Below, in pieces: positions 1-64,000 of a stretch of 64,000 nucleotides of DNA. The notes beneath the pieces are model-generated. The model did no database searches and was not told where the DNA came from. It saw nothing but the letters and a program-made list of their open reading frames with translations. Source of the stretch: Leptobrachium leishanense (Eukaryota > Chordata > Amphibia > Anura > Megophryidae); assembly GCA_009667805.1 (NCBI GenBank), contig CM019069.1, positions 51,325,422 to 51,389,421 of the forward strand. Reading direction: 5' to 3'. The translations under genes and the position numbers were made by a program. Position 1 is the first letter of the stretch, and every line of letters begins with the position of its first letter.

Positions 1-636
1 CTGTTAATTCAGCATTCACTGCAGGGTCCCCGAAGTACGCAGAATCGACCCCCTGAACGCATCCGATAAACTGCTGAAAAACCACCGAATCGATCGGATA
101 AGCACCGAACAAATCCGAAAACCCCCGAATACAGCCACAAACCTGCTGAACGCAGCCGACAATCCGCCGAACAGACCATCGAACGCCTCTGATCAGCTGT
201 GAACACTGCCAGAAAAAGCCAACCAGATGCCGAACAGGGGTATAAAAAACATAAACCTGCAACTTTTAAAAGGCGTTCAGAAAAGAAAACAAAACGCACG
301 AAAATGCATGGATATAATGTACAAGGTCCTATGAATAACAATAAAAAGATCTGTTACAGAATAATACTAAGAGGAAATCAACAATCTTGTCGAAAAAATC
401 CCGAAAAAAGCCTAACAAATTCAAAAAAATAAGTTAATAAAAATACTTTTTGCTGCAAATGAAAAGAATAGACGGTTGAATAATAAATTAATAACAGGGA
501 ATTATTTTTACGAATCGCCAATATTTGGCGAACGCTAGCTTTTTAATAGCTGAATTGCCATGAAATTGCACCGTATGGGAAAATTAACCATTAGGTGCAA
601 TTCGGTGTCAAGTTCGGCCTTCTTTGAATAACCCCT
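1..636. mobile_element. MITE of the CAGGGTTATTCAAAGAGA family, cut by the window edge
   Basis: The right end reads TTCTTTGAATAACCCC near 621-635, matching the right terminal repeat of the complete copy at 47295-48179. The interior is full of CCGAA/TTCGG words (for example ATTCGGTG near 599-607) shared with that copy. The left end lies outside the window. No coding capacity is seen; the short ORFs here are shadows. Class is unknown; a non-autonomous DNA transposon is likely. Confidence 0.5.
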
Positions 637-702
637 TCAGTTTGTTCAGTCTCATATACAGAAATTTTCCAATATTGGTAATCTCTCTGCAATACATTAA
701 CA

Positions 703-1072
703 TAAACAGGACCTGCACATTACTTGCAATACCACAATACAAAAGACAGTGGCTCGATCCTCCTTTTCCTACCGAGCACCGCAATAATGGAATAACCTCC
801 CAGACGCCATCAAATCTTCCCCCAGTCTAAAGTCACTTAAAAGCTCCCTATTAACATACCTCAATAAGGAATGCACCTGTAAACATGTAACATAGTGAAT
901 ATATTTATTTTCTGTTAATCTGTATATGTGTTTTGTTTTTAATATGTTGCATTTTATTACTTTGTATTTCTGTAACACTGTAACAATTCAATGTTCTTGA
1001 ACCCAGGACATACTTGAAAACGAGAGAAATCTCAATGTATCCTTCCTGGTAAAATCCTTTACAAATAAATAA
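703..1072 (+). mobile_element. 5'-truncated LINE tail (CR1/L2/Rex1 group), copy A
   Basis: From about 703 the DNA is collinear with the 3' part of the LINE copies at 17590-18888 and 52684-53640. It holds the end of the reverse-transcriptase ORF (words equivalent to NNLPDAIKSSPSLKSL), then a shared 3' UTR ending in GTATCCTTCCTGGTAAAATC and AAATAAAT repeats. The reading frame is broken. The 5' end is lost, as is usual for LINE insertions. The group assignment rests on the RT C-terminus and the tail and is approximate. Confidence 0.7.
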
Positions 1073-1497
1073 TATAAATCCCATGAGTTCTAACCAAGTC
1101 TCGGAGCTCTTGGTTCTCGTAGGAAAGACCTGGCTATGTGAGTGGTTTAGGAACACAGTGGGATGTTTTGAAACTGACTGGTGCTTGTACTAATGTGTGT
1201 AAGTGTGGGTGTAACAAGGCAAGATTAATGTAATGAGTGAAGTGGGGACTTAATATAACAATGCTGAGTGCCAGTGTAGTGTAGGTGGAAACAAGACATC
1301 CATGAGGTGAGTGGGACTAAAAAAGACATGCTTAAACAATGAGTACAAAGGACGTCAGAGAAAGAAAAAGGAAATGGAGCTTTGAAGTATTATTGAAGCA
1401 TTGTGTATCAATAATGTCCAATAAAGTAAAGTGGATTTAATAAAAGTGAGTGTTTATATCCTAGTTGTCTTATACTATACCTCATTAGATAAAAGCA
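1073..1497. other. Intergenic stretch with nothing recognised
   Basis: No exon, terminal repeat, tandem array or RNA gene was recognised. Short ORFs have no domain. Confidence 0.5.
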
Positions 1498-1570
1498 ATT
1501 ATTATTATAGTTTATTTGTATAGTACCAACATATTCTGTAGCGCTTTACAAGACAAGTGGTCAGGGCATG
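1498..1570 (-). mobile_element. L2-type LINE 3' end fragment
   Basis: The word TGTAGCGCTTTACAAGACAA after ATTATTATTATAG is the reverse complement of the L2 3' terminus seen complete at 56840-56935 (GCGCTTTATAAGTA type end). Only the tail is kept. Confidence 0.6.
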
Positions 1571-1889
1571 GTAAACCAATGTGTATAACATGTTTAAAAG
1601 ATGTTATTCTGATCAGTTTCCTTTAGAACCAATGTTTTATTTGCACAGTATCCTTGGGTCTGTTTGTACTGAAAATCCTAATATATATATATATGCAAAT
1701 GACATCTGTCATTTCTAATTTTTTTTGCATCCTAGGTCTGTTTTCTCAGAGAACCCTCCAATCAATGCCACCCCAGCTGTCCAGGAGGGGCTTTAACCAG
1801 TTGCATATACAGTACCTGATCTCTGCTGAAAAAAAGCCAACCCTCCCCCCCAAAAACAGAACTCTGCTAGTCTTCTAATAGGTGTTAAA

Positions 1890-2384
1890 AAAAACACAAA
1901 ATGCATTAAAATAAGTCCTTTAAAAAACAAATGAAAAGGTCTGTTACGTAATAAAAAAAAGCCTTTTAAAATAAATTGGGAATCAAAAGTTTCATCTAAA
2001 AAATACAAAAAATATATCAAAATGTTCCAAAAAATAAATAAAAAGACGATTTGCTGAAAAGAATAAACAATTGAATAAAAAAATAAAAATATATATATTT
2101 TTACATTGAATCCTATGGGATTCGCCTGTTTAAAGACGTCAAACTGAACCACCGACATTTCAGGTCATTTCACTGACACTTCGGGTGTTCTCTGAATAGA
2201 TGAATCATTATTTCTCTATGGGAGTATTTCGATGCTGCTGAAAATTCCCGAACAGCACTGTTTCTCGCTGTCAATTTGCAGTATTTAGTGAATAGCCAAA
2301 CTGCAACAACATTGCACTGTACGGTGAAATTCACTGTTCTCTGCAATTCGGTGGTAAATTAGTCTCTTATTGAATAATCCCTGC
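1890..2384. mobile_element. MITE of the CAGGGTTATTCAAAGAGA family, second copy
   Basis: The right end, GTCTCTTATTGAATAATCCCTG (2363-2384), resembles the terminal repeat at 48161-48179. The internal CCTATGGGATTCGCCTG and the words around CACCGAC match the reverse complement of 47500-47590. The left end is degraded and its boundary is approximate. Confidence 0.4.
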
Positions 2385-3503
2385 AATTAACAAGAAAATT
2401 TGTGCGATCTATCCAGGATCCAGAAGAGATGTATAAATAAAGAAACAAAAAGGGGGCTCCCATCAGACAAAAAGGCTTGTCATCTTTTCCCAACAGGGAT
2501 CTTTCCAAGAGAATTTTTTTTTGCTATCAGTGTGGGAGTGATCCAATATATAATCTGTCAATAGATGTATAAAATGAACAATAGCCCAGGCTGTGGCATG
2601 ACGACAATATGCAAAAACGATTGCACTTATTTATATAATGTAAAAGTAGTTTATTAACCTTGTAGGGATTTAATAAGTTACCGCCAGCTCTCATAGCAAC
2701 TGTTCTCAAACGCATTCAATGAATCACTCAGTGAGTCTCGTTACTGCAGACACTAATAGTTGCAAGTAAAGATTGTTGTGTATATCTCTATATTTATATC
2801 ATACATGCAGTAAAACACCGTATTTTTTTCCATACTTTCAAGAATGTGAATGTTCTGCCATCACCAGCTGGTTTGTCAGTTTGACGTTTCATGCTTCAAT
2901 AAAAATAAGAGATACGATGTGCTAAGACTTGAGAGAGTTTTTTTTTATCCCCTTCTTGATTGCAACATGTATAATGCTCTGCACTCCTATAAACGCCAAA
3001 CATTTACATTCAGCGAAGTGTTCAGTGAGGAAAAGTCTGATGTTTTGCATGAGAGGACTGGACTATGAAGCTACAGTATTTAACACCTTCTGCTCAAAGA
3101 ACAACACATTCAGCTGTCATAATAATTGACATTATTTGCTGAAAACATAACGGATTGCCCCATTAACCCCTTCCCGTCACATGATGGAATCATGCTGTCA
3201 TAGATGTCCTGAAGTTAAGGAATAATTCCAACAAGCAGTTACAAGTTTTTATAAAGCAACATGAAGCAAAGAGAACGGGCAATGCTTTTGCTATATAAGG
3301 GGATTTTAAAAAACCCAATTGTTTTAAAATAAGTGAAAATATCCAATACACCGGGAACATTGGCAACACAATAAGATTCCTTTCGTACACAAAATACCAT
3401 GTTGACGACTCTTTACAAAGTGGCAGTGGTGTCCTATGGTTTTGAATGTTTTGGTGATATTAAGCAAAATTAGAATATTTGATTGGATAGTGAAAATACA
3501 AGT
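2385..3503. other. Intergenic stretch, no repeat recognised
   Basis: No terminal inverted repeat, LINE tail or coding exon was recognised. The sequence is AT-rich and apparently single-copy within the window. Confidence 0.4.
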
Positions 3504-4236
3504 GGCTATATTACAATTTTTGCGCAAAAACCCTCGCCCAAAGCATGAATTTTTGCGCCAAGCGGTAAACTTTTGCGTGCACAAATCACCGCTGGAATTA
3601 CAATCCTCGCGCATCTTTTCATCCACCGATCAATACCGTGTGCAAACAGGACGTGGCCAAATGTTTGGGCAGTACCGTCTCGCACAAAAAACAGTGTGCG
3701 AACAGTGTTTTTCTCGCGATTCAGCCAATCAGAATGAAGAACCACAATTATCTCACGTTAAGAAACTGCGTCTGCCACAGTCAATCTGAGCATATATGCT
3801 GCAGCAATAATACACGCACACACAACTTCTCCATTTTATTGCTTTGGTATGAGTTGAAGGGGTAACTATACTTTGCTGCATTTTTTTTACTGTGCTGGTG
3901 TATTTTGGTTTGGGCAGGTCGGTCAGAATTGCCATTAACACCAGCTTTTAGGAGTTGCTAAAGTTATGCGCGCAAAGGCTATGTGGTAATTACCGCGAAT
4001 AGATTGTAATATCATCCTCGTACCAGCGCACATTCGCATTTGTGCTCACAATGTTAAGTATAGGACGCGCAAAGTACAGTAAGCTTGCGCAGGGTTAGTG
4101 CAGGTTCACCTGCGGTAGACGATTGCACGCGGTTGTTGCGCTATGTAATACGGGATTAGGCGTAAATGGTTTTACCCCTCGGGTTAATGTTTTTTTGCGC
4201 CGGTGCAATAGTTTGCGTGAAGATTGTAATTTAGCC
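3504..4236. mobile_element. DNA transposon/MITE with GGCTAAATTACAATC-type ends, copy 1
   Basis: Inverted ends GGCTATATTACAATTTTTGC (left) and AGATTGTAATTTAGCC (right) bound an interior rich in GCGC and TTTGCGC words. Internal blocks such as GATTCAGCCAATCAGAATGA and ATATATGCTGCAGCAATAAT recur in the copies at 37718-38462 and 42806-43801. No target duplication is evident here; copy 3 has TTA on both sides, which suggests a PIF/Harbinger-like origin. Confidence 0.6.
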
Positions 4237-5124
4237 CAGGGTGTTTATATCCTTGTGTTTTTTTGCTATTAACTAGAACTGAAATTTGAAATGTTCTATC
4301 AAGATGGCCGCCTCCACACTCTTATATGTTCATGTGGTAACTGCAGCTAAAGTACCATAGCTTGGTTAAATAAAAATACCGTTACTCTGTTTAGGCTATT
4401 ACCGCAAACTGAAAGAGACACTTTACTGACAGTACCGCTTTAACAAACGAATGATGGGAAACTCTAGACCTTACATGTTATTTTTCTTTCCATACCATGG
4501 TTTCCGCTTTCATTTATAGATTTAAAATAAATTACACCATGACAAGGCAAGAAGTAAACCTTTCAATAATTACAATTTTTTCCAAATAGTGTGCCGTTAA
4601 ATGTGTCCCCGTGTTATTGTATCTTGTCATTTACGGCACCCTATCTATTCAATTGATAAAAAAACAATGCTGTCAGTTGAAATCCTCCCATAAAATTCAA
4701 TCACAATAAAACAAACATTAAATGTGATGGATTATATGAGGTGAAATGCCTTGACATTTGATACCTCTCCTGCTAAATCTATTCCTAAAGATGTAAAAGA
4801 TCAGCCTCTGTGCTATAAATCACAGTGCAATGTTCCTGTACAGATTACAGCTCACCTAATGGTCTACCTGAATCTACGGTTTAACAGGCCAAGGTCACAG
4901 CCAACAAAAGATCCAAACAAAATAACAAGCAGCACTTAATTGTCATACATGTCTGTGTATATTTGGAGGGTGTGTCTCTGTTCAATCACTTTAACAATGA
5001 AAATTTTAATAATTCTTAACAGGCGATCAAAGCACAAAGGATCAGCATTTTGCACTCAAACGTATTTATTTTCCTGCCAGTAAAATTAAGCTTCCATTTT
5101 TAGCATAGCGAACTTGAGGAGTTA
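4237..5124. promoter_or_regulatory. Candidate conserved non-coding stretch upstream of MTX2
   Basis: This is repeat-free, AT-rich DNA with clustered homeodomain/PBX-like words at 4560-5020, including ATTCAATTGATAA, CAATCACAATAAAAC and GTGATGGATTATATG. A YY1-like AAGATGGCCGCC lies at 4303-4314. No ORF is convincing. A regulatory role is inferred from composition and from the position upstream of MTX2; no cross-species alignment was made. Confidence 0.25.
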
Positions 5125-5550
5125 GGCTAGGGTCAGACTGAGGCAGTGCGAACGCGCGTGCAGCCGCACTTAATCACGGCCGTGCTAGCAGCAGATGACG
5201 GGCAATGACGGCCAATATACGAAGTACGGTCGCACAAAAGTGCGGCCGCGCAACGCAAGCGGCAAACAAACGCATTTTTTCGAGAACGTGAAACCACTAG
5301 TACTGACGTACAGAGTACGCTGCGTCCGCTAGCGGCGTGTGTGCGTGATTAGGAGACGTCAGACGCTGCTAATGTCCGGCCAACATAACGTCCAGACCCA
5401 AAAAGTGTTTTATTGATGATCCGTACAAAATCACGGATGAAACTGCGCATCGTATGACCACTATTGCGTATTCCGTGAAAAAATACGTCCATTCGTTCGA
5501 ACGCACTTTTTCACAGACAACGTGAAAAATGCGTTAGTCTGACCCTAGCC
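5125..5550. mobile_element. Harbinger-type MITE (GGCTAGGGTCAGAC ends), copy 1
   Basis: Perfect inverted ends GGCTAGGGTCAGAC and GTCTGACCCTAGCC are flanked by TTA on both sides (5122-5124 and 5551-5553). The 426-bp interior is CpG-rich and non-coding. Six copies of the family lie in this window. The 3-bp AT-rich duplications fit PIF/Harbinger. Confidence 0.8.
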
Positions 5551-5588
5551 TTAATCCTTGTAGCGTCATAATACCAAGGAAATATTAA

Positions 5589-5888
5589 CCCCTTAATGCC
5601 CCAGGACGTGCTATGCCATGCTGGCGGCGGGAGGGCTTTGAAGATGCAGGGCGTACAGGTATGCTACTCTGTCTTTAATGGGGCTGCCTCGGCCCCTCCC
5701 CACAGACTGCCCATCATTGGCTGCACGGGGACGGCCTGAACTCGGGCTGCCCTCCTGTAGCCAATGAGATGCACCGCATGTCGGCTGCAATCTTCGGCTC
5801 GCGACGGCACCTGTCGGAAAGGCGTATCTGTACACCCTGCAGGCGTTAAGCGACCCCCGTCAGGCAGTGTCCACCCGTCGTTAAAGGG
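5589..5888. mobile_element. Short TTAA-flanked MITE (piggyBac-like)
   Basis: TTAA lies at 5585-5588 and 5889-5892. The ends are CCCCTTAATGCC and CGTTAAAGGG, and the interior is GC-rich and non-coding. It is related in layout and opening sequence to 48695-48965. The TTAA target suggests piggyBac mobilisation; no transposase is present. Confidence 0.6.
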
Positions 5889-5892
5889 TTAA

Positions 5893-6817
5893 ACAACAGT
5901 CTAAAATCAATGTGACTCCACCTATTTTCTTGATAAAGATCCTCTGCGCAGAACCAAATCATTGTCACTCCTACAATAAAGCTCCTGATAAAGCCAAGAC
6001 TCGTGTGACCGGTCTTTCGTCTCCTTTTGTTCTCCACTTCCGGGTTGGTGATCCTCGGCCAGGGAAGGGCTGGCAAGGGGTGCAATTGCCCACTGGGCCA
6101 CTAGCATATAGGGTCTGTCAGCCACAAGTGCATAGCTCCGTTATCAATAAGATACAATATGATGTGTGCGGGGCTCTCTATACACATAGCACTGCAGGAG
6201 AAATCTGCCATGGAGCTAATTTACTCCATAATAGGGGAGATTTGTGGATAATTACATTATTAATTAAATATTCTTAAGGTTTTTTTCCACAGCAGTATAT
6301 ATATAACTTTGTGGAAAAACCCACCATAATATGTTAATATAATCTGTAGTAAGAATATTTAATTTATTTAATATCTAATACATATAAAATTCTATGAGAA
6401 AAGCAGAAAACTGTATACAAAAAGGTGTGAGATTTTCTAATGTTATTTCTTTGGTGGTTGCTAAAGGGCTGTTTGCTATTAATTGCCCCCAGGGTGGGAA
6501 TAACATAGGGGCATTGGAGCAGCAGCTCCAGGCCCATGCCCGTTATAGGCCCAGAGAAAGGATAACTATGTCTGCATTGATGGGCATCTGGCCCCCACTA
6601 TCTCCAATTACATAGTAGCTACAGGGTCATGTGAGGTATCACTGGAAAGGCCAGAGAATGGTTTTATGTAACAATAAAAAAATATATTTATTTTTTTCTA
6701 TTTCTTTCTAACACAGCAATATTGTTCACTTTTCAATTATAAAGTGAAAATGATGCTGCACTAGCTCACCGTCTTATTTATCATGTCACCACGAGTGTGG
6801 AGGTGATGGTACAATCC
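5893..6817. other. Intergenic stretch, no gene recognised
   Basis: It holds an imperfect inverted AT-rich patch around 6270-6340 (TTTTTTCCACAGCAG against TTTGTGGAAAAACCC) and a low-complexity A/T patch near 6676-6700. Nothing coding is seen. Confidence 0.4.
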
Positions 6818-6910
6818 TCTAGACTGTAAGCTCCTATTAGCAGGGCCATCTACATCTCGTTTCCTTCCTATGTCCATTTATCTGTATCTCGTTCCCTTTG
6901 GTTATAGTAA
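6818..6910 (+). mobile_element. L2 LINE 3' tail
   Basis: GACTGTAAGCTCCTATTAGC followed by AGGGCC is the L2 3' UTR motif (compare GATTGTAAGCTCTTGAGCAG at 56802). The terminal part is interrupted by the Harbinger-type MITE starting at 6911. Confidence 0.6.
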
Positions 6911-7336
6911 AGCAAGGGTCAAACGAAAGCATTTTTACACACGAACGTAAAAAAGGGCGTCCGAACGCATTGACGGATTTTTTCACGGAATTCGCGAAAA
7001 CGGTCATACGATGCGCATTTTCGTGCGTGATTTTTTGCGGATCCAAACCAGGAAACTTTGGGTGTCTGGACGTTATGTTGCCCAGACACGAGCAGGGTCT
7101 GACGTCTCCAAATCACACACACACACCGCTAGCGGACGCAGCGCACTCTGTACGTCCGTACTAGCGGTTCTGCGTTCTCGAAAAAATGCGTTCATTTTCC
7201 ACTTGCGTTGCGTGGCCGGACTTTTGTGCGGCCGTACATCGTATATTGGCCGTCATTGCCCGTCATTTGCTGCTAGTGCGGCCGTAATTAAGTGCGCCAG
7301 AACGCACGTTAAAAGTGCGCTGGTCTGACCCCAGCC
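6911..7336. mobile_element. Harbinger-type MITE (GGCTAGGGTCAGAC ends), copy 2
   Basis: Ends AGCAAGGGTCAAAC (degraded) and GTCTGACCCCAGCC, with TAA on the left (6908-6910) and TTA on the right (7337-7339). The orientation is opposite to copy 1. It is 426 bp and non-coding. Confidence 0.7.
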
Positions 7337-7339
7337 TTA

Positions 7340-8424
7340 ATGATGACAATAATAATTACGCATTGTTCCATCAAAAACCTTAACCTCACTGCAGTGCGGA
7401 GCACTGGGGGGACATTGGAACCCTACGTCTCTAATCTTTACACCACACAAGGTCAAGTGAGGCGTCATTAGACAGGTCAGAGTCTGGTTTTGCATAGGTA
7501 CCAAACATGACCATGTCAAATCTAAGAGAAGAAAAAAAGCTTTATTTTTTTTTGTTCCAAAGCGATGGCATTGTCCATTTGTCACGTATAAAATGAGCAT
7601 TACCACTGCCATTTCACATCTTCTCATTTCCCACGCTAAGAGCAAGGTCAGTGTTTTATACATAGTCAAATTATTCATAAAACACAAATGAAAATTTTAT
7701 TTTTTTAAAATTTTGTTTAAAATTGGGTATTTTCTCAGAATAATGCAGCAACGGTTCCCATTTCAATTTTTTTAAAATCAAGAATGCCCTATAGAACATA
7801 TAACCACAAAGGTTTGGATGATAAAATGTGAAAAAATTATTTTACACGCTGTAAATGATTGAAATCTGAATGGAAATTTACTCTCACAGTATCTGCATGG
7901 TTAGATATACCCATATCTGCACTATTAAATAACCTAAAATAGGTTTTCATTTCATTAAATTAAAAAAAAAACACGAAAAAGAATAAAAATGTATCCAGTT
8001 TATATATCCATTGCACATATCCTTGGCTTAGTCCTCTTTAGATTCTGCAGAGATAAAGGACTTGGCAAATGCTTGGTGGAAAGAGGTTTTAGAGATAAGG
8101 AGGAGGAAGGGTGAAAGGTTTAAAATTAGATACAGCAGTAAAGCGGTATGCTGCCCTATGTAGAGATCATACACGCACATAGCTTATAATCATATACGTG
8201 CATATTATATACATAGCAGAGAGCAGACGACTGGCGAACCATGACGAATTTTATAGGAGATATGTGATGGATGATGGGAATTTATTTAGTGAGACAAATG
8301 CATGCACAAAGACCATAAGAGTAACTGCATTTCCTTTCACAGGGGATACATTATGATCACCAGTTGTGTCAAAATTCTCCTAGTTTAGCGTTACTGAGTA
8401 TGGCCGGGATTAGTCACGAATGGA
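7340..8424. other. Intergenic stretch, no gene recognised
   Basis: AT-rich DNA. A short ORF on the minus strand has no recognisable domain. No terminal repeats were found. Confidence 0.4.
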
Positions 8425-8786
8425 CAGGGGCAGACTGACAACTAATGGGGCCCCGGGCAATAGGAGGTCATGGGGCCCCCCTTGTTCTGCACCCACAGGA
8501 GGCCACACCCATAAAAAAACCCACTCCCTACAAAGCAACACCCACATGTACATTATTGTGAAAAGAATTTATTTCTGAACTTCTAAAAATAACTTTTTTG
8601 AAAATCCACTTGGACCCAGCAGCGAATTGTACCCCCTCCATACTTACAGATGGCCACTGCACTGCTGCAGCAGCCATCACCCACTCATTGCAGCTAAGGC
8701 TGCGCCACGGCACAGAAAGCCCCTGTGGAAAATGTGGGAAACTGCTGATCACTTTAAAAGATACTGTACAATCCTGACACACTGCA

Positions 8787-9048
8787 CATCACAGAGCTGC
8801 ACAGCAATAAACCTCACTGGAATGTGCAGTGTGTATGAGCGTATTACAGAGCTGTACAGAAATAAACCTCATAGTAATGTGCAGTGTGTATGAGCGTATT
8901 ACAGAGCTGGACAGCAATAAATCTCATAGTAATGTGCAGTGTGTATGAGCGTATTACAGAGCTCCACAGAAATAAAACTCACTGGAATGTGCAGTGTGTA
9001 TGAGCGTATCAGAATCCACATCAATAAAACCCACAGTAATGTGCAGCT
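8787..9048. repeat. 55-bp tandem repeat, about 4.7 units
   Basis: CAGAGCTG recurs at 8792, 8847, 8902 and 8957, exactly 55 bp apart. Each unit includes AGCAATAAACCTCA and GTGTATGAGCGTATTA. A diverged unit sits at 35557-35632 inside a different hAT-like element. Confidence 0.85.
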
Positions 9049-10170
9049 CAAACATGGATATATATTGCCCCAGAAGCTCAAACATGGATATATATTGCCC
9101 CCAGCAGCTCAGACATGTATATATATTGCCCCCAGCAGCTCACTCATGGATATATATTGCCCCAGCAGCTAACCCATGAATATATATTGCCCCCAGAAGG
9201 TCACTCATGGATATATATTGCCCCCAGCAGCTCACTCGTGGATATATATTGCCCCCAGCAGCTCACTCATGGATATATAGTGCCCCCAGTAGCTCACTCA
9301 TGGATATATATTGCCCCCAGCAGCTCACTCATGGATATATAGTGCCCCCAGTAGCTCACTCATGGATATATATTGCCCCCAGTAGCTCACTCATGGATAT
9401 ATAGGGCCCCCAGTAGCTCATTTATGGATATATAGGGCCCCCAGTAGCTCACTCATGGATATATAGTGCCCCCAGTAGCTCACTCATGGATATATAGTGC
9501 CCCCAGTAGCTCACTCATGGATATATATTGCCCCCAGTAGCTCACTCATGGATATATATTGCCCCCAGTAGCTCACTCATGGATATATAGGGCCCCCAGT
9601 AGCTCATTCATGGATATATAGGGCCCCCAGTAGCTCACTCATGGATATATAGGGCCCCCAGTAGCTCACTCATGGATATAAAGGGCCCCCAGTAGCTCAC
9701 TCATGGATATATAGGGCCCCCAGTAGCTCACTCATGGATATATAGTGCCCCCAGTAGCTCACTCATGGATATATAGTGCCCCCAGTATCTCACTCATGGA
9801 TACATAGTGCCCCCAGTAGCTCACTCATGGATATATATTGCCCCCAGCAGATATATATTGCCTCCCCTGGGTTTCTCACAGGCATTGTCTGAGGGCCCGC
9901 ATGTCGGTAGGGGCCCAGTATATATACTGCCCCCAGTAGCTCACTCATGGATATATAGTGCCCCCAGTAGCTTACTCATGGATATATAGTGCCCCCAGTA
10001 GCTCACTCATGGATATACAGTATAGTGCCCCAGTAGCTCACTCATGGATATATAGTGCCCCCCAGTAGCTCACTCATGGATATATATTGCCCCCAGTAGC
10101 TCACTCATGGATATATAGTGCCCCGAGTAGCTCACTCATGGATATATAGTGCCCCCAGTAGCTCACTCAT
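9046..10170. repeat. 31-bp minisatellite, roughly 36 units
   Basis: The unit is AGCTCACTCATGGATATATA followed by GTGCCCCCAGT, with variants in the last AT/GT/GG positions and one interruption around 9849-9930. It shares the core CATGGAT...GCCCCCAGCTCA with arrays at 27967-28497, 29410-29742, 40757-40888 and 49741-50658. Confidence 0.9.
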
Positions 10171-10185
10171 GGATAGGTAGGGGCC

Positions 10186-10480
10186 CCGTTTGGGGCAACA
10201 CATTGGGCCCCCGCCGGTTTCCCTCTGATGAACGTAGAAATTAAAAGGCAGCCAGTGGCGCACTCTGAAAATGCCGCGGTGGTGCCTGCAGCGTGACTGC
10301 ATCCCAGTCAACTGGAGAAGCACGTTGCACTGGCGCCGCTCCTCACGTGACACGTCACGTGAGGGGGCAGCGCAGGCGCCACCGCGGCATTTTCAGAGTG
10401 CGCCACTGGCTGCCTTTTAATTTCTACGATCATCAGAGGAAACCGGCGGGGGCCCACTGTGTCGCCCCAAACAGGGCCCC
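10186..10480. repeat. GC-rich inverted repeat inside the hAT-like element
   Basis: A left arm at about 10186-10292 and a right arm at about 10371-10480 pair almost throughout (GGCAGCCAGTGGCGCACTCT against AGAGTGCGCCACTGGCTGCC). The loop contains the palindromic words CTCACGTGACACGTCACGTGAG. The shape is that of the cassette seen in other elements here. Confidence 0.8.
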
Positions 10481-10685
10481 TACTGACCCGCTGGGTCAGT
10501 CCGCCCCTGCAAGTGGATTTGACTGCAAATCTGAATGTTATCGCCACCAGTAAGATCATACATGATACATAAGGGTTTGGGTCGAAATCTCTACAACCAG
10601 GTTCCCTAATGCCAAAATCCAGACGGCCAACTTCCCTACACAGACAACTCCCTGACGGCCAACTTCCAGACATCCAAAATCCCAG

Positions 10686-11570
10686 TGTAACGGGGGGAGT
10701 AGCGCCCACTAGAGAGTAGCGGAGTTGAGATCCTTAAGGACTGATAAATCTTTTTGACGTTTACACACTGATTGGCATATACAGAATTATACACTTGAGG
10801 CAGCGAGGATGAACAAAACACTGAGTTGCTACTAAGCACTAAAGGTTTCGAGACCGATAGACAACTTAGAGCACGTTCAGAAACACACAGATATGTCAGA
10901 CAGTTGGTGAATTGCGAAATAAGCTGCTTTAACGTTTTCTGATAATCAGAAGCAGATCAGTGGTACCTTAAGATAGTCAGTGAAAACACATACACTTCGT
11001 GGTCTGTCGTAAGTACAGTAACGAGTATTGTTGATGATGAGAGCACACTGAACATGAGCCGCAAATAAGCAATATCTTTCGATTGCAGTTCTTATCAATA
11101 TATGTGGCTGGAGAACATGAGCCCTGGGTTGGGTATAGGAACCTAATGAAGCCACAGACAATACCCACCGCTTAGAAGGGACACTTCCCCAGTAACGTGT
11201 AAACACCCCAGCGGCAAGCATGGGGTTAAACTACCAAAGCCCCACACAGGAGATCGTAATCGAGCAGCAGGAGAATAGTCAGAAACAAGCCGGGTCAAAA
11301 AGCAGGAGCAGGGATCGTATCCATAAAACGGGTTGGCAACAGAGAATAAATACAAACGAATGGTTAGCGATGCGGGAAACAGGCTCCACGACAGGGCGAC
11401 GAGGAAACTCCTCGCGCCCTGTTTTAAACCCGACGGCTCCTCGTGACCATGCTAGGCCCCGCCACCTCGAACGTGGCTCGGCCATTCCCCAGTGCTGGCG
11501 GCCGGTCAGCTCTTGGACAGGACCTTGCCCAGACCCCCCAGGCAGCGCAGCAGGGGCTGAGGATATGACA
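10686..11570. mobile_element. Solo LTR (885 bp) with 5-bp target duplication
   Basis: The block starts with TGTAACGGGG and ends with GATATGACA (TG...CA), flanked by CCCAG at 10681-10685 and 11571-11575. Removing it restores CATCCAAAATCCCAGTGG, the sequence found inverted at the other end of the host element. AATAAA lies at 11345-11350. The 5-bp duplication fits a Ty3/gypsy or retroviral-type LTR. No internal retroelement genes remain. Confidence 0.75.
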
Positions 11571-11574
11571 CCCA

Positions 11575-12205
11575 GTGGCTAACACTAACCCTACTCCCTA
11601 ACCCCCTAGACCAAGCCCTAACCCCGCTAAACCTAGACCTAACCCCCTAAACCTAGCCCTATCCCCCTTAAACCAAGCCCTAACCCTAACCACCTAAACC
11701 TAACCCCATAAACCTAGCCCTAACCCCCTAAATCTAGTCCTAACCCTAACCCCCTAAACCAAGCCCTAATCCTAACCCCCTAAACCAAGCCCTAACCCCC
11801 TAAACCTAGTCCTAACCTTAACCCCCTAAACCTAGTCCTAACCTAAACCCCCTAAACCTAGACCTAACCCCCTAAACCTAGTCCTAACCTTAACCCCCTA
11901 AACCTAGTCCTAACCTAAACCCCCTAAACCTAGACCTAACCCCCTAAACCTAGCCCTATCCCCCTTAAACCAAGCCCTAACCCTAACCACCTAAACCTAA
12001 CCCCATAAACCTAGCCCTAACCCCCTAAATCTAGTCCTAACCCTAACCCCCTAAACCAAGCCCTAATCCTAACCCCCTAAACCAAGCCCTAACCCCCTAA
12101 ACCTAGTCCTAACCTAACCCCCTAAACCTAGTCCTAACCTAAACCCCCTAAACCTAGCCCTAACCCCCTAAACCTAACCATAACCCCTAAGCCTAACTCC
12201 CTAAG
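11575..12205. repeat. Degenerate telomere-like CCCTAA array
   Basis: About 630 bp of CCCTAA, CCCCCTAAACCTAG and CCTAACC units is richer in C than true vertebrate CCCTAA repeats. A segment of roughly 190 bp recurs at 297-bp spacing (ATCCCCCTTAA at 11661 and 11958), so there is a higher-order repeat. It lies between the inverted flanks of an element, so it is probably transposon-borne rather than a fused chromosome end. Confidence 0.85.
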
Positions 12206-12372
12206 GGTTAGGGTGTTAGTATTAGGGTTAGCCACTGGGATTTTGGATGTCTGGAAGTTGGCCGTGTAGGGAACTTGGTATGTCCGGCACTTGATCTGTC
12301 TGGAAGTTGGCCGCCGGGATGTTGGCATTAGGGAACCTGGCTGTAGGGATTTGTAGGGATGTTGTCCGGCAC

Positions 12373-14905
12373 CCGATGCATAATGTTACAGGACACTCTC
12401 TTAACATAGACAGAACTACTACATATTTTAGTTGCATCGTCTGTGGTTTCAAAGCAATGAGGGACCATGGATTACCCAGAGTGAGCTTATTTAAAGTCTT
12501 AAACATTATCTATTCTCTTCTGTATTTGAAATTCTCGTCTCTCCTCTGTTAAATGACGGACTGTATATCTAGTTTACTACCAACCCTGAAGAAGATATAT
12601 AAGTGCCTTTGACCTTTGGCCCTGGATATATATATATATATATATACATCCAATGTCTCCGAACCCATGCAGTATTGCAGGTTTGTAGATAAAGACAGAA
12701 TTAACAGTGTAACCGAAGCTCCCTCCACCTTTGTGCCCTCATCCTCATTGGCACCCTTGCTCACACTATACATGGCCTCTGTGCCTGTTGGAGAAGTGTG
12801 GATGCTGACCTCCTGCCAAGGAATCGTGGACCAATGTGGCAAAGCCAGTTCTCAAGGACAATGGGCATAAGTGGTCACATAAGGGTTAATGAGTTAAATG
12901 TATTTCTATCTTGAAATGGTTTGTATTTTAGGAGTTAGTTTGTGTTAGAGATACAATGTAGACTTATTGTTCTTGCTATCTGTCCTTAGATTGATTTGAT
13001 GTTGTTGTTTGGTAATCTTGTCTAGTGTAACGAATTAGGTTTCTGCCTCTTCTGAAGGAGTTCAACTCCTCCTCATGTAGACAACGTATTCTGTCGATTG
13101 TTTCATGTTACCTCCCCCTCTGTGTGTCTCATATATCTGGACCCATTTCCAATAAAGCATATTCATTCCCCTGCATTAAGCTTTGTCTGATGTTTGGGGA
13201 GAGATACATAGAAATATACAGCCTTCCTTAAATTCTGGCTGAGGGTTGTGAAAAGGAAAGCTGCTGTGGATCAGCTTGGCTGGAGAAGGGACGAACGCTG
13301 TAACCGATTTGGGTCTGGTCCATAAGCCAGAGTCCGGTAAACACCAGTTGCTGTTACAAACAGCAATAAAAATAACAGACATTTTCCTTCTGTAATTCGA
13401 TCTTCCAACAAACAAAAATCCAGAGAAAAGTCAAATAGTTCACAGTTATTAGAATCTTTTTTATAAAAGGAACACTATTAAAAAACAGCGTTTCCTTTTT
13501 TTTGCCCTCAAATAAATGGGCAGAGGCTCTGCCGATGAAACAATATTTTGGCCAGGCAGTGTATATGGGACTTTTTTCAGCAGCTACTATTCTATTTTAG
13601 TTGTGCGTTTACAATTCATTTCCAAATTTGAGATCAAAAATAACAGTGGGATATAGGGAAAGATCGCTTGCGGAATAAATTCTCCAGGTTGCTACTTTAT
13701 CTTTTAATGTAACCTGCCCCCAAAAACAACGAACAAAAGACCCCTATCCCTCCCCAAAAATTACGATTTGTTTGTAAAGAAAATTAGGAAAATATATGTA
13801 TATTTAAAACTAGCGAAGACAAGCCACACACAACCCCTATTTTGAGTATAGTATAGCAGAGTTTATAATGATGTACACTCTAATAAATAGTACTTGACTT
13901 CTGTCTTCTATACCATGATCTTCAGATTAATTATAACTATTTTCTGGTATATTCTCCCCTCCCTAAATAGGTTTTATATTAAACATTTTAATATCAAGTC
14001 TAGAGTTTTTCCAAGCTTAGCACTATACACCACAACGCCAATATGCAAAGGTACTTTGCATGAATATTAAATGCGTCATCAACGTTTTGTTTTCATAGGA
14101 AGCGCCTTGCTAAGAGGTTACATGAACCGATAGTTTATTAGAGAGATTTGTTTTATGATCCTAGATGCCAATATTTTTTACTTTTTTTTCACATGGTATG
14201 CTTTTGTTAATCAGATTTATTCCACCTGCTTTAACCTTGCATCGACGGCTCATGAAAAATGCATGAAGTAGGAAACATAGCATAAATATACCCAATATGC
14301 ATGGTGATGCACTTGGACGAGGCTTGACGAACAGTAATTCTTAAGCTCCTTGGCATTGGAAGAGACTGCTTGACTCACATGATGTTTAATGAGTAACACG
14401 TGTTTTTATTTATACAGAAGCACGGTAACACATTAACTAATACTGAAAGGTAAAAATAAAAACATAATAACACCCCAAATATCTCTTAATGGCACAGAAC
14501 TTTCATCTTCTTGCTCACATCTGGTCTAAAAAAGTAAAAAAAACAAAACTCTTATGTTTTTTTAGAATTACCTTTTCTCTCATCAATATGCAATTCACAT
14601 TCTCCTTTTTTAAGGTACCAAAAAACCCCTAAAAAAATAAAAAACACCCCAACATTGCCTCTAATCATTACCTTAAAAAAAGGGTGCTGCGTCCGTCAAA
14701 ATAAAAATATGCACTTGAGCTTAAATATATTGTTGTAGTCTAGTTTGCTGAAAGGGTAATAATTAAAAAAAGAAAAATACTGAATGTATTTACTGCAATA
14801 ATACTGTATTTACTTATGTCATATTCTAATGAAGCAATGGTGAATGGCACATTTTAGGAGGGTTTAGGATAGTTGCAGTTGTAGCTTTAGGACTGTGGGC
14901 TATAT
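12373..14905. promoter_or_regulatory. Repeat-poor upstream DNA; candidate conserved non-coding stretch at 13430-14480
   Basis: Apart from a TA microsatellite at 12626-12646 no repeat is recognised. 12620-13420 has AATAAAGC near 13153 and could hold an LTR remnant, but the ends were not found. 13430-14480 is AT-rich and contains regulatory-looking words such as AATATTAAATGCGTCATC and ATCAGATTTATTCC. No exon is seen. The regulatory label is inference only. Confidence 0.25.
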
Positions 14906-14909
14906 TTAA

Positions 14910-15945
14910 AGGGACACTCTGGAGTGATCACAGTGCCCTGAGCATCTTCAATCCTCTCCCCCTCCACGAGGGCTCTTGGATGGCTGATTCAGCCCTCCAA
15001 GTGCAGGGGATTTGCTCCTCCCAAAAGCTGCCATCAGCAAGAGGCAATCTGGATCCCACTGCACTTCCAGCCTTGAGATTGGTTGGATGCGTCCAGCCTC
15101 AAGTGGCCATGTGACATGCTTTTTCTTTCAGGAAGCCAGCAGCATGTCACCTTTGGTGGATTGGAGAGCCAGTGCTGCACTGGAAAGAAGGTAAGTTTTG
15201 AAACAGCGTTAAGGTTGAAAGGGGGTCTAAATCCAGGCCAGATCCTCAGAACCGAGCTCCATCAAATGGCTCTCAATGCACAGGGCATTAAGAGTCATCA
15301 GATGGGATGCCTTGCCAAGGTCCTGAGACACTGCCGCTTAGGCTAGGGACAGATGAGCGCATTTTCTGCAGCCACCGTCAAAATGTACGTCGATGCGTGC
15401 GCACGCATTTTTTCACGGAATACGCTTAAGTGGTCAGACGATGCGCAATTCTGGACGTATTTCATGACGGTGGGGTAAAAAGAAGTCTAGGGAAATCCGG
15501 CTGTTTGAACGTTATGTTGGCCGCACACTAGCAGCGTCTGACATCTCCTAATCACGCACACACGCTGCTATGCGGCCGCAGCGCACTTTGTACGTCAGTA
15601 GCAGCGGTTTCACGTTCTGATAAAAATGCGTTCATTTGCTGGTTGCGTGGTGTCGGCGCACTTTCGTACGCACGTACTGCGTATATTGGCCGTCATTGGC
15701 CGTTATGTGCTGCTACTGCCGCCGTGATTTAGTGCGTCTGCACGCGCGTTCCGACTGCCCCACTCTGACCCTAGCCTAAGAGGAAGTGGCAGCATGTCAC
15801 CTACGGACCAGTGTCGAGGGAGCCCAGTGCTGGATGTAAGGGGAGTTTCAAATTAAACTAAAGGGCTAAAACGGGAGGGGAGTCAGGAGGGATGATTGTT
15901 TAACCCCTCCATCACTCCCTCCTGTTTTAACCATAGAGTATCCCT
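14910..15945. mobile_element. TTAA-flanked element (AGGGACACTCTGG ends), interrupted
   Basis: TTAA sits at 14906-14909 and 15946-15949. The ends are AGGGACACTCTGG and the inverted GAGTATCCCT. A Harbinger-type MITE (15341-15776) is inserted, leaving about 600 bp of host element. GAAGGTAAGTTTTG near 15188 is a splice-donor-like word. Small ORFs at 15012-15346 lie in this element and are not considered genes. Confidence 0.65.
15341..15776. mobile_element. Harbinger-type MITE, copy 3, nested
   Basis: Ends GGCTAGGGACAGAT and CTCTGACCCTAGCC; left flank TTA (15338-15340), right flank TAA (15777-15779). It is 436 bp and sits inside the TTAA element at 14910-15945, so it is the younger insertion. Confidence 0.75.
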
Positions 15946-16087
15946 TTAAACAGATGAACAAGAGTAAAGCTTCTTAAATGTGTCATTATAGACAGTAAGG
16001 TTGTTATATATAATATAAAGTAATGTTAAGGTTTAAATAAATGTTTTCTTTTTTAAATTTTCAGTTACTTAATACTTGAAACACTAT

Positions 16088-16268
16088 CAGGTCTATTCAC
16101 TAAAGGTGAAACTCAGGACAATTGGCAGGAGAAGAGAACAATCTAGACCAAATAGCCGATTTGGAAAGTGAGATAAATGGGAGACGTTTTCTGGTTTGGC
16201 TATTTTGACCTAGAATTTTCACTTCTCCTCCCAATTCCCCTGAGTTTCACCTTTAGTGAATAGACCTG
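16088..16268. mobile_element. Small palindromic MITE (CAGGTCTATTCACTAAAGG ends)
   Basis: The 181-bp element is almost entirely an inverted repeat. CAGGTCTATTCACTAAAGGT at the left pairs with the right end at 16249-16268, and AAATAGCC...GGCTATTT pairs further in. It provides the uninterrupted reference for the split copy at 17412-18980. Confidence 0.75.
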
Positions 16269-17182
16269 ATATATTTTGAGGAATGCGAGTGTGATGGTCT
16301 AGTAGTTCCCAGGTACCTTTTCAATCATTTCACAGACGGAGATGCTGTCAGCAGCACTACCAGGTGCTCTTACTCAGCACAAAGACAGCTGACTGCTACC
16401 CCTTGGGAATTGCTGTATCAGAGAGCTTTTCATATTTTTAAATAGTCTGATGCAATGTAATAAAATAGATAGCATAAGCAAATGACTTCTTATCCTGTAT
16501 TCTTAAAGAGGATCCGATATCAAGGCTATTAGATTATGAATATACTGTAGGTTTAGGGTTATGGTTATGCAGAGAACAATTTTCCATTATGAAATCGATC
16601 ATATTTTGCACTTATGAGCTGTTTAGGAAGTCCTTCCTTTTTCAGGACAAAACATTTGATTTTACCAGCAAAATAAAATAAACAAGCTAAAATACTGATC
16701 TGTCACAGAAAGGCAGCAAAAGGATTTTTGCTATAAAAAAAAATGGAGAGAAAAATGCTTCAAAGGGAAACTCTAACTACCAAATGTAATTTTAATGTCC
16801 ATGATTATGTAATGTATTTTAAATAATCATGGTTAGCGGTGTCATCCACCTTGTGGGTGTTGCATCAGGTTGATCCAGTCTTCTGCAAAGGGGGGCATCT
16901 TACTGCCCCAAAGCTATCAATCATTCAGAGCTGATCAGCCTTTCAGGGTTTAAGTCAAGAATATTCAGCTCTGCGCATGAATATTAATGTTTCCCTGGTC
17001 ACGTAATCGCTTTGCTAATGGCCAGCGCAAGTACTCTCCCCTGCAGTTTGTAGAATTCATCTGCTAGAAACGGGAAAACAATTCAGTAGCAGGAGGTCAT
17101 GTGATTTGCTTCCAGCAGCATATGAATTCTGCATACTGTAGAGAAGCCCTTTTCATATGCTGTTGCATAAGGTATAAATTGT
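16269..17182. other. Intergenic stretch, no gene recognised
   Basis: No repeat ends or exons were identified. Short ORFs have no similarity I recognise. Confidence 0.4.
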
Positions 17183-17408
17183 CAGGGTTATTCAATAAGC
17201 ACTGATGTGCAAACACTGTCGAACATTACCAGAATTGCTGCGCTGACAAACGTCAGCATTTCACAAAACTAAAGTCCAAACAGCATCAGGAGAAGCTGCA
17301 CTGTAGTGTAACGCTTCTCTTGTTGCTGTTTCGATTGTAGTTTTGTGACATGCTGGCTTTTGTCGGCGCTGCAGTACCACCAATTTTTTTTTCAGTGCTT
17401 CTTGAATC
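17183..17408. mobile_element. MITE with TTATTCAATAAGCACTG-type ends
   Basis: Left CAGGGTTATTCAATAAGCAC and right CAGTGCTTCTTGAATC are inverted. Internal blocks near 17265-17345 are inverted too (TTTCACAAAACTAAAGTCC against GATTGTAGTTTTGTGACA). Related copies lie at 24668-24886 and around 57806-57998. Confidence 0.5.
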
Positions 17409-17589
17409 TATCAGGGTTATTCAGAGAAAGGTGAATACCAGGAGAATTGGCAGAGGAGCAAATAGCCGATTTGGAAAGTGAGATAAATTCACACTCAGTG
17501 AGAACAATTCACAGGAGGTAGAAAAGTGAATCGCAGATAAGAAACTTTTTAAATACTGACAAAACTGTTACGATGCTCTTTGGAACAGA

Positions 17590-18888
17590 GTCTAAACTAC
17601 ATAAATTGCAAAATCCCCATCTATGGCTGGGGTCAGACGAACGCAGTGCGAATGTGCGTTCAGCCGCACTTTATCACGGCGGTAGTAGCAGCAATGACGT
17701 CCAATGACGCCCAATATACGAAGTACGGCCGCATGAAAGTTCGGCTGCGCAACGCAAGCGGCAAACAAACACATTTTTTCGAGAACGTAGAACCGCTAGT
17801 ACTGACTCACAGAGTGCGCTGCGTCGGTGTAGCGGCGTGTGTGCGTGATTAGGAGACATCAGACGCTGCACATGTCCGACCAACATCAAGTCCCTTTGTT
17901 TTTAATAGCTCTGTCAAAAATCATGGCTGTAATTGCGCACCGTATGACCACTATCGCGTCTTCCGTGAAAAAGTGCGTCCGGACGAATGGATGCACTTTG
18001 ACGGTTGCCGTGAAGAATACGTTCGTCTGACCCTAGCCTATGTGTCAGGACAAAATCAAATGGCACACTGACGACAGTCACTTCTCTCAAATATCTAGTT
18101 ATGTGGTTAGACCCAAATCTATCTTTTGGCCCCCACATTGAAAAACTCTCATCTAAACTCTACCCCAAACTAGGTGCCCTGTACAGAAACAAATCCTGCC
18201 TGAGCCCAGCGGTAAGAAAGCAGATTGTACAACAAATGCTTATGCCGGCTATTGATTAGGGAGATGTAGTGTATGCAGTGGCCCGCAAACACAGCTTCAG
18301 AAACTTACTACATTCATAACCCATTCAGCCGCTTTGTGCTACAATGTAACTACATGACCCACCATTGTGTCATGTTAAAAGAGCTAAACTGGCCGTCGCT
18401 GGAATCTAGACGCACTCTTCACCTTTCAAACCTGGTGTTTAAGAGATTTTCTGGGAAGCTACCACCCTACCTGAATAGACGGCTTCCCCCGGCAGTTCCC
18501 TCATCCTATAACCTCAGATTCAGGGCCAGCACCTTACTTGCAATACCACAATGCAAAAAGAAAAAGTGTCTCGATCCGCAGTTATGGAATAACCTCCCAG
18601 ACGCCATCAAATCTTCCCCCAGTCTAAAGTCACTTAAGAGCTCCTTACTAACATACCTCAGTACAGAATGCACCTGTAAACATGTAACATAGTGACTATA
18701 TTTCCTACATATTTATTTTCTGTTAATCTGTATATTTGTGTTTTGTTTTTAATATCTTGCATTTATTCCTTTGTATTTCTGTAACGACTGTAAAATTTCA
18801 ATGTTTTTCAACCCAGGACATAGTTGAAAACGAGAGAAATCTCAATGTATCCTTCCTGGTAAAATACTTTGCAAATAAATAAATAAAT
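17590..18888 (+). mobile_element. 5'-truncated LINE (CR1/L2/Rex1 group), copy B, with RT remnant
   Basis: It is collinear with copy C at 52684-53640. It encodes the C-terminal part of a non-LTR reverse transcriptase: words equivalent to SLKYLV.WLDPNLSFGP, then ORF 18273-18692 with LKELNWPSLESRRTLHLSNL and NNLPDAIKSSPSLKSL. Frameshifts and a stop (TAG in the motif AID-RDVVYAV near 18255) break it. The 3' tail ends with AAATAAATAAAT. ATAAAT at both junctions is a possible target duplication. Confidence 0.75.
17625..18038. mobile_element. Harbinger-type MITE, copy 4, inserted in LINE copy B
   Basis: Ends GGCTGGGGTCAGAC and GTCTGACCCTAGCC; TAT lies at 17622-17624 and at 18039-18041. LINE copy C (near 53500-53530, minus strand) reads CCCCATCTATGTGTCAGG without interruption, so the pre-insertion site is known and the 3-bp duplication is directly demonstrated. 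Confidence 0.9.
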
Positions 18889-19062
18889 GGGAGAATATTT
18901 CTGGTTTAGCTATTTTGACCTACAATTTTCACTTCTCCAGTCATTCTCCTGAGTGTCACCTTTCTTTGAATAGACCTGTATATGTCCCTCAAAATATTGA
19001 TCTTGCAGCACTATTGCCTATGGACCACACTGACCATAAGGTGTGCTCTTGGTGTCAACGGT

Positions 19063-19470
19063 TGTAGTGTTGTAGGCGGACAAAAACAGATTCACTTTCA
19101 AGACGGCGCCGGACCGGGCACAAGTAAGGATTGTCAGAACACGAGTCTCTTCAGGAAAGGCAAACTTTATTGTGTCGTCACACAAGTGCCCACACAGGAT
19201 TGAATCGCAAAGAGTGAGCCCCCCTTTTCACCCGTGCAAGGGATCTTATACCCAAAAATACGTAATTAGGTACATCCCAGTTAGCCCACCTCCCAATGAC
19301 ACTTTATTCCACCCCACGTGGGTTAATACCTCCCTTTGGCTAATACAAAGACATTCCATTAATTGGCTGTAAATTGGCAAACTTTGTGTTAGTTTCAGTA
19401 AATCATAATTAATTGCTCTTACTGTTCCGGGCTGCGCCCTCCTCCCTTGCGCCTACAATCACTTGTTACA
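19063..19470 (-). mobile_element. Solo LTR of a retrovirus-like element
   Basis: Read on the minus strand it starts TGTAACAAGTGATTG, has a TATAAG box (about 19244-19250), an AATAAA polyadenylation signal (19166-19171) with a downstream R/U5-like segment, and ends near CACTACA. Its ends form a short inverted repeat (TTGTAGGCG / CGCCTACAA). A target duplication is not evident. No internal genes are present. It lies about 1.1 kb upstream of the MTX2 start codon. Confidence 0.6.
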
Positions 19471-19700
19471 GATGGCACCTGGCCTGATCTCTATACTCCT
19501 TTGTCTTTCTGCGGGCCCCAACGACCTTGGAGTATCTACTTCGCTTTTCTCCTCCGTGCCAGGAACAGCAGAGATCTTTCATAAGGCTTTAATTGCTTTT
19601 CTGCTAATCTAAACGCATTCCTAAATTTCTACGTATACCTCATTCTAGTTTCAGCTACAAACCTGCCTAGTTATATACAAGTGAACCAATATTCTGAACA

Positions 19701-19736
19701 AGATGGCCGCCTGTGTACAATGGCGGCCATCTTCCA
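19701..19736. promoter_or_regulatory. Inverted pair of YY1-like words
   Basis: AAGATGGCCGCC and GGCGGCCATCTT face each other about 10 bp apart, 0.9 kb upstream of MTX2. AAGATGGC is the YY1 core. Function is inferred only. Confidence 0.3.
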
Positions 19737-20299
19737 GCCTATTTCCACTTCAGTGTAGGTACCTTTAGATTTGCCAGATCAGCCATGTTTTCCTGGACAC
19801 CCATACTTTATTCATCCTGATGGACAATGCATGAAAAATGCCACCCTGCAGTAAACTACAGGTAGGAAATCACAGAAGAATCCCAGGTGACCTACTTTGA
19901 GTTCCTGCCTCCACAATATGAATTATACATGTTGCAGGGTAGCACTTGTGTCCAGGGAAATATGGTAACCCTGTGTGTATTCAGACACATGTATTATGCA
20001 TCAATATTTTTTTTAACCAAAATGTGATTATGAACATAATATATCAATTTTATTGTTTACCCCAAACCATTCAGTTGCTCTCACATTACTGACTGGGCAC
20101 AGCATGTCACCCTTTGACCTTATGATTTTTCTAACCCTGCTTCTTCCTAGCCATGCGGCCAAGAAACGCATTAAATAACAATTCTACCATACTTGAGTTA
20201 AGCAGAAACGCAGATGATGAATAACGCCACCATCATAGAAAAACACCTTAAATTTCAATAACCAGACTGTCATGAATAAACGTAATCTCATATCTACTA

Positions 20300-20614
20300 C
20301 AGTGGCAATTCTGCCCAAAACGAAGATGGCGGCCGCAGACTCTTCCTGGTGAAACGTCACTCTGTTTCTATACCTGAGCCACCTCAAGTGTTTCTAGCGC
20401 CCTTTTTATAGGATTCAATGTATTTTTTCTAGCGGTGTGAGACATGTTAGAATAGAGTAGTCTGAATACTACCTTCGCCCGTTATGATAATTTTCCCATA
20501 TGCCGGCGGAAGCACTACCAGGGTGACCTCTCACCCGGACATGAACTTCCTGTTATTGTGACCTTAACCCTCCATGTGTTGTAGACAGGCTACGGACTGC
20601 TGGTTGCTGGGGTC
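20300..20614 (+). promoter_or_regulatory. MTX2: Probable MTX2 promoter and 5' UTR
   Basis: This is the DNA directly upstream of the MTX2 start codon. It has AAGATGGCGGC at 20323-20333 (perfect YY1-type word), CGTCA at about 20355, and ETS-like GGAAG/CTTCC words near 20508, 20337 and 20543. There is no TATA box near the expected start. This fits a TATA-less housekeeping promoter, the usual type for mitochondrial-protein genes. The transcription start cannot be placed from sequence alone. Confidence 0.45.
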
Positions 20615-20654
20615 ATGTCTCTCGTCACCGACGCCTTTGTGTCACAGATCGCAG
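20615..20654 (+). CDS. MTX2: Metaxin-2, exon 1 (start codon)
   Basis: The ATG opens MSLVTDAFVSQIA, nearly the same as the start of human metaxin-2 (MSLVAEAFVSQIA). The exon ends ATCGCAG with donor GTAACC, leaving one base (G) of the next codon. Metaxin-2 is a cytosol-facing protein of the mitochondrial outer membrane. It partners metaxin-1 in the SAM/MIB machinery, which inserts beta-barrel proteins and links the outer membrane to MICOS. It has a glutathione-S-transferase-like fold and no cleaved presequence. The frame stays open past the donor for 69 more codons, but that reading has no family match and is intronic. Start choice rests on the alignment; the upstream DNA is promoter-like. Confidence 0.92.
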
Positions 20655-21053
20655 GTAACCGGCTCATTGATCCCACCCAGATGTTTTTTAAGGACAAGAA
20701 CACAAATCCGCCATTAATACACCAGCTGCTTCAATGTGACAGGTACCTGGGTGCCCACCCCAACCACGTGATGATGCGCAAAGCAGGAAAAGTTCTTTCC
20801 TGGGCTTTACTGCAGCACCTCACTGTCATTACTGCACTGATTTTTAAATGCTCTATTCTTTAAAAAATTCCTTATTTGTCCCACAAATAATTGGGCAAAG
20901 GCTGCTGGCAGTTTCTGTCCAATTACCCCCCCCCCCTCCAGGTTTTTACTTCCCATTTTCTCCTTTTGTCGCGGCGCGCAGCTCTTCCTCTCTAGCTCAG
21001 AGACATCAAAATCCAGAAGTGTCTGAGCTTTCCTATGGAATATGCGTCCCTTA

Positions 21054-21297
21054 GGCCCCGTTCACACTGTGCGGTTTATCGCCGCAAAATCCGCGCTATG
21101 TAGCATCTTCAATGCATTTCACTGGAGCAGTTCACATCTTGTCGCGGTGGTATGTCGCTGGTACATGACCCTTTTTTTTTTTGTTGCGATTTGAAGTGGT
21201 GGTGCTTTGCAGAATCGCGCAAAACCGTGACATCTCGAATATGAAAATTGTGCGGAAAATCGCGCGATTTTTCAAATCGCACAGTGTGAACGGGGCC
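21054..21297. mobile_element. Harbinger-type MITE (GGCCCCGTTCACACTGTGCG ends)
   Basis: Near-perfect inverted ends GGCCCCGTTCACACTGTGCG and CGCACAGTGTGAACGGGGCC are flanked by TTA at 21051-21053 and 21298-21300. It is 244 bp, lies in MTX2 intron 1, and is unrelated in sequence to the GGCTAGGGTCAGAC family. Confidence 0.85.
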
Positions 21298-21300
21298 TTA

Positions 21301-23138
21301 GGCAAATCGCATTGCCTAAGGGACGTAAATTGCGCAGAGCTAATCAACCTACGCTCATGGCACATGCGCAGATCTGATCCACTGGCTTTCTCCCTGACAA
21401 CCGCCAGTGTTCTGAAAAATCAGGTAATGTCTCAAAAACAGGCAAGAGGTGCAACTTCGGTAATGTTACAGATGCTCATTTTGAGAACTTGCACTGAATG
21501 CGCATGCGTACTTCGGAGCCGTCAGACGCGCGCAGACGCTTGCTCCATCAAATTAGCCAATGTGCTCACATGCGCAGCGTCCTTGGTTCCGTCAAATTCG
21601 GCAGTCTGCTGATATGCGCATGCGACTGTGTAGACGTTCCCTGTGTGTGTCTCCGGGTTGGAGGTACGCGAGTACATGCACAATCCAGTGCGATTTATCA
21701 AAATGAGCATCTGTCACGTCCCCCGAAGTTTGCCTGTTGCCTGAGGCACGTTCAATACCTTAGCCACTGCAAGTGCTAAATTAGCAACTTGCCATTGAAC
21801 GCCGTTCAGCCACTCAGCACTCAGCACTGCTAACTTTGCACTTGCAGCGGCCCGAGGAGATGCTGCGAGTAGCTGAGTGTGACGTATTAAAGATGGCCGC
21901 CTCCACGAAGCAAGTAACAATTCCGTACAGCAATGTTAATTTTGAGGTTTTTGTTCACCAAGCACAAAATATTTCTTTATTATTTACCCCTGCACATAGA
22001 CATATATTACAGTTCAATTTAGATTTTGTTTCAGAAGTAAACATAAAGTTTATTCAATAAAAACTATCATTTGTGGTGTGTGCGTACAAAACGGAATTGT
22101 GCTGACTGCTTTTCTTTATCATATTTTGACCGTGAAAAACAATCTGAATCTTTAATTAAAAAATCGTCGGCCGTTTTGGATTCAAAATTCGCATCCAAAG
22201 CGTTCAATGACCCTGCTGCAGCAAACTGAATTGCTGCAGCAAGTCAGCAGCTGCTGAGGTATTGAACGGGGCTCTGGTTTGAGAAGTTTCCTGATTTCTT
22301 TTTTTTATTTTTTTTTATTATTTTATCCCCCTCAGGACACCGGCTTCGTGGCTGGTCTCAGAAGGAGATGTCAGTATGCTTGAGCATGCTGACATCTCTC
22401 ATGACCAAACTACTGACAGACAACCCGGGAAGTTCAAACCTCCCGGCTTTCTGGTCCTGTGGGATGGGTGGAGGAATCTCTTCTCTTCACCCTGCATTTT
22501 AAAAGCGTTCAGGGGACCTGGGAGGGGAGAGGATGCTTCACACACCCTGGCCTCTTTAAAAACCAAACATGGTCAGGGTGTGTAGAATATCCCTTTTAAT
22601 TTACAGCTTTTTTTGTGCTCCATAAAGCACGGCAGCAGCTTTTCAGGTAGCTCACAGCATCGTGATCTGTGTACTGGAAATCGTGGATTTGTCATCCCCT
22701 GTGGATCCTCTTTTATAATAGTAAAATTTAAATCTTCCATCCTCAGTGCTTTGCAATGGGACATATAAATTAGCAATTTACAGGGACATTTTTGTATAGC
22801 TTTATTTAAATACTTGCAGAATACTAAAAAAGGAATTTTCTAGATTTATGCTTGTTTGAAAGAGGAGGCTCCGCTCGGGCTCCTGCGTTTTTTCTCCTGA
22901 GACCTTTCATGGTCATTTTTAAGTCAGGTGGGAGAAGTGAGCCGGCTCCTCTTTTTAGGACGCCTGTCAGTATGTGGAATTGGGTTTTAGATGCGACTGC
23001 TTGCTAATTGTGTAATTTGAATAAAATGATAAAATGTAATATATGGTTTTAATGTACTGACAAATGTTTGACGGTCCAGTCATCTCAAAATCCATATATA
23101 CATAGTAAAATGTGTTTTGTGCGCTCCAACAGAAGTGT
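21301..23138. other. MTX2 intron 1 DNA with small hairpins
   Basis: GC-rich at first, with repeated CATGCGCA words (21360-21650). 21720-21865 has inverted blocks around TTGCCATTGAACGCCGTTCA. A perfect short hairpin, GAGATGTCAG...CTGACATCTC, is at about 22366-22399. A YY1-like AAGATGGCCGCC lies at 21889. 22305-22595 ends in TATCCCTTTTAA and may be a degraded TTAA element. No exon was recognised. Confidence 0.35.
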
Positions 23139-23496
23139 TTAACCCCTTAGTGACCGGGCGGTTTTACGAAAGTCTGTCCGAAAGTGCCCGTTGCTGTTTT
23201 TACATTTCTAGGCTGTTTGTGTTTAGGTAAAATTTTCCTCTTACTCGTTTATGCAACCCATACATATCATATACCATTTTTCCCGCCATTAAATGGACTT
23301 TCTAAAGATACCATTATCTTCCATCATATCGTATAATTTACTATAAAAAAATATGAAAAATGGAAAAAACACACTTTTTTTGAAATTTAATCCCCAAAAT
23401 CTACAACCGCCAAAAAAGACCCCAGCTAAATAGTTTCGAAATTTTGTCCTGAGATTAGAAACACCCAATTTTTTACATGGTTTTTGCTTTTTTTAA

Positions 23497-24263
23497 CCCC
23501 TTCACTGCTGAGCCATTTCACCTCTGCGCTGAGCGCATTTTGACCGTTTTTTTAGCTCATCATTTTTAGATGCCAGCTTAAGTCCTATTTTATTAAACCT
23601 CCAGACAATTGATTTTCAAAAATTTTTTTTTTTGTTGTTTACAACAAACCTGGTCATGTTTGGTATCTTTGGAAAGGCCATGTTCAGGCCTTTCCAATGA
23701 TATTAAACATGACCCTCTAGCTGCCAGGGATTGGGCGATGCTCGGATCCAAATGATCCCCCTATCTCCACTTGGCAGCTAGGGGGTTAACTGGCCCATTG
23801 ACATCCTCCACACATATGGTGAGGATGTCAGTGGGTGGGTGGGGCGGGGTGGTGACTCAGAGGCTTGGCTGACATCCAAGATGTCAGCCACTTCCGGGTT
23901 TGAACCTCGATCCAGTAACGAAGGGGTTAATGATATGCACCAATGAAAAGGGCAGACTCTCCGCTTCCCAGCGGTATCATTTGGTTTTTTTTCTAGGTGG
24001 AACGGTTGGGGAGATAGAGGGCCCCCTCCCCTTCCTCCTTTTTCACTGGGGGCGCCTGGCGTTGATGTCATCACGCACCATGACTGCTGGGCCCCCTCAA
24101 AAGTTGGGGCAGACACCAGGCCTGCCAGAACGCCGTGGGAGTCTGGACAGAGAGGTGAGTATAGGGAGGGAGGTTTGGAGACCTTGACGTACATAGTACG
24201 TCCACGGTCGTTAAGGGGATTTCTCCACAGGATGTACTATGTACGTCAGCGTTCGGGAAGGGG
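23497..24263. mobile_element. TTAA-flanked element nested in the inverted-arm element
   Basis: TTAA lies at 23493-23496 and 24264-24267. It starts CCCCTTCACTGCTGAGCC and ends with paired GTACGTC words and GGGAAGGGG. Homologues occur at 61822-62630 (same host, same site) and alone at 60701-61460 (opposite orientation). It includes AGAGGTGAGTATA (24151), a splice-donor-like word. ORFs at 23778-24194 have no known domain. Confidence 0.7.
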
Positions 24264-24351
24264 TTAAATTACAGTGAATTTTATGTAAATAATCAACAAA
24301 TGGATTATTTCCTTTCATTGTAAGGACAGTGGTTGTACTTTGGTGAACTAC

Positions 24352-24543
24352 CAGGGCTGGATTTACATTTTAGGAGCCTGTAGGCACAGAAATCGGGTAA
24401 ACAAAACGTTACACATTTTTAGAAAATTGGAAAGTAGGTTCATCATGATTGGGGGCAGGATGCAATTTTTATTTATTATAGAGCGAGGCATCCTTGCTGT
24501 GGGGGCACCTGTAGGCACATGCCTAATTGTAAATCTGATCCTG
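24352..24543. mobile_element. Small MITE with CAGGGCTGGATTTAC-type ends
   Basis: CAGGGCTGGATTTACATTT at the left is mirrored by AATTGTAAATCTGATCCTG at the right. CCTGTAGGCACA recurs inside in direct orientation. It is non-coding. Confidence 0.5.
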
Positions 24544-24667
24544 TGTACTACCCTGGATCAAGTGTCATCGAACCCGGCCCTACTTTTCACCTTTTAGGTT
24601 TTGCTGAAGTTGTTCCGTGTAATTCTACTCTGCATAAGTGTCTTTGTGGTTTCCATGGTTAGGTGGT

Positions 24668-24886
24668 TATTCAGAAAACACTGGCAAAAATAAGCAATTT
24701 TGCAGCAGTGACAAGTGTTGGTTTTTCTAAAAAAAAACAGCTGAAGGAGAAGCTTCTGCTGCCACTTTTTAGCTTTTTCTCTTGCGAAATGCTGCTGTTT
24801 GTCATCGTTGGGGAAAAAAAAAAAAAATGATTTTCACCGGTGTTTATAATTTCAGCAACCCATGGTGCTTTCTGAGTAACCCCTTC
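24668..24886. mobile_element. MITE related to 17183-17408
   Basis: Ends GGTTATTCAGAAAACACTGG and GGTGCTTTCTGAGTAACCCC are inverted. It shares the internal AGGAGAAGCTTCTGCTGCCA type block with the copies near 17290 and 57890. Confidence 0.45.
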
Positions 24887-25210
24887 TAGTTTATGCTTTA
24901 GTTAATTAGCATACATTTCATTTTTTCTATAGTAAATTCTAAGATATGATGACCATAATGGTATGTCTAGTAAGTCCAATTAAGAAAAATGGTATATAAT
25001 ATATGTGTGGGTTCCATAAACGAGTAAGAGGAAACTTAGAGCTAAACACGTGCATAAACGTAAAAACAGCAGCGGGTACGTTTGAGACAGACAATGGTAA
25101 AATCGCTTGGTCACCATGGGGTTAATTTTCCCTCTGGATGGCCATAGTTTACTGTAGATGCAAGAATAGTGTCCCCGCCCCCCCCCCCTGTTTGAAATAT
25201 GGGCAGGCAG

Positions 25211-25622
25211 TAGGGCTGTGCAATTAATCGCAATCGAATCGCGATTTCCGACCCTGCGATTTCTAAATCGCATAAGGTTGCGATTTTCGGCTGTTAACTT
25301 CCGGCGGCGGCATGGTGCTTTGGGCGCTCGCGGCTCGTCACATGGTTCCCCCAGGCGAGCGCCCAAGCTCCATGTGCCGCGGGAAGTTAACAGGGAGCCG
25401 AACACAGCGGCGCACAGAGGTGAGCTGCGGCGCAGTATCCACGTGCTGGGGCAGTATATCCACGTGCTGGGGCAGTATATCCACGTGCTGAATACATTTT
25501 AGAATGTATGTAGCATGTTTGAAAAAGCAAAAACAATTGGCTAAATCGCAAATAAAATCGCAATCGCAATATTCATTCAAGAAATCGCAATATGATTATT
25601 TTGTCAATATTGCACAGCCCTA
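25211..25622. mobile_element. hAT MITE (TAGGGCTGTGCAAT ends) with perfect 8-bp target duplication
   Basis: TAGGGCTGTGCAATTAATCG and the inverted ATTGCACAGCCCTA are flanked by GCAGGCAG at 25203-25210 and 25623-25630. The perfect duplication indicates a recent insertion. The interior has an imperfect GC palindrome (25300-25400), AGAGGTGAGCTGC, and about three units of CAGTATATCCACGTGCTGGG, the minisatellite core found in unrelated elements. Confidence 0.88.
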
Positions 25623-25630
25623 GCAGGCAG

Positions 25631-26164
25631 TGATTTTTCAGTCCTGTTAGGTGTCGTAAGAATCCAAATATTGTAATACACCGACAATAATGAATATAAA
25701 AACACATTTAGTTTTAATTCATGTTAGAAGTTTTTATATCGTTTTATTGCTACGTGCTACAATGTGTGTCTCATTGTGCGGTTGGCAGGTACGTTCGTTC
25801 CTTATTATGCATTATTAAAAAATAAAATAGGATGGCTCTTGGTGGAACACCAGGCCCCCCTCCTCATTGTATATGGACAAAAGAACCAATACATATTTTA
25901 TCAGTTTGGGTTTTTTTGTTTTAAGGTGCTGATGTGGGAAGTAAGGCTTTAAGCATTTCTTAGCTCTGCCCCCCCCCCTTTTTGTAATCTGATATAAAAG
26001 TTACACATGCATGAAATATACCATGATCTGGGCTCTTGGAACCTGCAGGAAAACAAGTGTAACATAGAATCACTTTCCTAACTGATTCTTCCATAATAAT
26101 AATAATACATAAATCCTTAGTTGGCAAACACCAAGCGGCAGATTTGCAATTTTTCCGTTTTCAA
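25631..26164. other. MTX2 intron 1 DNA, nothing recognised
   Basis: AT-rich with a (TAA)n patch near 26096-26108. No exon or repeat ends found. Confidence 0.4.
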
Positions 26165-26400
26165 TAGGGATGCACCGATACCATATTTTTAAGATCGAGT
26201 ACCAATAATTTGTTTCAGGTATTTACTGATACAATACTTTTATTTGTCATGTGACTGCTCTCCAATAAATAAATTCAGGATTATGCTGAAAGCCTGTCAA
26301 ATTTATGGAAATCTTGAAATATATGGCCACACACCCAATTTCATGCACTGCACAGACACCAGACCTCCGATAGATTATACTGTATTCACACCAGACCATA
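26165..26400 (-). mobile_element. hAT fragment (TAGGGATGCACCGATACC family), inverted
   Basis: TAGGGATGCACCGATACCAT followed by the CTTTTATTTGTCATGTGACTG block is the reverse complement of the right terminus of the copies ending at 28642 and 29879. The CTGAAAGCCTGTCAAATTTA block matches the variant near 34360-34380. The other end is missing. Confidence 0.6.
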
Positions 26401-27540
26401 GATAGGGGTGTGTGTGGTGTACGTACAGACATACATACATACATACGCACCGATACTAGTATCGGTGCCGATACTGCCATTTGCACGAGTACTTAGTACT
26501 CGGTAGGTATCCGCGGGGCTGGGGAAGCTGGCCGCGTGCATGAAAAGCACTCGGCCAGCGTTCCCCCTCCGGTGGGCTGCAATACTCACCCCTTCTGAAG
26601 GTCCGGTTGCTTGGCTGTGGCACAATCACGTGGCCGCCGGGTGCTTCTGTGACTCTGCCTCTCGGCCTGTGAGAGCTGGGGCATATCCATGTGAGCTGGG
26701 GGGGGGCAATATCCATGTGAGCTAGGGGGCAATATCCATGTGAGCTGGGGGCATTCTGTATATATACAGTTGTTCAAAATTATTCAACCCCCACTGAAAT
26801 TGAGTGTTTTGGCTAGTTTGACATTGATTTTGATCATTCAGTCATCTTGCTTACAATTAAATCAAAGAGGCACGTGTAGGTCAGACAGATATAATATTTA
26901 TAATGAAATAACCACAAATGTCTTTTCTGTGCTCACATCATTATTAGTTTTATTCAACCCCCAAGTGACATTCAATCTTAGTACAACATCCTTTTACAGT
27001 TATAACAGCTTTTAAACGTGAAGCATAGCTTGACACAAGTGTCTTGCAGCGATCTACGGGTATCTTCGCCCATTCGTCATGGGCAAAAGTCTCCAGTTCA
27101 GTCACATTCTTAGGCTTGCGCACTGCAACTGCTTTCTTTAAGTCTCACCAGAGGTTCTCAATCGGATTTAAGTCAGGTGACTGCGATGGCCACTCCAAAA
27201 TGTTCCAGCCTTTAATCTGCAACCATGCTCTAGTGGACTTGGAGGTATGCTTGGGATCATTGTCCTGTTGAAAGGTCCAACGTCTCCCAAGCCTGAGGTT
27301 TGTGACGGACTGCATCACATTGTCATCCAATATCTCCTGGTACTGAAGAGAATTCATGGTACCTTGCACACGCTGAAGCTTCCCTCTACCTGCAGAAGCA
27401 AAACGGCCCCAAAGCATGATTGACCCCCCCCCGCCATGCTTCACAGTAGGCAAGGTGTTCTTTTCTTCATAGGCCTTGTTCTTCCTCCTCCAAACATAGC
27501 GTTGATCCATGGGCCCAAACAGTTCTAATTTTGTTTCATC

Positions 27541-28642
27541 TAGGGATGCACCGATACCGATACTAGTATCGGTATCGGGGCCGATATTGCCGTTTGCACG
27601 AGTACTTGTTACTCGTGCAAACGGCCCGATACATCCCGCCGATACTGGAAGCCGGAGCTGGGCCGGCTTGCCGGTATCCACGGGGCTGGGGAAGCTGGCC
27701 GCGTGCATGAAAAGCACGCGGCCAGCGTTCCCCTCCGGCGCGCCAAATACTCGCCCTTCCTGAAGTTCCGGTCTCTGGGCAGTGATGCGGTCACGTGGCC
27801 GCCAGGCGCATCTGTGATGCTGCCTCCAGCCGAGAGGCCGCGTCATAGCGCCCGGCGGCCACGTGACGCATCACTGCCCAGAGACCGGAACTTCAGGAAG
27901 GGTGAGTATTTGGTGCGCCGGAGGGGAACGCTGGCCGCGTGCTTTACGTGCACACGGCCAGCTTCCCCAGCGTTAGAGCTGGGGGCCAATCCATGAGACC
28001 TGGGGGCCAATCCATGAGACCTGGGGGCCAATCCATGAGACCTGGGGGCCGATCCATGAGACCAATCCATGAGACCTGGGGGCCGATCCATGAGACCTGG
28101 GGGCCATATCCATGAGACCTGGGGGCCATATCCATGAGACCTGGGGGCCATATCCATGAGACCTGGGGGCCATATCCATGAGACCTGGGGGCCATATCCA
28201 TGAGACCTGGGGGCCATATCCATGAGACCTGGGGGCCATATCCATGAGACCTGGGGGCCATATCCATGAGACCTGGGGGACATATCCATGAGACCTGCCG
28301 CAAACCCATGTGAGCTGGGGGCAAACCCATGTGAGCTGGGGGCAAACCCATGTGAGCTGGGGGCAAACCCATGTGAGCTGGGGGCCAATCCATGAGACCT
28401 GGGGGCCAATCCATGTGAGCGGGGGGCAAACCCATGTGAGCTGGGGGCAAATCCATGAGACCTGGGGGCAAATCCATGTGAGCTGCGGTCAATCTCATAT
28501 AAATTTTTATATGATATCTGTTCCTATTGGAAAGCGTCACATGACATTAAATAAAAGTATCGGTACTCGGTATCGGTGAGTACTTTTAAAAAGTATCGGT
28601 ACTCGTACTCGGTCTTAAAAAAGTGGTATCGGTGCATCCCTA
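27541..28642 (+). mobile_element. Young hAT element in the Tc1 transposase, insertion 1
   Basis: It opens TAGGGATGCACCGATACC and closes GGTATCGGTGCATCCCTA. GTTTCATC lies at 27533-27540 and again at 28643-28650, a perfect 8-bp duplication. Inside: GATACTAGTATC, a long GC hairpin (about 27690-27970) with TCACGTGGCC on both arms and GGTGAGTATT at 27901, then a 22-bp minisatellite. It is non-autonomous; the long minus-strand ORFs are repeat read-through plus Tc1 sequence. Confidence 0.92.
27967..28497. repeat. 20-22 bp minisatellite in a hAT element
   Basis: The unit is CCATGAGACCTGGGGGCCATAT, grading at the right end into CCATGTGAGCTGGGGGCAAAC; about 25 units in total. It shares the CATG(G/A)...GGGGGC core with the other arrays in the window. 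Confidence 0.9.
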
Positions 28643-28988
28643 GTTTCATCAGTCCACAGAACACTATCCCAAAACTTCTGTGGTTTGTCCACATGACTTT
28701 TGGCATACTGCAGTCGACTCTTCTTATTCTTTGGAGACAGCAAGGGGGTGCGCCTGGGAGTTCTGGCATGGAGGCCTTCATTACGCAGTGTGCGCCGTAT
28801 TGTCTGAGCTGAAACTTCAGTACCCACATCTGACAAATCTTTTCTCAGTTCCTCAGCAGTCACACAGGGACTTTTCTCCACTCTACGCTTCAGGTAGCGC
28901 ACAGCAGTCGAAGTCAGCATCTTCTTTCTGCCACGACCAGGTAGCGTTTCAACAGTGCCCTTTGCCTTGAATTTGCGAATGATGCTTC

Positions 28989-29879
28989 TAGGGATGCACC
29001 GATACCGATACTAGTATCGGTATCGGGGCCGATATTGCCGTTTGCACGAGTACTTGTTACTCGTGCAAACGGCCCGATACATCCCGCCGATACCGGAAGC
29101 CGGCGCTGGGCCGGCTTGCCGGTATCCGCGGGGCTGGGGAAGCTGGCCGCGTGCATGAAAAGCACGCGGCCAGCGTTCCCCTCCGGCGCGCCAAATACTC
29201 ACCCTTCCTGAAGTTCCGGTCTCTGGGCAGTGATGCAGGCGCTCCTGTGACGCGGCCTCTCGGCTGGAGGCAGCGTCACAGATGCGCCCGGCGGCCACGT
29301 GACCGCATCACTGCCCAGAGACCGGAACTTCAGGAAGGGTGAGTATTTGGCGCGCCGGAGGGGAACGCTGGCCGCGTGCTTTACATGCACGCGGCCAGCT
29401 TCCCCAGCGTTCGAGCGGGGGGTAAATCGATGAGAGCTGCGGGCAAATCCATGAGACCTGGGGGCAAATCCATGAGAGCTGGGGGCAAATCCATGAGAGC
29501 TGCGGGCCAATCCATGAGACCTGCGGGCCAATCCATGAGACCTGGGGGCCAATCCATGAGACCTGGGGGCCAATCCATGAGACCTGGGGGCCAAACCCAT
29601 GTGAGCTGGGGGCCAAACCCATGTGAGCTGGGGCCAAACCCATGTGAGCTGGGGGCAAACCCATGTGAGCTGGGGGCAAATCCATGTGAGCTGGGGGCAA
29701 ATCCATGAGACCTGGGGGAAAATCCATGAGACCTGCTGTCAATCTCATATAAATTTTTATATGAGGTCTGTTCCTATTGGAAAGCGTCACATGATATTAA
29801 ATAAAAGTATCGGTGAGTACTTTTAAAAAGTATCGGTACTCGTACTCGGTCTTAAAAAAGTGGTATCGGTGCATCCCTA
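28989..29879 (+). mobile_element. Young hAT element in the Tc1 transposase, insertion 2
   Basis: It has the same ends as insertion 1. GATGCTTC lies at 28981-28988 and again at 29880-29887, a perfect 8-bp duplication. The hairpin spans about 29150-29400 with CCACGTGACC. Outward-facing donor-like words occur at 29196-29206 (minus strand) and 29338-29348 (plus strand). A minisatellite follows at 29410-29742. Confidence 0.92.
29410..29742. repeat. 19-21 bp minisatellite in a hAT element
   Basis: Units such as CAAATCCATGAGAGCTGGGGG and CAAACCCATGTGAGCTGGGGG, about 16 copies. It is the same family of units as 27967-28497. Confidence 0.88.
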
Positions 29880-30535
29880 GATGCTTCCTATGGTCTCTCT
29901 TGGTATGTTTAACATCTTTGCAATCTTCTTATAGCCATTGCCCTTCCTGTGAAGAGTAATCACCTCTTCTCTTGTCTTCCTGGACCATTCTCTTGACTTC
30001 ACCATGTTTGTAACCACACCAGTAAATGTCTAGAAGGAGCTGAGTATCACAGTCCTTTTAAAGCTGCCTAATTGGGGCTTATTATGCTTTATTGCTGCTC
30101 CGTGACATCCACAGGTGTTTTCAATACCTGATTGAAAACACTTGAATGAACCTCTGTTCTTCAGAGTGGTAGTCTTTAAGGGGTTGAATAATTGTGTCAA
30201 TGATGAATTCACAAAAGAAACATTTACTACTGTATTACAAAACCAATTGATGTCATTTTAGTTGCATATGGTTCTTTAAAAAGTCCTTGTAGGATTTCAT
30301 TCTGAATACAATTACAAATGTACACTAAATTCCCTAAAACCCTTTACAGCATTGGGGGTTGAATAATTTTGAACACAACTGTATAATATATAATCTCTCT
30401 CTCGGGGGGGGGAGGGGTATATACATGTGAGCTGGGAGCATTTTTATGAGATCTGTTCTTAGTGGAAAGCGTTCACATGACATAAAATAAAAGTATCGGT
30501 CCTCGGTCTTAAAAAAGTGGTATCAGTGCATCCCT

Positions 30536-31539
30536 AATACATACTTCTAAATCCCTGCAGTCAAGGAGTTCAGGAACTGTTGCTACCCAGTGCTTGACGC
30601 CAGAAATGCAGGAAATGAGTAAAAGCCAGCACTCCTTGGAGTGCTGACTTTTACGAAGTTGATATATCTCAATTAGTTCACATACATCCTCAGATACAGA
30701 CACTGGGATGGCTGGCAAAACACACTAACAGCATTCTGCCACGCCACTCTGGCTGGCTGTGTTCCAGCGAGCAGCCGCCGGCAAATGTTGAAATGTGGCT
30801 GCTCCCCTGGACCTCCAGCCGTGATCTTGCGAACTCTACGAGATCGCCGCTGGAGGGCCCAACGAGCGGCCGCACTACAACCTTTACCAGTGGCCACTCA
30901 CCGGAATGCAGTCAGCTGGAGGGGCCTGGCAGAATTCTGTTACCAAGCACTGGGCTGGCAGAATGCTGTATCGTTTGAGGTACCAAGTACTCGTGCAAAT
31001 ACCAGTATTGGCGACGATACCTATACCACTATTGGTATTTGTGCAGCCCTAATTTTCAATATGGTGTTCTGGTCACCACATACACAGCTGTGGGTTCACC
31101 CATCATAATAGTATCCGTAGCTCTAGATGGTTGGAGCTTCAGTTACTTTTATAGATTTTGTTGCCTATACCAATACCATGTCACAACTGGTAATGTTGCC
31201 TTGTTCTGTAGTACCACTAACTGTGTGCGTGCTTTATTTCCAAGCTATTTTTTTCAGTGATCAGAGGAGATTGCTCAGTGCTGCCTCTGGTGGCTTGAAT
31301 GTGCACAGCTGTTTCCTGGCTGTTTATTGTCACGTTTATTGTGTGCGCAATGGTAGAGGGATCGATACATTAAAGCATTCTGAAAATTCTAGCAAAGATT
31401 ATAAAGGTTGCAAAGTTAGTCAGATCTGTGTGATTTCCCCTAGTCCAGAAATCTAGGTGATTTGGGGAACTGGAAAAGAATTTCAAAAGGGGGGGGGGGG
31501 AGACACAAGTGGTTGTTTTCCAAGGCCGATGTAAGCTTA
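30536..31539. other. MTX2 intron 1 DNA with a probable hAT-like fragment
   Basis: 30700-31058 is GC-rich with inverted blocks (GATCTTGCGAACTCTACGAGATCG) and ends in ACCAATAGTGG/TATTTGTGCAGCCCTAA, a hAT-style terminus read from the right. The other end was not found. A poly-G run lies at about 31489-31500. No exon was recognised. Confidence 0.35.
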
Positions 31540-31600
31540 TTTTATTTATAAAGTATTTTACCAGGATGGATACATTGAGATTTCTCTCGTTTTCAAGCTT
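31540..31600 (-). mobile_element. LINE 3' tail fragment (same family as copies A-C)
   Basis: TTTATTTATAAAGTATTTTA and CCAGGATGGATACATTGAGA are the inverted LINE terminus. Only about 60 bp is kept. Confidence 0.65.
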
Positions 31601-31791
31601 AACCAAAGCTGTTGCAAACTGTCACCTAAATAAATGTTTGAAGGAGGAACATGCTTGTGTTACAATGTTCAAAAAACCTGAATGTCCCTTTTACAGGATT
31701 ACTTTGTGACTGTCTGTAATATTGTCTACATAGGCCATATTATACAAATATCACAGACTGTTAATGCATTTAATAAATGACCTCTTATTTT

Positions 31792-32393
31792 TAGGGATGC
31801 ACCGTTACCACTTTTTTAAGACAGAGTACGAGTACCGATACTTTTTAAAAAGTACTCACCGATACAGAGTACAGATACTTTTATTTTATGTCATGTGACT
31901 GCTTTCCAAGAAGAACAGACCTCATATAAAAATGCCCCCAGCTCTCATGGAGATTGCCCCCATCGAACGCTGTGGAAGCTGGCCGCGTGCATGAAAAGCA
32001 TGCGGCCTGCGTTCCCCTCCGGCGGCTGCAATACTCACCTGCTTCCGAAGGTCCGGACGCGCTGCTGTGGCGCGATCACGTGGCCGCCGGCGCTTCTGTG
32101 ACGCTGCCTCCAGCAGGCTCTTGGCTGGTGGCAGCGTCACAGATGCGCCCGGCGACCACGTGATCGCGCCACACCAGCGCGACCGGACCTTCGGAAGCAG
32201 GTGAGTATTGCAGCCACCGGAGGGGAACTCTAGCCGCGTGCTTTTCATGCATGCGGCCAGCTTCCCCAGCCCCGCGGATACCGGCAAGCCGGCCCTGCGC
32301 TGGCTTCCTGTATGGGGGTGGGGGGGGGGGGTGTATCGGGCCATTTGCACGAGTACTAAGTACTTTGGAAACGGCAGTATCGGTGCATCCCTA
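31792..32393. mobile_element. hAT element (TAGGGATGCACCGATACC family)
   Basis: It opens TAGGGATGCACCGTTACC and closes CAGTATCGGTGCATCCCTA. Flanks CTTATTTT and ATTATTTT agree at 7 of 8. Most of the 602 bp is a hairpin (31975-32275) with CACGTGGCC/CCACGTGATCG. GCAGGTGAGTATTGCAG words face outward at 32029-32043 (minus) and 32198-32210 (plus). Only about one minisatellite unit remains (near 31935). Confidence 0.85.
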
Positions 32394-32956
32394 ATTATTT
32401 TGATAATTTATGAAATCTATATCCCATTTGGAGTCTTTACCCCCACCCCTAAGTTCTGTTCCACCTCTTGTCATATCACTGTCACCATGAACTTTCCGAG
32501 GTCCCGCCATAACTTCCTATGGGAGGACTGGTGGTTTTCTATAGTGTTTGACATCATGCTTTTGTAATCCTTTTTATATTTAGACATTATTCCTTCTTGA
32601 CATGGCATCAGTTTTCTTACGGTTATTGGAGTCGGCAGTCGGTCAAACTCTGTTCTGTGAGAGTTTCTCATTCCTCCGTGCAGAAAATATTATGGTTAAC
32701 CACTTAATGCCATGGCTTATGTTGGTGGCATAGCCTGCCTCCGGCTGTCTGGCCCCCCTCCCTTCCCTGTGGGAGTTATATGCAAGGGTTTGTGGTTGTA
32801 AATAACAGTGGATATTGCCGCATTTGCAGCATCAACAAACTCCAGCATGCCTCAAAAATAAAATACAAAGACCAACATGAGAAGCTGCAACACTGGCAAA
32901 TATCAATGCTTTGTGAGTAATTCCTATAGCAATTATGGTGAACCTTGGAACCTCAT
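32394..32956. other. MTX2 intron 1 DNA with a partial TTAA element
   Basis: TTAACCACTTAATGCCATGG at 32697 is like the start of the TTAA MITE at 5589. The rest of it is lost by about 32790. Nothing else was recognised. Confidence 0.35.
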
Positions 32957-33122
32957 CAGGCCTCAAAATTTCCACTCGCCTGCTCACATTTGGCGAGTGG
33001 AAATTACATGAGGGCGAGTGGGAATGCAGAGGCAATGCTGGATAGAGGTTAGGTGGGGCAACTAGTGGTGAGTAACTCTTAAGGCCTGGCTAGTAGCTCA
33101 GGACTTGAAATTTTGAGGCCTG
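32957..33122. mobile_element. Small MITE (CAGGCCTCAAAATTTC ends)
   Basis: CAGGCCTCAAAATTTC and the inverted GAAATTTTGAGGCCTG bound 166 bp. Internally CCACTCGCC/GGCGAGTGG forms a hairpin. A target duplication is not clear. Confidence 0.65.
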
Positions 33123-33238
33123 CATCAGATGTTTCCGAATTACATGTCCCATGATACTTAATCCCAACTAATGCTGGCACAGCATCATGGAACATGTAGT
33201 TCAGAAATATCTGGTGTGCCAAGGTTGACCATCACTAC

Positions 33239-34435
33239 TTGGGATGCACCGATACAGATACCGGCATTTTCACGAGTACTTTTGTACTCGTGCAAATGCC
33301 CTGATACCTCTACCGATACCCGGAAGGCAGCACTGGGCTGACTTTCCATATCCGAGGGGCTGGAGCTGCTAGCAGAATGCATTAAAAGCATTCCGCTAGC
33401 ATTCCCCTCAAGTTGGCCGCGTGTTCCTCCAGGCTCCAAGCGGCCGACATCTGGCCGCATTTTCCTCCGAGTGGCTGTGTGTTCCGAGCTGCCACCAGGC
33501 TGTGACACGGCCTCCAGCCGCGGTCACGAGAGAGCATCAAAGTCTTCACAAGCCAGCGGCCCCTCGGAGCCTGGAGGGACACGTGGCCAGCCGGAGGGGA
33601 ATGCTAGCAGAATGCTTTTAATCATTTCTACAGGGTGTGCCCAGGAACACCCTAATGTTGGGTGACATTTTTGTCTTTGAACCCCTAAATAGATATTTTG
33701 GATGTTCCTGATAAATAGCATGAATATTGAGTGTACAATTGCATAAACATTGGTTATTCCTAATTAAAAATAACTGCTCTGTATATAATTTTCCAAGTAC
33801 ACATAAGTAATTAACCTCCCTGGCAGTCTATTTCTTCAGCAAAGCCTGGCTGAAAACGGTCTTTTTTTTATCCCCCCCCCCAGCAGCATCCAAAGTGTGG
33901 CTCATGGTTAAATTCCTATGTTGGAAGCGGTAACCCCGAGCAACACTCGGAATGCAGCTGGATACATTACCTCTCACTGCTCTCCCTCGACGTCCCCAAC
34001 TGCCTCCTCCGGCGACCTCATTACTTCCTGGTTCCCTCCTCGCGAGAAGGAATCCAGGAAGTAAAATGCTGCGATCGCCGGAGGAGACTGCAGAGATCAG
34101 CAAGGGAGCGCACGGAGAGGTAATGTATTCAGCCCGAGTGTGTGTCGGAGTTACCGCTCTCAGCGGTGAAATTTAACCCCGAGACACACTCGGTAACACC
34201 GCCAGGGAGGTTAATAAATGTTCCAGCGGTGCACACGCTAATGAGGTGGGCTGCACCTGCCATTGCTTTTAATGCATTCTGCTTGCAGCAGTGTCTGAGG
34301 TCTGTGTATGGGTATACATGTGTCTGGGTATACATCTCCATACATTTCAATAGTAACCTAAATTGGACAGGCTTTCAGCAAAAATCCTATCTAAAGGTAT
34401 CGGGAGTACCTGAAAAAAGTATCGGTGCATCCCTA
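33239..34435. mobile_element. hAT element, diverged TAGGGATGCACCGATACC family
   Basis: GGGATGCACCGATACAG at the left and GTATCGGTGCATCCCTA at the right. Flanks ATCACTAC and ATCACTAG agree at 7 of 8. A hairpin (33370-33610) is present; no minisatellite remains. A TTAA MITE (33815-34210) is nested inside. Confidence 0.82.
33815..34210. mobile_element. TTAA MITE (CCTCCCTGGC ends), copy 1
   Basis: TTAA lies at 33811-33814 and 34211-34214. The ends are CCTCCCTGGC and GCCAGGGAGG. Internal words CCCCGAG...CACTCGG and GCGATCGCCGG are shared with 63473-63887. It is non-coding; small ORFs on both strands are shadows. Confidence 0.85.
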
Positions 34436-35322
34436 ATCACTAGCCTATAGTATAAATTGGTTTTGGACTGTTATTTGAGAGTCTGAGAACGTATCATGAG
34501 AAAGGATTACAAAGTGTTTTTACATGCTGGATAAGTATTTCCAGTATTGTACATAAACCATAGTTGATAAATCTTGCCACTTCTGGTTACTGCAAAATAC
34601 AATACGCACATACACACAACACACACTCTACAAGGAAGATGAATGATCCTTTCTGCCTTCCTTTAAAATATTGGCTCTGTGAATTTTTAACATTTGATAT
34701 GTTTCACTGCTAATAGTTCACATTTTTATTCGAGTCGATTCGGTGTCTAGAGAGAGCACTTTGGGACTCCGATGAGAAAATTGAGATTTTGCGTAATGAG
34801 CGGGGAACAGTGAATCAGTCCGTTAAATCTCTTTGTTTGCTATGAAACTCCCTGGCATGTCCAGACTAGCAAGTCAGCCAATCAAAACATTTCTAATTGC
34901 GTTCTTTCTGGCTGCACGGTTTTATAATTTTAATGAGATATGGGTTTCTGAAGCCACGGAGAGCTCGCCTGCGCGTTCTGCTTTCTTGCTATTGATATTT
35001 TGTCAGCGCCCTTGAAGTAGTTAATCATTTCGGTGAAATTGCTCACCGGGCTACACACAGCTAGAGATACATTTTACGTTGTGAGTAATATGGCCACCCC
35101 ATCACAACCCTGTCAAATCTTAACCCTTCGTTGGATAAGCAGCCTGTGGTTTGTTTTAAAAGGCTAGAGTACAACATGCATAATCCTTGCAGGACTCCCC
35201 CAAGAGTGGTCCCTGTGTATCAACCCTGTCCTGTTAATTCTTCTTTATTTTTATCTTTTTTCCATTGTATGGTGCTGTGGAATATGTTTGTTTCAGGGGG
35301 TGTATTTGGGGTTGCCCTACAC
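34436..35322. promoter_or_regulatory. Candidate conserved non-coding element in MTX2 intron 1
   Basis: 34660-35060 is repeat-free and dense in AT-rich homeodomain-like words (TTTTATAATTTTAATGAG, ACATTTCTAATTGCG, TAGTTAATCATTTC) among moderately GC-rich DNA. It is set between transposons yet free of them. No exon is seen. Regulatory status is inferred. Confidence 0.3.
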
Positions 35323-36411
35323 CAGTGATGGCGAACCTTTTTGATGCCAAACTGTATCACTAAACCAATTTACGGTATGTGTCTCAAAATGCCAACCCAG
35401 CAATTAGTCCAATTAGACTCAAACCACTGCACATATGCCTACACAGCCCTATTATATACCTATACGTGTGCTTGCACAGCCCCTCTTTGCCTACAAACCT
35501 GTTTTTTTTTCTTTTCATGTCCCCCCTATTTTATAATTTCCTAATCCCCCAATTTGAGCGTATCATAGAGTTGCACAGCAATAAACACTTAGTAGTGTGC
35601 GTTGAGTATGAGCGAATCACAGAGCTTCAGAGTGCAGCATCATTGATCACTTTATAATTTTAAAGAGCACAACCGTGCTGCATTAGAAAGGAAAACTTTT
35701 ATCTTTACATGAAACTTGCTCATGTTTGGTATCATTCGAAAGCCGTAGCTTCTATGAGTCCAGTATCTCCTTTTTATAGGGGATTCCCTTTCCAGCGGGG
35801 GGCACTTCTGACATAGTCACGCCCATGCGCAATGATGTCAGTGGGTACCGATAGGTCCCGTAGGTGGGACCGAAATCCAAGGAATGATGTAACGCCCGCT
35901 GATTGGATGAGCAACTGTACGTCATGTCACACCTGTGCAGATTGTCGGAATCACCATCTCTGATTCACGAAGTGTGGAGGCAATATCTGATTGTCAGATC
36001 ATGCCTCCCGTTACCTGCACATGTGTGAGATACGCCACACAGAGAGCGGGTGGGATATAGACATGCACATGTGTATATCCCACCCTCACTGTGTGTCGTG
36101 TAACGCGCATGTCTATATCCCACCCTCTCTGTGTGGCGTGTCTCATATATGCGCAGGTAGCAGGAGGCAGTATCTGAGAGATATTGCCTCCGCGCTTAGT
36201 GAATCGGAGATGGTGATTCCGACGATCTGCACATGCGCGGGCATGACGTGACGACTAGCTGCTTGCCAGATCAGCTGGTGTTGCATCACTCCTGCGCAAG
36301 CGCAGATCGTCGGAGGCATTATCCGATGATCGGCAGTATTTGACGGAACAGCTGATCATCCTCGTAGATGCAGTGCCAAAACATCAGGAGGGCCAAGCTT
36401 GCTGCTCCCTG
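35323..36411. mobile_element. hAT-like element (CAGTGATGGCGAACC start)
   Basis: The left end is CAGTGATGGCGAACC. The right end, near CAGTGCCAAAACATCAGGAG to 36411, is a poor inverted match, so that boundary is uncertain. It contains a diverged copy of the 55-bp repeat (35557-35632) and a large hairpin (35936-36240). It is non-coding. Confidence 0.5.
35936..36240. repeat. Large imperfect hairpin, arms about 145 bp
   Basis: GGAATCACCATCTC pairs with GAGATGGTGATTCC, GGAGGCAATATCTGA with TATTGCCTCC, and GCGGGTGGGATATAGACATG with CATGTCTATATCCCACCC. The inner GTGGGATATAGAC/GTATATCCCAC stem also folds alone. Confidence 0.8.
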
Positions 36412-37717
36412 CTTTAGGGTCTTTTCACTAAAGATTGATGAAAGTTGTGAAAATCGACCTTTAGTGATGGGTTACATTGTGTCAATTTTGTTTTGGTGAC
36501 TTGACTCGCTGTGGAATTGGCCAAGATTTCGACCGAACTGCAGCCTGCTAAGTGCAGCTCTGTTTGGGCTCTATCTTTATTGATCAGGCCCCAGGTGTTT
36601 TCAATCTATCGCTCTGCACATCTGATTGTGCTCAACGCTTTGGGAATAGCGAGTGGCGTCAAGCCTCCCTCTTGAATGAAGGCATCTCTTTTCAAGATGT
36701 ATCAACGCATTCCTGTATCTCCATGAATTCTCATTCTCCCTCTTCATTAGATTGCCTTTTTCAGATATTTATTTTATAAGCAGCCCAATTTTGCCGCTGA
36801 TTAATTAGCCCGGCATTAAGATGTAATAGATTCTGCTGTAAGATCGTCTGCACCAGATTTTTCCTGCCGGTTGCCAAGTGAACATTTAATCATCAATATA
36901 TCTAACAAACATCCTTACTTTGAAACTTCTATTAAAATAGCTTAAGACTAATTTTCTGGGTCTTGTAAATCAATTTAATAAGTCTAGGAATGCAATACCA
37001 GATGCAAGATATTAGAAAACGACTTCTACTTAGTCGAGTGAGATATATAATGAATTTTCTATCCGCTAAGTATCCAGAAACATGTATATTACTATCAATA
37101 TGATGAATGGACTCCGTCACAGAAAAACAAATATTATCCTTGGGGTTTGCTTTCGTCTTTAAATTGATACATTGTATTTATGTCCCGGCTTAGGAGAAAT
37201 AATGACAGGTATTCAAATAATTCAAACCGCAAACTATCTCTGCTTAAGCAAAGCCGTGTTCATTTTATTCTGGACCCAGCCAATGGGTCAGCGCTCCATT
37301 CCACTTGCTTTTTGACCCTTCATAGCCTAATGCTTCGAGTCCATTGATTTTTGGTATCCCTTTTAAAAATTGATCTGCCCTTTCTTGATGGTGGGTGGAA
37401 TTGGCGTATGTTCAGGCAGCATATAATTACCAAGTTAGCTATTACTTCCCTTATTGATCATAACTAATGGAAGATCGCTTTTTTTTTTCCTTCCTTTTGC
37501 CGTGTTGCACCTCCATCGCAGTATGTTTCTCATGCCGTATGTATGATGTAGGTAGACCGTTTTAGTCCTAATGTAATTATCTGTATTACGTACAATTTCT
37601 CTGGCAGCAATAGACCCTACAGGCTATAATGCCTAGAGGAGCAATCAGTCTTATTTTCTTTATTAATGGGTAGTTTAAACTCCCCTCACCCCCTTTTTTT
37701 TTTTTCTCTACAATATA
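36412..37717. promoter_or_regulatory. Candidate conserved non-coding element in MTX2 intron 1
   Basis: 36430-37430 is one kilobase without transposon ends or low-complexity arrays. It holds TTTATTGATCAGG, CTGATTAATTAGCCCGG, TTTAATCATCAATATATC and similar homeodomain/PBX-like words. It has no plausible exon. In vertebrates this intron lies in the HOXD regulatory neighbourhood, which makes an enhancer plausible, but no alignment was made. Confidence 0.35.
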
Positions 37718-38462
37718 GGGCCTTATTACAATCGTCGTGCATACGTTTGCGCCCACGCAAAAACGCAAGGGGCAAAACCCTTTTGCGCTGAACGTCGTAT
37801 TACAGTGTCAGCGCAACAAACGCGCGTGTATATGTCTACCGCGGGTGAACCTGTGCGAACGCTTCGCGAGCTTACTGTACGTTGCGCGTCCTATACTTAA
37901 CATTCTGAGCGCAAATGCGTTTGTGCGCTGGTACGCGGATGGTATTCCAATCTATGCGCAGGAATGAACGCATAGACGTTGCGCGCATAATTTTAGCAAC
38001 TCCTAAAAGCTGTTAATGCCAAGTTCTATCAACCTAGCCGAAACCAATACACCAACCAAAAAAAAAATACGCAGCAAAGTATTTGCTTACAAGTACACAT
38101 TCTAAACCTACCAAACCAATAAATTTGAGAAGTTGTGTGTTCATTTTTTTTCTTATTGATGCAGCATATATGCGCTTATTGACTATGACAGGCGCAAAAA
38201 CTTAATGTGAGACAATTGTGGTTCTTAATTCTGATTGGCTGAATCGTGTGGAAAAAAACAGTCCGCACACTGATTTTCTGCGTGCAACGTTGCTGCGCGC
38301 GCGTTTGTGCGCGTCCGCTTTACACGTGTTATTGCTCGACGGATGAAAAAATGCGCGAGGATTGTAATTCCAGCGTTGATTTACACGCGTTAATGTTTAA
38401 CTCTGGGTGCACAAATTCATGCGTTGCGCGTACGTTTTTGCGTGAAGAAAGTAATAGGGTCC
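37718..38462. mobile_element. DNA transposon/MITE with GGGCCTTATTACAATC-type ends, copy 2
   Basis: Ends GGGCCTTATTACAATCGTCG and AAGAAAGTAATAGGGTCC with ATA on both sides (37715-37717, 38463-38465). It shares TGATTGGCTGAATC and CATATATGCTGCATCAATAA blocks with copies 1 and 3, inverted. CpG-rich and non-coding. Confidence 0.7.
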
Positions 38463-38835
38463 ATAGTGTTGAAAAATATTGTTTAGTACCTTACCAAGAC
38501 CCATCAGACTGAATTTGAGCTTGTTGACATTCCTGTGCATTCAATGTTTACATATTTATAAGACTGTTTGTTTTTGTCTTTTTAAATTTAATTTTATTAA
38601 TTGTTCATTGAAGTTAACAAAACTGGAGACGAGTGAATGTCAAGGTCACCTTCAGGTATATTATGGAGCCCTTCAAAACTCTAAAACATCAGTGATATTT
38701 CAACCGCAGTTCCGCAGCACACTGATGTGCCCGGAGCGATCCTATGGTGTCCATCGGGAGTATAATGGGACAGTGGCAAAATGCAGTTGCAGTGGCGCAA
38801 AGAGCAGATGTATTTCTGAATAGAAGACCGTTACA
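38463..38835. other. MTX2 intron 1 DNA, nothing recognised
   Basis: No repeat end or exon was recognised; an ORF across 38479-38823 has no domain. Confidence 0.4.
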
Positions 38836-39025
38836 AATACTTATACAGCGCCAACAGATTCCGTAGCGCTTTACAACGGGGACGCACGAACAGGGGACAT
38901 AATAAATAAAAAAAACCTAAGGAATAGACGGACCTGCCCGTAGGATATTTGTCCTGCTAATACAGCATTTTATACAAGTGCTCAGCCAGACATCCCATGA
39001 GCTTACAATGTAAGGGACTAAGGCA
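38836..39025 (-). mobile_element. L2 LINE 3' tail
   Basis: CTTATACAGCGCCAACAGAT...GTAGCGCTTTACAACG and later GAGCTTACAATGTAAGGGAC are the inverted L2 3' UTR landmarks. 5'-truncated. Confidence 0.75.
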
Positions 39026-39362
39026 AGTGAAACAATAGGGAGCAGGGAGAGTGTAAAGACTTCAAGAGTATTCTAAACACCCTAACAGTAGTTTTAAGTG
39101 GAAAAAATGATGTTCTTTATAAACTGCTTGCGAGCCTTGACATACTTTAGCTCGTTATCGGTGTGCTACAAGATGCAAAGTTTGAAAATCACTGCTCTGT
39201 AATGACACACGTGTGTACTTAGTTTATGGTGTGAAGAGGTCCTATATCCCTGTATACCTGTACAAAGTGGCTTCTTGGCAAAATGCGATGCTGCTATACA
39301 CCTGTCTTTTCACTGGTAGGTCCTATATATGCTAGTAATAAACACTGTTCAAACCATGTGAT
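39026..39362. other. MTX2 intron 1 DNA, nothing recognised
   Basis: No supported feature. Confidence 0.4.
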
Positions 39363-39493
39363 ACAGGGATGTCAAATGTCCTCCCCCATGTGTTGCTGAA
39401 CTACAACTCCCATGATTCTCTGTCCATCGATTTTGCTTTCCGAGATTTGTAGGTCATTAAAATCTGGTGGCTGAAGTTTGACATTCCTGCCCT
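39363..39493. mobile_element. Short MITE with CAGGGATGTCAAA-type ends
   Basis: CAGGGATGTCAAATGTCC at the left and TTTGACATTCCTGCCCT at the right are inverted. ACTACAACTCCCATGATTC inside is a word common in vertebrate DNA-transposon fragments. A related piece lies near 55880-55945. Confidence 0.5.
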
Positions 39494-40649
39494 AATGATT
39501 GCAATCTGTACTGTGAGAGAGACTGAGCCCCATCAAAGAGCTTGTGCTGCCGCAAATTGACAGCCTTGGAGGTCGGGATAACCCTTCTGCTTTGAAAGCT
39601 GTCACTGCAGCCTGGGACCAATCGGAATGGAAGGGAGGGCAGGTTCGTGTTCACATGACCAATTTAAATAAAGTGAAGAGGTTATGGTGGCTAAAATTTT
39701 TTAACCTACGTAGACTTGTATACATACATCTGTGTACATGTCTATGTATGGCCCAGTGTGCCTTAGGACTTAGATACAACATATAATGCATACAGCTCGA
39801 TACATTCTCTGCTTGCCCCCGAGGACTTATGGTTGCACCAGCCACACTTACTGCATGATCTCAGTCTTGTTCAGTTTCATTTAAACATACTCTATTCGCA
39901 ATATCTCATTGTGGATATTCGGCAGCACAACCTCATTAAAACGGAAAGGCCGGCTTTCTGTAGAATAAATGTATGCATTTGTAAGGGGGTGGGTTTGACA
40001 AAACAGGGGCTTGAGGAAATATGCCGTTGTTCATATAATCTCAGCAGCGAGCAGCCAACCGTATCAAAAACTGAAGTTTGCATCCTTTTTAAATGTGTGT
40101 ATCGTAACTCTTTGTGGGCCGGGAAGAGGTGCATGCCTTAAGCCTGTGTGTATCTTACCTGCGCGGCATTCAAAGGGTTAAAGTGGCTTCCGTGCGATAA
40201 TTGAATATATGGAATCAGAAAAAAAGAATGTGTTAGCTCTCCAAGCTGTTTTATTTACCTGTGTTTCATGCCTAGAGGAGTCTAGTTGCCCAAGAATAAA
40301 CTGAGTTTGACTTCATTACAGCGTGAATGATAAGTTTATATGGAGTTATTATAGCATTAATCAACTTGATGGATTGGAAATATGACAGAGCTGGAGCCGT
40401 GTGTAATTTCAATGCCTACTGCTTTGCAACTGTTCTTCACCTACACGCAGATCTAACAGAATAATGAAGGAACATTGCATTTTCGTTTACGTGTAACCCT
40501 TTTTGAGCCAGCAATTTGTTGAGAAATGCAGAATATCTCTTTTGAAGGGAATGGAGTAATTCACATTTGTAAGGGGAAAAAAAACCCTATTTCCTGTAGA
40601 TGTGCTGGCGGACTGTTATATATATATATATATATTTATTAATATTAAT
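39494..40649. promoter_or_regulatory. Candidate conserved non-coding element in MTX2 intron 1
   Basis: 40180-40560 is repeat-free with GTGAATGATAAGTTTATATG, GCATTAATCAACTTGATGG and GTGTGTAATTTCAATGCC, words typical of homeodomain/PBX-bound vertebrate enhancers. A TA microsatellite follows at 40617-40636. 39494-40180 shows nothing definite. Confidence 0.3.
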
Positions 40650-40756
40650 CGTATTTTTCGCTCCATAAGACGCACCTGACCATAAGACGCACCTAGTTTT
40701 TAGAGGGGGAAAACAGGAAAATAAATATTCTGAAATCAAATAGTGTAATAATGAAT

Positions 40757-40888
40757 ATACTGTCCCCCAGCTCATGGATACTGTCCCACAGCTCATGGAT
40801 ACTGTCCCCCAGCTCATGGATACTGTCCCCCAGCTCATGGATAGTGCCCCAGCTCGCTCATGGATAGTGCCCCAGCTCGCTCATGGAT
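40757..40888. repeat. 21-bp minisatellite, about six units
   Basis: The unit is CCCCCAGCTCATGGATACTGT, then CCCCAGCTCGCTCATGGATA variants next to the palindrome. The core is the same as in the arrays at 9046-10170 and 49741-50658. Confidence 0.85.
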
Positions 40889-41103
40889 ATGCCTCAGCTC
40901 ACCTGTCGCCGCCGCGTTAGGCTCCCTCTGAGCGTGCGTCCGGCGGCAGGAAGCTTGGGCACTCGCCTGGGGGAGCCACGTGACCGCGATCTCGCGAGAT
41001 CGCGGTCACGTGGCTCCCCCAGGCGAGTGCCCAAGCTTCCTGCCGCCGGACGCACGCTCAGAGGGAGCCTAACGCGGCGGCGACAGGTGAGCTGAGGCAT
41101 ATC
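40886..41103. repeat. Perfect 218-bp palindrome
   Basis: The centre lies between 40994 and 40995 (CTCG|CGAG). Each 109-base arm is the exact reverse complement of the other with no loop. The core reads CGCGATCTCGCGAGATCGCG, with CCACGTGACC/GGTCACGTGG beside it, and CAGGTGAGCTGAGG faces outward at both ends. The ORFs on the two strands across it give the same peptide and are an artefact of the symmetry. Confidence 0.95.
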
Positions 41104-41189
41104 ATGGGGCATTCGCTCCATAAGACGCACCCACTTTCCCCCCCACTTTTTGGGGGGAGAAAAGTGCGTCTTATGGAGGGAAAAATACG

Positions 41190-42805
41190 GTCTATATATT
41201 TCCTATTCATCAATCCCAGCAGATCAGTTACCAACCAGTATTGTCCTTGGTGCTTTTGAACTGTAACTCACATAGTGCTTAAAGGGGCACCATGAGCTCT
41301 GTGACCATTGATCTGGCTGTCTGCTTTGGTGTAGAAATGACAGCAGCTGCCAGATCTGGTGCAGAGCCGAGGGAGCCCAGCGCTGGAATGAAGGGTCACT
41401 GGAACTGTATTTCTGTTTTTCTGCAATCATACAATTGTCGTCTGACCGATCCTACAACATGCAGGCGAATCTGCTCTCTTCCACTGCATCCGACCACCAT
41501 AGGACGATTTCAGACGATTTTATTTGATTCCGCAGATTAGCGATACTTTAAATTTTCATGGGATTTGGTCAGATGAAACCAGACGATCTGGTACAAATTT
41601 CATGAAAAAGATGGATTGTACAGTTAAACCACCGTGCCGTGGCAGAGAAATTGCCCCATAGAGAAGTGATTCAGTGCGAAGCCCATAGGATTCAATGAAA
41701 TTTTTTTTTTTTCGTTCCCTTAGGTATTTTTCTGGATTTTCTTAAGCGACATGTTGGGTTCTGATTTAATTTAAATTGATTAAATTTTAAAAAAACAAGG
41801 CTTTTTTCTCTCGTAACGCATCCTTTTTTTTTTTTTTCTTTCTGTCTTGCAAGCTGGCTGCATTGCTGTCCCTGGTGCTGAAACCTATTTCAGCACAAGG
41901 GACAGGGTGTTAATTGCAGCCTTCAGCGAGGATTCCCCCCCCCCCCCTGCTTTGGCTGCACTCAACGGGGCTGTCCTTCGAAAGACTTTTTTTTTTTTTT
42001 CCTCTCCCTGCAGCTCCCCCTCGCAGCAGTTTTTTTTTTTCGTCTGGCCTGTCGGCCGATGGCGTTGTCCGTACACGGGTGATCAGGTCGGTCACCTGAC
42101 TGGTGCCCCTGGACGGCCAGCCTAAAAGACACTAGGGTTCAAACGTAAAGGGGAGGGTGGTGTGATCAGGCGGGGTTAATATTTAACCCCTCTGTCCCAC
42201 CTCCAATTTAACTCAACACTGTTTCTATAACTGGTGCCATCAGGATACTGGCAGAGCATCACAGGATTCGTAATTCGGTCATGTTGCGGCCTTGGGTGCC
42301 GAAGAACTGCGCCGCGAAATTGTGTTACGGAGAGAAAAAGATGTTCCTATTTGTGCCCTGATCGCTCCTTCTGTATGAAAATTGGGTAAAATATCATCCT
42401 CCGCTTTCCTTTTGAGAACTACAACCTTTTTATAGTGCAAACTTTGCACACGCTCTCAATCAGGCCTCCAGATATGTGAGCTTTGCCCTATTGCAGGCTG
42501 CATTAATATCCTTTAATGTCTTGTGCAGTATTGATGCTTGGTGTATCTGTACTTGCTGTACGTAGGCTGTATAGTCACATAAAGCTACAATTCCAATATG
42601 TTGATGCTGTTAAGCTTCTTTCACTGTATTGCTGGAAGGTTTGTTATGTAAGAGAGGACAAAGGAGGGCCACTTTTTTTTTTTTTTCTGACTGAAATTGT
42701 AATTGTACAACCTGTAACTAAATTGCCTTTTGGCTGCAATGTCTCCTGAATCTTAAAATGTAATGAATTCCTGGCAATGCATTGTCTCAATGCCCCAAAA
42801 AATTA
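41190..42805. other. MTX2 intron 1 DNA with possible degraded TTAA element
   Basis: TTAAAGGGGCACC at 41278 and CGAGGGAGCCCAGCGCTGGA resemble the element at 14910-15945 (CGAGGGAGCCCAGTGCTGGA). TTTAACCCCTCTGTCCCACC near 42180 resembles its right part. Poly-T and poly-C runs interrupt 41700-42040. No clean ends and no exon. Confidence 0.35.
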
Positions 42806-43801
42806 GGCCCCTTCTACATTCTTCGTGCCGCGTAAATTTTTTTGCGTGCATCGTCCGGCGTTATCGCGTGAAACTTAACGGAGTATTCAGATCCGAATGC
42901 ATTTTCTCATGCGTCCGAAAATCACGTTCGTAAAAACGACACACAAAACGAAGATTAATATGCGCGCAGTAACGTAGCGCACTTAAATCATCGTGCGGAC
43001 TGTTTTTTTTCACCGGATTCAGCCAATCAGAATGAAGAGCCTTAATTGACATCAATTTACCTTTTAATTGACCCACTCAGGCTGGGTTCACACTTGGACG
43101 TAGCGCTGCGTTGCGGAATGCGCGCGTTTTTTTTTTTACGCACGTTCGCGCATACGAAAAACCGCTATATTTATGGCTGCGAACGCGCTGCTGTATGCCA
43201 GAAAAGAAGCTCCCGGACTTCTTTGGGCGCAGGACGTTTTAAAGCACGCTCCTGCGCGCTTTAAAACACCCGGGTGTGAACGGGTCCCATTGAAAACAAT
43301 GGTATTTCCCCGTTCATGCGTTTTTTAAAGCATGCACGAACGCGCTTTAAGTTTTTGCGCCTGTCAAAGTAAATCTGAGTATATATGCTGCAGCAATAAT
43401 AAAAACACGCACAAATTCCCAATTTTTTTTGTTTGGGTATGTGTAGAATGTGTAACTATACTGTGCTGTATTTTTATCTTTTTTTCCGTTTCGGCCAGAA
43501 CGCTCCGATTTGCAGTTACCAGCAGCTTTTCAAAAGACGTTAAAATTATGCGCGCAAACGTCGTTCGTAAAAAGATGCACATCGATTGGAATACCGGCGC
43601 ACGAACGAATTTGCGCTCACAATGTTAAGTATAGGATGCGCACAGTTCATCTCGCTCGCACTGGTCCACCCGCGATAAACGATAACGTGCATCGTTTGCG
43701 CGAACGTTGTAATACAATGTTCAGCGCAAAGGGTTTTGCCCCTTGTGCAAATGCGCATTTGCGCACGCAAAACCATTTGCGCGAAGAACGTAATAGACCC
43801 C
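42806..43801. mobile_element. DNA transposon/MITE with GGCCCCTTCTACATTC-type ends, copy 3
   Basis: Ends GGCCCCTTCTACATTC and GAACGTAATAGACCCC are flanked by TTA (42803-42805, 43802-43804). It shares TTCAGCCAATCAGAATGAAG and ATATATGCTGCAGCAATAAT with copies 1 and 2. About 250 bp longer than those because of a nested MITE. It ends about 95 bp before MTX2 exon 2. Confidence 0.75.
43080..43346. mobile_element. Nested MITE with GGCTGGGTTCACAC start
   Basis: GGCTGGGTTCACACTTGGAC and the inverted GGGTGTGAACGGGTCCC with CGCGCTTTAAAAC/GTTTTAAAGCACGC stems form an inserted block. It is absent from copies 1 and 2, where TTAAGTTTTTGCGCCTGTCA is continuous. Confidence 0.55.
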
Positions 43802-43896
43802 TTACACTTTTTTTTTTTTTTGCAAGAAGTCATACAGACGCTTATTCCAATATTTGTTTTACTCTAATAATAATATTTATGTATTGTTCTTCACAG

Positions 43897-43944
43897 CTGT
43901 AGAACCATGGCCTGAAAACGCTACTATTTATCAGCCAATGAAGA
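43897..43944 (+). CDS. MTX2: Metaxin-2, exon 2
   Basis: The acceptor TTGTTCTTCACAG precedes a 48-nt exon ending AAGA before GTGAGT. Joined to the single G of exon 1, the first codon is GCT (Ala), then VEPWPENATIYQPMK, with one A left over. Human metaxin-2 reads AEPWPENATLYQQLK here, so 11 of 15 residues are identical and the two phase-1 junctions fit. The segment precedes the GST-like N-terminal domain. The other two frames contain stops, as expected for a true exon. Confidence 0.95.
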
Positions 43945-45339
43945 GTGAGTATTGCTATTTTTAATGTTTCTTTCAAGATTCCTTTTTTTTTTTTTTTTAC
44001 TTTAACATATTGTACTTTGTATGACTTTTCAATTTCTCAATATAGTCAATAGCAACAGTGCATAATATTGCAGTAAATAAAATGAAGAGCATAAAACGTG
44101 GCGTTCGTTATAAATACAATGTCGATGGGATTGAACAGCAAACAAATGCCTATGGTCGGGTGGTATAAACTTCATGGTGGTGGGTAGAGTTTTGGGGAGA
44201 GACGATGGGGGGGGGGACTCAGCAGGGAGTATACAGTAAAGAGGGCGAGCTCAATGAGACCGGGGGGCGTTCCTACCCACACGGGGCAGGCAAGTGGTTA
44301 GCCAATAATGCCAGGAGTTGTAATGTTCAGCGACTTTACCCAGAGACAGATCGGCCCTTTCTTCAGCTGATCGAATATTTTCCACTTCACGCAACCATAC
44401 AGTAAGAGGTGGGGCAGTGGGTTCACACCAGAACATCGGTATAACCAGGCGCGCAGCGCTTTCAAGATTCCTAACCTTTTTAGAAGGGTTTTATAAAATC
44501 TTTGTATTTTATTTTTATTTGTGCTATCCATTAACCCTGTAAGTGACATTGGGATTATTTTCATCTGCAAGGGCTTACAGTGAACCTTTTTTAAAATGTT
44601 CACCCGTCATGTGCTTTTTGGTATTGACTGCAGAGGGCTATGGGAATTGATACAGTTATAGGTACGGTTGCCATGGTTACTGCTAGGGGAAAAAAGAAGA
44701 AGAAAAAAAAACAAACAGCTGAGCCAGCAAATATTAGAAGTGTCATGGTTGGTTAATGGGAGGGGGCTGGGGCCTGATATACAAGGCTCTCTTAAAATAC
44801 ACGAGCTGGAGTGGTCCGTGCTCCCTTCAGCAGCTCTTCATATATCATCGGATTGCATTATTGCCCACATTTGGGGATCTGCAGCCTGCTACGATTGTCA
44901 ACCGGCTGCAAAGTAATGAAGACTAATAGAAGGTAGCCCACAGTCTTTTAGGCATGGAATTTTTATTGCAGTGATCTTGTCATCTCTCTTTTGTCTAGCG
45001 CTGCTTGCAATGTCCACTGCAGGCTTCTTTTCAGTGTTGCTGAAATAAATTAATTTGGTGTTTTTGCAAACCCCCCCCCCCCCCATAATACAGAAAATAG
45101 CCAATCCGTGATCCAGCTTATGATGTGTAACATTTTTTGTTTTCAAACCGTTGTAACTTTAGCTGCCATTAGCACCTGCGCACGCTGTGTAATATTTCAA
45201 TGAAATGACCATATCGATTTTTAAGAGATTATACAAAATGAGCCAGAGGGGGAAAATATTAGCCTGAAAAATGCACACCTTGAATCAACAATGTATTGGA
45301 TTGCATGGGGGGGGGGGAGTAAGAAGCATCAGAGCAGAG
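43945..45339. other. MTX2 intron 2 DNA
   Basis: Poly-T (43982-43998), poly-G (44210-44216) and poly-C (45070-45083) runs are present. No transposon ends were recognised. 44190-44500 has inverted-looking words but no definite element. Confidence 0.4.
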
Positions 45340-45911
45340 TAGGGCTGTAACTAACTATTATTTTCATAATCGATTAGTTGGCCAATTAATTTTTTTCGAT
45401 TTAATTAGATTAAAGAAAAACCTATGCAAATTGCATACTTTTTGCAGTCAAGGTACACGAGCACCTGCTCACAGTGATGGATCGATGCTGCGTACGCGGC
45501 TTAAGCCCATGTCTGCTTTCTCCCTAAATGAACGCTGCTACAAGCGCTCAGATAGACATGATGGTGTCAGCACAAAATCAGGATGAGAAAGGGGGGGGCT
45601 CTTCACGCATTCTGACCACTTTACCTTATTAGAGTGTCCCTTTACAAAAATTTCATGAACAAACTGAGCGGGAGGGAGGGTTCAGAGGTGGAAGAGAAGG
45701 AGTTTGGTCAAGGGACTTGACCCGAGTGTGAGAGGGAGTTTGTGGGAAGGGAGGGAGGGAGAGAGAGACATCTCCAGACCAAAGAGGGGGTGACAGGCAG
45801 GTTGGGGTGGTGGCACAGGACGAAGCAGCATCTGAGGTCATAACGTTTAACTCAGTCTGACTCTTAAACAGTGTGTGCTGTGCACAAATCGATTTTAGTT
45901 GTTTGAGCCCT
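45340..45911. mobile_element. hAT-like MITE (TAGGGCTGTAACTAACTATT start)
   Basis: TAGGGCTGTAACTAACTATT with ATAATCGATTAG at the left; AATCGATTTTAGTTGTTTGAGCCCTG, inverted, at the right. The 8-bp flanks do not match, so the exact ends are uncertain. Interior GC-rich, non-coding. Confidence 0.6.
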
Positions 45912-46055
45912 GGATCAGGGTGTTGCGTAGTAACTTTGTGGTCTTATCACCTAAAAGGTTTGCCTGTCACACTGGACTTTATCACAGAAATGTCTATTAA
46001 AAAGCCTTAAATCAAAGGGTTGGACTTTTAATTGTCATCTAGCTATGATGACTAT

Positions 46056-46210
46056 TATTATACTTTATTTGTAAAGCGCCAGCAGATTCTGCAGCGCTGT
46101 ACAAGATAAGTGTACAGAGGATAGTGTAAGGAAACATAAACACATAAGAATATGATGCAGTAGGATTGGAGTTCCCTGTTCCTTGGGGGGAACATACAGT
46201 CTATGAATAA
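46056..46210 (-). mobile_element. L2 LINE 3' tail
   Basis: TTTATTTGTAAAGCGCCAGC followed by AGATTCTGCAGCGCTGTACA is the inverted L2 terminus. It ends about 90 bp upstream of MTX2 exon 3. Confidence 0.75.
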
Positions 46211-46301
46211 TTCTATGTGGGACACAAAATGCCAACCCTTTTCTATCGCCACACAAGGAAGGACATTCGTACTGTAACGCTGCTGTTCTTTTTGTCCACA
46301 G

Positions 46302-46348
46302 GTGAACAGGTTTTGCTGTCTGACAATGCATCATGTCTCGCTGTTCAG
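46302..46348 (+). CDS. MTX2: Metaxin-2, exon 3
   Basis: The acceptor TTCTTTTTGTCCACAG precedes 47 nt ending TTCAG before GTAATT. With the leftover A of exon 2 the first codon is AGT (Ser; Gly in human), then EQVLLSDNASCLAVQ, against EQILLSDNAASLAVQ in human. The exon ends in phase 0 after codon 45. It begins the GST/thioredoxin-like N-terminal fold of metaxins. The following exon is not in the window. The L2 tail close upstream and a direct repeat starting inside the donor intron are local oddities. Confidence 0.95.
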
Positions 46349-46349
46349 G

Positions 46350-46412
46350 TAATTGTTTCTAATGTAATAGGAGCGCCCAAATAAGTGCCAAACCAGGCAC
46401 ACAGGTGCATAT
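46350..46412. repeat. Direct repeat, first copy, beginning at the exon 3 donor
   Basis: AATTGTTTCTAATGTAATAG through CAGGCACACAGGTGC is repeated at 47090-47148 with about four differences. The first copy starts one or two bases inside intron 3. Confidence 0.8.
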
Positions 46413-47089
46413 AGTGATGCGTGAATAACGTGGCTGCTTTACATTCATTGTTAATCTTTTGATACCTTAATGATTGGTGTCTAAACTCTAATAACGCAGC
46501 CAAGGGCAAGCAAGCGGATTAAACTTCACTAAAACCGCTATAGTATGTGTGCAAAAACAAAAGAGGGGTTTTGCCCAGCGCATAAAGTGAATGTTTTTAC
46601 AGGCAGAAGTGCAACTGCCAAATATACTTATATGCTTATTTACGATCTCATGAAGTCCTCCTTCCAATGGGACCTCGAGGAACTCGACAATAAAACACAA
46701 ACTCCAATAGTGCAATACTGTATATATTATTGAGATTGATGTTAATATTCTTGTATTATGCTACACGCTCACATTCTTCAGAGCCTAATATCCAGCTCTA
46801 GGTGTGCAAGCATTCGGTCAGCTTGAGGGTTACACACTCGTTCTCTCAGCAGGATCACCTTAAAGATCTAAAACCAGAGATGGCGCTTCCATAGCGTAAT
46901 AGCTTCTCAGTTAGAGTACAATATAACAAGTATATATGTATGGACTCTCACCTAGACTGCAGCTTATTCCACCTTTTTGGCTCCTGACTTATTGCTCATG
47001 ATGCTTTTTTGATAAGTATCAAACCTCATATGGGTTCAGGTCTTCTTACACAAGACAGCCTTGCCCTGGGTAATCTATAATGCCCTTTT
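46413..47089. other. Intron 3 segment between direct repeats
   Basis: 677 bp without recognised repeat ends. It may be an inserted or tandemly duplicated segment; see the finding. Confidence 0.4.
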
Positions 47090-47148
47090 AATTGTTTCTA
47101 ATGGAATAGGATCGCCCAAATAACTGCCAAACCAGGCACACAGGTGCT
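47090..47148. repeat. Direct repeat, second copy, interrupted by Tc1
   Basis: AATTGTTTCTAATGGAATAG ... CAGGCACACAGGTGC. The Tc1 fragment inserted at the TA just after it (47149-47150). Confidence 0.8.
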
Positions 47149-47294
47149 TACAGTGGGGCAAAAAAGTATTTAGTCAGCCACCAATTGTGCAGGTTCTCCC
47201 ACTTAAAAAGATGAGAGAGGCCTGTAATTGTCATCATAGGTAACTTCAACTATGAGGGACAAAATGAGAAAAAAAAAATCCAGAAAATCACATA

Positions 47295-48179
47295 CAGGGT
47301 TATTCAAAGAGATCCGAACGGCTGGAGAAAAATCAGCGTTCGGTTACCTTTCTTGGCCATTCGGCTATCCAGAGAGCAGACAATACGCCAAATCCTGACG
47401 AATTGTCTGCACATTCGGTGCCTGTTCGAGGGCAGTGAAATTTCCATCATAAAAGCACTGCTTCGGCTACTCAGAGAACACAAACCAGCAATGAAAGGTT
47501 CCTGAAATGCCCTGCCATTCGGTGGTTTCATTCGACAGGTTTATTCAGGAGAATCCCATAGGCTTCAATGTTAAAAATATTCTGGTTTTAATTCAATATC
47601 TAATAAACCATTCATTATAAAATTCTGCAGTAAAGAGTCTCTTTATAGATTTTTATGGATATTTTAAGCATTTTTTTTTCTTTTTCTAAAAAGTCCGATA
47701 TTTTTATTTTATTTTTTTTAAGTTTACTTCTTTTCTCTGTAACCGCCCTTTTTATTATCATTCCCTGGACCTCATATGTAAATTTCAGACATTTTCGCTC
47801 AGTAGTTTCTTTGCAAACAGTGTTTCACTTTTCAAACAGTCATGCAAACTGTTTTGCTAATTTATTCACTTCACTCGTCTGCGGTGTCGGCTTTTTCCGG
47901 CGGCTTCGCTGCGTGTGATCAGCTCCTGCTTGGGTTTTTCCGGCGTCTTCGGCGGGTTAATACAGATGTTTTTGCGTGTTTCGGCGTGCATTCGCCGGGT
48001 TGTTGCAGTTAGTTTTTGTCGGGTTTGCGGCAGCTTTTCCCTGCCCTTCGACGGCCCGGTGGTGCTTGCTGAATACACCGCAGGGTCGCCGAGATGGGAT
48101 TGCTGAATCGGCCCGAATTGAAGAGAACGAAAAGTCACTGAACATGCGGTGACTTTTCCATTCTCTTTGAATAACCCTG
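47295..48179. mobile_element. MITE (CAGGGTTATTCAAAGAGA ends) inside Tc1
   Basis: CAGGGTTATTCAAAGAGA at 47295 and TCTCTTTGAATAACCCTG ending at 48179 are perfect inverted ends. The Tc1 sequence AATCACAT / ATGTCTGATTTT continues across it, implying a very short target duplication (AT, at most 3 bp). The interior has TTCGGTGGTTTCATTCGACA and many CGGCG words; it is non-coding. This is the complete reference copy for 1-636 and 1890-2384. Confidence 0.85.
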
Positions 48180-48254
48180 AATGTCTGATTTTTACAGAAT
48201 TTATTTGCAAATTATGGTGGAAAAGAAGTGTTTGGTCAATATCAAAAGTCCATC

Positions 48255-48566
48255 TCAATACTTTGTCATTGCCAACAAAGGATATATAACAGAGGTCAAA
48301 CGTTTTCTGTAAGTCTTCACAAGGTTTTCACACACTGTTGCTGGTATTTTTGCCCATTCCTCCATGCAGATCTCCTCTAGAGCAGTGATGTTTTGGGGCT
48401 GTCGCTGGGAAACACAGACCTTCAACTCCCTCCAAAGGTTTTCTATGGGGTTGAGATCTAGAGACTGGCTAGGCAACTCCAGGACCTTGATATGCTTCTT
48501 ACGAAGCCACTCCTTCGTTGCCCGGGCGGTGTGTGGGATCATTGCCCTGCTGAAAGACCCAGCCAT
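48255..48566 (-). pseudogene. Tc1-type transposase, C-terminal fragment
   Basis: The minus-strand reading has the final catalytic region [15 protein letters not shown], then [16 protein letters not shown] and the end of the protein. The usual SPDLNPIE is altered to SLDLNPIE. The first two catalytic Asp regions are gone with the deletion at 48566. It cannot be functional. Confidence 0.88.
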
Positions 48567-48694
48567 AACTCTTTATATATAATCTAAAAACATGTCAAGC
48601 ACCTCAAAATGTTATTCATCATTTAAATAGTTCATATATAAAATACAAGAATTCTAAAACTATAATCAAAGTCCCTCTTCATTATCTCTCTTAA

Positions 48695-48965
48695 CCTCTT
48701 CCAGCCACAGGGCGTACTATGCCATCCCCGCGATGGGTGGGGCTGGAAGCCGCAGGGCGGCATGGCATTCCCCACTATCTACAATGGACCTATGTGCTCC
48801 TGCCCACCTGTTGGTAAGCACCATTGGCTGCCACAGGATGGCCTGAATTCAGGTCGTCCCCCTGCACCCAATGATGGGTGCGGCACGCCAGCTGTGTAAG
48901 TGAAGCGGGGCCCCACTGGCATTAATGCCCCTGCTGCTGGGCACAACCTGCCTGGCTGCAAGGGG
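48695..48965. mobile_element. TTAA-flanked MITE, relative of 5589-5888
   Basis: TTAA lies at 48691-48694 and 48966-48969. It starts CCTCTTCCAGCCACAGGGCG and ends TGGCTGCAAGGGG. GC-rich and non-coding. The Harbinger-type MITE that follows used the TAA of its right TTAA as target. Confidence 0.65.
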
Positions 48966-48969
48966 TTAA

Positions 48970-49382
48970 GGCTAGGGTCAGACAAACGCAATGCGAATGC
49001 GTGTGCAGCCGCACTTTATCACGGCCGTAGTAGCAGCAAATGACGGGCAATATACGAAGTACGGCCGCACGAAAGTGCGGCCGTGCAACGCAAGCGACAA
49101 ACGCATTTTTTCGAGAACGTGAAACCGCTAGTTCTGACGTACAGAGTGCGCTGCGTCCGCTAGCGGCGTGTGTGCATGATTAGGAGACGTCAGACGCTGC
49201 TTATGTCCGGCCAACATAACGTCCCGACGCAAAAAGTGTTTTATTGATGATCCGTACAAAATCACGGATGAAAGTGCGCATCGTATGACCGCTACCGCGT
49301 ATTCCGTGAAAAAATACGTCCATTCGCTCGAACGCACTTTTTCACGGACGACGCGAAAAAATGCGTTCGTCTGACCCTAGCC
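48970..49382. mobile_element. Harbinger-type MITE, copy 5
   Basis: Perfect ends GGCTAGGGTCAGAC and GTCTGACCCTAGCC with TAA on both sides (48967-48969, 49383-49385). It is 413 bp and the best preserved copy of the family with copy 1. Confidence 0.88.
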
Positions 49383-49385
49383 TAA

Positions 49386-49740
49386 AGGTAAACACTTTGA
49401 AGTGACACTGTCACGCCCAAAACAAGTTGGGCTCATTTGACAGGGGATCACTCCCTTTTTATATGTTAGCATTTTTTTGCTGTCGTATAAAATTGAAATA
49501 AAGAGCATTCTTCTCATTGAAAGTCTTGATGTCCTTCACGTGAGCGGCATGCTGCAGGGTGAGGGACAGCTTTGAACAGAGAGCAGTCCTACGATCAGTC
49601 CGTGCGTACCGTTGGCTGTCAACGTGCTGACTGACAAGGTGTGTTGACTTCACCACTGAGGGACAATTGTGCGTCGCTGCAAAATGGCCTCCCTTTTATT
49701 TATTTTTTTATTCACAACTAGTTGTAAAGCCTGCCCAGAG
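49386..49740. other. MTX2 intron 3 DNA, nothing recognised
   Basis: No repeat end or exon is recognised. The left boundary of the array-bearing block that follows may lie here. Confidence 0.35.
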
Positions 49741-50658
49741 GGCAGTCTATTGTGGATATACTGCCCCTGCTCATGGATATACTGCCCCAGCACGTGGATA
49801 CTGCCCCAGCACGTGGATACTGCCCCCGCACGTGGATACTGCCCCAGCCTGCCCAGAGGGCAGTCTATTGTGGGTATACTGCCCCAGCTCGTGGATACTG
49901 CCCCAGCACGTGGATATTGCCCCAGCATGTGGATACTGCCCCAGCATGTGGATACTGCCCCAGCACATGGATATTTGCCCCCAGCACATGGATTTGCCCC
50001 CAGCTCATGGATTTGCCCCCAGCTCATGGATTTGCCCCCAGCTCATGGATTTGCCCCCAGCTCATGGATTTGCCCCCAGCTCATGGATTTGCCCCAGCAC
50101 ATGGAGTTGCCCAGCTCATGGATTTGCCCAGCTCATGGATTTGCCCAGCACATGGATTTGCCCCAGCTCATTGATTTGCCCAGCACAATGATTTGCCCCC
50201 AGCTCATGGATTTGCCCCCAGCTCATGGAGTTGCCCAGCTCATGGATTTGCCCCCAGCTCATGGATTTGCCCAGCACATGGATTTGCCCCAGCTCATGGA
50301 TTTGCCCAGCACATGGATTTGCCCCCAGCTCATGGATTTGCCCCAGCTCATGGAGTTGCCCAGCTCATGGAGTTGCCCAGCTCATGGATTTGCCCAGCAC
50401 ATGGATTTGCCCCAGCTCATGGATTTGCCCCCAGCTCATGGATTTGCCCAGCACATGGATTTGCCCCAGCTCATGGAGTTGCCCAGCTCATGGATTTGCC
50501 CCAGCTCGTGGATTTGCCCAGCACGTGGATTTGCCCAGCTCGTGGATTTGCCCCCAGGTCGTGGATATGGTCCCCCAGCTCGTGGATATGGACCCCCCCC
50601 AGCTCGTGGATATTGACCCCCCCCCAGCTCGTGGATATTGACCCTCCCCCCCCCCCAG
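49741..50658. repeat. 19-20 bp minisatellite, about 45 units
   Basis: The unit is GCCCCAGCTCATGGATTTG, with GCCCAGCACATGGATTTGC, ACTGCCCCAGCACGTGGAT and GCCCCCAGCTCGTGGATAT variants. AGCCTGCCCAGAGGGCAGTC occurs twice (49729, 49846). Long ORFs on both strands (up to 315 aa) are repeat read-through and not proteins. It shares its core with arrays in other transposons. Confidence 0.92.
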
Positions 50659-50690
50659 CGCTCATACTTACCTGTCGAGCGCCGCCAGGG

Positions 50691-51113
50691 AAGTGAAGAT
50701 TTCCCCGCTTCCGGTCTTTGAAGGACCCAAGCCGCGGTCACGTGACCGGGGCTTGGGTCCTTCAAAGCGGAAGCGAGGGAACTTTCCCTTCGCCGCTCGG
50801 GGGACCCGTTAGATGCACACAGCAGCCGGGTAGAGGCTGCGCTCGCAGCCTCTACCCGGCTGCCGCGCGCATCCAACCCCCCGAGCGGCGGAGGAAACTT
50901 TCCTTCGCCGCTCTGGGGTTGGATGCGCGCGGCAGCCGGGTAGAGGCTGCGAGCGCAGCCTCTACCCGGCTGCTGTGTGCATGTGTAACCGCCGCGGCGA
51001 GCCGGCAGCCGGCTCGTGCCGCGGCGGTTGCATGCGCGCGCAACCAACCGCCGCTGGTTGCGCGCGCATGCGCAGTAAGGCTTTGGCGACGGACAGCCAA
51101 AGCCTTACTCTTT
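50691..51113. repeat. Cluster of consecutive GC-rich hairpins
   Basis: Stems: 50708-50773 (CCGGTCTTTGAAGGACCCAA arm, GGTCACGTGACC centre); 50822-50862 and 50935-50973 (two copies of GCAGCCGGGTAGAGGCTGCG with their inverses); 50846-50960 (overlapping larger stem through GCGCGCATCCAACCCC); 50987-51029 (AACCGCCGCGGC); 51030-51072 (GCATGCGCGCGCAACC); 51075-51108 (GTAAGGCTTTGGC). CAGGTAAGTATGAG lies on the minus strand at 50661-50675. The last stem is followed by TCTTTTATTATATAGA. Confidence 0.9.
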
Positions 51114-52683
51114 TATTATATAGATTTTTATTTTGGAATTATGTCAGCATGAAATCACAAAGGGCCTTGCAGGGCCACTTGGAAATCAGCAATCATAACT
51201 CAGCGTGAGTAAATAAAAGAAAACCTACAAAATGCCTACTAAAGACATCTAATATAGTGAGATGGGGGGGATGGAAAAAACGAAGCAAGAGGTAGTGGCA
51301 AAGGCCAGTTCAGTTCCGTCCTTGGGACATTCCCGCAGGCCCGGGGGACCGCGGGTGGCCAAGGGGAAGAAATGGCACTAGGCCCAGGGACTCGGGGGCC
51401 AAGTCGGTGCTCCCAATGAACCCCATGGACACCAAAGAAAAAAGGGACTGGGGGGGGGGGGGGAGAAAAAAAATATCCTCTGGAGAGGAGCACTTCGAAA
51501 AACAAAAACTGCAAGGGAAACTGGCCACGCAGTGCCAGGTCAGGACATCAGGTAGCCTGCGTATAGAAATTAAAAAGTAGTCTTAAAACAGCATAAAACC
51601 CCCCCCCAAAACACAAATCACAAAGTCATCTCTAGTAGGGTAACTCAGCGAAAAAACTCAGGTAGCGTCCGCATCTCTGCTGAGATGGCCCCAGCCGGGG
51701 ACATCTAATTCACTTCAGAAAAAGCCATAAAGAGAGGGAGTCATCATAAAGGTGGGGTGTCACAGGGAAAAGAGCCAGGGCAGTCCTTAGCCAGTGTCAA
51801 GGAATGGCAGCGGACTCTCGGCAGGTAAAGCAAAGCCAAGCAGGCCAGGTGTTTCCATCAGGGGTGCAGCGCTGGAGGCCACCTCAATCCCACTGGCAGC
51901 GCTCGGTGCCAGGCTGATCGCCAATGTCCCCACGTTCGTCGCAGCGGCCTCAATCCAGGACCTGGAACAGCACTGCCTCCCCTCAGCGCAGTAGCCGTCG
52001 GTCCCCATCAGGACCACCAAAAGCGGCCGCGGGGTCGCAGAATCCGGCATCACTGTCTCAGCCAAGACGTCAACCTCCGTACTCCTCCTGGCTTTAGCTG
52101 CGAAATCGACCTCCATGTGGCGACAGACCGATGTGGCCTCCGCCTCCTCGGCTCCTGCGTCGTCCTCCTCTCGGCAGCCCCTCAGTGCAAGCATCGCCCA
52201 GCGCCAGAAGCCTCTGGTGACAGGCCCTTCCCCTCCTCCCCTTCGAATAGCTGCAAGCAGGCCTCCAGGCCTGCAAGAAAGGCATTAGTACCTGGTGGGG
52301 GGGGGGAGGTCTGTCACGCCGAACATCCTCCAAGTCGTTCGCTGCTCCCACCAGGCATCCATCCAGGGCCGTCATCGAGGGCTCCGGACTAGCCGACGCA
52401 GCAGAACAGCTGGACAGAGAGCTGATATAGGCCGGAGTAAAGGGCGCGAAATGGCAGCCGGAACCTCGCTCCACTAACGTGTCGGCGGTTGTGCGTCTCT
52501 CGTCTGGAGGGGTGAGTTAAACGGCCTCTGGATAGAGCAGATCCGATGGCCAGCTCCTCGGGCACCTTTTTAGCTATGAAAATCACCGTGAATAAAGTCC
52601 TCTTGAGGCACCGAAAAGAAGAGGACATGCGGTGCTCCACTAAATCATGTACGCTCCTCTGAACAGCCGGCCACACCCCCTCC
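51114..52683. other. Unclassified GC-rich, possibly retroelement 5' region (minus strand)
   Basis: The minus-strand sequence begins GGGGGTGTGGCCGGCTGTTC near 52680 and carries two overlapping ORFs (52094-52474, 51787-52194) without a domain I recognise. GC-rich 51650-52500 with poly-G/C runs at 51449-51462 contrasts with the AT-rich neighbours. A LINE 5' UTR/ORF1 region is one possibility; a captured gene fragment is another. Confidence 0.25.
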
Positions 52684-53640
52684 GTTTTTTATTTATTTAT
52701 AATGTATTTTATCAGGAAGGATACATTGAGATTTCTCTCGTTTTCAAGTATGTGCTCTGTTCAAGAACATTTGAAATGTTACAGAAATACAAAGTAATAT
52801 AATGCAACATCTTAAAAAAAACAACACAAATATACAGATTAATACAGAAAATAAATATGTAGAAAATGTATTCACTGTTACATGTTTACAGGTGCATTAT
52901 GTATTGAGGTATGTTAATAGAGATCTCTTAAGTGACTTTAGACTGGGGGAAGATTTGATGGCGTCTGGGAGGTTATTCCATAACTGCGGTGCTCTGTAGG
53001 AAAATGAGGATTGAGACACTTTCTTTTTGTATCGTGGTATTGCAAGTAAGGTGCAGGTCCTGGATCGGTGGTTATAGGATGAGGGAACTGCTGGGGGAAG
53101 CAGCCTATTCAGGTAGGGTGGCAGCTTCCCAGAAAAGCTCTTAAACACGAAGTTGGAAAGGTGAAGGGTGCGTCTAGATTCCAGCGACGGCCAGTTTAGT
53201 TCTTTTAACATGTCACAATGGTGGGTCATGTAGGTACATTGTAGCACAAAGCGGCAGAATGCGTTCTACAATGTAGTAAGTTTGCGGTGCGGCTGCATAC
53301 ACTACATCTCCATATTCAATAGCCGGCATAAGCATTTGCTGTACAATCTGCTTTCTTACCGCGGGGCTCAGGCAGGATTTGTTTCTGTACAGGGCACCTA
53401 GTTTGGGGTAAAGTTTTTCTATGTGGGGCCAAAGGATAGATTTGGGTCCAACCACATACCTAGATATTTGAGAGCAGTGACTGTGGTCAGCGTGCCATTT
53501 GTCCTGACACATAGATGGGGATTTTGCAATTTATGTAGTTTAGGTTTTCCCGTTAGCTCCATCCACAGTGGGCAAAATGCATTGGTGCCCTGTTGCTGGA
53601 TCAACTGCGGGTGGTCCAAACTGCGATGAGATATCTACTA
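52684..53640 (-). mobile_element. 5'-truncated LINE (CR1/L2/Rex1 group), copy C, with RT remnant
   Basis: The 3' tail (AATGTATTTTATCAGGAAGG on the plus strand) is at 52700. The minus-strand RT C-terminus is spread over three frames: TVTALKYLGMWLDPNLSF (53419-53619), ALYRNKSCLSPAVRKQIVQ with IEYGDVVYAA (53213-53512), and LKELNWPSLESRRTLHLSNF with APQLWNNLPDAIKSS (52897-53247). Frameshifts separate them. It gives the uninterrupted reference for the insertion site in copy B. Confidence 0.82.
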
Positions 53641-56029
53641 GCTCTTCAAGACCTCTAATGGGATATCGCAGCCGAAGTGCACCTGGGCAGTACAGGTTCA
53701 GTTTAACCTATGGCCGTTTTTAGAAATTCAGAACAACCAGAGACCTAGTCTGGTTCCTGAACCTGACTGGATATTGATCATCTCCGTGTTCCTTAACCCA
53801 TACATTAATTCAAAAGATGGATTGCACGGCATTGTTTATTTATTGTATCCCTCTATAAATCATGCATTTTTTTATACCGGAGCATTTAACCACCTGCTGT
53901 GTCTGGCTCTATCCCACATGCCAACTATTTAAACACATAATAGCTATGCTTGTCTGTCCTGCTTGCTATTCTAGTACGCATCAGTTTTATAAAACGAGCT
54001 GTCTGTGGTATTTTTGTCAAGTTTTCATTCCATCAGTCACCTTTTAGGCCTAATGGTCTTCAGTCATGAAAGACTCATGGGAGGACCATTAGCCCTCCTA
54101 TTCCCGATGCTCTTTGCCTTGATTAGCTTAGTCTGAGTTCATTTCATCCTGAGGTCATCATTTCACTGTTACAGCCCAAGAAAGTGGTGGACAAAAATCT
54201 ATAGATCAGTATTTTTTTAGGCTGGCAATGAAGGCATTTATAGTAAACGGTGCGTGTAAAGTAACAGAAGGAAACAAAACTAATCGTGACGCACAAATAT
54301 AAATATGCTTCAGCATCACAGCGTGAAAAGGAAATTGCAAAATAAAATACAGTATTTTTAAACTTTATTCTAATAGCACCATATTTTAAAATCTGCACAT
54401 TTTTTTCGTCCTCTACTTAAAAGGCAACTACCACCAAACAAATGAAATGTCCTTATTATGTTTGTTTATGTCGCTAACATGTTACGTGTGTTTTTGGTTT
54501 TCTCTTATGTTTTGTTTAGAAAATATTTTACTCTGTTTCACTGGGTGCATCCATTGTGATCTTTTCTGTTGTAAACTGCCCCTCCTACTGTATCTTTACA
54601 TCACTTGGTCCTCACTTTGTGGCACTGGCCATTAAATGGAATGAATGGGTCTATCACTGATTCAAGTCATTGTATTGTGTGGGATGTATTCAAAGGACAT
54701 CACCAGGGGTTAGATTAGAAGTCTTTTAAGATCCCTGTTTTACCTCATTCAGTTGTCATCTCTTATCTCAGCCTGGAGTACAGCCTCCTGCAGCCTTTTC
54801 TATACATTCCCTCCTCCACCTAATTAGCTGTTAAATACTGTAGATTAAATAAACAACAAAAGTAAATCCATAAAATGGAAACTGGAGATAAAAACCTAAC
54901 TTTGTTTGAAGTAATTGCATGTAGAAATGAAAGCCAAAGAAAATAAACCAGCAGCATGTGGTTTTATTTGAAAAGCACAAGGAATCTTGTTACAGTTTAT
55001 GTAAGTGTTAGTGGCCCTTTAAGTGGATCTGTTCTTAATTATGTGTTTAATGGCCAACTCTGTTCTTTTTTCCTGGGAATCTCTACTTGATAAAGCTTTG
55101 TGTATTGAGTTGAAACATTGTATTTCCTCGCTCGCATTGAAGCATCCATATCTAAACCTGCAGTGTGATTAGCATTTCTCTTTCCTTGGCTACTAACATT
55201 TTGGGGACTACTAGCCATACCTGCTGTGTGGAACCTGTAGTGATTGATACCCGGGTGTGTGCTTCCACTAACACTGCAGATTTCAAGATCTGCTTCTGGG
55301 AATATCTACAGACCTGTTTCTTAATTGGGGTTATAAAGCACAGACCCTAAAAGGCAGTATCGTATACCAGGCACACTATTCCGTCTTCTTCTAGCCTCCA
55401 TTTCAATTTTATTTTCGTAAAGTGTGTTAAATATATTTAAGTTTTTTTTCATTTCTTTTTGTTTTAGCCAAAAACTAATATAAATTGAAAATGTAAAATA
55501 GACTAAAAACAGTATGGGAAGTATTGCAAAAACAGCAAAAAATAGGAACACTGGGGAATCAATGTGGCCAGTGTCTAGTGGACATGAACCCTGATAATAC
55601 CCGAATAGATCAAGGTAGACACCAGTTACCAAAATTAGACTTTAATAGACAAGTACAAAATAAACATAAACCTATACATATAAAAGACATATATTTGAAA
55701 TGAAAAACCTCCCTAATCGGGGTAGGTCACCATGCCATAAGGAAAAGGGGCAAAAGTAATCATTTGATAATCAGATACATTCCTTGTTATTCCAAGTTGC
55801 ACAATCTCGTAATGGGTATATATATGCTAGAAAAAATAGTGACTGGAAGAGATTAAAGTGAATTCTTTGCCATAGATGGACAGGGGATCATGGGACATGT
55901 AGTTCAGAATCCTCTGGGGGGGCAGGCTGTCAAATGTGGCTTTGAGTAATCACATACCTCCTATAAAGAAATATATTGGGGCAACACAATTAAGAGCTTT
56001 TACCTACCATTGTGTCTTGCTATAGTATG
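53641..56029. promoter_or_regulatory. MTX2 intron 3 DNA; candidate conserved non-coding element at 54130-54420
   Basis: Mostly repeat-free. 54130-54420 contains GGCATTTATAGTAAACGGTG and AAATATAAATATGCTTCAGC, AT-rich factor-like words in an otherwise unique stretch. A minus-strand 103-codon ORF at 55321-55632 is hydrophobic but shows no family signature. 55870-55945 has the ATGGGACATGTAGTTC word of a small DNA-transposon remnant. MTX2 exon 4 was not found here. Confidence 0.25.
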
Positions 56030-56935
56030 TTCCAGGCGAATGGTGCCTCCATTATTTCTACCTCTCGGGCTCATTGCCACGGTGTCCTCTTCGACTCTGA
56101 TCCTTCCTTCACTCCTCACATTCTGTCTGTAACCAAAACTTGATACTTACTCCTAAAAAAAACATTGCTCGCGTCCATCCCTGTTTTAATCAGGACTCTG
56201 CTAAAACACTCATTCAGGCTCTTATTATCTCCCGTCTTGACTACTGTAACCTCCTTGTCTTTTGTCTTGAGAGATCCCAGATTCTCCCTCTGCAGTCTGT
56301 TATGAATGCCTGTGCCAGGCTCATACTACACCTCACCTCTCACACCTCGCCCCTCTGTCAATCTCTACACTGGCTCCCAGTTTCCTTTTTAGAATCTAAT
56401 TCAAAATATTGGTGCTCATGTACAAATCTCTTCATAACCGCGCCCCTACCTACATCTCCTCCCTTATTAGCAGGTATGTCCCGTCCCGACCACTTAGCAT
56501 CAGATCATTGGCAGAGCGATCAGTTCCTCGTACCTGCACCCCCAACTCTCGCCTTCAGGACTTCTCGAGTTGCCCCCTTTCTATGGAACTCCCTCCCCTG
56601 CAACATCAGACGCTCCCCGTCTCTCCAGTCCTTCAAGAAGTCTCTGAAAACAGGCTTCTCTAATGTAATGTATCGGCTCACTCCATAATTGCTCCACTGT
56701 ACATTTCTTGCTCCATCTTCCCACCCAGCCCACATGTCCCGGCTACTTCATGTCCTCTTTTTACCCTCACCTAGTGTCACCCCTCTCCTCTTAGATTGTA
56801 AGCTCTTGAGCAGCGTCCTCGCTCCTACTGTTGTGTTTTTAACTCGTTTGTATATTTGTTATTCTGTCCCACCCATTGTACAGCACCACAGAGCTTGTTG
56901 GCGCTTTATAAGTACCTGTAACTATGTATAGGCAG
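56030..56935 (+). mobile_element. L2-type LINE, 5'-truncated, with RT C-terminus
   Basis: ORF 56140-56688 has the L2/CR1 post-palm sequence: LIQALIISRLDYCNLL, LQSVMNACARLILHL, LHWLPV and APFLWNSLPCNIR. The 3' UTR has GATTGTAAGCTCTTGAGCAG and ends GGCGCTTTATAAGTACCTG. Frames shift upstream (56030-56140). It is an ordinary dead 3' fragment; RT copies the LINE RNA at a nicked target. It serves as reference for the inverted L2 tails elsewhere. Confidence 0.88.
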
Positions 56936-57805
56936 TGGAGTTGTACCAATGTATAATTTAAGAGCGGAGACCATTGAAACCTTCATCGTAGAAGGCAAAC
57001 CCTATCATGTCCTACACATTTATTGGGAAATAAAGCATCCGCTACAGCCACAGTTATCTCTCTTACAAGTTGGCGTTCCATGTGCATCTTTATATTTATG
57101 GATGTATGCATTTGTACATATTTTATGCATTTTCTGTGCATGTTTATATATAGTTACATGTCTACACACAGTAATATGTGTATATATCACATCTGTGTGT
57201 AGATGTATGCACGTGTTTAGGTACAGAGAGGTATCCTTTTTGTAACCCGTATTTATATTTTGCCAGCTGCAGAGCTGTTGTCTTATCTGTCACGACTTTG
57301 ATAAATTGAACCCCGCGCATTGGAAATGCATGCTTTACTTTAATAAGCTTTTTTTGACAGCTGATAGTAGCCATGGTTATTTGTGGTTACTTTTTTAGAG
57401 CGATCAGATTCAAATAGCCTCAGTCGATTTTGCTTTGTGTATATGAAGTTCATTAAATACAGATTCAATCCATGGATTGTGCATATTTTTGATCTATAAA
57501 GATAGCTGAACAATGACAGACGCGGAGAGATATCTTCTTCTCCCAAAGAAATGTTTCGTAGAGATGCAAAAGCAAAGCAACTTATGCTGGAGATTAGAAA
57601 ATATGACAAGATGCAGATCTTATTATTGTTTTTTCCTTTTTGTTTAAAAAAAAAAAATAATCACCAAAAACAACAATTCTGTATATTTCAGCTTTTCATA
57701 ACAATGTAATGACTTTAAAGAAACTTTTTGGGTCCTTTTAAAATGTACTTATTGGGCCTTTATTTCAGTTCAGTCTTTGGTCTTATTAGGTTATTAAACA
57801 AACCA
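56936..57805. promoter_or_regulatory. Candidate conserved non-coding element in MTX2 intron 3 (57220-57720)
   Basis: 57220-57720 is repeat-free with CTTTACTTTAATAAGC, TTTTTTGACAGCTGATAG (TGACAG is the MEIS/TGIF core), GTTCATTAAATACAGATTC and AATCCATGGATTGTGC. It has no plausible exon. 56936-57220 shows only a TATATG-rich patch. Confidence 0.33.
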
Positions 57806-57999
57806 TTGGTTGCAAACACATCTGAAAATCACTAAAGTTCCAATGGCAACAAACACCAGCATTTCTTAAAAGGGAAATCCAAACGGCAGCAGGGGAAGCT
57901 TCACTGCGAGACTTCTCCTACTGATATTAGGATATTTCTTTTGTGAAACGCAGCCATTTGTTGCCAGTGTTTGAAATTTGGCAGTCAGGTGCCCGTATA
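57806..57999. mobile_element. MITE related to 17183-17408, left part, split by an LTR
   Basis: It shares AACACCAGCATTTC and GCAGCAGGGGAAGCTTCAC blocks with the copies near 17290 and 24741. The right part, AAGTGCTTTCTTAATAACTC at 59262-59282, lies beyond the solo LTR. Confidence 0.4.
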
Positions 58000-59250
58000 T
58001 GACAGGGCGAGGGCGAGCCCAGCGATGCAGTGACACACGGGAGGCGCATATGTGCTAAATAAATTAGGTTTATTTGGCAAAACACAGGTGAGGGGCAGGA
58101 CTAGAATAGGGCTGGCTAAGGCTGCTGAGAAACAGACCGGGCAGGCAAGGGGCTGACTAGAGAACACACAGAACTCAGGATAGGAACAGAGGGGCAAGAC
58201 AGGAATAGGGCTGACTACAGATACAGGGGGAACACAGAGAAACCAGACCCGAAGGGGGTTAACTACAGAACAGACAGGACAGGAAAAGGGCTGAACGACA
58301 GAGGGACGGGACAGTAACTGGGATGGGCAGCAGATAGGTTGCAGGAGTACAGGTATGCAGGGGTACGGAAGGTGGGACTAGTCCAGGGGTGCTGAGATTA
58401 GCAGTCCAGGGAAACCGGAGATCAGGTAACACAGGAGCAATGTGAGGGTCTTCGGCAACACAGAACAAGATGAGGGTCTTGAGGCGAGGTATCCAGGAGG
58501 TGGTAATCCGATAGCAAAATCCAGGGGCAAATCCGTATGACGTGGGCAGGTGGAGAGCAAGCAGGGATTAGAAAGCAAAGCCAAGGGTCTGTTACACGAG
58601 TATAAGTGGAGAGGACAAGCTTCTTTGCTGACAGGTAAAACACATGAAACTGAGCAACAATGCAGAAGCAAAGCATCATGGGTGATCCATCCTTAAGGCT
58701 AGGGTCAGAGGAGCGCATTCTGTGCGGACTGTGCATCCGTGCACAACGGATGTACTTTCTGACTGACGACACGATAGTGGCCACACAGTCCATTTTTGTG
58801 ACCTTTTTTTTTTTTTAACTGATGTAGATGGAAAAAATGCAGTCGGTCTGACCACGTTCCATCACTCACACACAAAGCTATGCAGACGTGGCTCACTCCG
58901 CACATCCGTTCTAGGGGTTTTACGTTCTTGCCTAACTTGCGTCCGTTTGCCGTGTCCGTTGTGCGTCCGCACTTCTGTGCAGACGTACTCCGTGTGTGGG
59001 TCTCTATTGATCATAATTGTATGCTACCACGGACGTTAAAATGTGCGGCAACACGGGCGTGAACACTGCGCTCGTCTGACCCGAGCCTTAGTAGGGAACG
59101 CTAGGCCAGTGATTGTGAGCATCTGTCTGCTGCAGTAATAATTAAGTATCCAGGGGCTGAGCAGGGCAGGGCATGAAAAGTGCTGCTAGGGTGGATATCC
59201 AGGTGGAGCAGCACCGGATTTGCCATTCTTGCGGCGGCGAGGGTGTGACA
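58000..59250 (-). mobile_element. Probable solo LTR, interrupted by a MITE
   Basis: Read on the minus strand it starts TGTCACACCCTCGCCGCCGC and ends GCTCGCCCTCGCCCTGTCA. AATAAA (58069-58074 on this strand) lies near the end. Removing the nested MITE leaves about 857 bp. Repeated AGGGCTGACTACAG-type words fill 58140-58330. No matching 5-bp flanks were seen. No internal genes are present. Confidence 0.5.
58697..59087. mobile_element. Harbinger-type MITE, copy 6, nested in the LTR
   Basis: Ends GGCTAGGGTCAGAG and GTCTGACCCGAGCC; TAA at 58694-58696 and TTA at 59088-59090. It is 391 bp with a more diverged interior. Confidence 0.75.
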
Positions 59251-59439
59251 TTGGCAAACGCAAGTGCTTTCTTAATAACTCTTTGGTAGATTGTAATGTA
59301 GGATTATGCAGAGTATAAAAGCGTCCCATTGTTCTCTTTTCTGCACTGTAACAGTCCAGTTAAACGTACCTGATTTTCCAAGAAACATTACAAATTTAAT
59401 TACATTAAAAAATGGCTCCTATGGAGATGTTAGAGGTAG

Positions 59440-60540
59440 TTATAAAGTGCTAACAAGTCCTGTAGTGCTGCACAATGGGTGAGACAGAATAACCTATACA
59501 TACAAGTTAAACACCTAGAACAGTAGGAGCGAGGACCCTGCTCAAGAGCTTACAATCTAAGTGGAGAGGGGTGACACACTAGGTGAGGGTAAATAGAGGA
59601 CATGAAGTTGCCGGTACATGTGGGCTGGGTGGGAAGATGGCGCAAGAAATGTATAGTGGGGCAATTATGGAGTGAGCTGATAGGCTTCTCTAAAGTAACG
59701 TGTTTTAAGAGACGTCTTGAAGGACTCGAGACGGGAGAGTCTGATGTTGTGGGGGAGGAAGTTCCATAGAAAGGGGGCAGCTCGAGAGAAGTCTTGAAGG
59801 TAGGAGTAGGGGGTGCAGGTATGTGAAGCTGATAGCATCAGATCATTGGCAGAGCAAAGTGGATGGGATGTACCTGCTAATGAGGGAGGAGATGTAGGCA
59901 GGGACGCGGTTATGGAGAGCTTTGTATGTGAGCACCAATGTTTTAAATTGGATTCTAAATAGGGAGCCAGTGTAGAGATTAACAAAGGGGCGACGTGCGG
60001 GAGGTGAGGTGGGTGAGCCTGGCACAGGCATTCATAAGACTGCAGAGGGAGAATCTGGGATCTCTTAAGGCCAGAGAGAAGGAGGTTACAGTAGTCGAGG
60101 CAGGAGATAATAAGGGCTTGGATGAGCAGGTGGAAATATCTAGATTTGGTTAGTGACTGAAATGTGAGGACTGAAGGAGAGATCAGTCTAAAAGGACGCC
60201 GAGCCTGAGAGGTAGAAGTAATGGAGGCACCATTCACCTGAAGGGAAATGGGTGCAGGAATGTTGGTTTTGGAGGTAGGGAAGACCAGAAGTTCAGTTTT
60301 GGAGAGGTTGAGCTTTAGAAAACGGGAGGTCATCCAGTTGGAGACAGCCGATAGGCAGGCAGTAACACGGTCCAGCATAGGAGGAGACAGATCGGGAGAG
60401 GAAAGGTGGTAGATTTGGGTGTCGTCAGCATGGAAGTGATATTGGAATCCATAGGAAGAAATGAGGTTTAGAGTAGGACACCGGACCAGAGCCTTTAGGT
60501 ACTCCAACTGAGAGAGGAACTGGGGTGACGAGACTAGCCC
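59440..60540 (-). mobile_element. L2-type LINE, 5'-truncated, with RT palm motif
   Basis: A minus-strand ORF (59665-60552) has FHADDTQIY, the (Y/F)ADD catalytic box of reverse transcriptase, then LNLSKTELLVFP, LIQALIISCLDYCNLLL and APFLWNFLPHNIR. It is one long frame with an internal degraded stretch around LPHVAPLLISTLAPYLE. The 3' UTR with AGAGCTTACAATCTAAGTGG lies at 59548-59567 and the terminus at about 59440. It is in the opposite orientation to the copy at 56030. Confidence 0.9.
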
Positions 60541-60645
60541 CTCCTCTTCCACTGCAAAACATGGAAGTCCATGGTCTGTTTCTGCAAAAGTTGCCCAAAT
60601 TGCGTATCTTGTGTGTGCAAAACGATGGGTAGGGTGGACCTGTGA
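60541..60645 (-). mobile_element. Fragment of the MITE seen at 62999-63468
   Basis: CCTCTTCCACTGCAAAACAT and GGAAGTCCATGG with CCAAATTGCGTATCTTGTG are the reverse complement of 63290-63380. It abuts the L2 5' truncation. Confidence 0.6.
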
Positions 60646-60700
60646 ATATAAAAATACCTACAAAGTCAATTTTTATTTATTATTTTGGTTTTTTCTTTAA

Positions 60701-61460
60701 CCCCTTCCTGACCGCTGACGTACCATGTACGTCCTGCCCATGGGTCTACCTTAGACCCGCGGATGTACATAGTACGTCAGCGGGCTCCTAACCTCCCTCC
60801 CGCCGATACTTGCCTCCCTCGCCGGCTCCCTCGGCGTCTATGGCAAGCTTGAAGCTTGCCTTGCCGTTTCCTGGGGGCCAGCCGATCCAATGACGTCATC
60901 ACGCTGTGTGAATTCAGGAAGGGGAGGGGTGCTCCGTTTGGAGCCCTCTATCTCCCCAACCGTTTAAGCTAGAGCGATGCAAGTTCCACTGCTGGAAAGT
61001 GGGAGAGTCTCCCCTTTTCAGCGATGTACAGCATTAACTGTTTCGCTGCTGGATCGCGATTCGGCGCAAATTTGCACCAAATCGCAATTCAAACCTGGAG
61101 GGGGCTGACATCTTGGATGTCAGCCAAGCCTCCAGGTCACCCCCCCCCCCACCCACTGACCTCCTCACCATATGTGTGAGGATGTCAGTGGGCCAGTTAA
61201 CCCCCTAGCTACCAATCCGCAGCTAGAGGATCATATTTGACATCATTGGATCGGCCTGATCATGGCTTTTCCAATGATATCAAACATGACCAGGTTTGGT
61301 TTAAAAATGAAATAAAACAAAGTTTTTTTTTAATTTTAATTTTTTTTTTGCCTGGGGGATTTAGTTAAATAGTACCTAGGCTGTCATCTAAAAATAATTA
61401 GCATAAAGCAGTCAGACTGAGCTCAGTGCACATAGGTGAACTGGCTCAGTAGTGAAGGGG
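60701..61460. mobile_element. TTAA-flanked element, stand-alone copy
   Basis: TTAA lies at 60697-60700 and 61461-61464. It starts CCCCTTCCTGACCGCTGACG with paired GTACGTC words and ends CTGGCTCAGTAGTGAAGGGG. Homologous, inverted, to 23497-24263 and 61822-62630. It has GAGGCAAGTATCGG on the minus strand at 60805-60818. Confidence 0.8.
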
Positions 61461-61464
61461 TTAA

Positions 61465-62994
61465 CCCCTTAGTGACCGGGCGGTTTTACACAAATCCGTC
61501 TTTTAGTGACCGCTGCTGTTTTTACGTTTCTGAGCTGTTAGTGTTTAGGTCAAATTTTCCTCTTACTCGTTTATTCAACCCACACATATTATACACCCTT
61601 TTTCCCGCCATTAAATGGACTTTCTAGAAATACCATTATTTCCATCATATCGAATAATTTACTATAAAAAAAAATATGAAATAAGATGAAAAAATGGTAA
61701 AAACACACTTTTTCGTAATTTAATCCCCAAAATCTACACCCAAAAAGACCCCGGCTAAATAGGTTCAAAATTTTGTCCCGAGACTAGAAATACCCAATTT
61801 TTACATTTGTTTGCTTTTTAACCCCATTCACTGCTGAGACCGTTCACTTATGTGCGCTGCGCTCATTCTGACCATTTTGTGCTAATTATTTTTAGATGAC
61901 AGCCTAGGTCCTATTTAATTAAACCCCCCCAGACAAAAAAAAACTTAAATTTTTTTTATTTTATTTATTTTAAAACCAAACCTGGTCATGTTTGGTATCA
62001 TTGGAAAGGCCATAATCAGGCCTTTCACATGATGTCACATATGACCATCTAGCTGCCATGGATCGGGAGATATGGGGATCCTTAGCATCCCCTTATCTCT
62101 ACATGGCAGCTAGATGGTTAACTGGCCCACTGACATCCTCACACATATGGTGAGGTTGTCAGTGGGTGGGGGGGACCTGGAGGCTTGGCTGACATCCAAG
62201 ATGTCAGCCCCCCTCCAGGTTCGAATCCCGTTCTGGCGCCGAAACGTGATCCGGCGGCAAAACAGTTAATGCTATACACCGCTGAAAAGGGGAGACTCTC
62301 CCCTTTTCAGCGGTGTAAAAAGCATCTCCCTAGCTGCAATGGTTGGGCAGATAGAGGGCTCCGAAGGAGCCCCCCCTCCCCTCCATTGCTTTGCATGGGG
62401 ACGCCTGCTGATGACGTCACCACGCAGTGTCGCGACGTCATCAGCCTCGCCTGCCCATGTAAATCACATGGGCAGGCTTCCTCCCTGCCAGATCGCCGAG
62501 GGATCCAGCGAGGGAGGTGAGTATCGGGCGGTAGGGGGATTAGGCGCCGCTGACGTACCCTGTACGTCCGCGGGTCTAAGGGAGACCCGAGGACAGGACG
62601 TTCAGGGTACGTCAGCGGCCCTTAAGGGGTTTAAAAGCAAAAGCATGTAAAAATTGGGTGTTTCTATTCTCGGGACAACATTTTGAAACTATTTAGCCGG
62701 GGTCTTTTTTGGTGGTTGTAGATTTTGGGGGTTAAATTACGAAAAAGTGTGTTTTTCCCATTCCCCCCCCCCCCATCATATTTCATATTGTTTTTATAGT
62801 GAATTATAAGATATGATGAAAATAATGGTATTTTTAGAAAGTCCATTTAATGGCGGGAAAAACAGTGTTTAATATGTGTGGGTTGAATAAATGAGTAAGG
62901 AAAATTTGACCGAAACACGAACAGCGCAGAAACGTAAAAACAGCAGTGGGCACTAAAGGAAGGATTTGCGTAAAACCGCACGGTCACTAAAGGG
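61465..62994. mobile_element. Large inverted-arm TTAA element, copy 2 (compound)
   Basis: TTAA lies at 61461-61464 and 62995-62998. Arms 61465-61817 and 62635-62994 are long near-perfect inverted repeats (CCCCTTAGTGACCGGGCGG against CCGCACGGTCACTAAAGGG; CCGCCATTAAATGGACTTTC against its inverse at 62845). They would join at a central TTAA, where another TTAA element (61822-62630) sits. Without it the element is about 720 bp of foldback DNA. No coding capacity. Confidence 0.88.
61822..62630. mobile_element. TTAA element nested at the apex of the inverted-arm element
   Basis: TTAA lies at 61818-61821 and 62631-62634. It starts CCCCATTCACTGCTGAGAC and ends GTACGTCAGCGGCCCTTAAG-GGGT. It contains two GTACGTC hairpin words and GGAGGTGAGTATCGG at 62513. 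Same family and same host position as 23497-24263. A GGTTCGAATCC word (62218) resembles a tRNA B box by chance. Confidence 0.85.
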
Positions 62995-62998
62995 TTAA

Positions 62999-63468
62999 AA
63001 GGACACTCCCTGACCACTTTAGCTAAAGTGGTCAGGCTGCATGTAGCATTTCCCCTTCCCTCCAGCCTGATTTGTCCAGTTCAGCTGTGTGAACTGGGTG
63101 TGTTTCCTCCACCCACACAGCTGACACTCAGACAGGATTTTGAATATCCCCATGCCGTGAACCACCTCATGACCTATGATGTTGGCATGATCTGCTTGCT
63201 GGCTTCATCCTGTTTCCCAGACGAGCAATCAGAGAGGCAGTGGCCGTGGGCTGGTGTTTGAGGCGCGTGCTCAGCACCTATCCATCGTTTTGCGCATGCG
63301 TCGCACAAGATATGCAATTTGGGCAGCTTACGTAGAATGGTCCATGGACTTCCATGTTTTGAAGTGGAAGAAGAGGGGGCCACTTGGACAAAAGGTGAGT
63401 ATTTACAAATAACTGTAAGTAATATTAAATAATTGTGCAGTCGTTGTCTGCGGGATCTGCACAATTAT
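62999..63468. mobile_element. TTAA-adjacent MITE, right end unproven
   Basis: It starts AAGGACACTCCCTGACC directly after the TTAA at 62995, close to the ends at 14910. ACCACTTTAGCTAAAGTGGT is a perfect internal hairpin. AAAGGTGAGTATTTAC lies at 63391. A short hairpin AAATAATTGTGCAG/CTGCACAATTATTT closes it (63426-63470). A proper inverted right end was not found. Confidence 0.5.
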
Positions 63469-63472
63469 TTAA

Positions 63473-63887
63473 CCTCCCTGGCGTTTTTTTTTTTTTACAT
63501 TTTCATGTCAAAAAGCTCTCTATTTATTTTTGTTGCCCCCCCCCCCTTCCAAGCGGCATCCCGAGTGTTGCTCGGGGTTAAAATCCTATACTGGAAGCGG
63601 TAACCCCGAGTGTTGCTCGGGATGCCGCTGGATACATCACCTCTTCCTGCACTCCCTCAATGTCCCCGCAGCCTCCTCTGGCGATCGCGACCCTCATACT
63701 TCCTGGTTCCCTCCTCGCGAGAAAGAATCCAGGAAGTAAAACGCTGCGATCGCCGGAGGAGACTGCAGAGATCAGCGAGGGAGCGCACGGAGAGGTATAA
63801 TGTATACAGCCCGAGTGTGTCTCGGGGTTACCGCTCTCAGCGGTGAAATTTAACCCCGAGACACACTCGGGAACACCGCCAGGCAGG
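63473..63887. mobile_element. TTAA MITE (CCTCCCTGGC ends), copy 2
   Basis: TTAA lies at 63469-63472 and 63888-63891. The ends are CCTCCCTGGCG and CGCCAGGCAGG. The interior matches 33815-34210 (GAATCCAGGAAGTAAAACGC, GCGATCGCCGGAGGAGACTG, CGGTGAAATTTAACCCCGAG). Confidence 0.87.
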
Positions 63888-64000
63888 TTAAGGTGAAAAA
63901 GTGTGTGTTAGGGTAATTTAATTTTAATGTTCCTCTTTTTTTTTTAAAAAAAAAGGCAAAAGAATAAAGCAAAGAACACAATATGTATAGAGCGGATTTG

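Follow-up and report, generated by a model that had tools for sequence, protein, structure and literature searches.

Candidate promoter and splice-donor modules recur in unrelated DNA transposons of Leptobrachium leishanense

A transposon that carries a promoter together with a splice donor has a described precedent in bats, where HelibatN3 Helitrons captured the NUBPL promoter and a splice donor and acted as an exon trap by experiment (PMC4778049). Promoter-plus-donor capture is known there from one Helitron lineage; Leptobrachium leishanense shows a comparable design in eight mutually non-alignable sequence lineages. The stretch analysed here (64,000 nucleotides, hereafter the window) and the genome around it suggest that DNA transposons probably carry mobile transcription-launch modules, each a candidate promoter with a first-exon donor. 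The architecture of the modules, their direction, counts, sharing between elements and CpG richness are direct observations.

The original prediction described GC palindromes with CACGTG or close variants, flanked by outward donor words, in transposons with unrelated ends. As a whole this observation was confirmed and proved broader than claimed, both in the ranking of window U1 sites and in genome-wide counts. The elements of the window are the following.

8425..10509: element F; TIR CAGGGGCRGACTGAC; CACGTG palindrome at about 10170-10460; minisatellite 9045-10175.
23139..24267 (approximate ends, further TTAACCCCTT words inside): T1, TTAA element; CRE-like TGATGTCATC and, 92 nt downstream, donor 24155(+), GAGAGGTGAGTAT.
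25211..25622: D, hAT-type; TIR TAGGGCTGTGCAAT, target duplication GCAGGCAG; C/D-type core 25300-25435; donor 25420(+), AGAGGTGAGCTG; minisatellite 25436-25490.
26165..30536: A0, older copy of the A/B hAT-type; donor 26589(-).
27541..28642: A1, hAT-type; TIR TAGGGATGCACCGATACC, target duplication GTTTCATC; core 27640-27975; donor 27902(+).
28989..29879: A2, hAT-type; TIR as in A1, target duplication GATGCTTC; palindrome arms 29133-29236/29305-29408; outward donors 29202(-) and 29339(+).
31792..32393: B, hAT-type; palindrome arms 31969-32090/32149-32270; outward donors 32038(-) and 32201(+), CAGGTGAGTAT.
40650..41189: C; TIR CGTATTTTTCGC; two CACGTG words in a perfect palindrome, 40886-41103; donors 40902(-) and 41087(+), both pointing outward; minisatellite 40757-40893.
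49718..51124, minus strand: E, putative non-autonomous Helitron; 5' end TCTATATAATAAAAG, 3' hairpin CTGCCCTCTGGGCAG followed by CTAG; CACGTG 50739; donor 50671(-), perfect CAGGTAAGTAT; minisatellite 49758-50650.
60697..61464: T2, TTAA element of the T1 family; CRE TGACGTCA; donor position near 60805, minus strand, GGCAAGTAT.
61461..62998: T3, TTAA element; donor 62517(+), GGGAGGTGAGTAT, 105 nt downstream of TGACGTCA.
63260..63430 (+): module G; donor 63395(+), AAAAGGTGAGTAT, 103 nt downstream of an NRF1-like word.

Terminal inverted repeats with 8-bp target duplications, as in hAT elements, are found in A1, A2 and D, and five fetched copies (L059, L061, L067, L080, L085) likewise have inverted ends and 8-bp target duplications. 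A0 is split by an insertion that contains the remnant of a DDE_3 transposase and carries A1 and A2, and module G, which has no defined element ends, has a copy at 60538-60633 (81% over 103 nt).

The predicted ends and donor words were found in place, with several details corrected. The 31792 start and the 8425 left end are present but read TAGGGATGCACCGTTACC and CAGGGGCAGACTGAC, one base off each; the donors given as GGTGAGT at 40898 and 41085 read AGGTGAGCTG, as does an unlisted donor at 25420, and the word at 60805 has a GC instead of a GT donor. Donors flank most palindromes, except that in the 27541 copy the donor on the left has decayed to GGGCGAGTAT and a search of the 8425 element for GTRAGT found none. 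The core word of the 25211 element is the variant CACATG, all three of its CACGTG words falling in the minisatellite. The block at 50691 has no terminal inverted repeats: it is inserted between A and T (A^TCTATATAATAAAAG...CTAG^T), with the 5' TC and 3' CTRR of Helitrons, and has the hairpin CTGCCCTCTGGGCAG 13 nt before its 3' end. By these ends it is a Helitron, presumably a non-autonomous one. The 3' end could be read in 17 related fetched places, of which 6 have CTAG and 11 the non-CTRR ending CACCTTG. Read from sequence, the order within E is CACGTG, CCGGAAG, CAGGTAAGTAT.

A feature absent from the original prediction is a shared minisatellite, which adjoins nearly every cassette on the intron side of the module. 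One unit type is common to elements with several unrelated ends, and in the seven window arrays the G-rich strand reads away from the core.

The density of donor and promoter words was compared with 200 dinucleotide shuffles of the window. GGTRAGTAT occurs 10 times against 0.94 expected (shuffle maximum 6), GGTGAGT 16 times against 6.1 (maximum 11) and CACGTG 29 times against 8.0 (maximum 19). Short donor words alone carry little signal or the reverse, since GGTRAGT is found 18 times against 12.9 expected and GGTAAGT twice against 6.9. CACGTG was rejected as a single signal, given that 8 of its 29 copies lie in minisatellite arrays, outside the cores. Six cores have a CpG observed/expected ratio of 0.96-1.10, compared with 0.65 in the remaining window.

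When the 6907 GT sites of the window were ranked by pairing with the U1 5' end (11 nt), nine of the top ten lay inside defined transposons, which occupy 12,849 of the 64,000 bases; the tenth is the site at 63395, with its similar copy at 60538-60633 and no defined ends. An E-box, CRE or NRF1 word precedes all ten by no more than 200 nt, compared with 9.2% of 6892 window GT sites and 7% of ranks 11-40, for a word set picked after the window had been viewed. A splice-site frequency matrix placed six of its top ten in defined elements, one at 63395 and three elsewhere (1307, 15191, 58088), and these three count against the launch-module reading. The best window sites pair with all or nearly all of these 11 U1 nucleotides, which is also what might be expected if U1 acted mainly outside splicing. 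U1 bound near a transcript start can block premature polyadenylation (telescripting). The sites could then serve this purpose or give an mRNA-like mark, the element being transcribed through its ends and any junctions being a by-product; the frequent divergence of E-box modules (28 divergent and 3 convergent neighbour pairs among the first 100 places) would suit such a role. The exon-side bases and the outward position are equally needed for splicing, and sequence cannot separate the two roles; we regard a mainly non-splicing function as improbable.

Donor direction was as predicted. CACGTG and GGTRAGTAT within 150 nt of each other form 10 outward pairs and no inward pair in the window, and genome-wide counts of word pairs lay far above controls. 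Across the 3.5 Gb genome, with reversed words and inward orientation as controls, the CRE TGACGTCA with GGTRAGTAT at 66-96 nt occurs 23,473 times outward and 132 times inward (178:1; reversed words 21 and 20), and the E-box CACGTG with GGTRAGTAT at 37-67 nt 18,647 times outward and 1,210 times inward (15:1; reversed words 210 and 211). The outward counts exceed the controls 15- to over 1000-fold; they are counts of copies, which are not independent events and in which one donor may pair with two CREs, so that the independent units are about eight lineages. These ratios speak against the idea that the palindromes serve transposition, as hairpins or foldbacks for a transposase, with incidental donor-like words. 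Long inverted arms, such as the perfect 109-nt arms of C with zero spacer, would fit that idea, but paired CRE places are few (5 divergent pairs among the first 100) and in the fetched Helitrons just one of the arms retains the donor; we consider it very improbable. The predicted symmetry holds for some elements (A2, B, C) and fails in the Helitrons, where all six fetched arms facing the 5' end lack the donor, as well as for most CRE places.

Thirty CAGGTAAGTAT loci were used for a repeat, in which a promoter word lay upstream in 14, compared with 3.7% of 6215 GT sites in a 60 kb sample of contig C1; control windows of the same loci were positive in 2 of 30 further upstream and 6 of 30 further downstream. 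Three lineages account for the 14 positives (E-type 7, L017 type 6, TTAA CRE 1). In the 60 kb sample, the site with the best U1 pairing lies outside any recognised module.

The original prediction also held that the elements share one cassette, traded between families, which is supported in part. A single ancestral cassette for all was rejected: the eight module lineages are mutually non-alignable, the A/B, C/D and E cores align no better than shuffles, and D and E align solely through the minisatellite. An alignable core across families does exist within two types, and on this alignment each core is common by descent to different kinds of element. The E-type core (3,917 pattern matches in the genome, 2,546 with an exact GTAAGTATG in range) occurs in Helitrons and two hAT families, and the C/D-type core (13,873 arms) in TAGGGCTGTGCAAT, CGTATTTTTCGC and CAGTGGCG elements, with the donor retained in 15 of 17 arms. 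Transfer looks rare, since the E-type tree needs three label changes for four labels, the minimum, on forks many of which are weak; frequent trading was given up in favour of few transfers.

Such descent is also what passive hitchhiking would leave behind, if some host CpG-island promoters, each with its first-exon donor, had entered Helitrons by capture and passed to other elements by nested insertion or repair, copy number doing the rest; the donors would then be relics of no benefit. Capture of a promoter with a donor is known from Helitrons (PMC4778049), and few transfers suffice. Against this stand three findings that exceed what a few captures predict: eight lineages that cannot be aligned agree in direction and have similar spacing, donors stay invariant between subfamilies that differ in flanks and introns, and module arrays lie ahead of two long Helitron ORFs elsewhere in the genome, similar in design and unrelated in sequence. 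In loci selected solely on the exon core, an invariant AGGTAAGTAT sits at 57-65 nt amid variable flanks in 24 of 30 arms, the remaining six being the Helitron arms facing the 5' end; conservation is visible between subfamilies only, and single copies show no sign of selection. With a widened word set, 4 of the 11 donors upstream of the two Helitron ORFs have a full CRE or ETS word, 3 a half-site only and 4 none. Homology of these arrays to the window Helitron cassette was sought in seven fetched Helitron loci and not found beyond one 30-nt match. We therefore hold pure hitchhiking to be unlikely, and the best reading of the alignments is that the modules are partly shared through few transfers and partly convergent.

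In the mechanism that we propose, RNA polymerase II would start at or near the core, which is CpG-rich, in many cases palindromic, and contains an E-box, CRE, ETS or NRF1 word. Next would come a first exon of about 40-110 nt, ending at a near-perfect outward U1 5' splice site; U1 on this donor would shield the RNA from early cleavage, and splicing would join the exon to the nearest following acceptor in the flanking DNA. The gain for the element would be a promoter that moves along with it and surroundings kept in an open, transcribed state; where Helitrons have long ORFs, the arrays may act for the transposase gene as well. Two of the module types would have spread by few transfers among Helitrons, hAT and other elements, and the remaining types look like independent origins of one design. 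Transcription and splicing are what we infer from sequence, and a benefit to the element is conjecture. Tentatively, unrelated transposon superfamilies may have converged on, and partly exchanged, a selfish launch module, kept because launching protected, spliced transcripts helps it to spread. In that case the genome would hold mobile first exons by the tens of thousands, available for joining to host genes. If transcribed, the modules would supply ready-made first exons in very large numbers and offer a likely route to chimeric transcripts; they would also allow a direct test of whether transposons select for U1 sites in addition to promoters.

With their inverted ends and target duplications, A1, A2, D and the five fetched copies resemble hAT elements and MITEs, although the definition of hAT elements is not known to include long CpG-rich internal palindromes, U1-grade donors or minisatellites. 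Minisatellites have reportedly been seen inside MITEs; the arrays described here are likewise carried by transposons, whereas one unit type spans elements with several unrelated ends. Like Pack-MULEs and the gene-fragment Helitrons of plants and fungi, these transposons would move pieces of genes, but a single promoter-donor design recurs in place of many different coding fragments. A search of the open-licence literature found no earlier report of a donor module common to Helitrons and hAT elements. The closest likeness is to HelibatN3 (PMC4778049): a non-autonomous Helitron with a candidate promoter, a short first exon and a splice donor, recognised here by sequence alone. In HelibatN3 the source gene, NUBPL, is identified (PMC4778049); here the core is found in hAT elements as well, the cores are often palindromic and two-sided, the intron side holds a minisatellite, and sequences unrelated to one another repeat the design.

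The words and element ends behind the original prediction, which proposed one symmetrical promoter-plus-donor cassette common to unrelated transposons, were found in the window apart from some corrections. The hAT-type elements A1, A2 and D have 8-bp target duplications, and A1 and A2 are nested in an element with a transposase remnant, which itself splits an older hAT copy, A0.

27145-27540, minus strand: DDE_3 transposase remnant (Pfam, E 9e-10) of the host element of A1 and A2

We take the appearance of this remnant to be Tc1-like. The word TAGGGATGCACCGATACC has 16,311 exact matches in the 3.54 Gb genome vs 0 for controls. The TTAA elements T1, T2 and T3 form a single family. The block at 50691 (E), on the minus strand at 49718-51124, belongs to the Helitrons and is non-autonomous: it starts with TC and ends with CTAG, has a hairpin at its 3' end and is inserted between A and T; among related places with readable 3' ends, 11 of 17 carry CACCTTG instead of CTAG. 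The observed/expected CpG ratio is 0.96-1.10 in six cores, 0.84 in T3, 0.76 in F (the one element without a donor), 0.65 in the remainder of the window and 0.06-0.17 in three minisatellites.

Compared with dinucleotide shuffles, the window is enriched in GGTRAGTAT (10 vs 0.94 expected) and CACGTG (29 vs 8.0), with GGTAAGT below expectation (2 vs 6.9). All 6907 GT sites of the window were ranked by pairing with the 5' end of U1.

Ten highest U1-pairing sites of the window
32038: GT site
32201: GT site
50671: GT site
24155: GT site
62517: GT site
63395: GT site, in the NRF1-like module G
26589: GT site
27902: GT site
29202: GT site
29339: GT site

Nine of these lie within elements with defined ends, which span 12,849 of the 64,000 bases, the exception being 63395. 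A splice-site frequency matrix was less clean, its top ten comprising six sites in defined elements, 63395 and three elsewhere. An E-box, CRE or NRF1 word, a set chosen after the window had been seen, occurs within 200 nt upstream of all ten U1-ranked sites; the corresponding shares are 9.2% for 6892 GT sites and 7% for U1 ranks 11-40. Because of this post hoc choice, the test was rerun with the set unaltered on 30 loci picked only by CAGGTAAGTAT. A promoter word was found upstream in 14 of the 30, all from three lineages, vs 3.7% for the 6215 GT sites of a 60-kb sample taken at even steps on one contig (C1); equal-size windows in the same loci were positive in 2 cases further upstream and 6 further downstream. 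The C1 sample contains GGTRAGTAT three times, twice in a single hAT cassette (L042), and the reversed word once, and its highest U1 site lies outside any recognised module. Genome-wide, CAGGTAAGTAT occurs 5,233 times, to which host genes presumably add, vs 886 for the reversed word.

Since CACGTG and TGACGTCA are identical on both strands, outward and inward pairs serve as matched controls for each other. Counted genome-wide as word pairs within repeats, which are dependent events and in which a single donor may pair with two words, TGACGTCA with GGTRAGTAT at 66-96 nt gave 23,473 outward vs 132 inward pairs (reversed-word controls, 21 and 20), and CACGTG with GGTRAGTAT at 37-67 nt gave 18,647 vs 1,210 (controls, 210 and 211). 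The predicted outward orientation of the donors is supported. Two hAT copies carry tandem cassettes with four (L004) and three (L003) donors; such copies may account for some inward pairs.

Exon-similarity clustering of 65 donor sites yielded one group of 18 in which the Helitron falls together with hAT elements of two families, those with TAGGGTTGCACC and CAGTGGCGTAGC ends. A 24-base degenerate word from this exon, donor excluded, has 3,917 genome matches vs 0 for controls, and exact GTAAGTATG lies within range of 2,546 of them. The first 30 listed matches on C1 represent 26 distinct places, some overlapping the CAGGTAAGTAT-derived loci: 20 have one or both Helitron ends, three are hAT TAGGG copies (L062 assigned by reading), two hAT CAGTGG copies and one could not be assigned. 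In 24 of the 30 arms (palindrome halves) AGGTAAGTAT follows at 57-65 nt without variation, amid flanks with substitutions, indels and unlike introns; the remaining six are Helitron arms towards the 5' end. A tree of 31 arms, with 10 of 27 inner branches open and only 6 well supported, requires 3 changes among four labels, the minimum. Near 1480 in L057, a cassette copy with neither Helitron nor hAT TAGGGRTGC/CAGTGG ends starts abruptly near the palindrome centre, which the palindrome may have caused.

A second core is common to C, an element with other inverted ends, and D (alignment score 102, shuffled maximum 34). Its 23-base word, with at most one mismatch, has 13,873 genome matches vs 0 for controls, counted as arms, so that each palindrome scores twice. 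Among 14 places hand-picked from the first 100 listed, three have TAGGGCTGTGC ends, six CGTATTTTTC or CCATAAGACGCAC ends and one is unresolved; the other four (L084, L087, L093, L094) have a core that matches the C-type one in L062 and begin at a CAGTGGCG-like end that reads CACTGGCG in L087 and CAGTGGTG in L094. AG or GG ahead of GTGAGC is retained in 15 of 17 arms.

A PF14214 profile search gave 150 scored matches among 535 candidates, of which 26 of the 150 listed lie in stop-free frames of more than 1,000 residues. The 4 kb upstream of two of these long Helitron ORFs (1,422 and 1,478 residues, separate contigs) have common arrays of GC-rich palindromes, with 3 and 8 outward GTGAGTAT donors.

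L098, 1-1570: GC-rich palindromic unit array, tandem periods ~200-400 nt, outward donors
L099, 1-2300, reverse strand: array of the same kind

The donor is missing from some units, which have lost it. On the reverse strand of L099, a palindrome that carries CRE-like or half-CRE words lies between the donors of the pairs 802/1005 and 1503/1708. When the word set is widened beyond that used in the window, a full CRE/ETS word lies upstream of 4 of the 11 donors, a half-site upstream of 3 and neither upstream of 4. These arrays resemble the predicted architecture, with sequence unrelated to it.

Single linkage of plus-strand alignments (E 1e-4, 25 letters) of 32 CRE modules, first 80 bases each, and eleven references produced eight groups (TTAA CRE; Helitron CRE; a third CRE type; A/B; E; C/D; the NRF1-like G; the ETS type of L017, a TTAA element judged by its end) with zero between-group alignments at these thresholds, a count in which single linkage may mask more splits and short pieces old homology. 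The A/B, C/D and E cores gave no mutual alignment above shuffles, the D-E similarity being minisatellite. The single cassette therefore dissolves into several, two of which are each common to elements of unrelated ends. Its symmetry holds in part: two-sided modules are common in E-box types (28 divergent vs 3 convergent neighbour pairs, first 100 listed places) and Helitron arrays, but are not general (5 vs 0 in the first 100 listed CRE places).

The L017 family of TTAA elements (with L023, L024, L029, L030 and L031) supplies 6 of the first 30 listed CAGGTAAGTAT places; it has an ETS word 47-48 nt ahead of perfect CAGGTAAGTAT and an internal telomere-like array of CCCTAA-like units, to which a degenerate CCCTAACCCCCTAAACC tandem array at 11596-12195 of the window is similar.

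One minisatellite unit type, missed in the original prediction, is common to A0, A1, A2, C, D, E and F, elements of unrelated ends, and occurs outside the window (e.g., L019, L004, L001).

Minisatellite arrays of the window
9045-10175: array
25436-25490: array
26678-26751: array
27975-28485: array
29413-29735: array
40757-40893: array
49758-50650: array

The G-rich strand heads away from the core in all seven, and in C and D the donor itself is the start of the first unit. We infer that the array arose by growth from the intron start.

Modules that are present in these numbers, direct their donors outward and are shared between elements have an order, transcription factor core, short exon, U1-grade donor, that matches the look of a putative promoter with first exon. 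Transcription would start in the cores and be spliced at the donors, and the elements would benefit. The donor-less F, the post hoc words, the three lineages behind the rerun and the dependence among copies count against this explanation. A tested precedent for a promoter-plus-donor Helitron is described in a study on bats (PMC4778049): HelibatN3 captured the NUBPL promoter and a splice donor and gave rise to spliced chimeric transcripts in cells, and a few transcripts of this kind were detected in bats. The design described here goes beyond HelibatN3 in that, in this genome, it spans both Helitrons and hAT elements and appears to have arisen independently several times.
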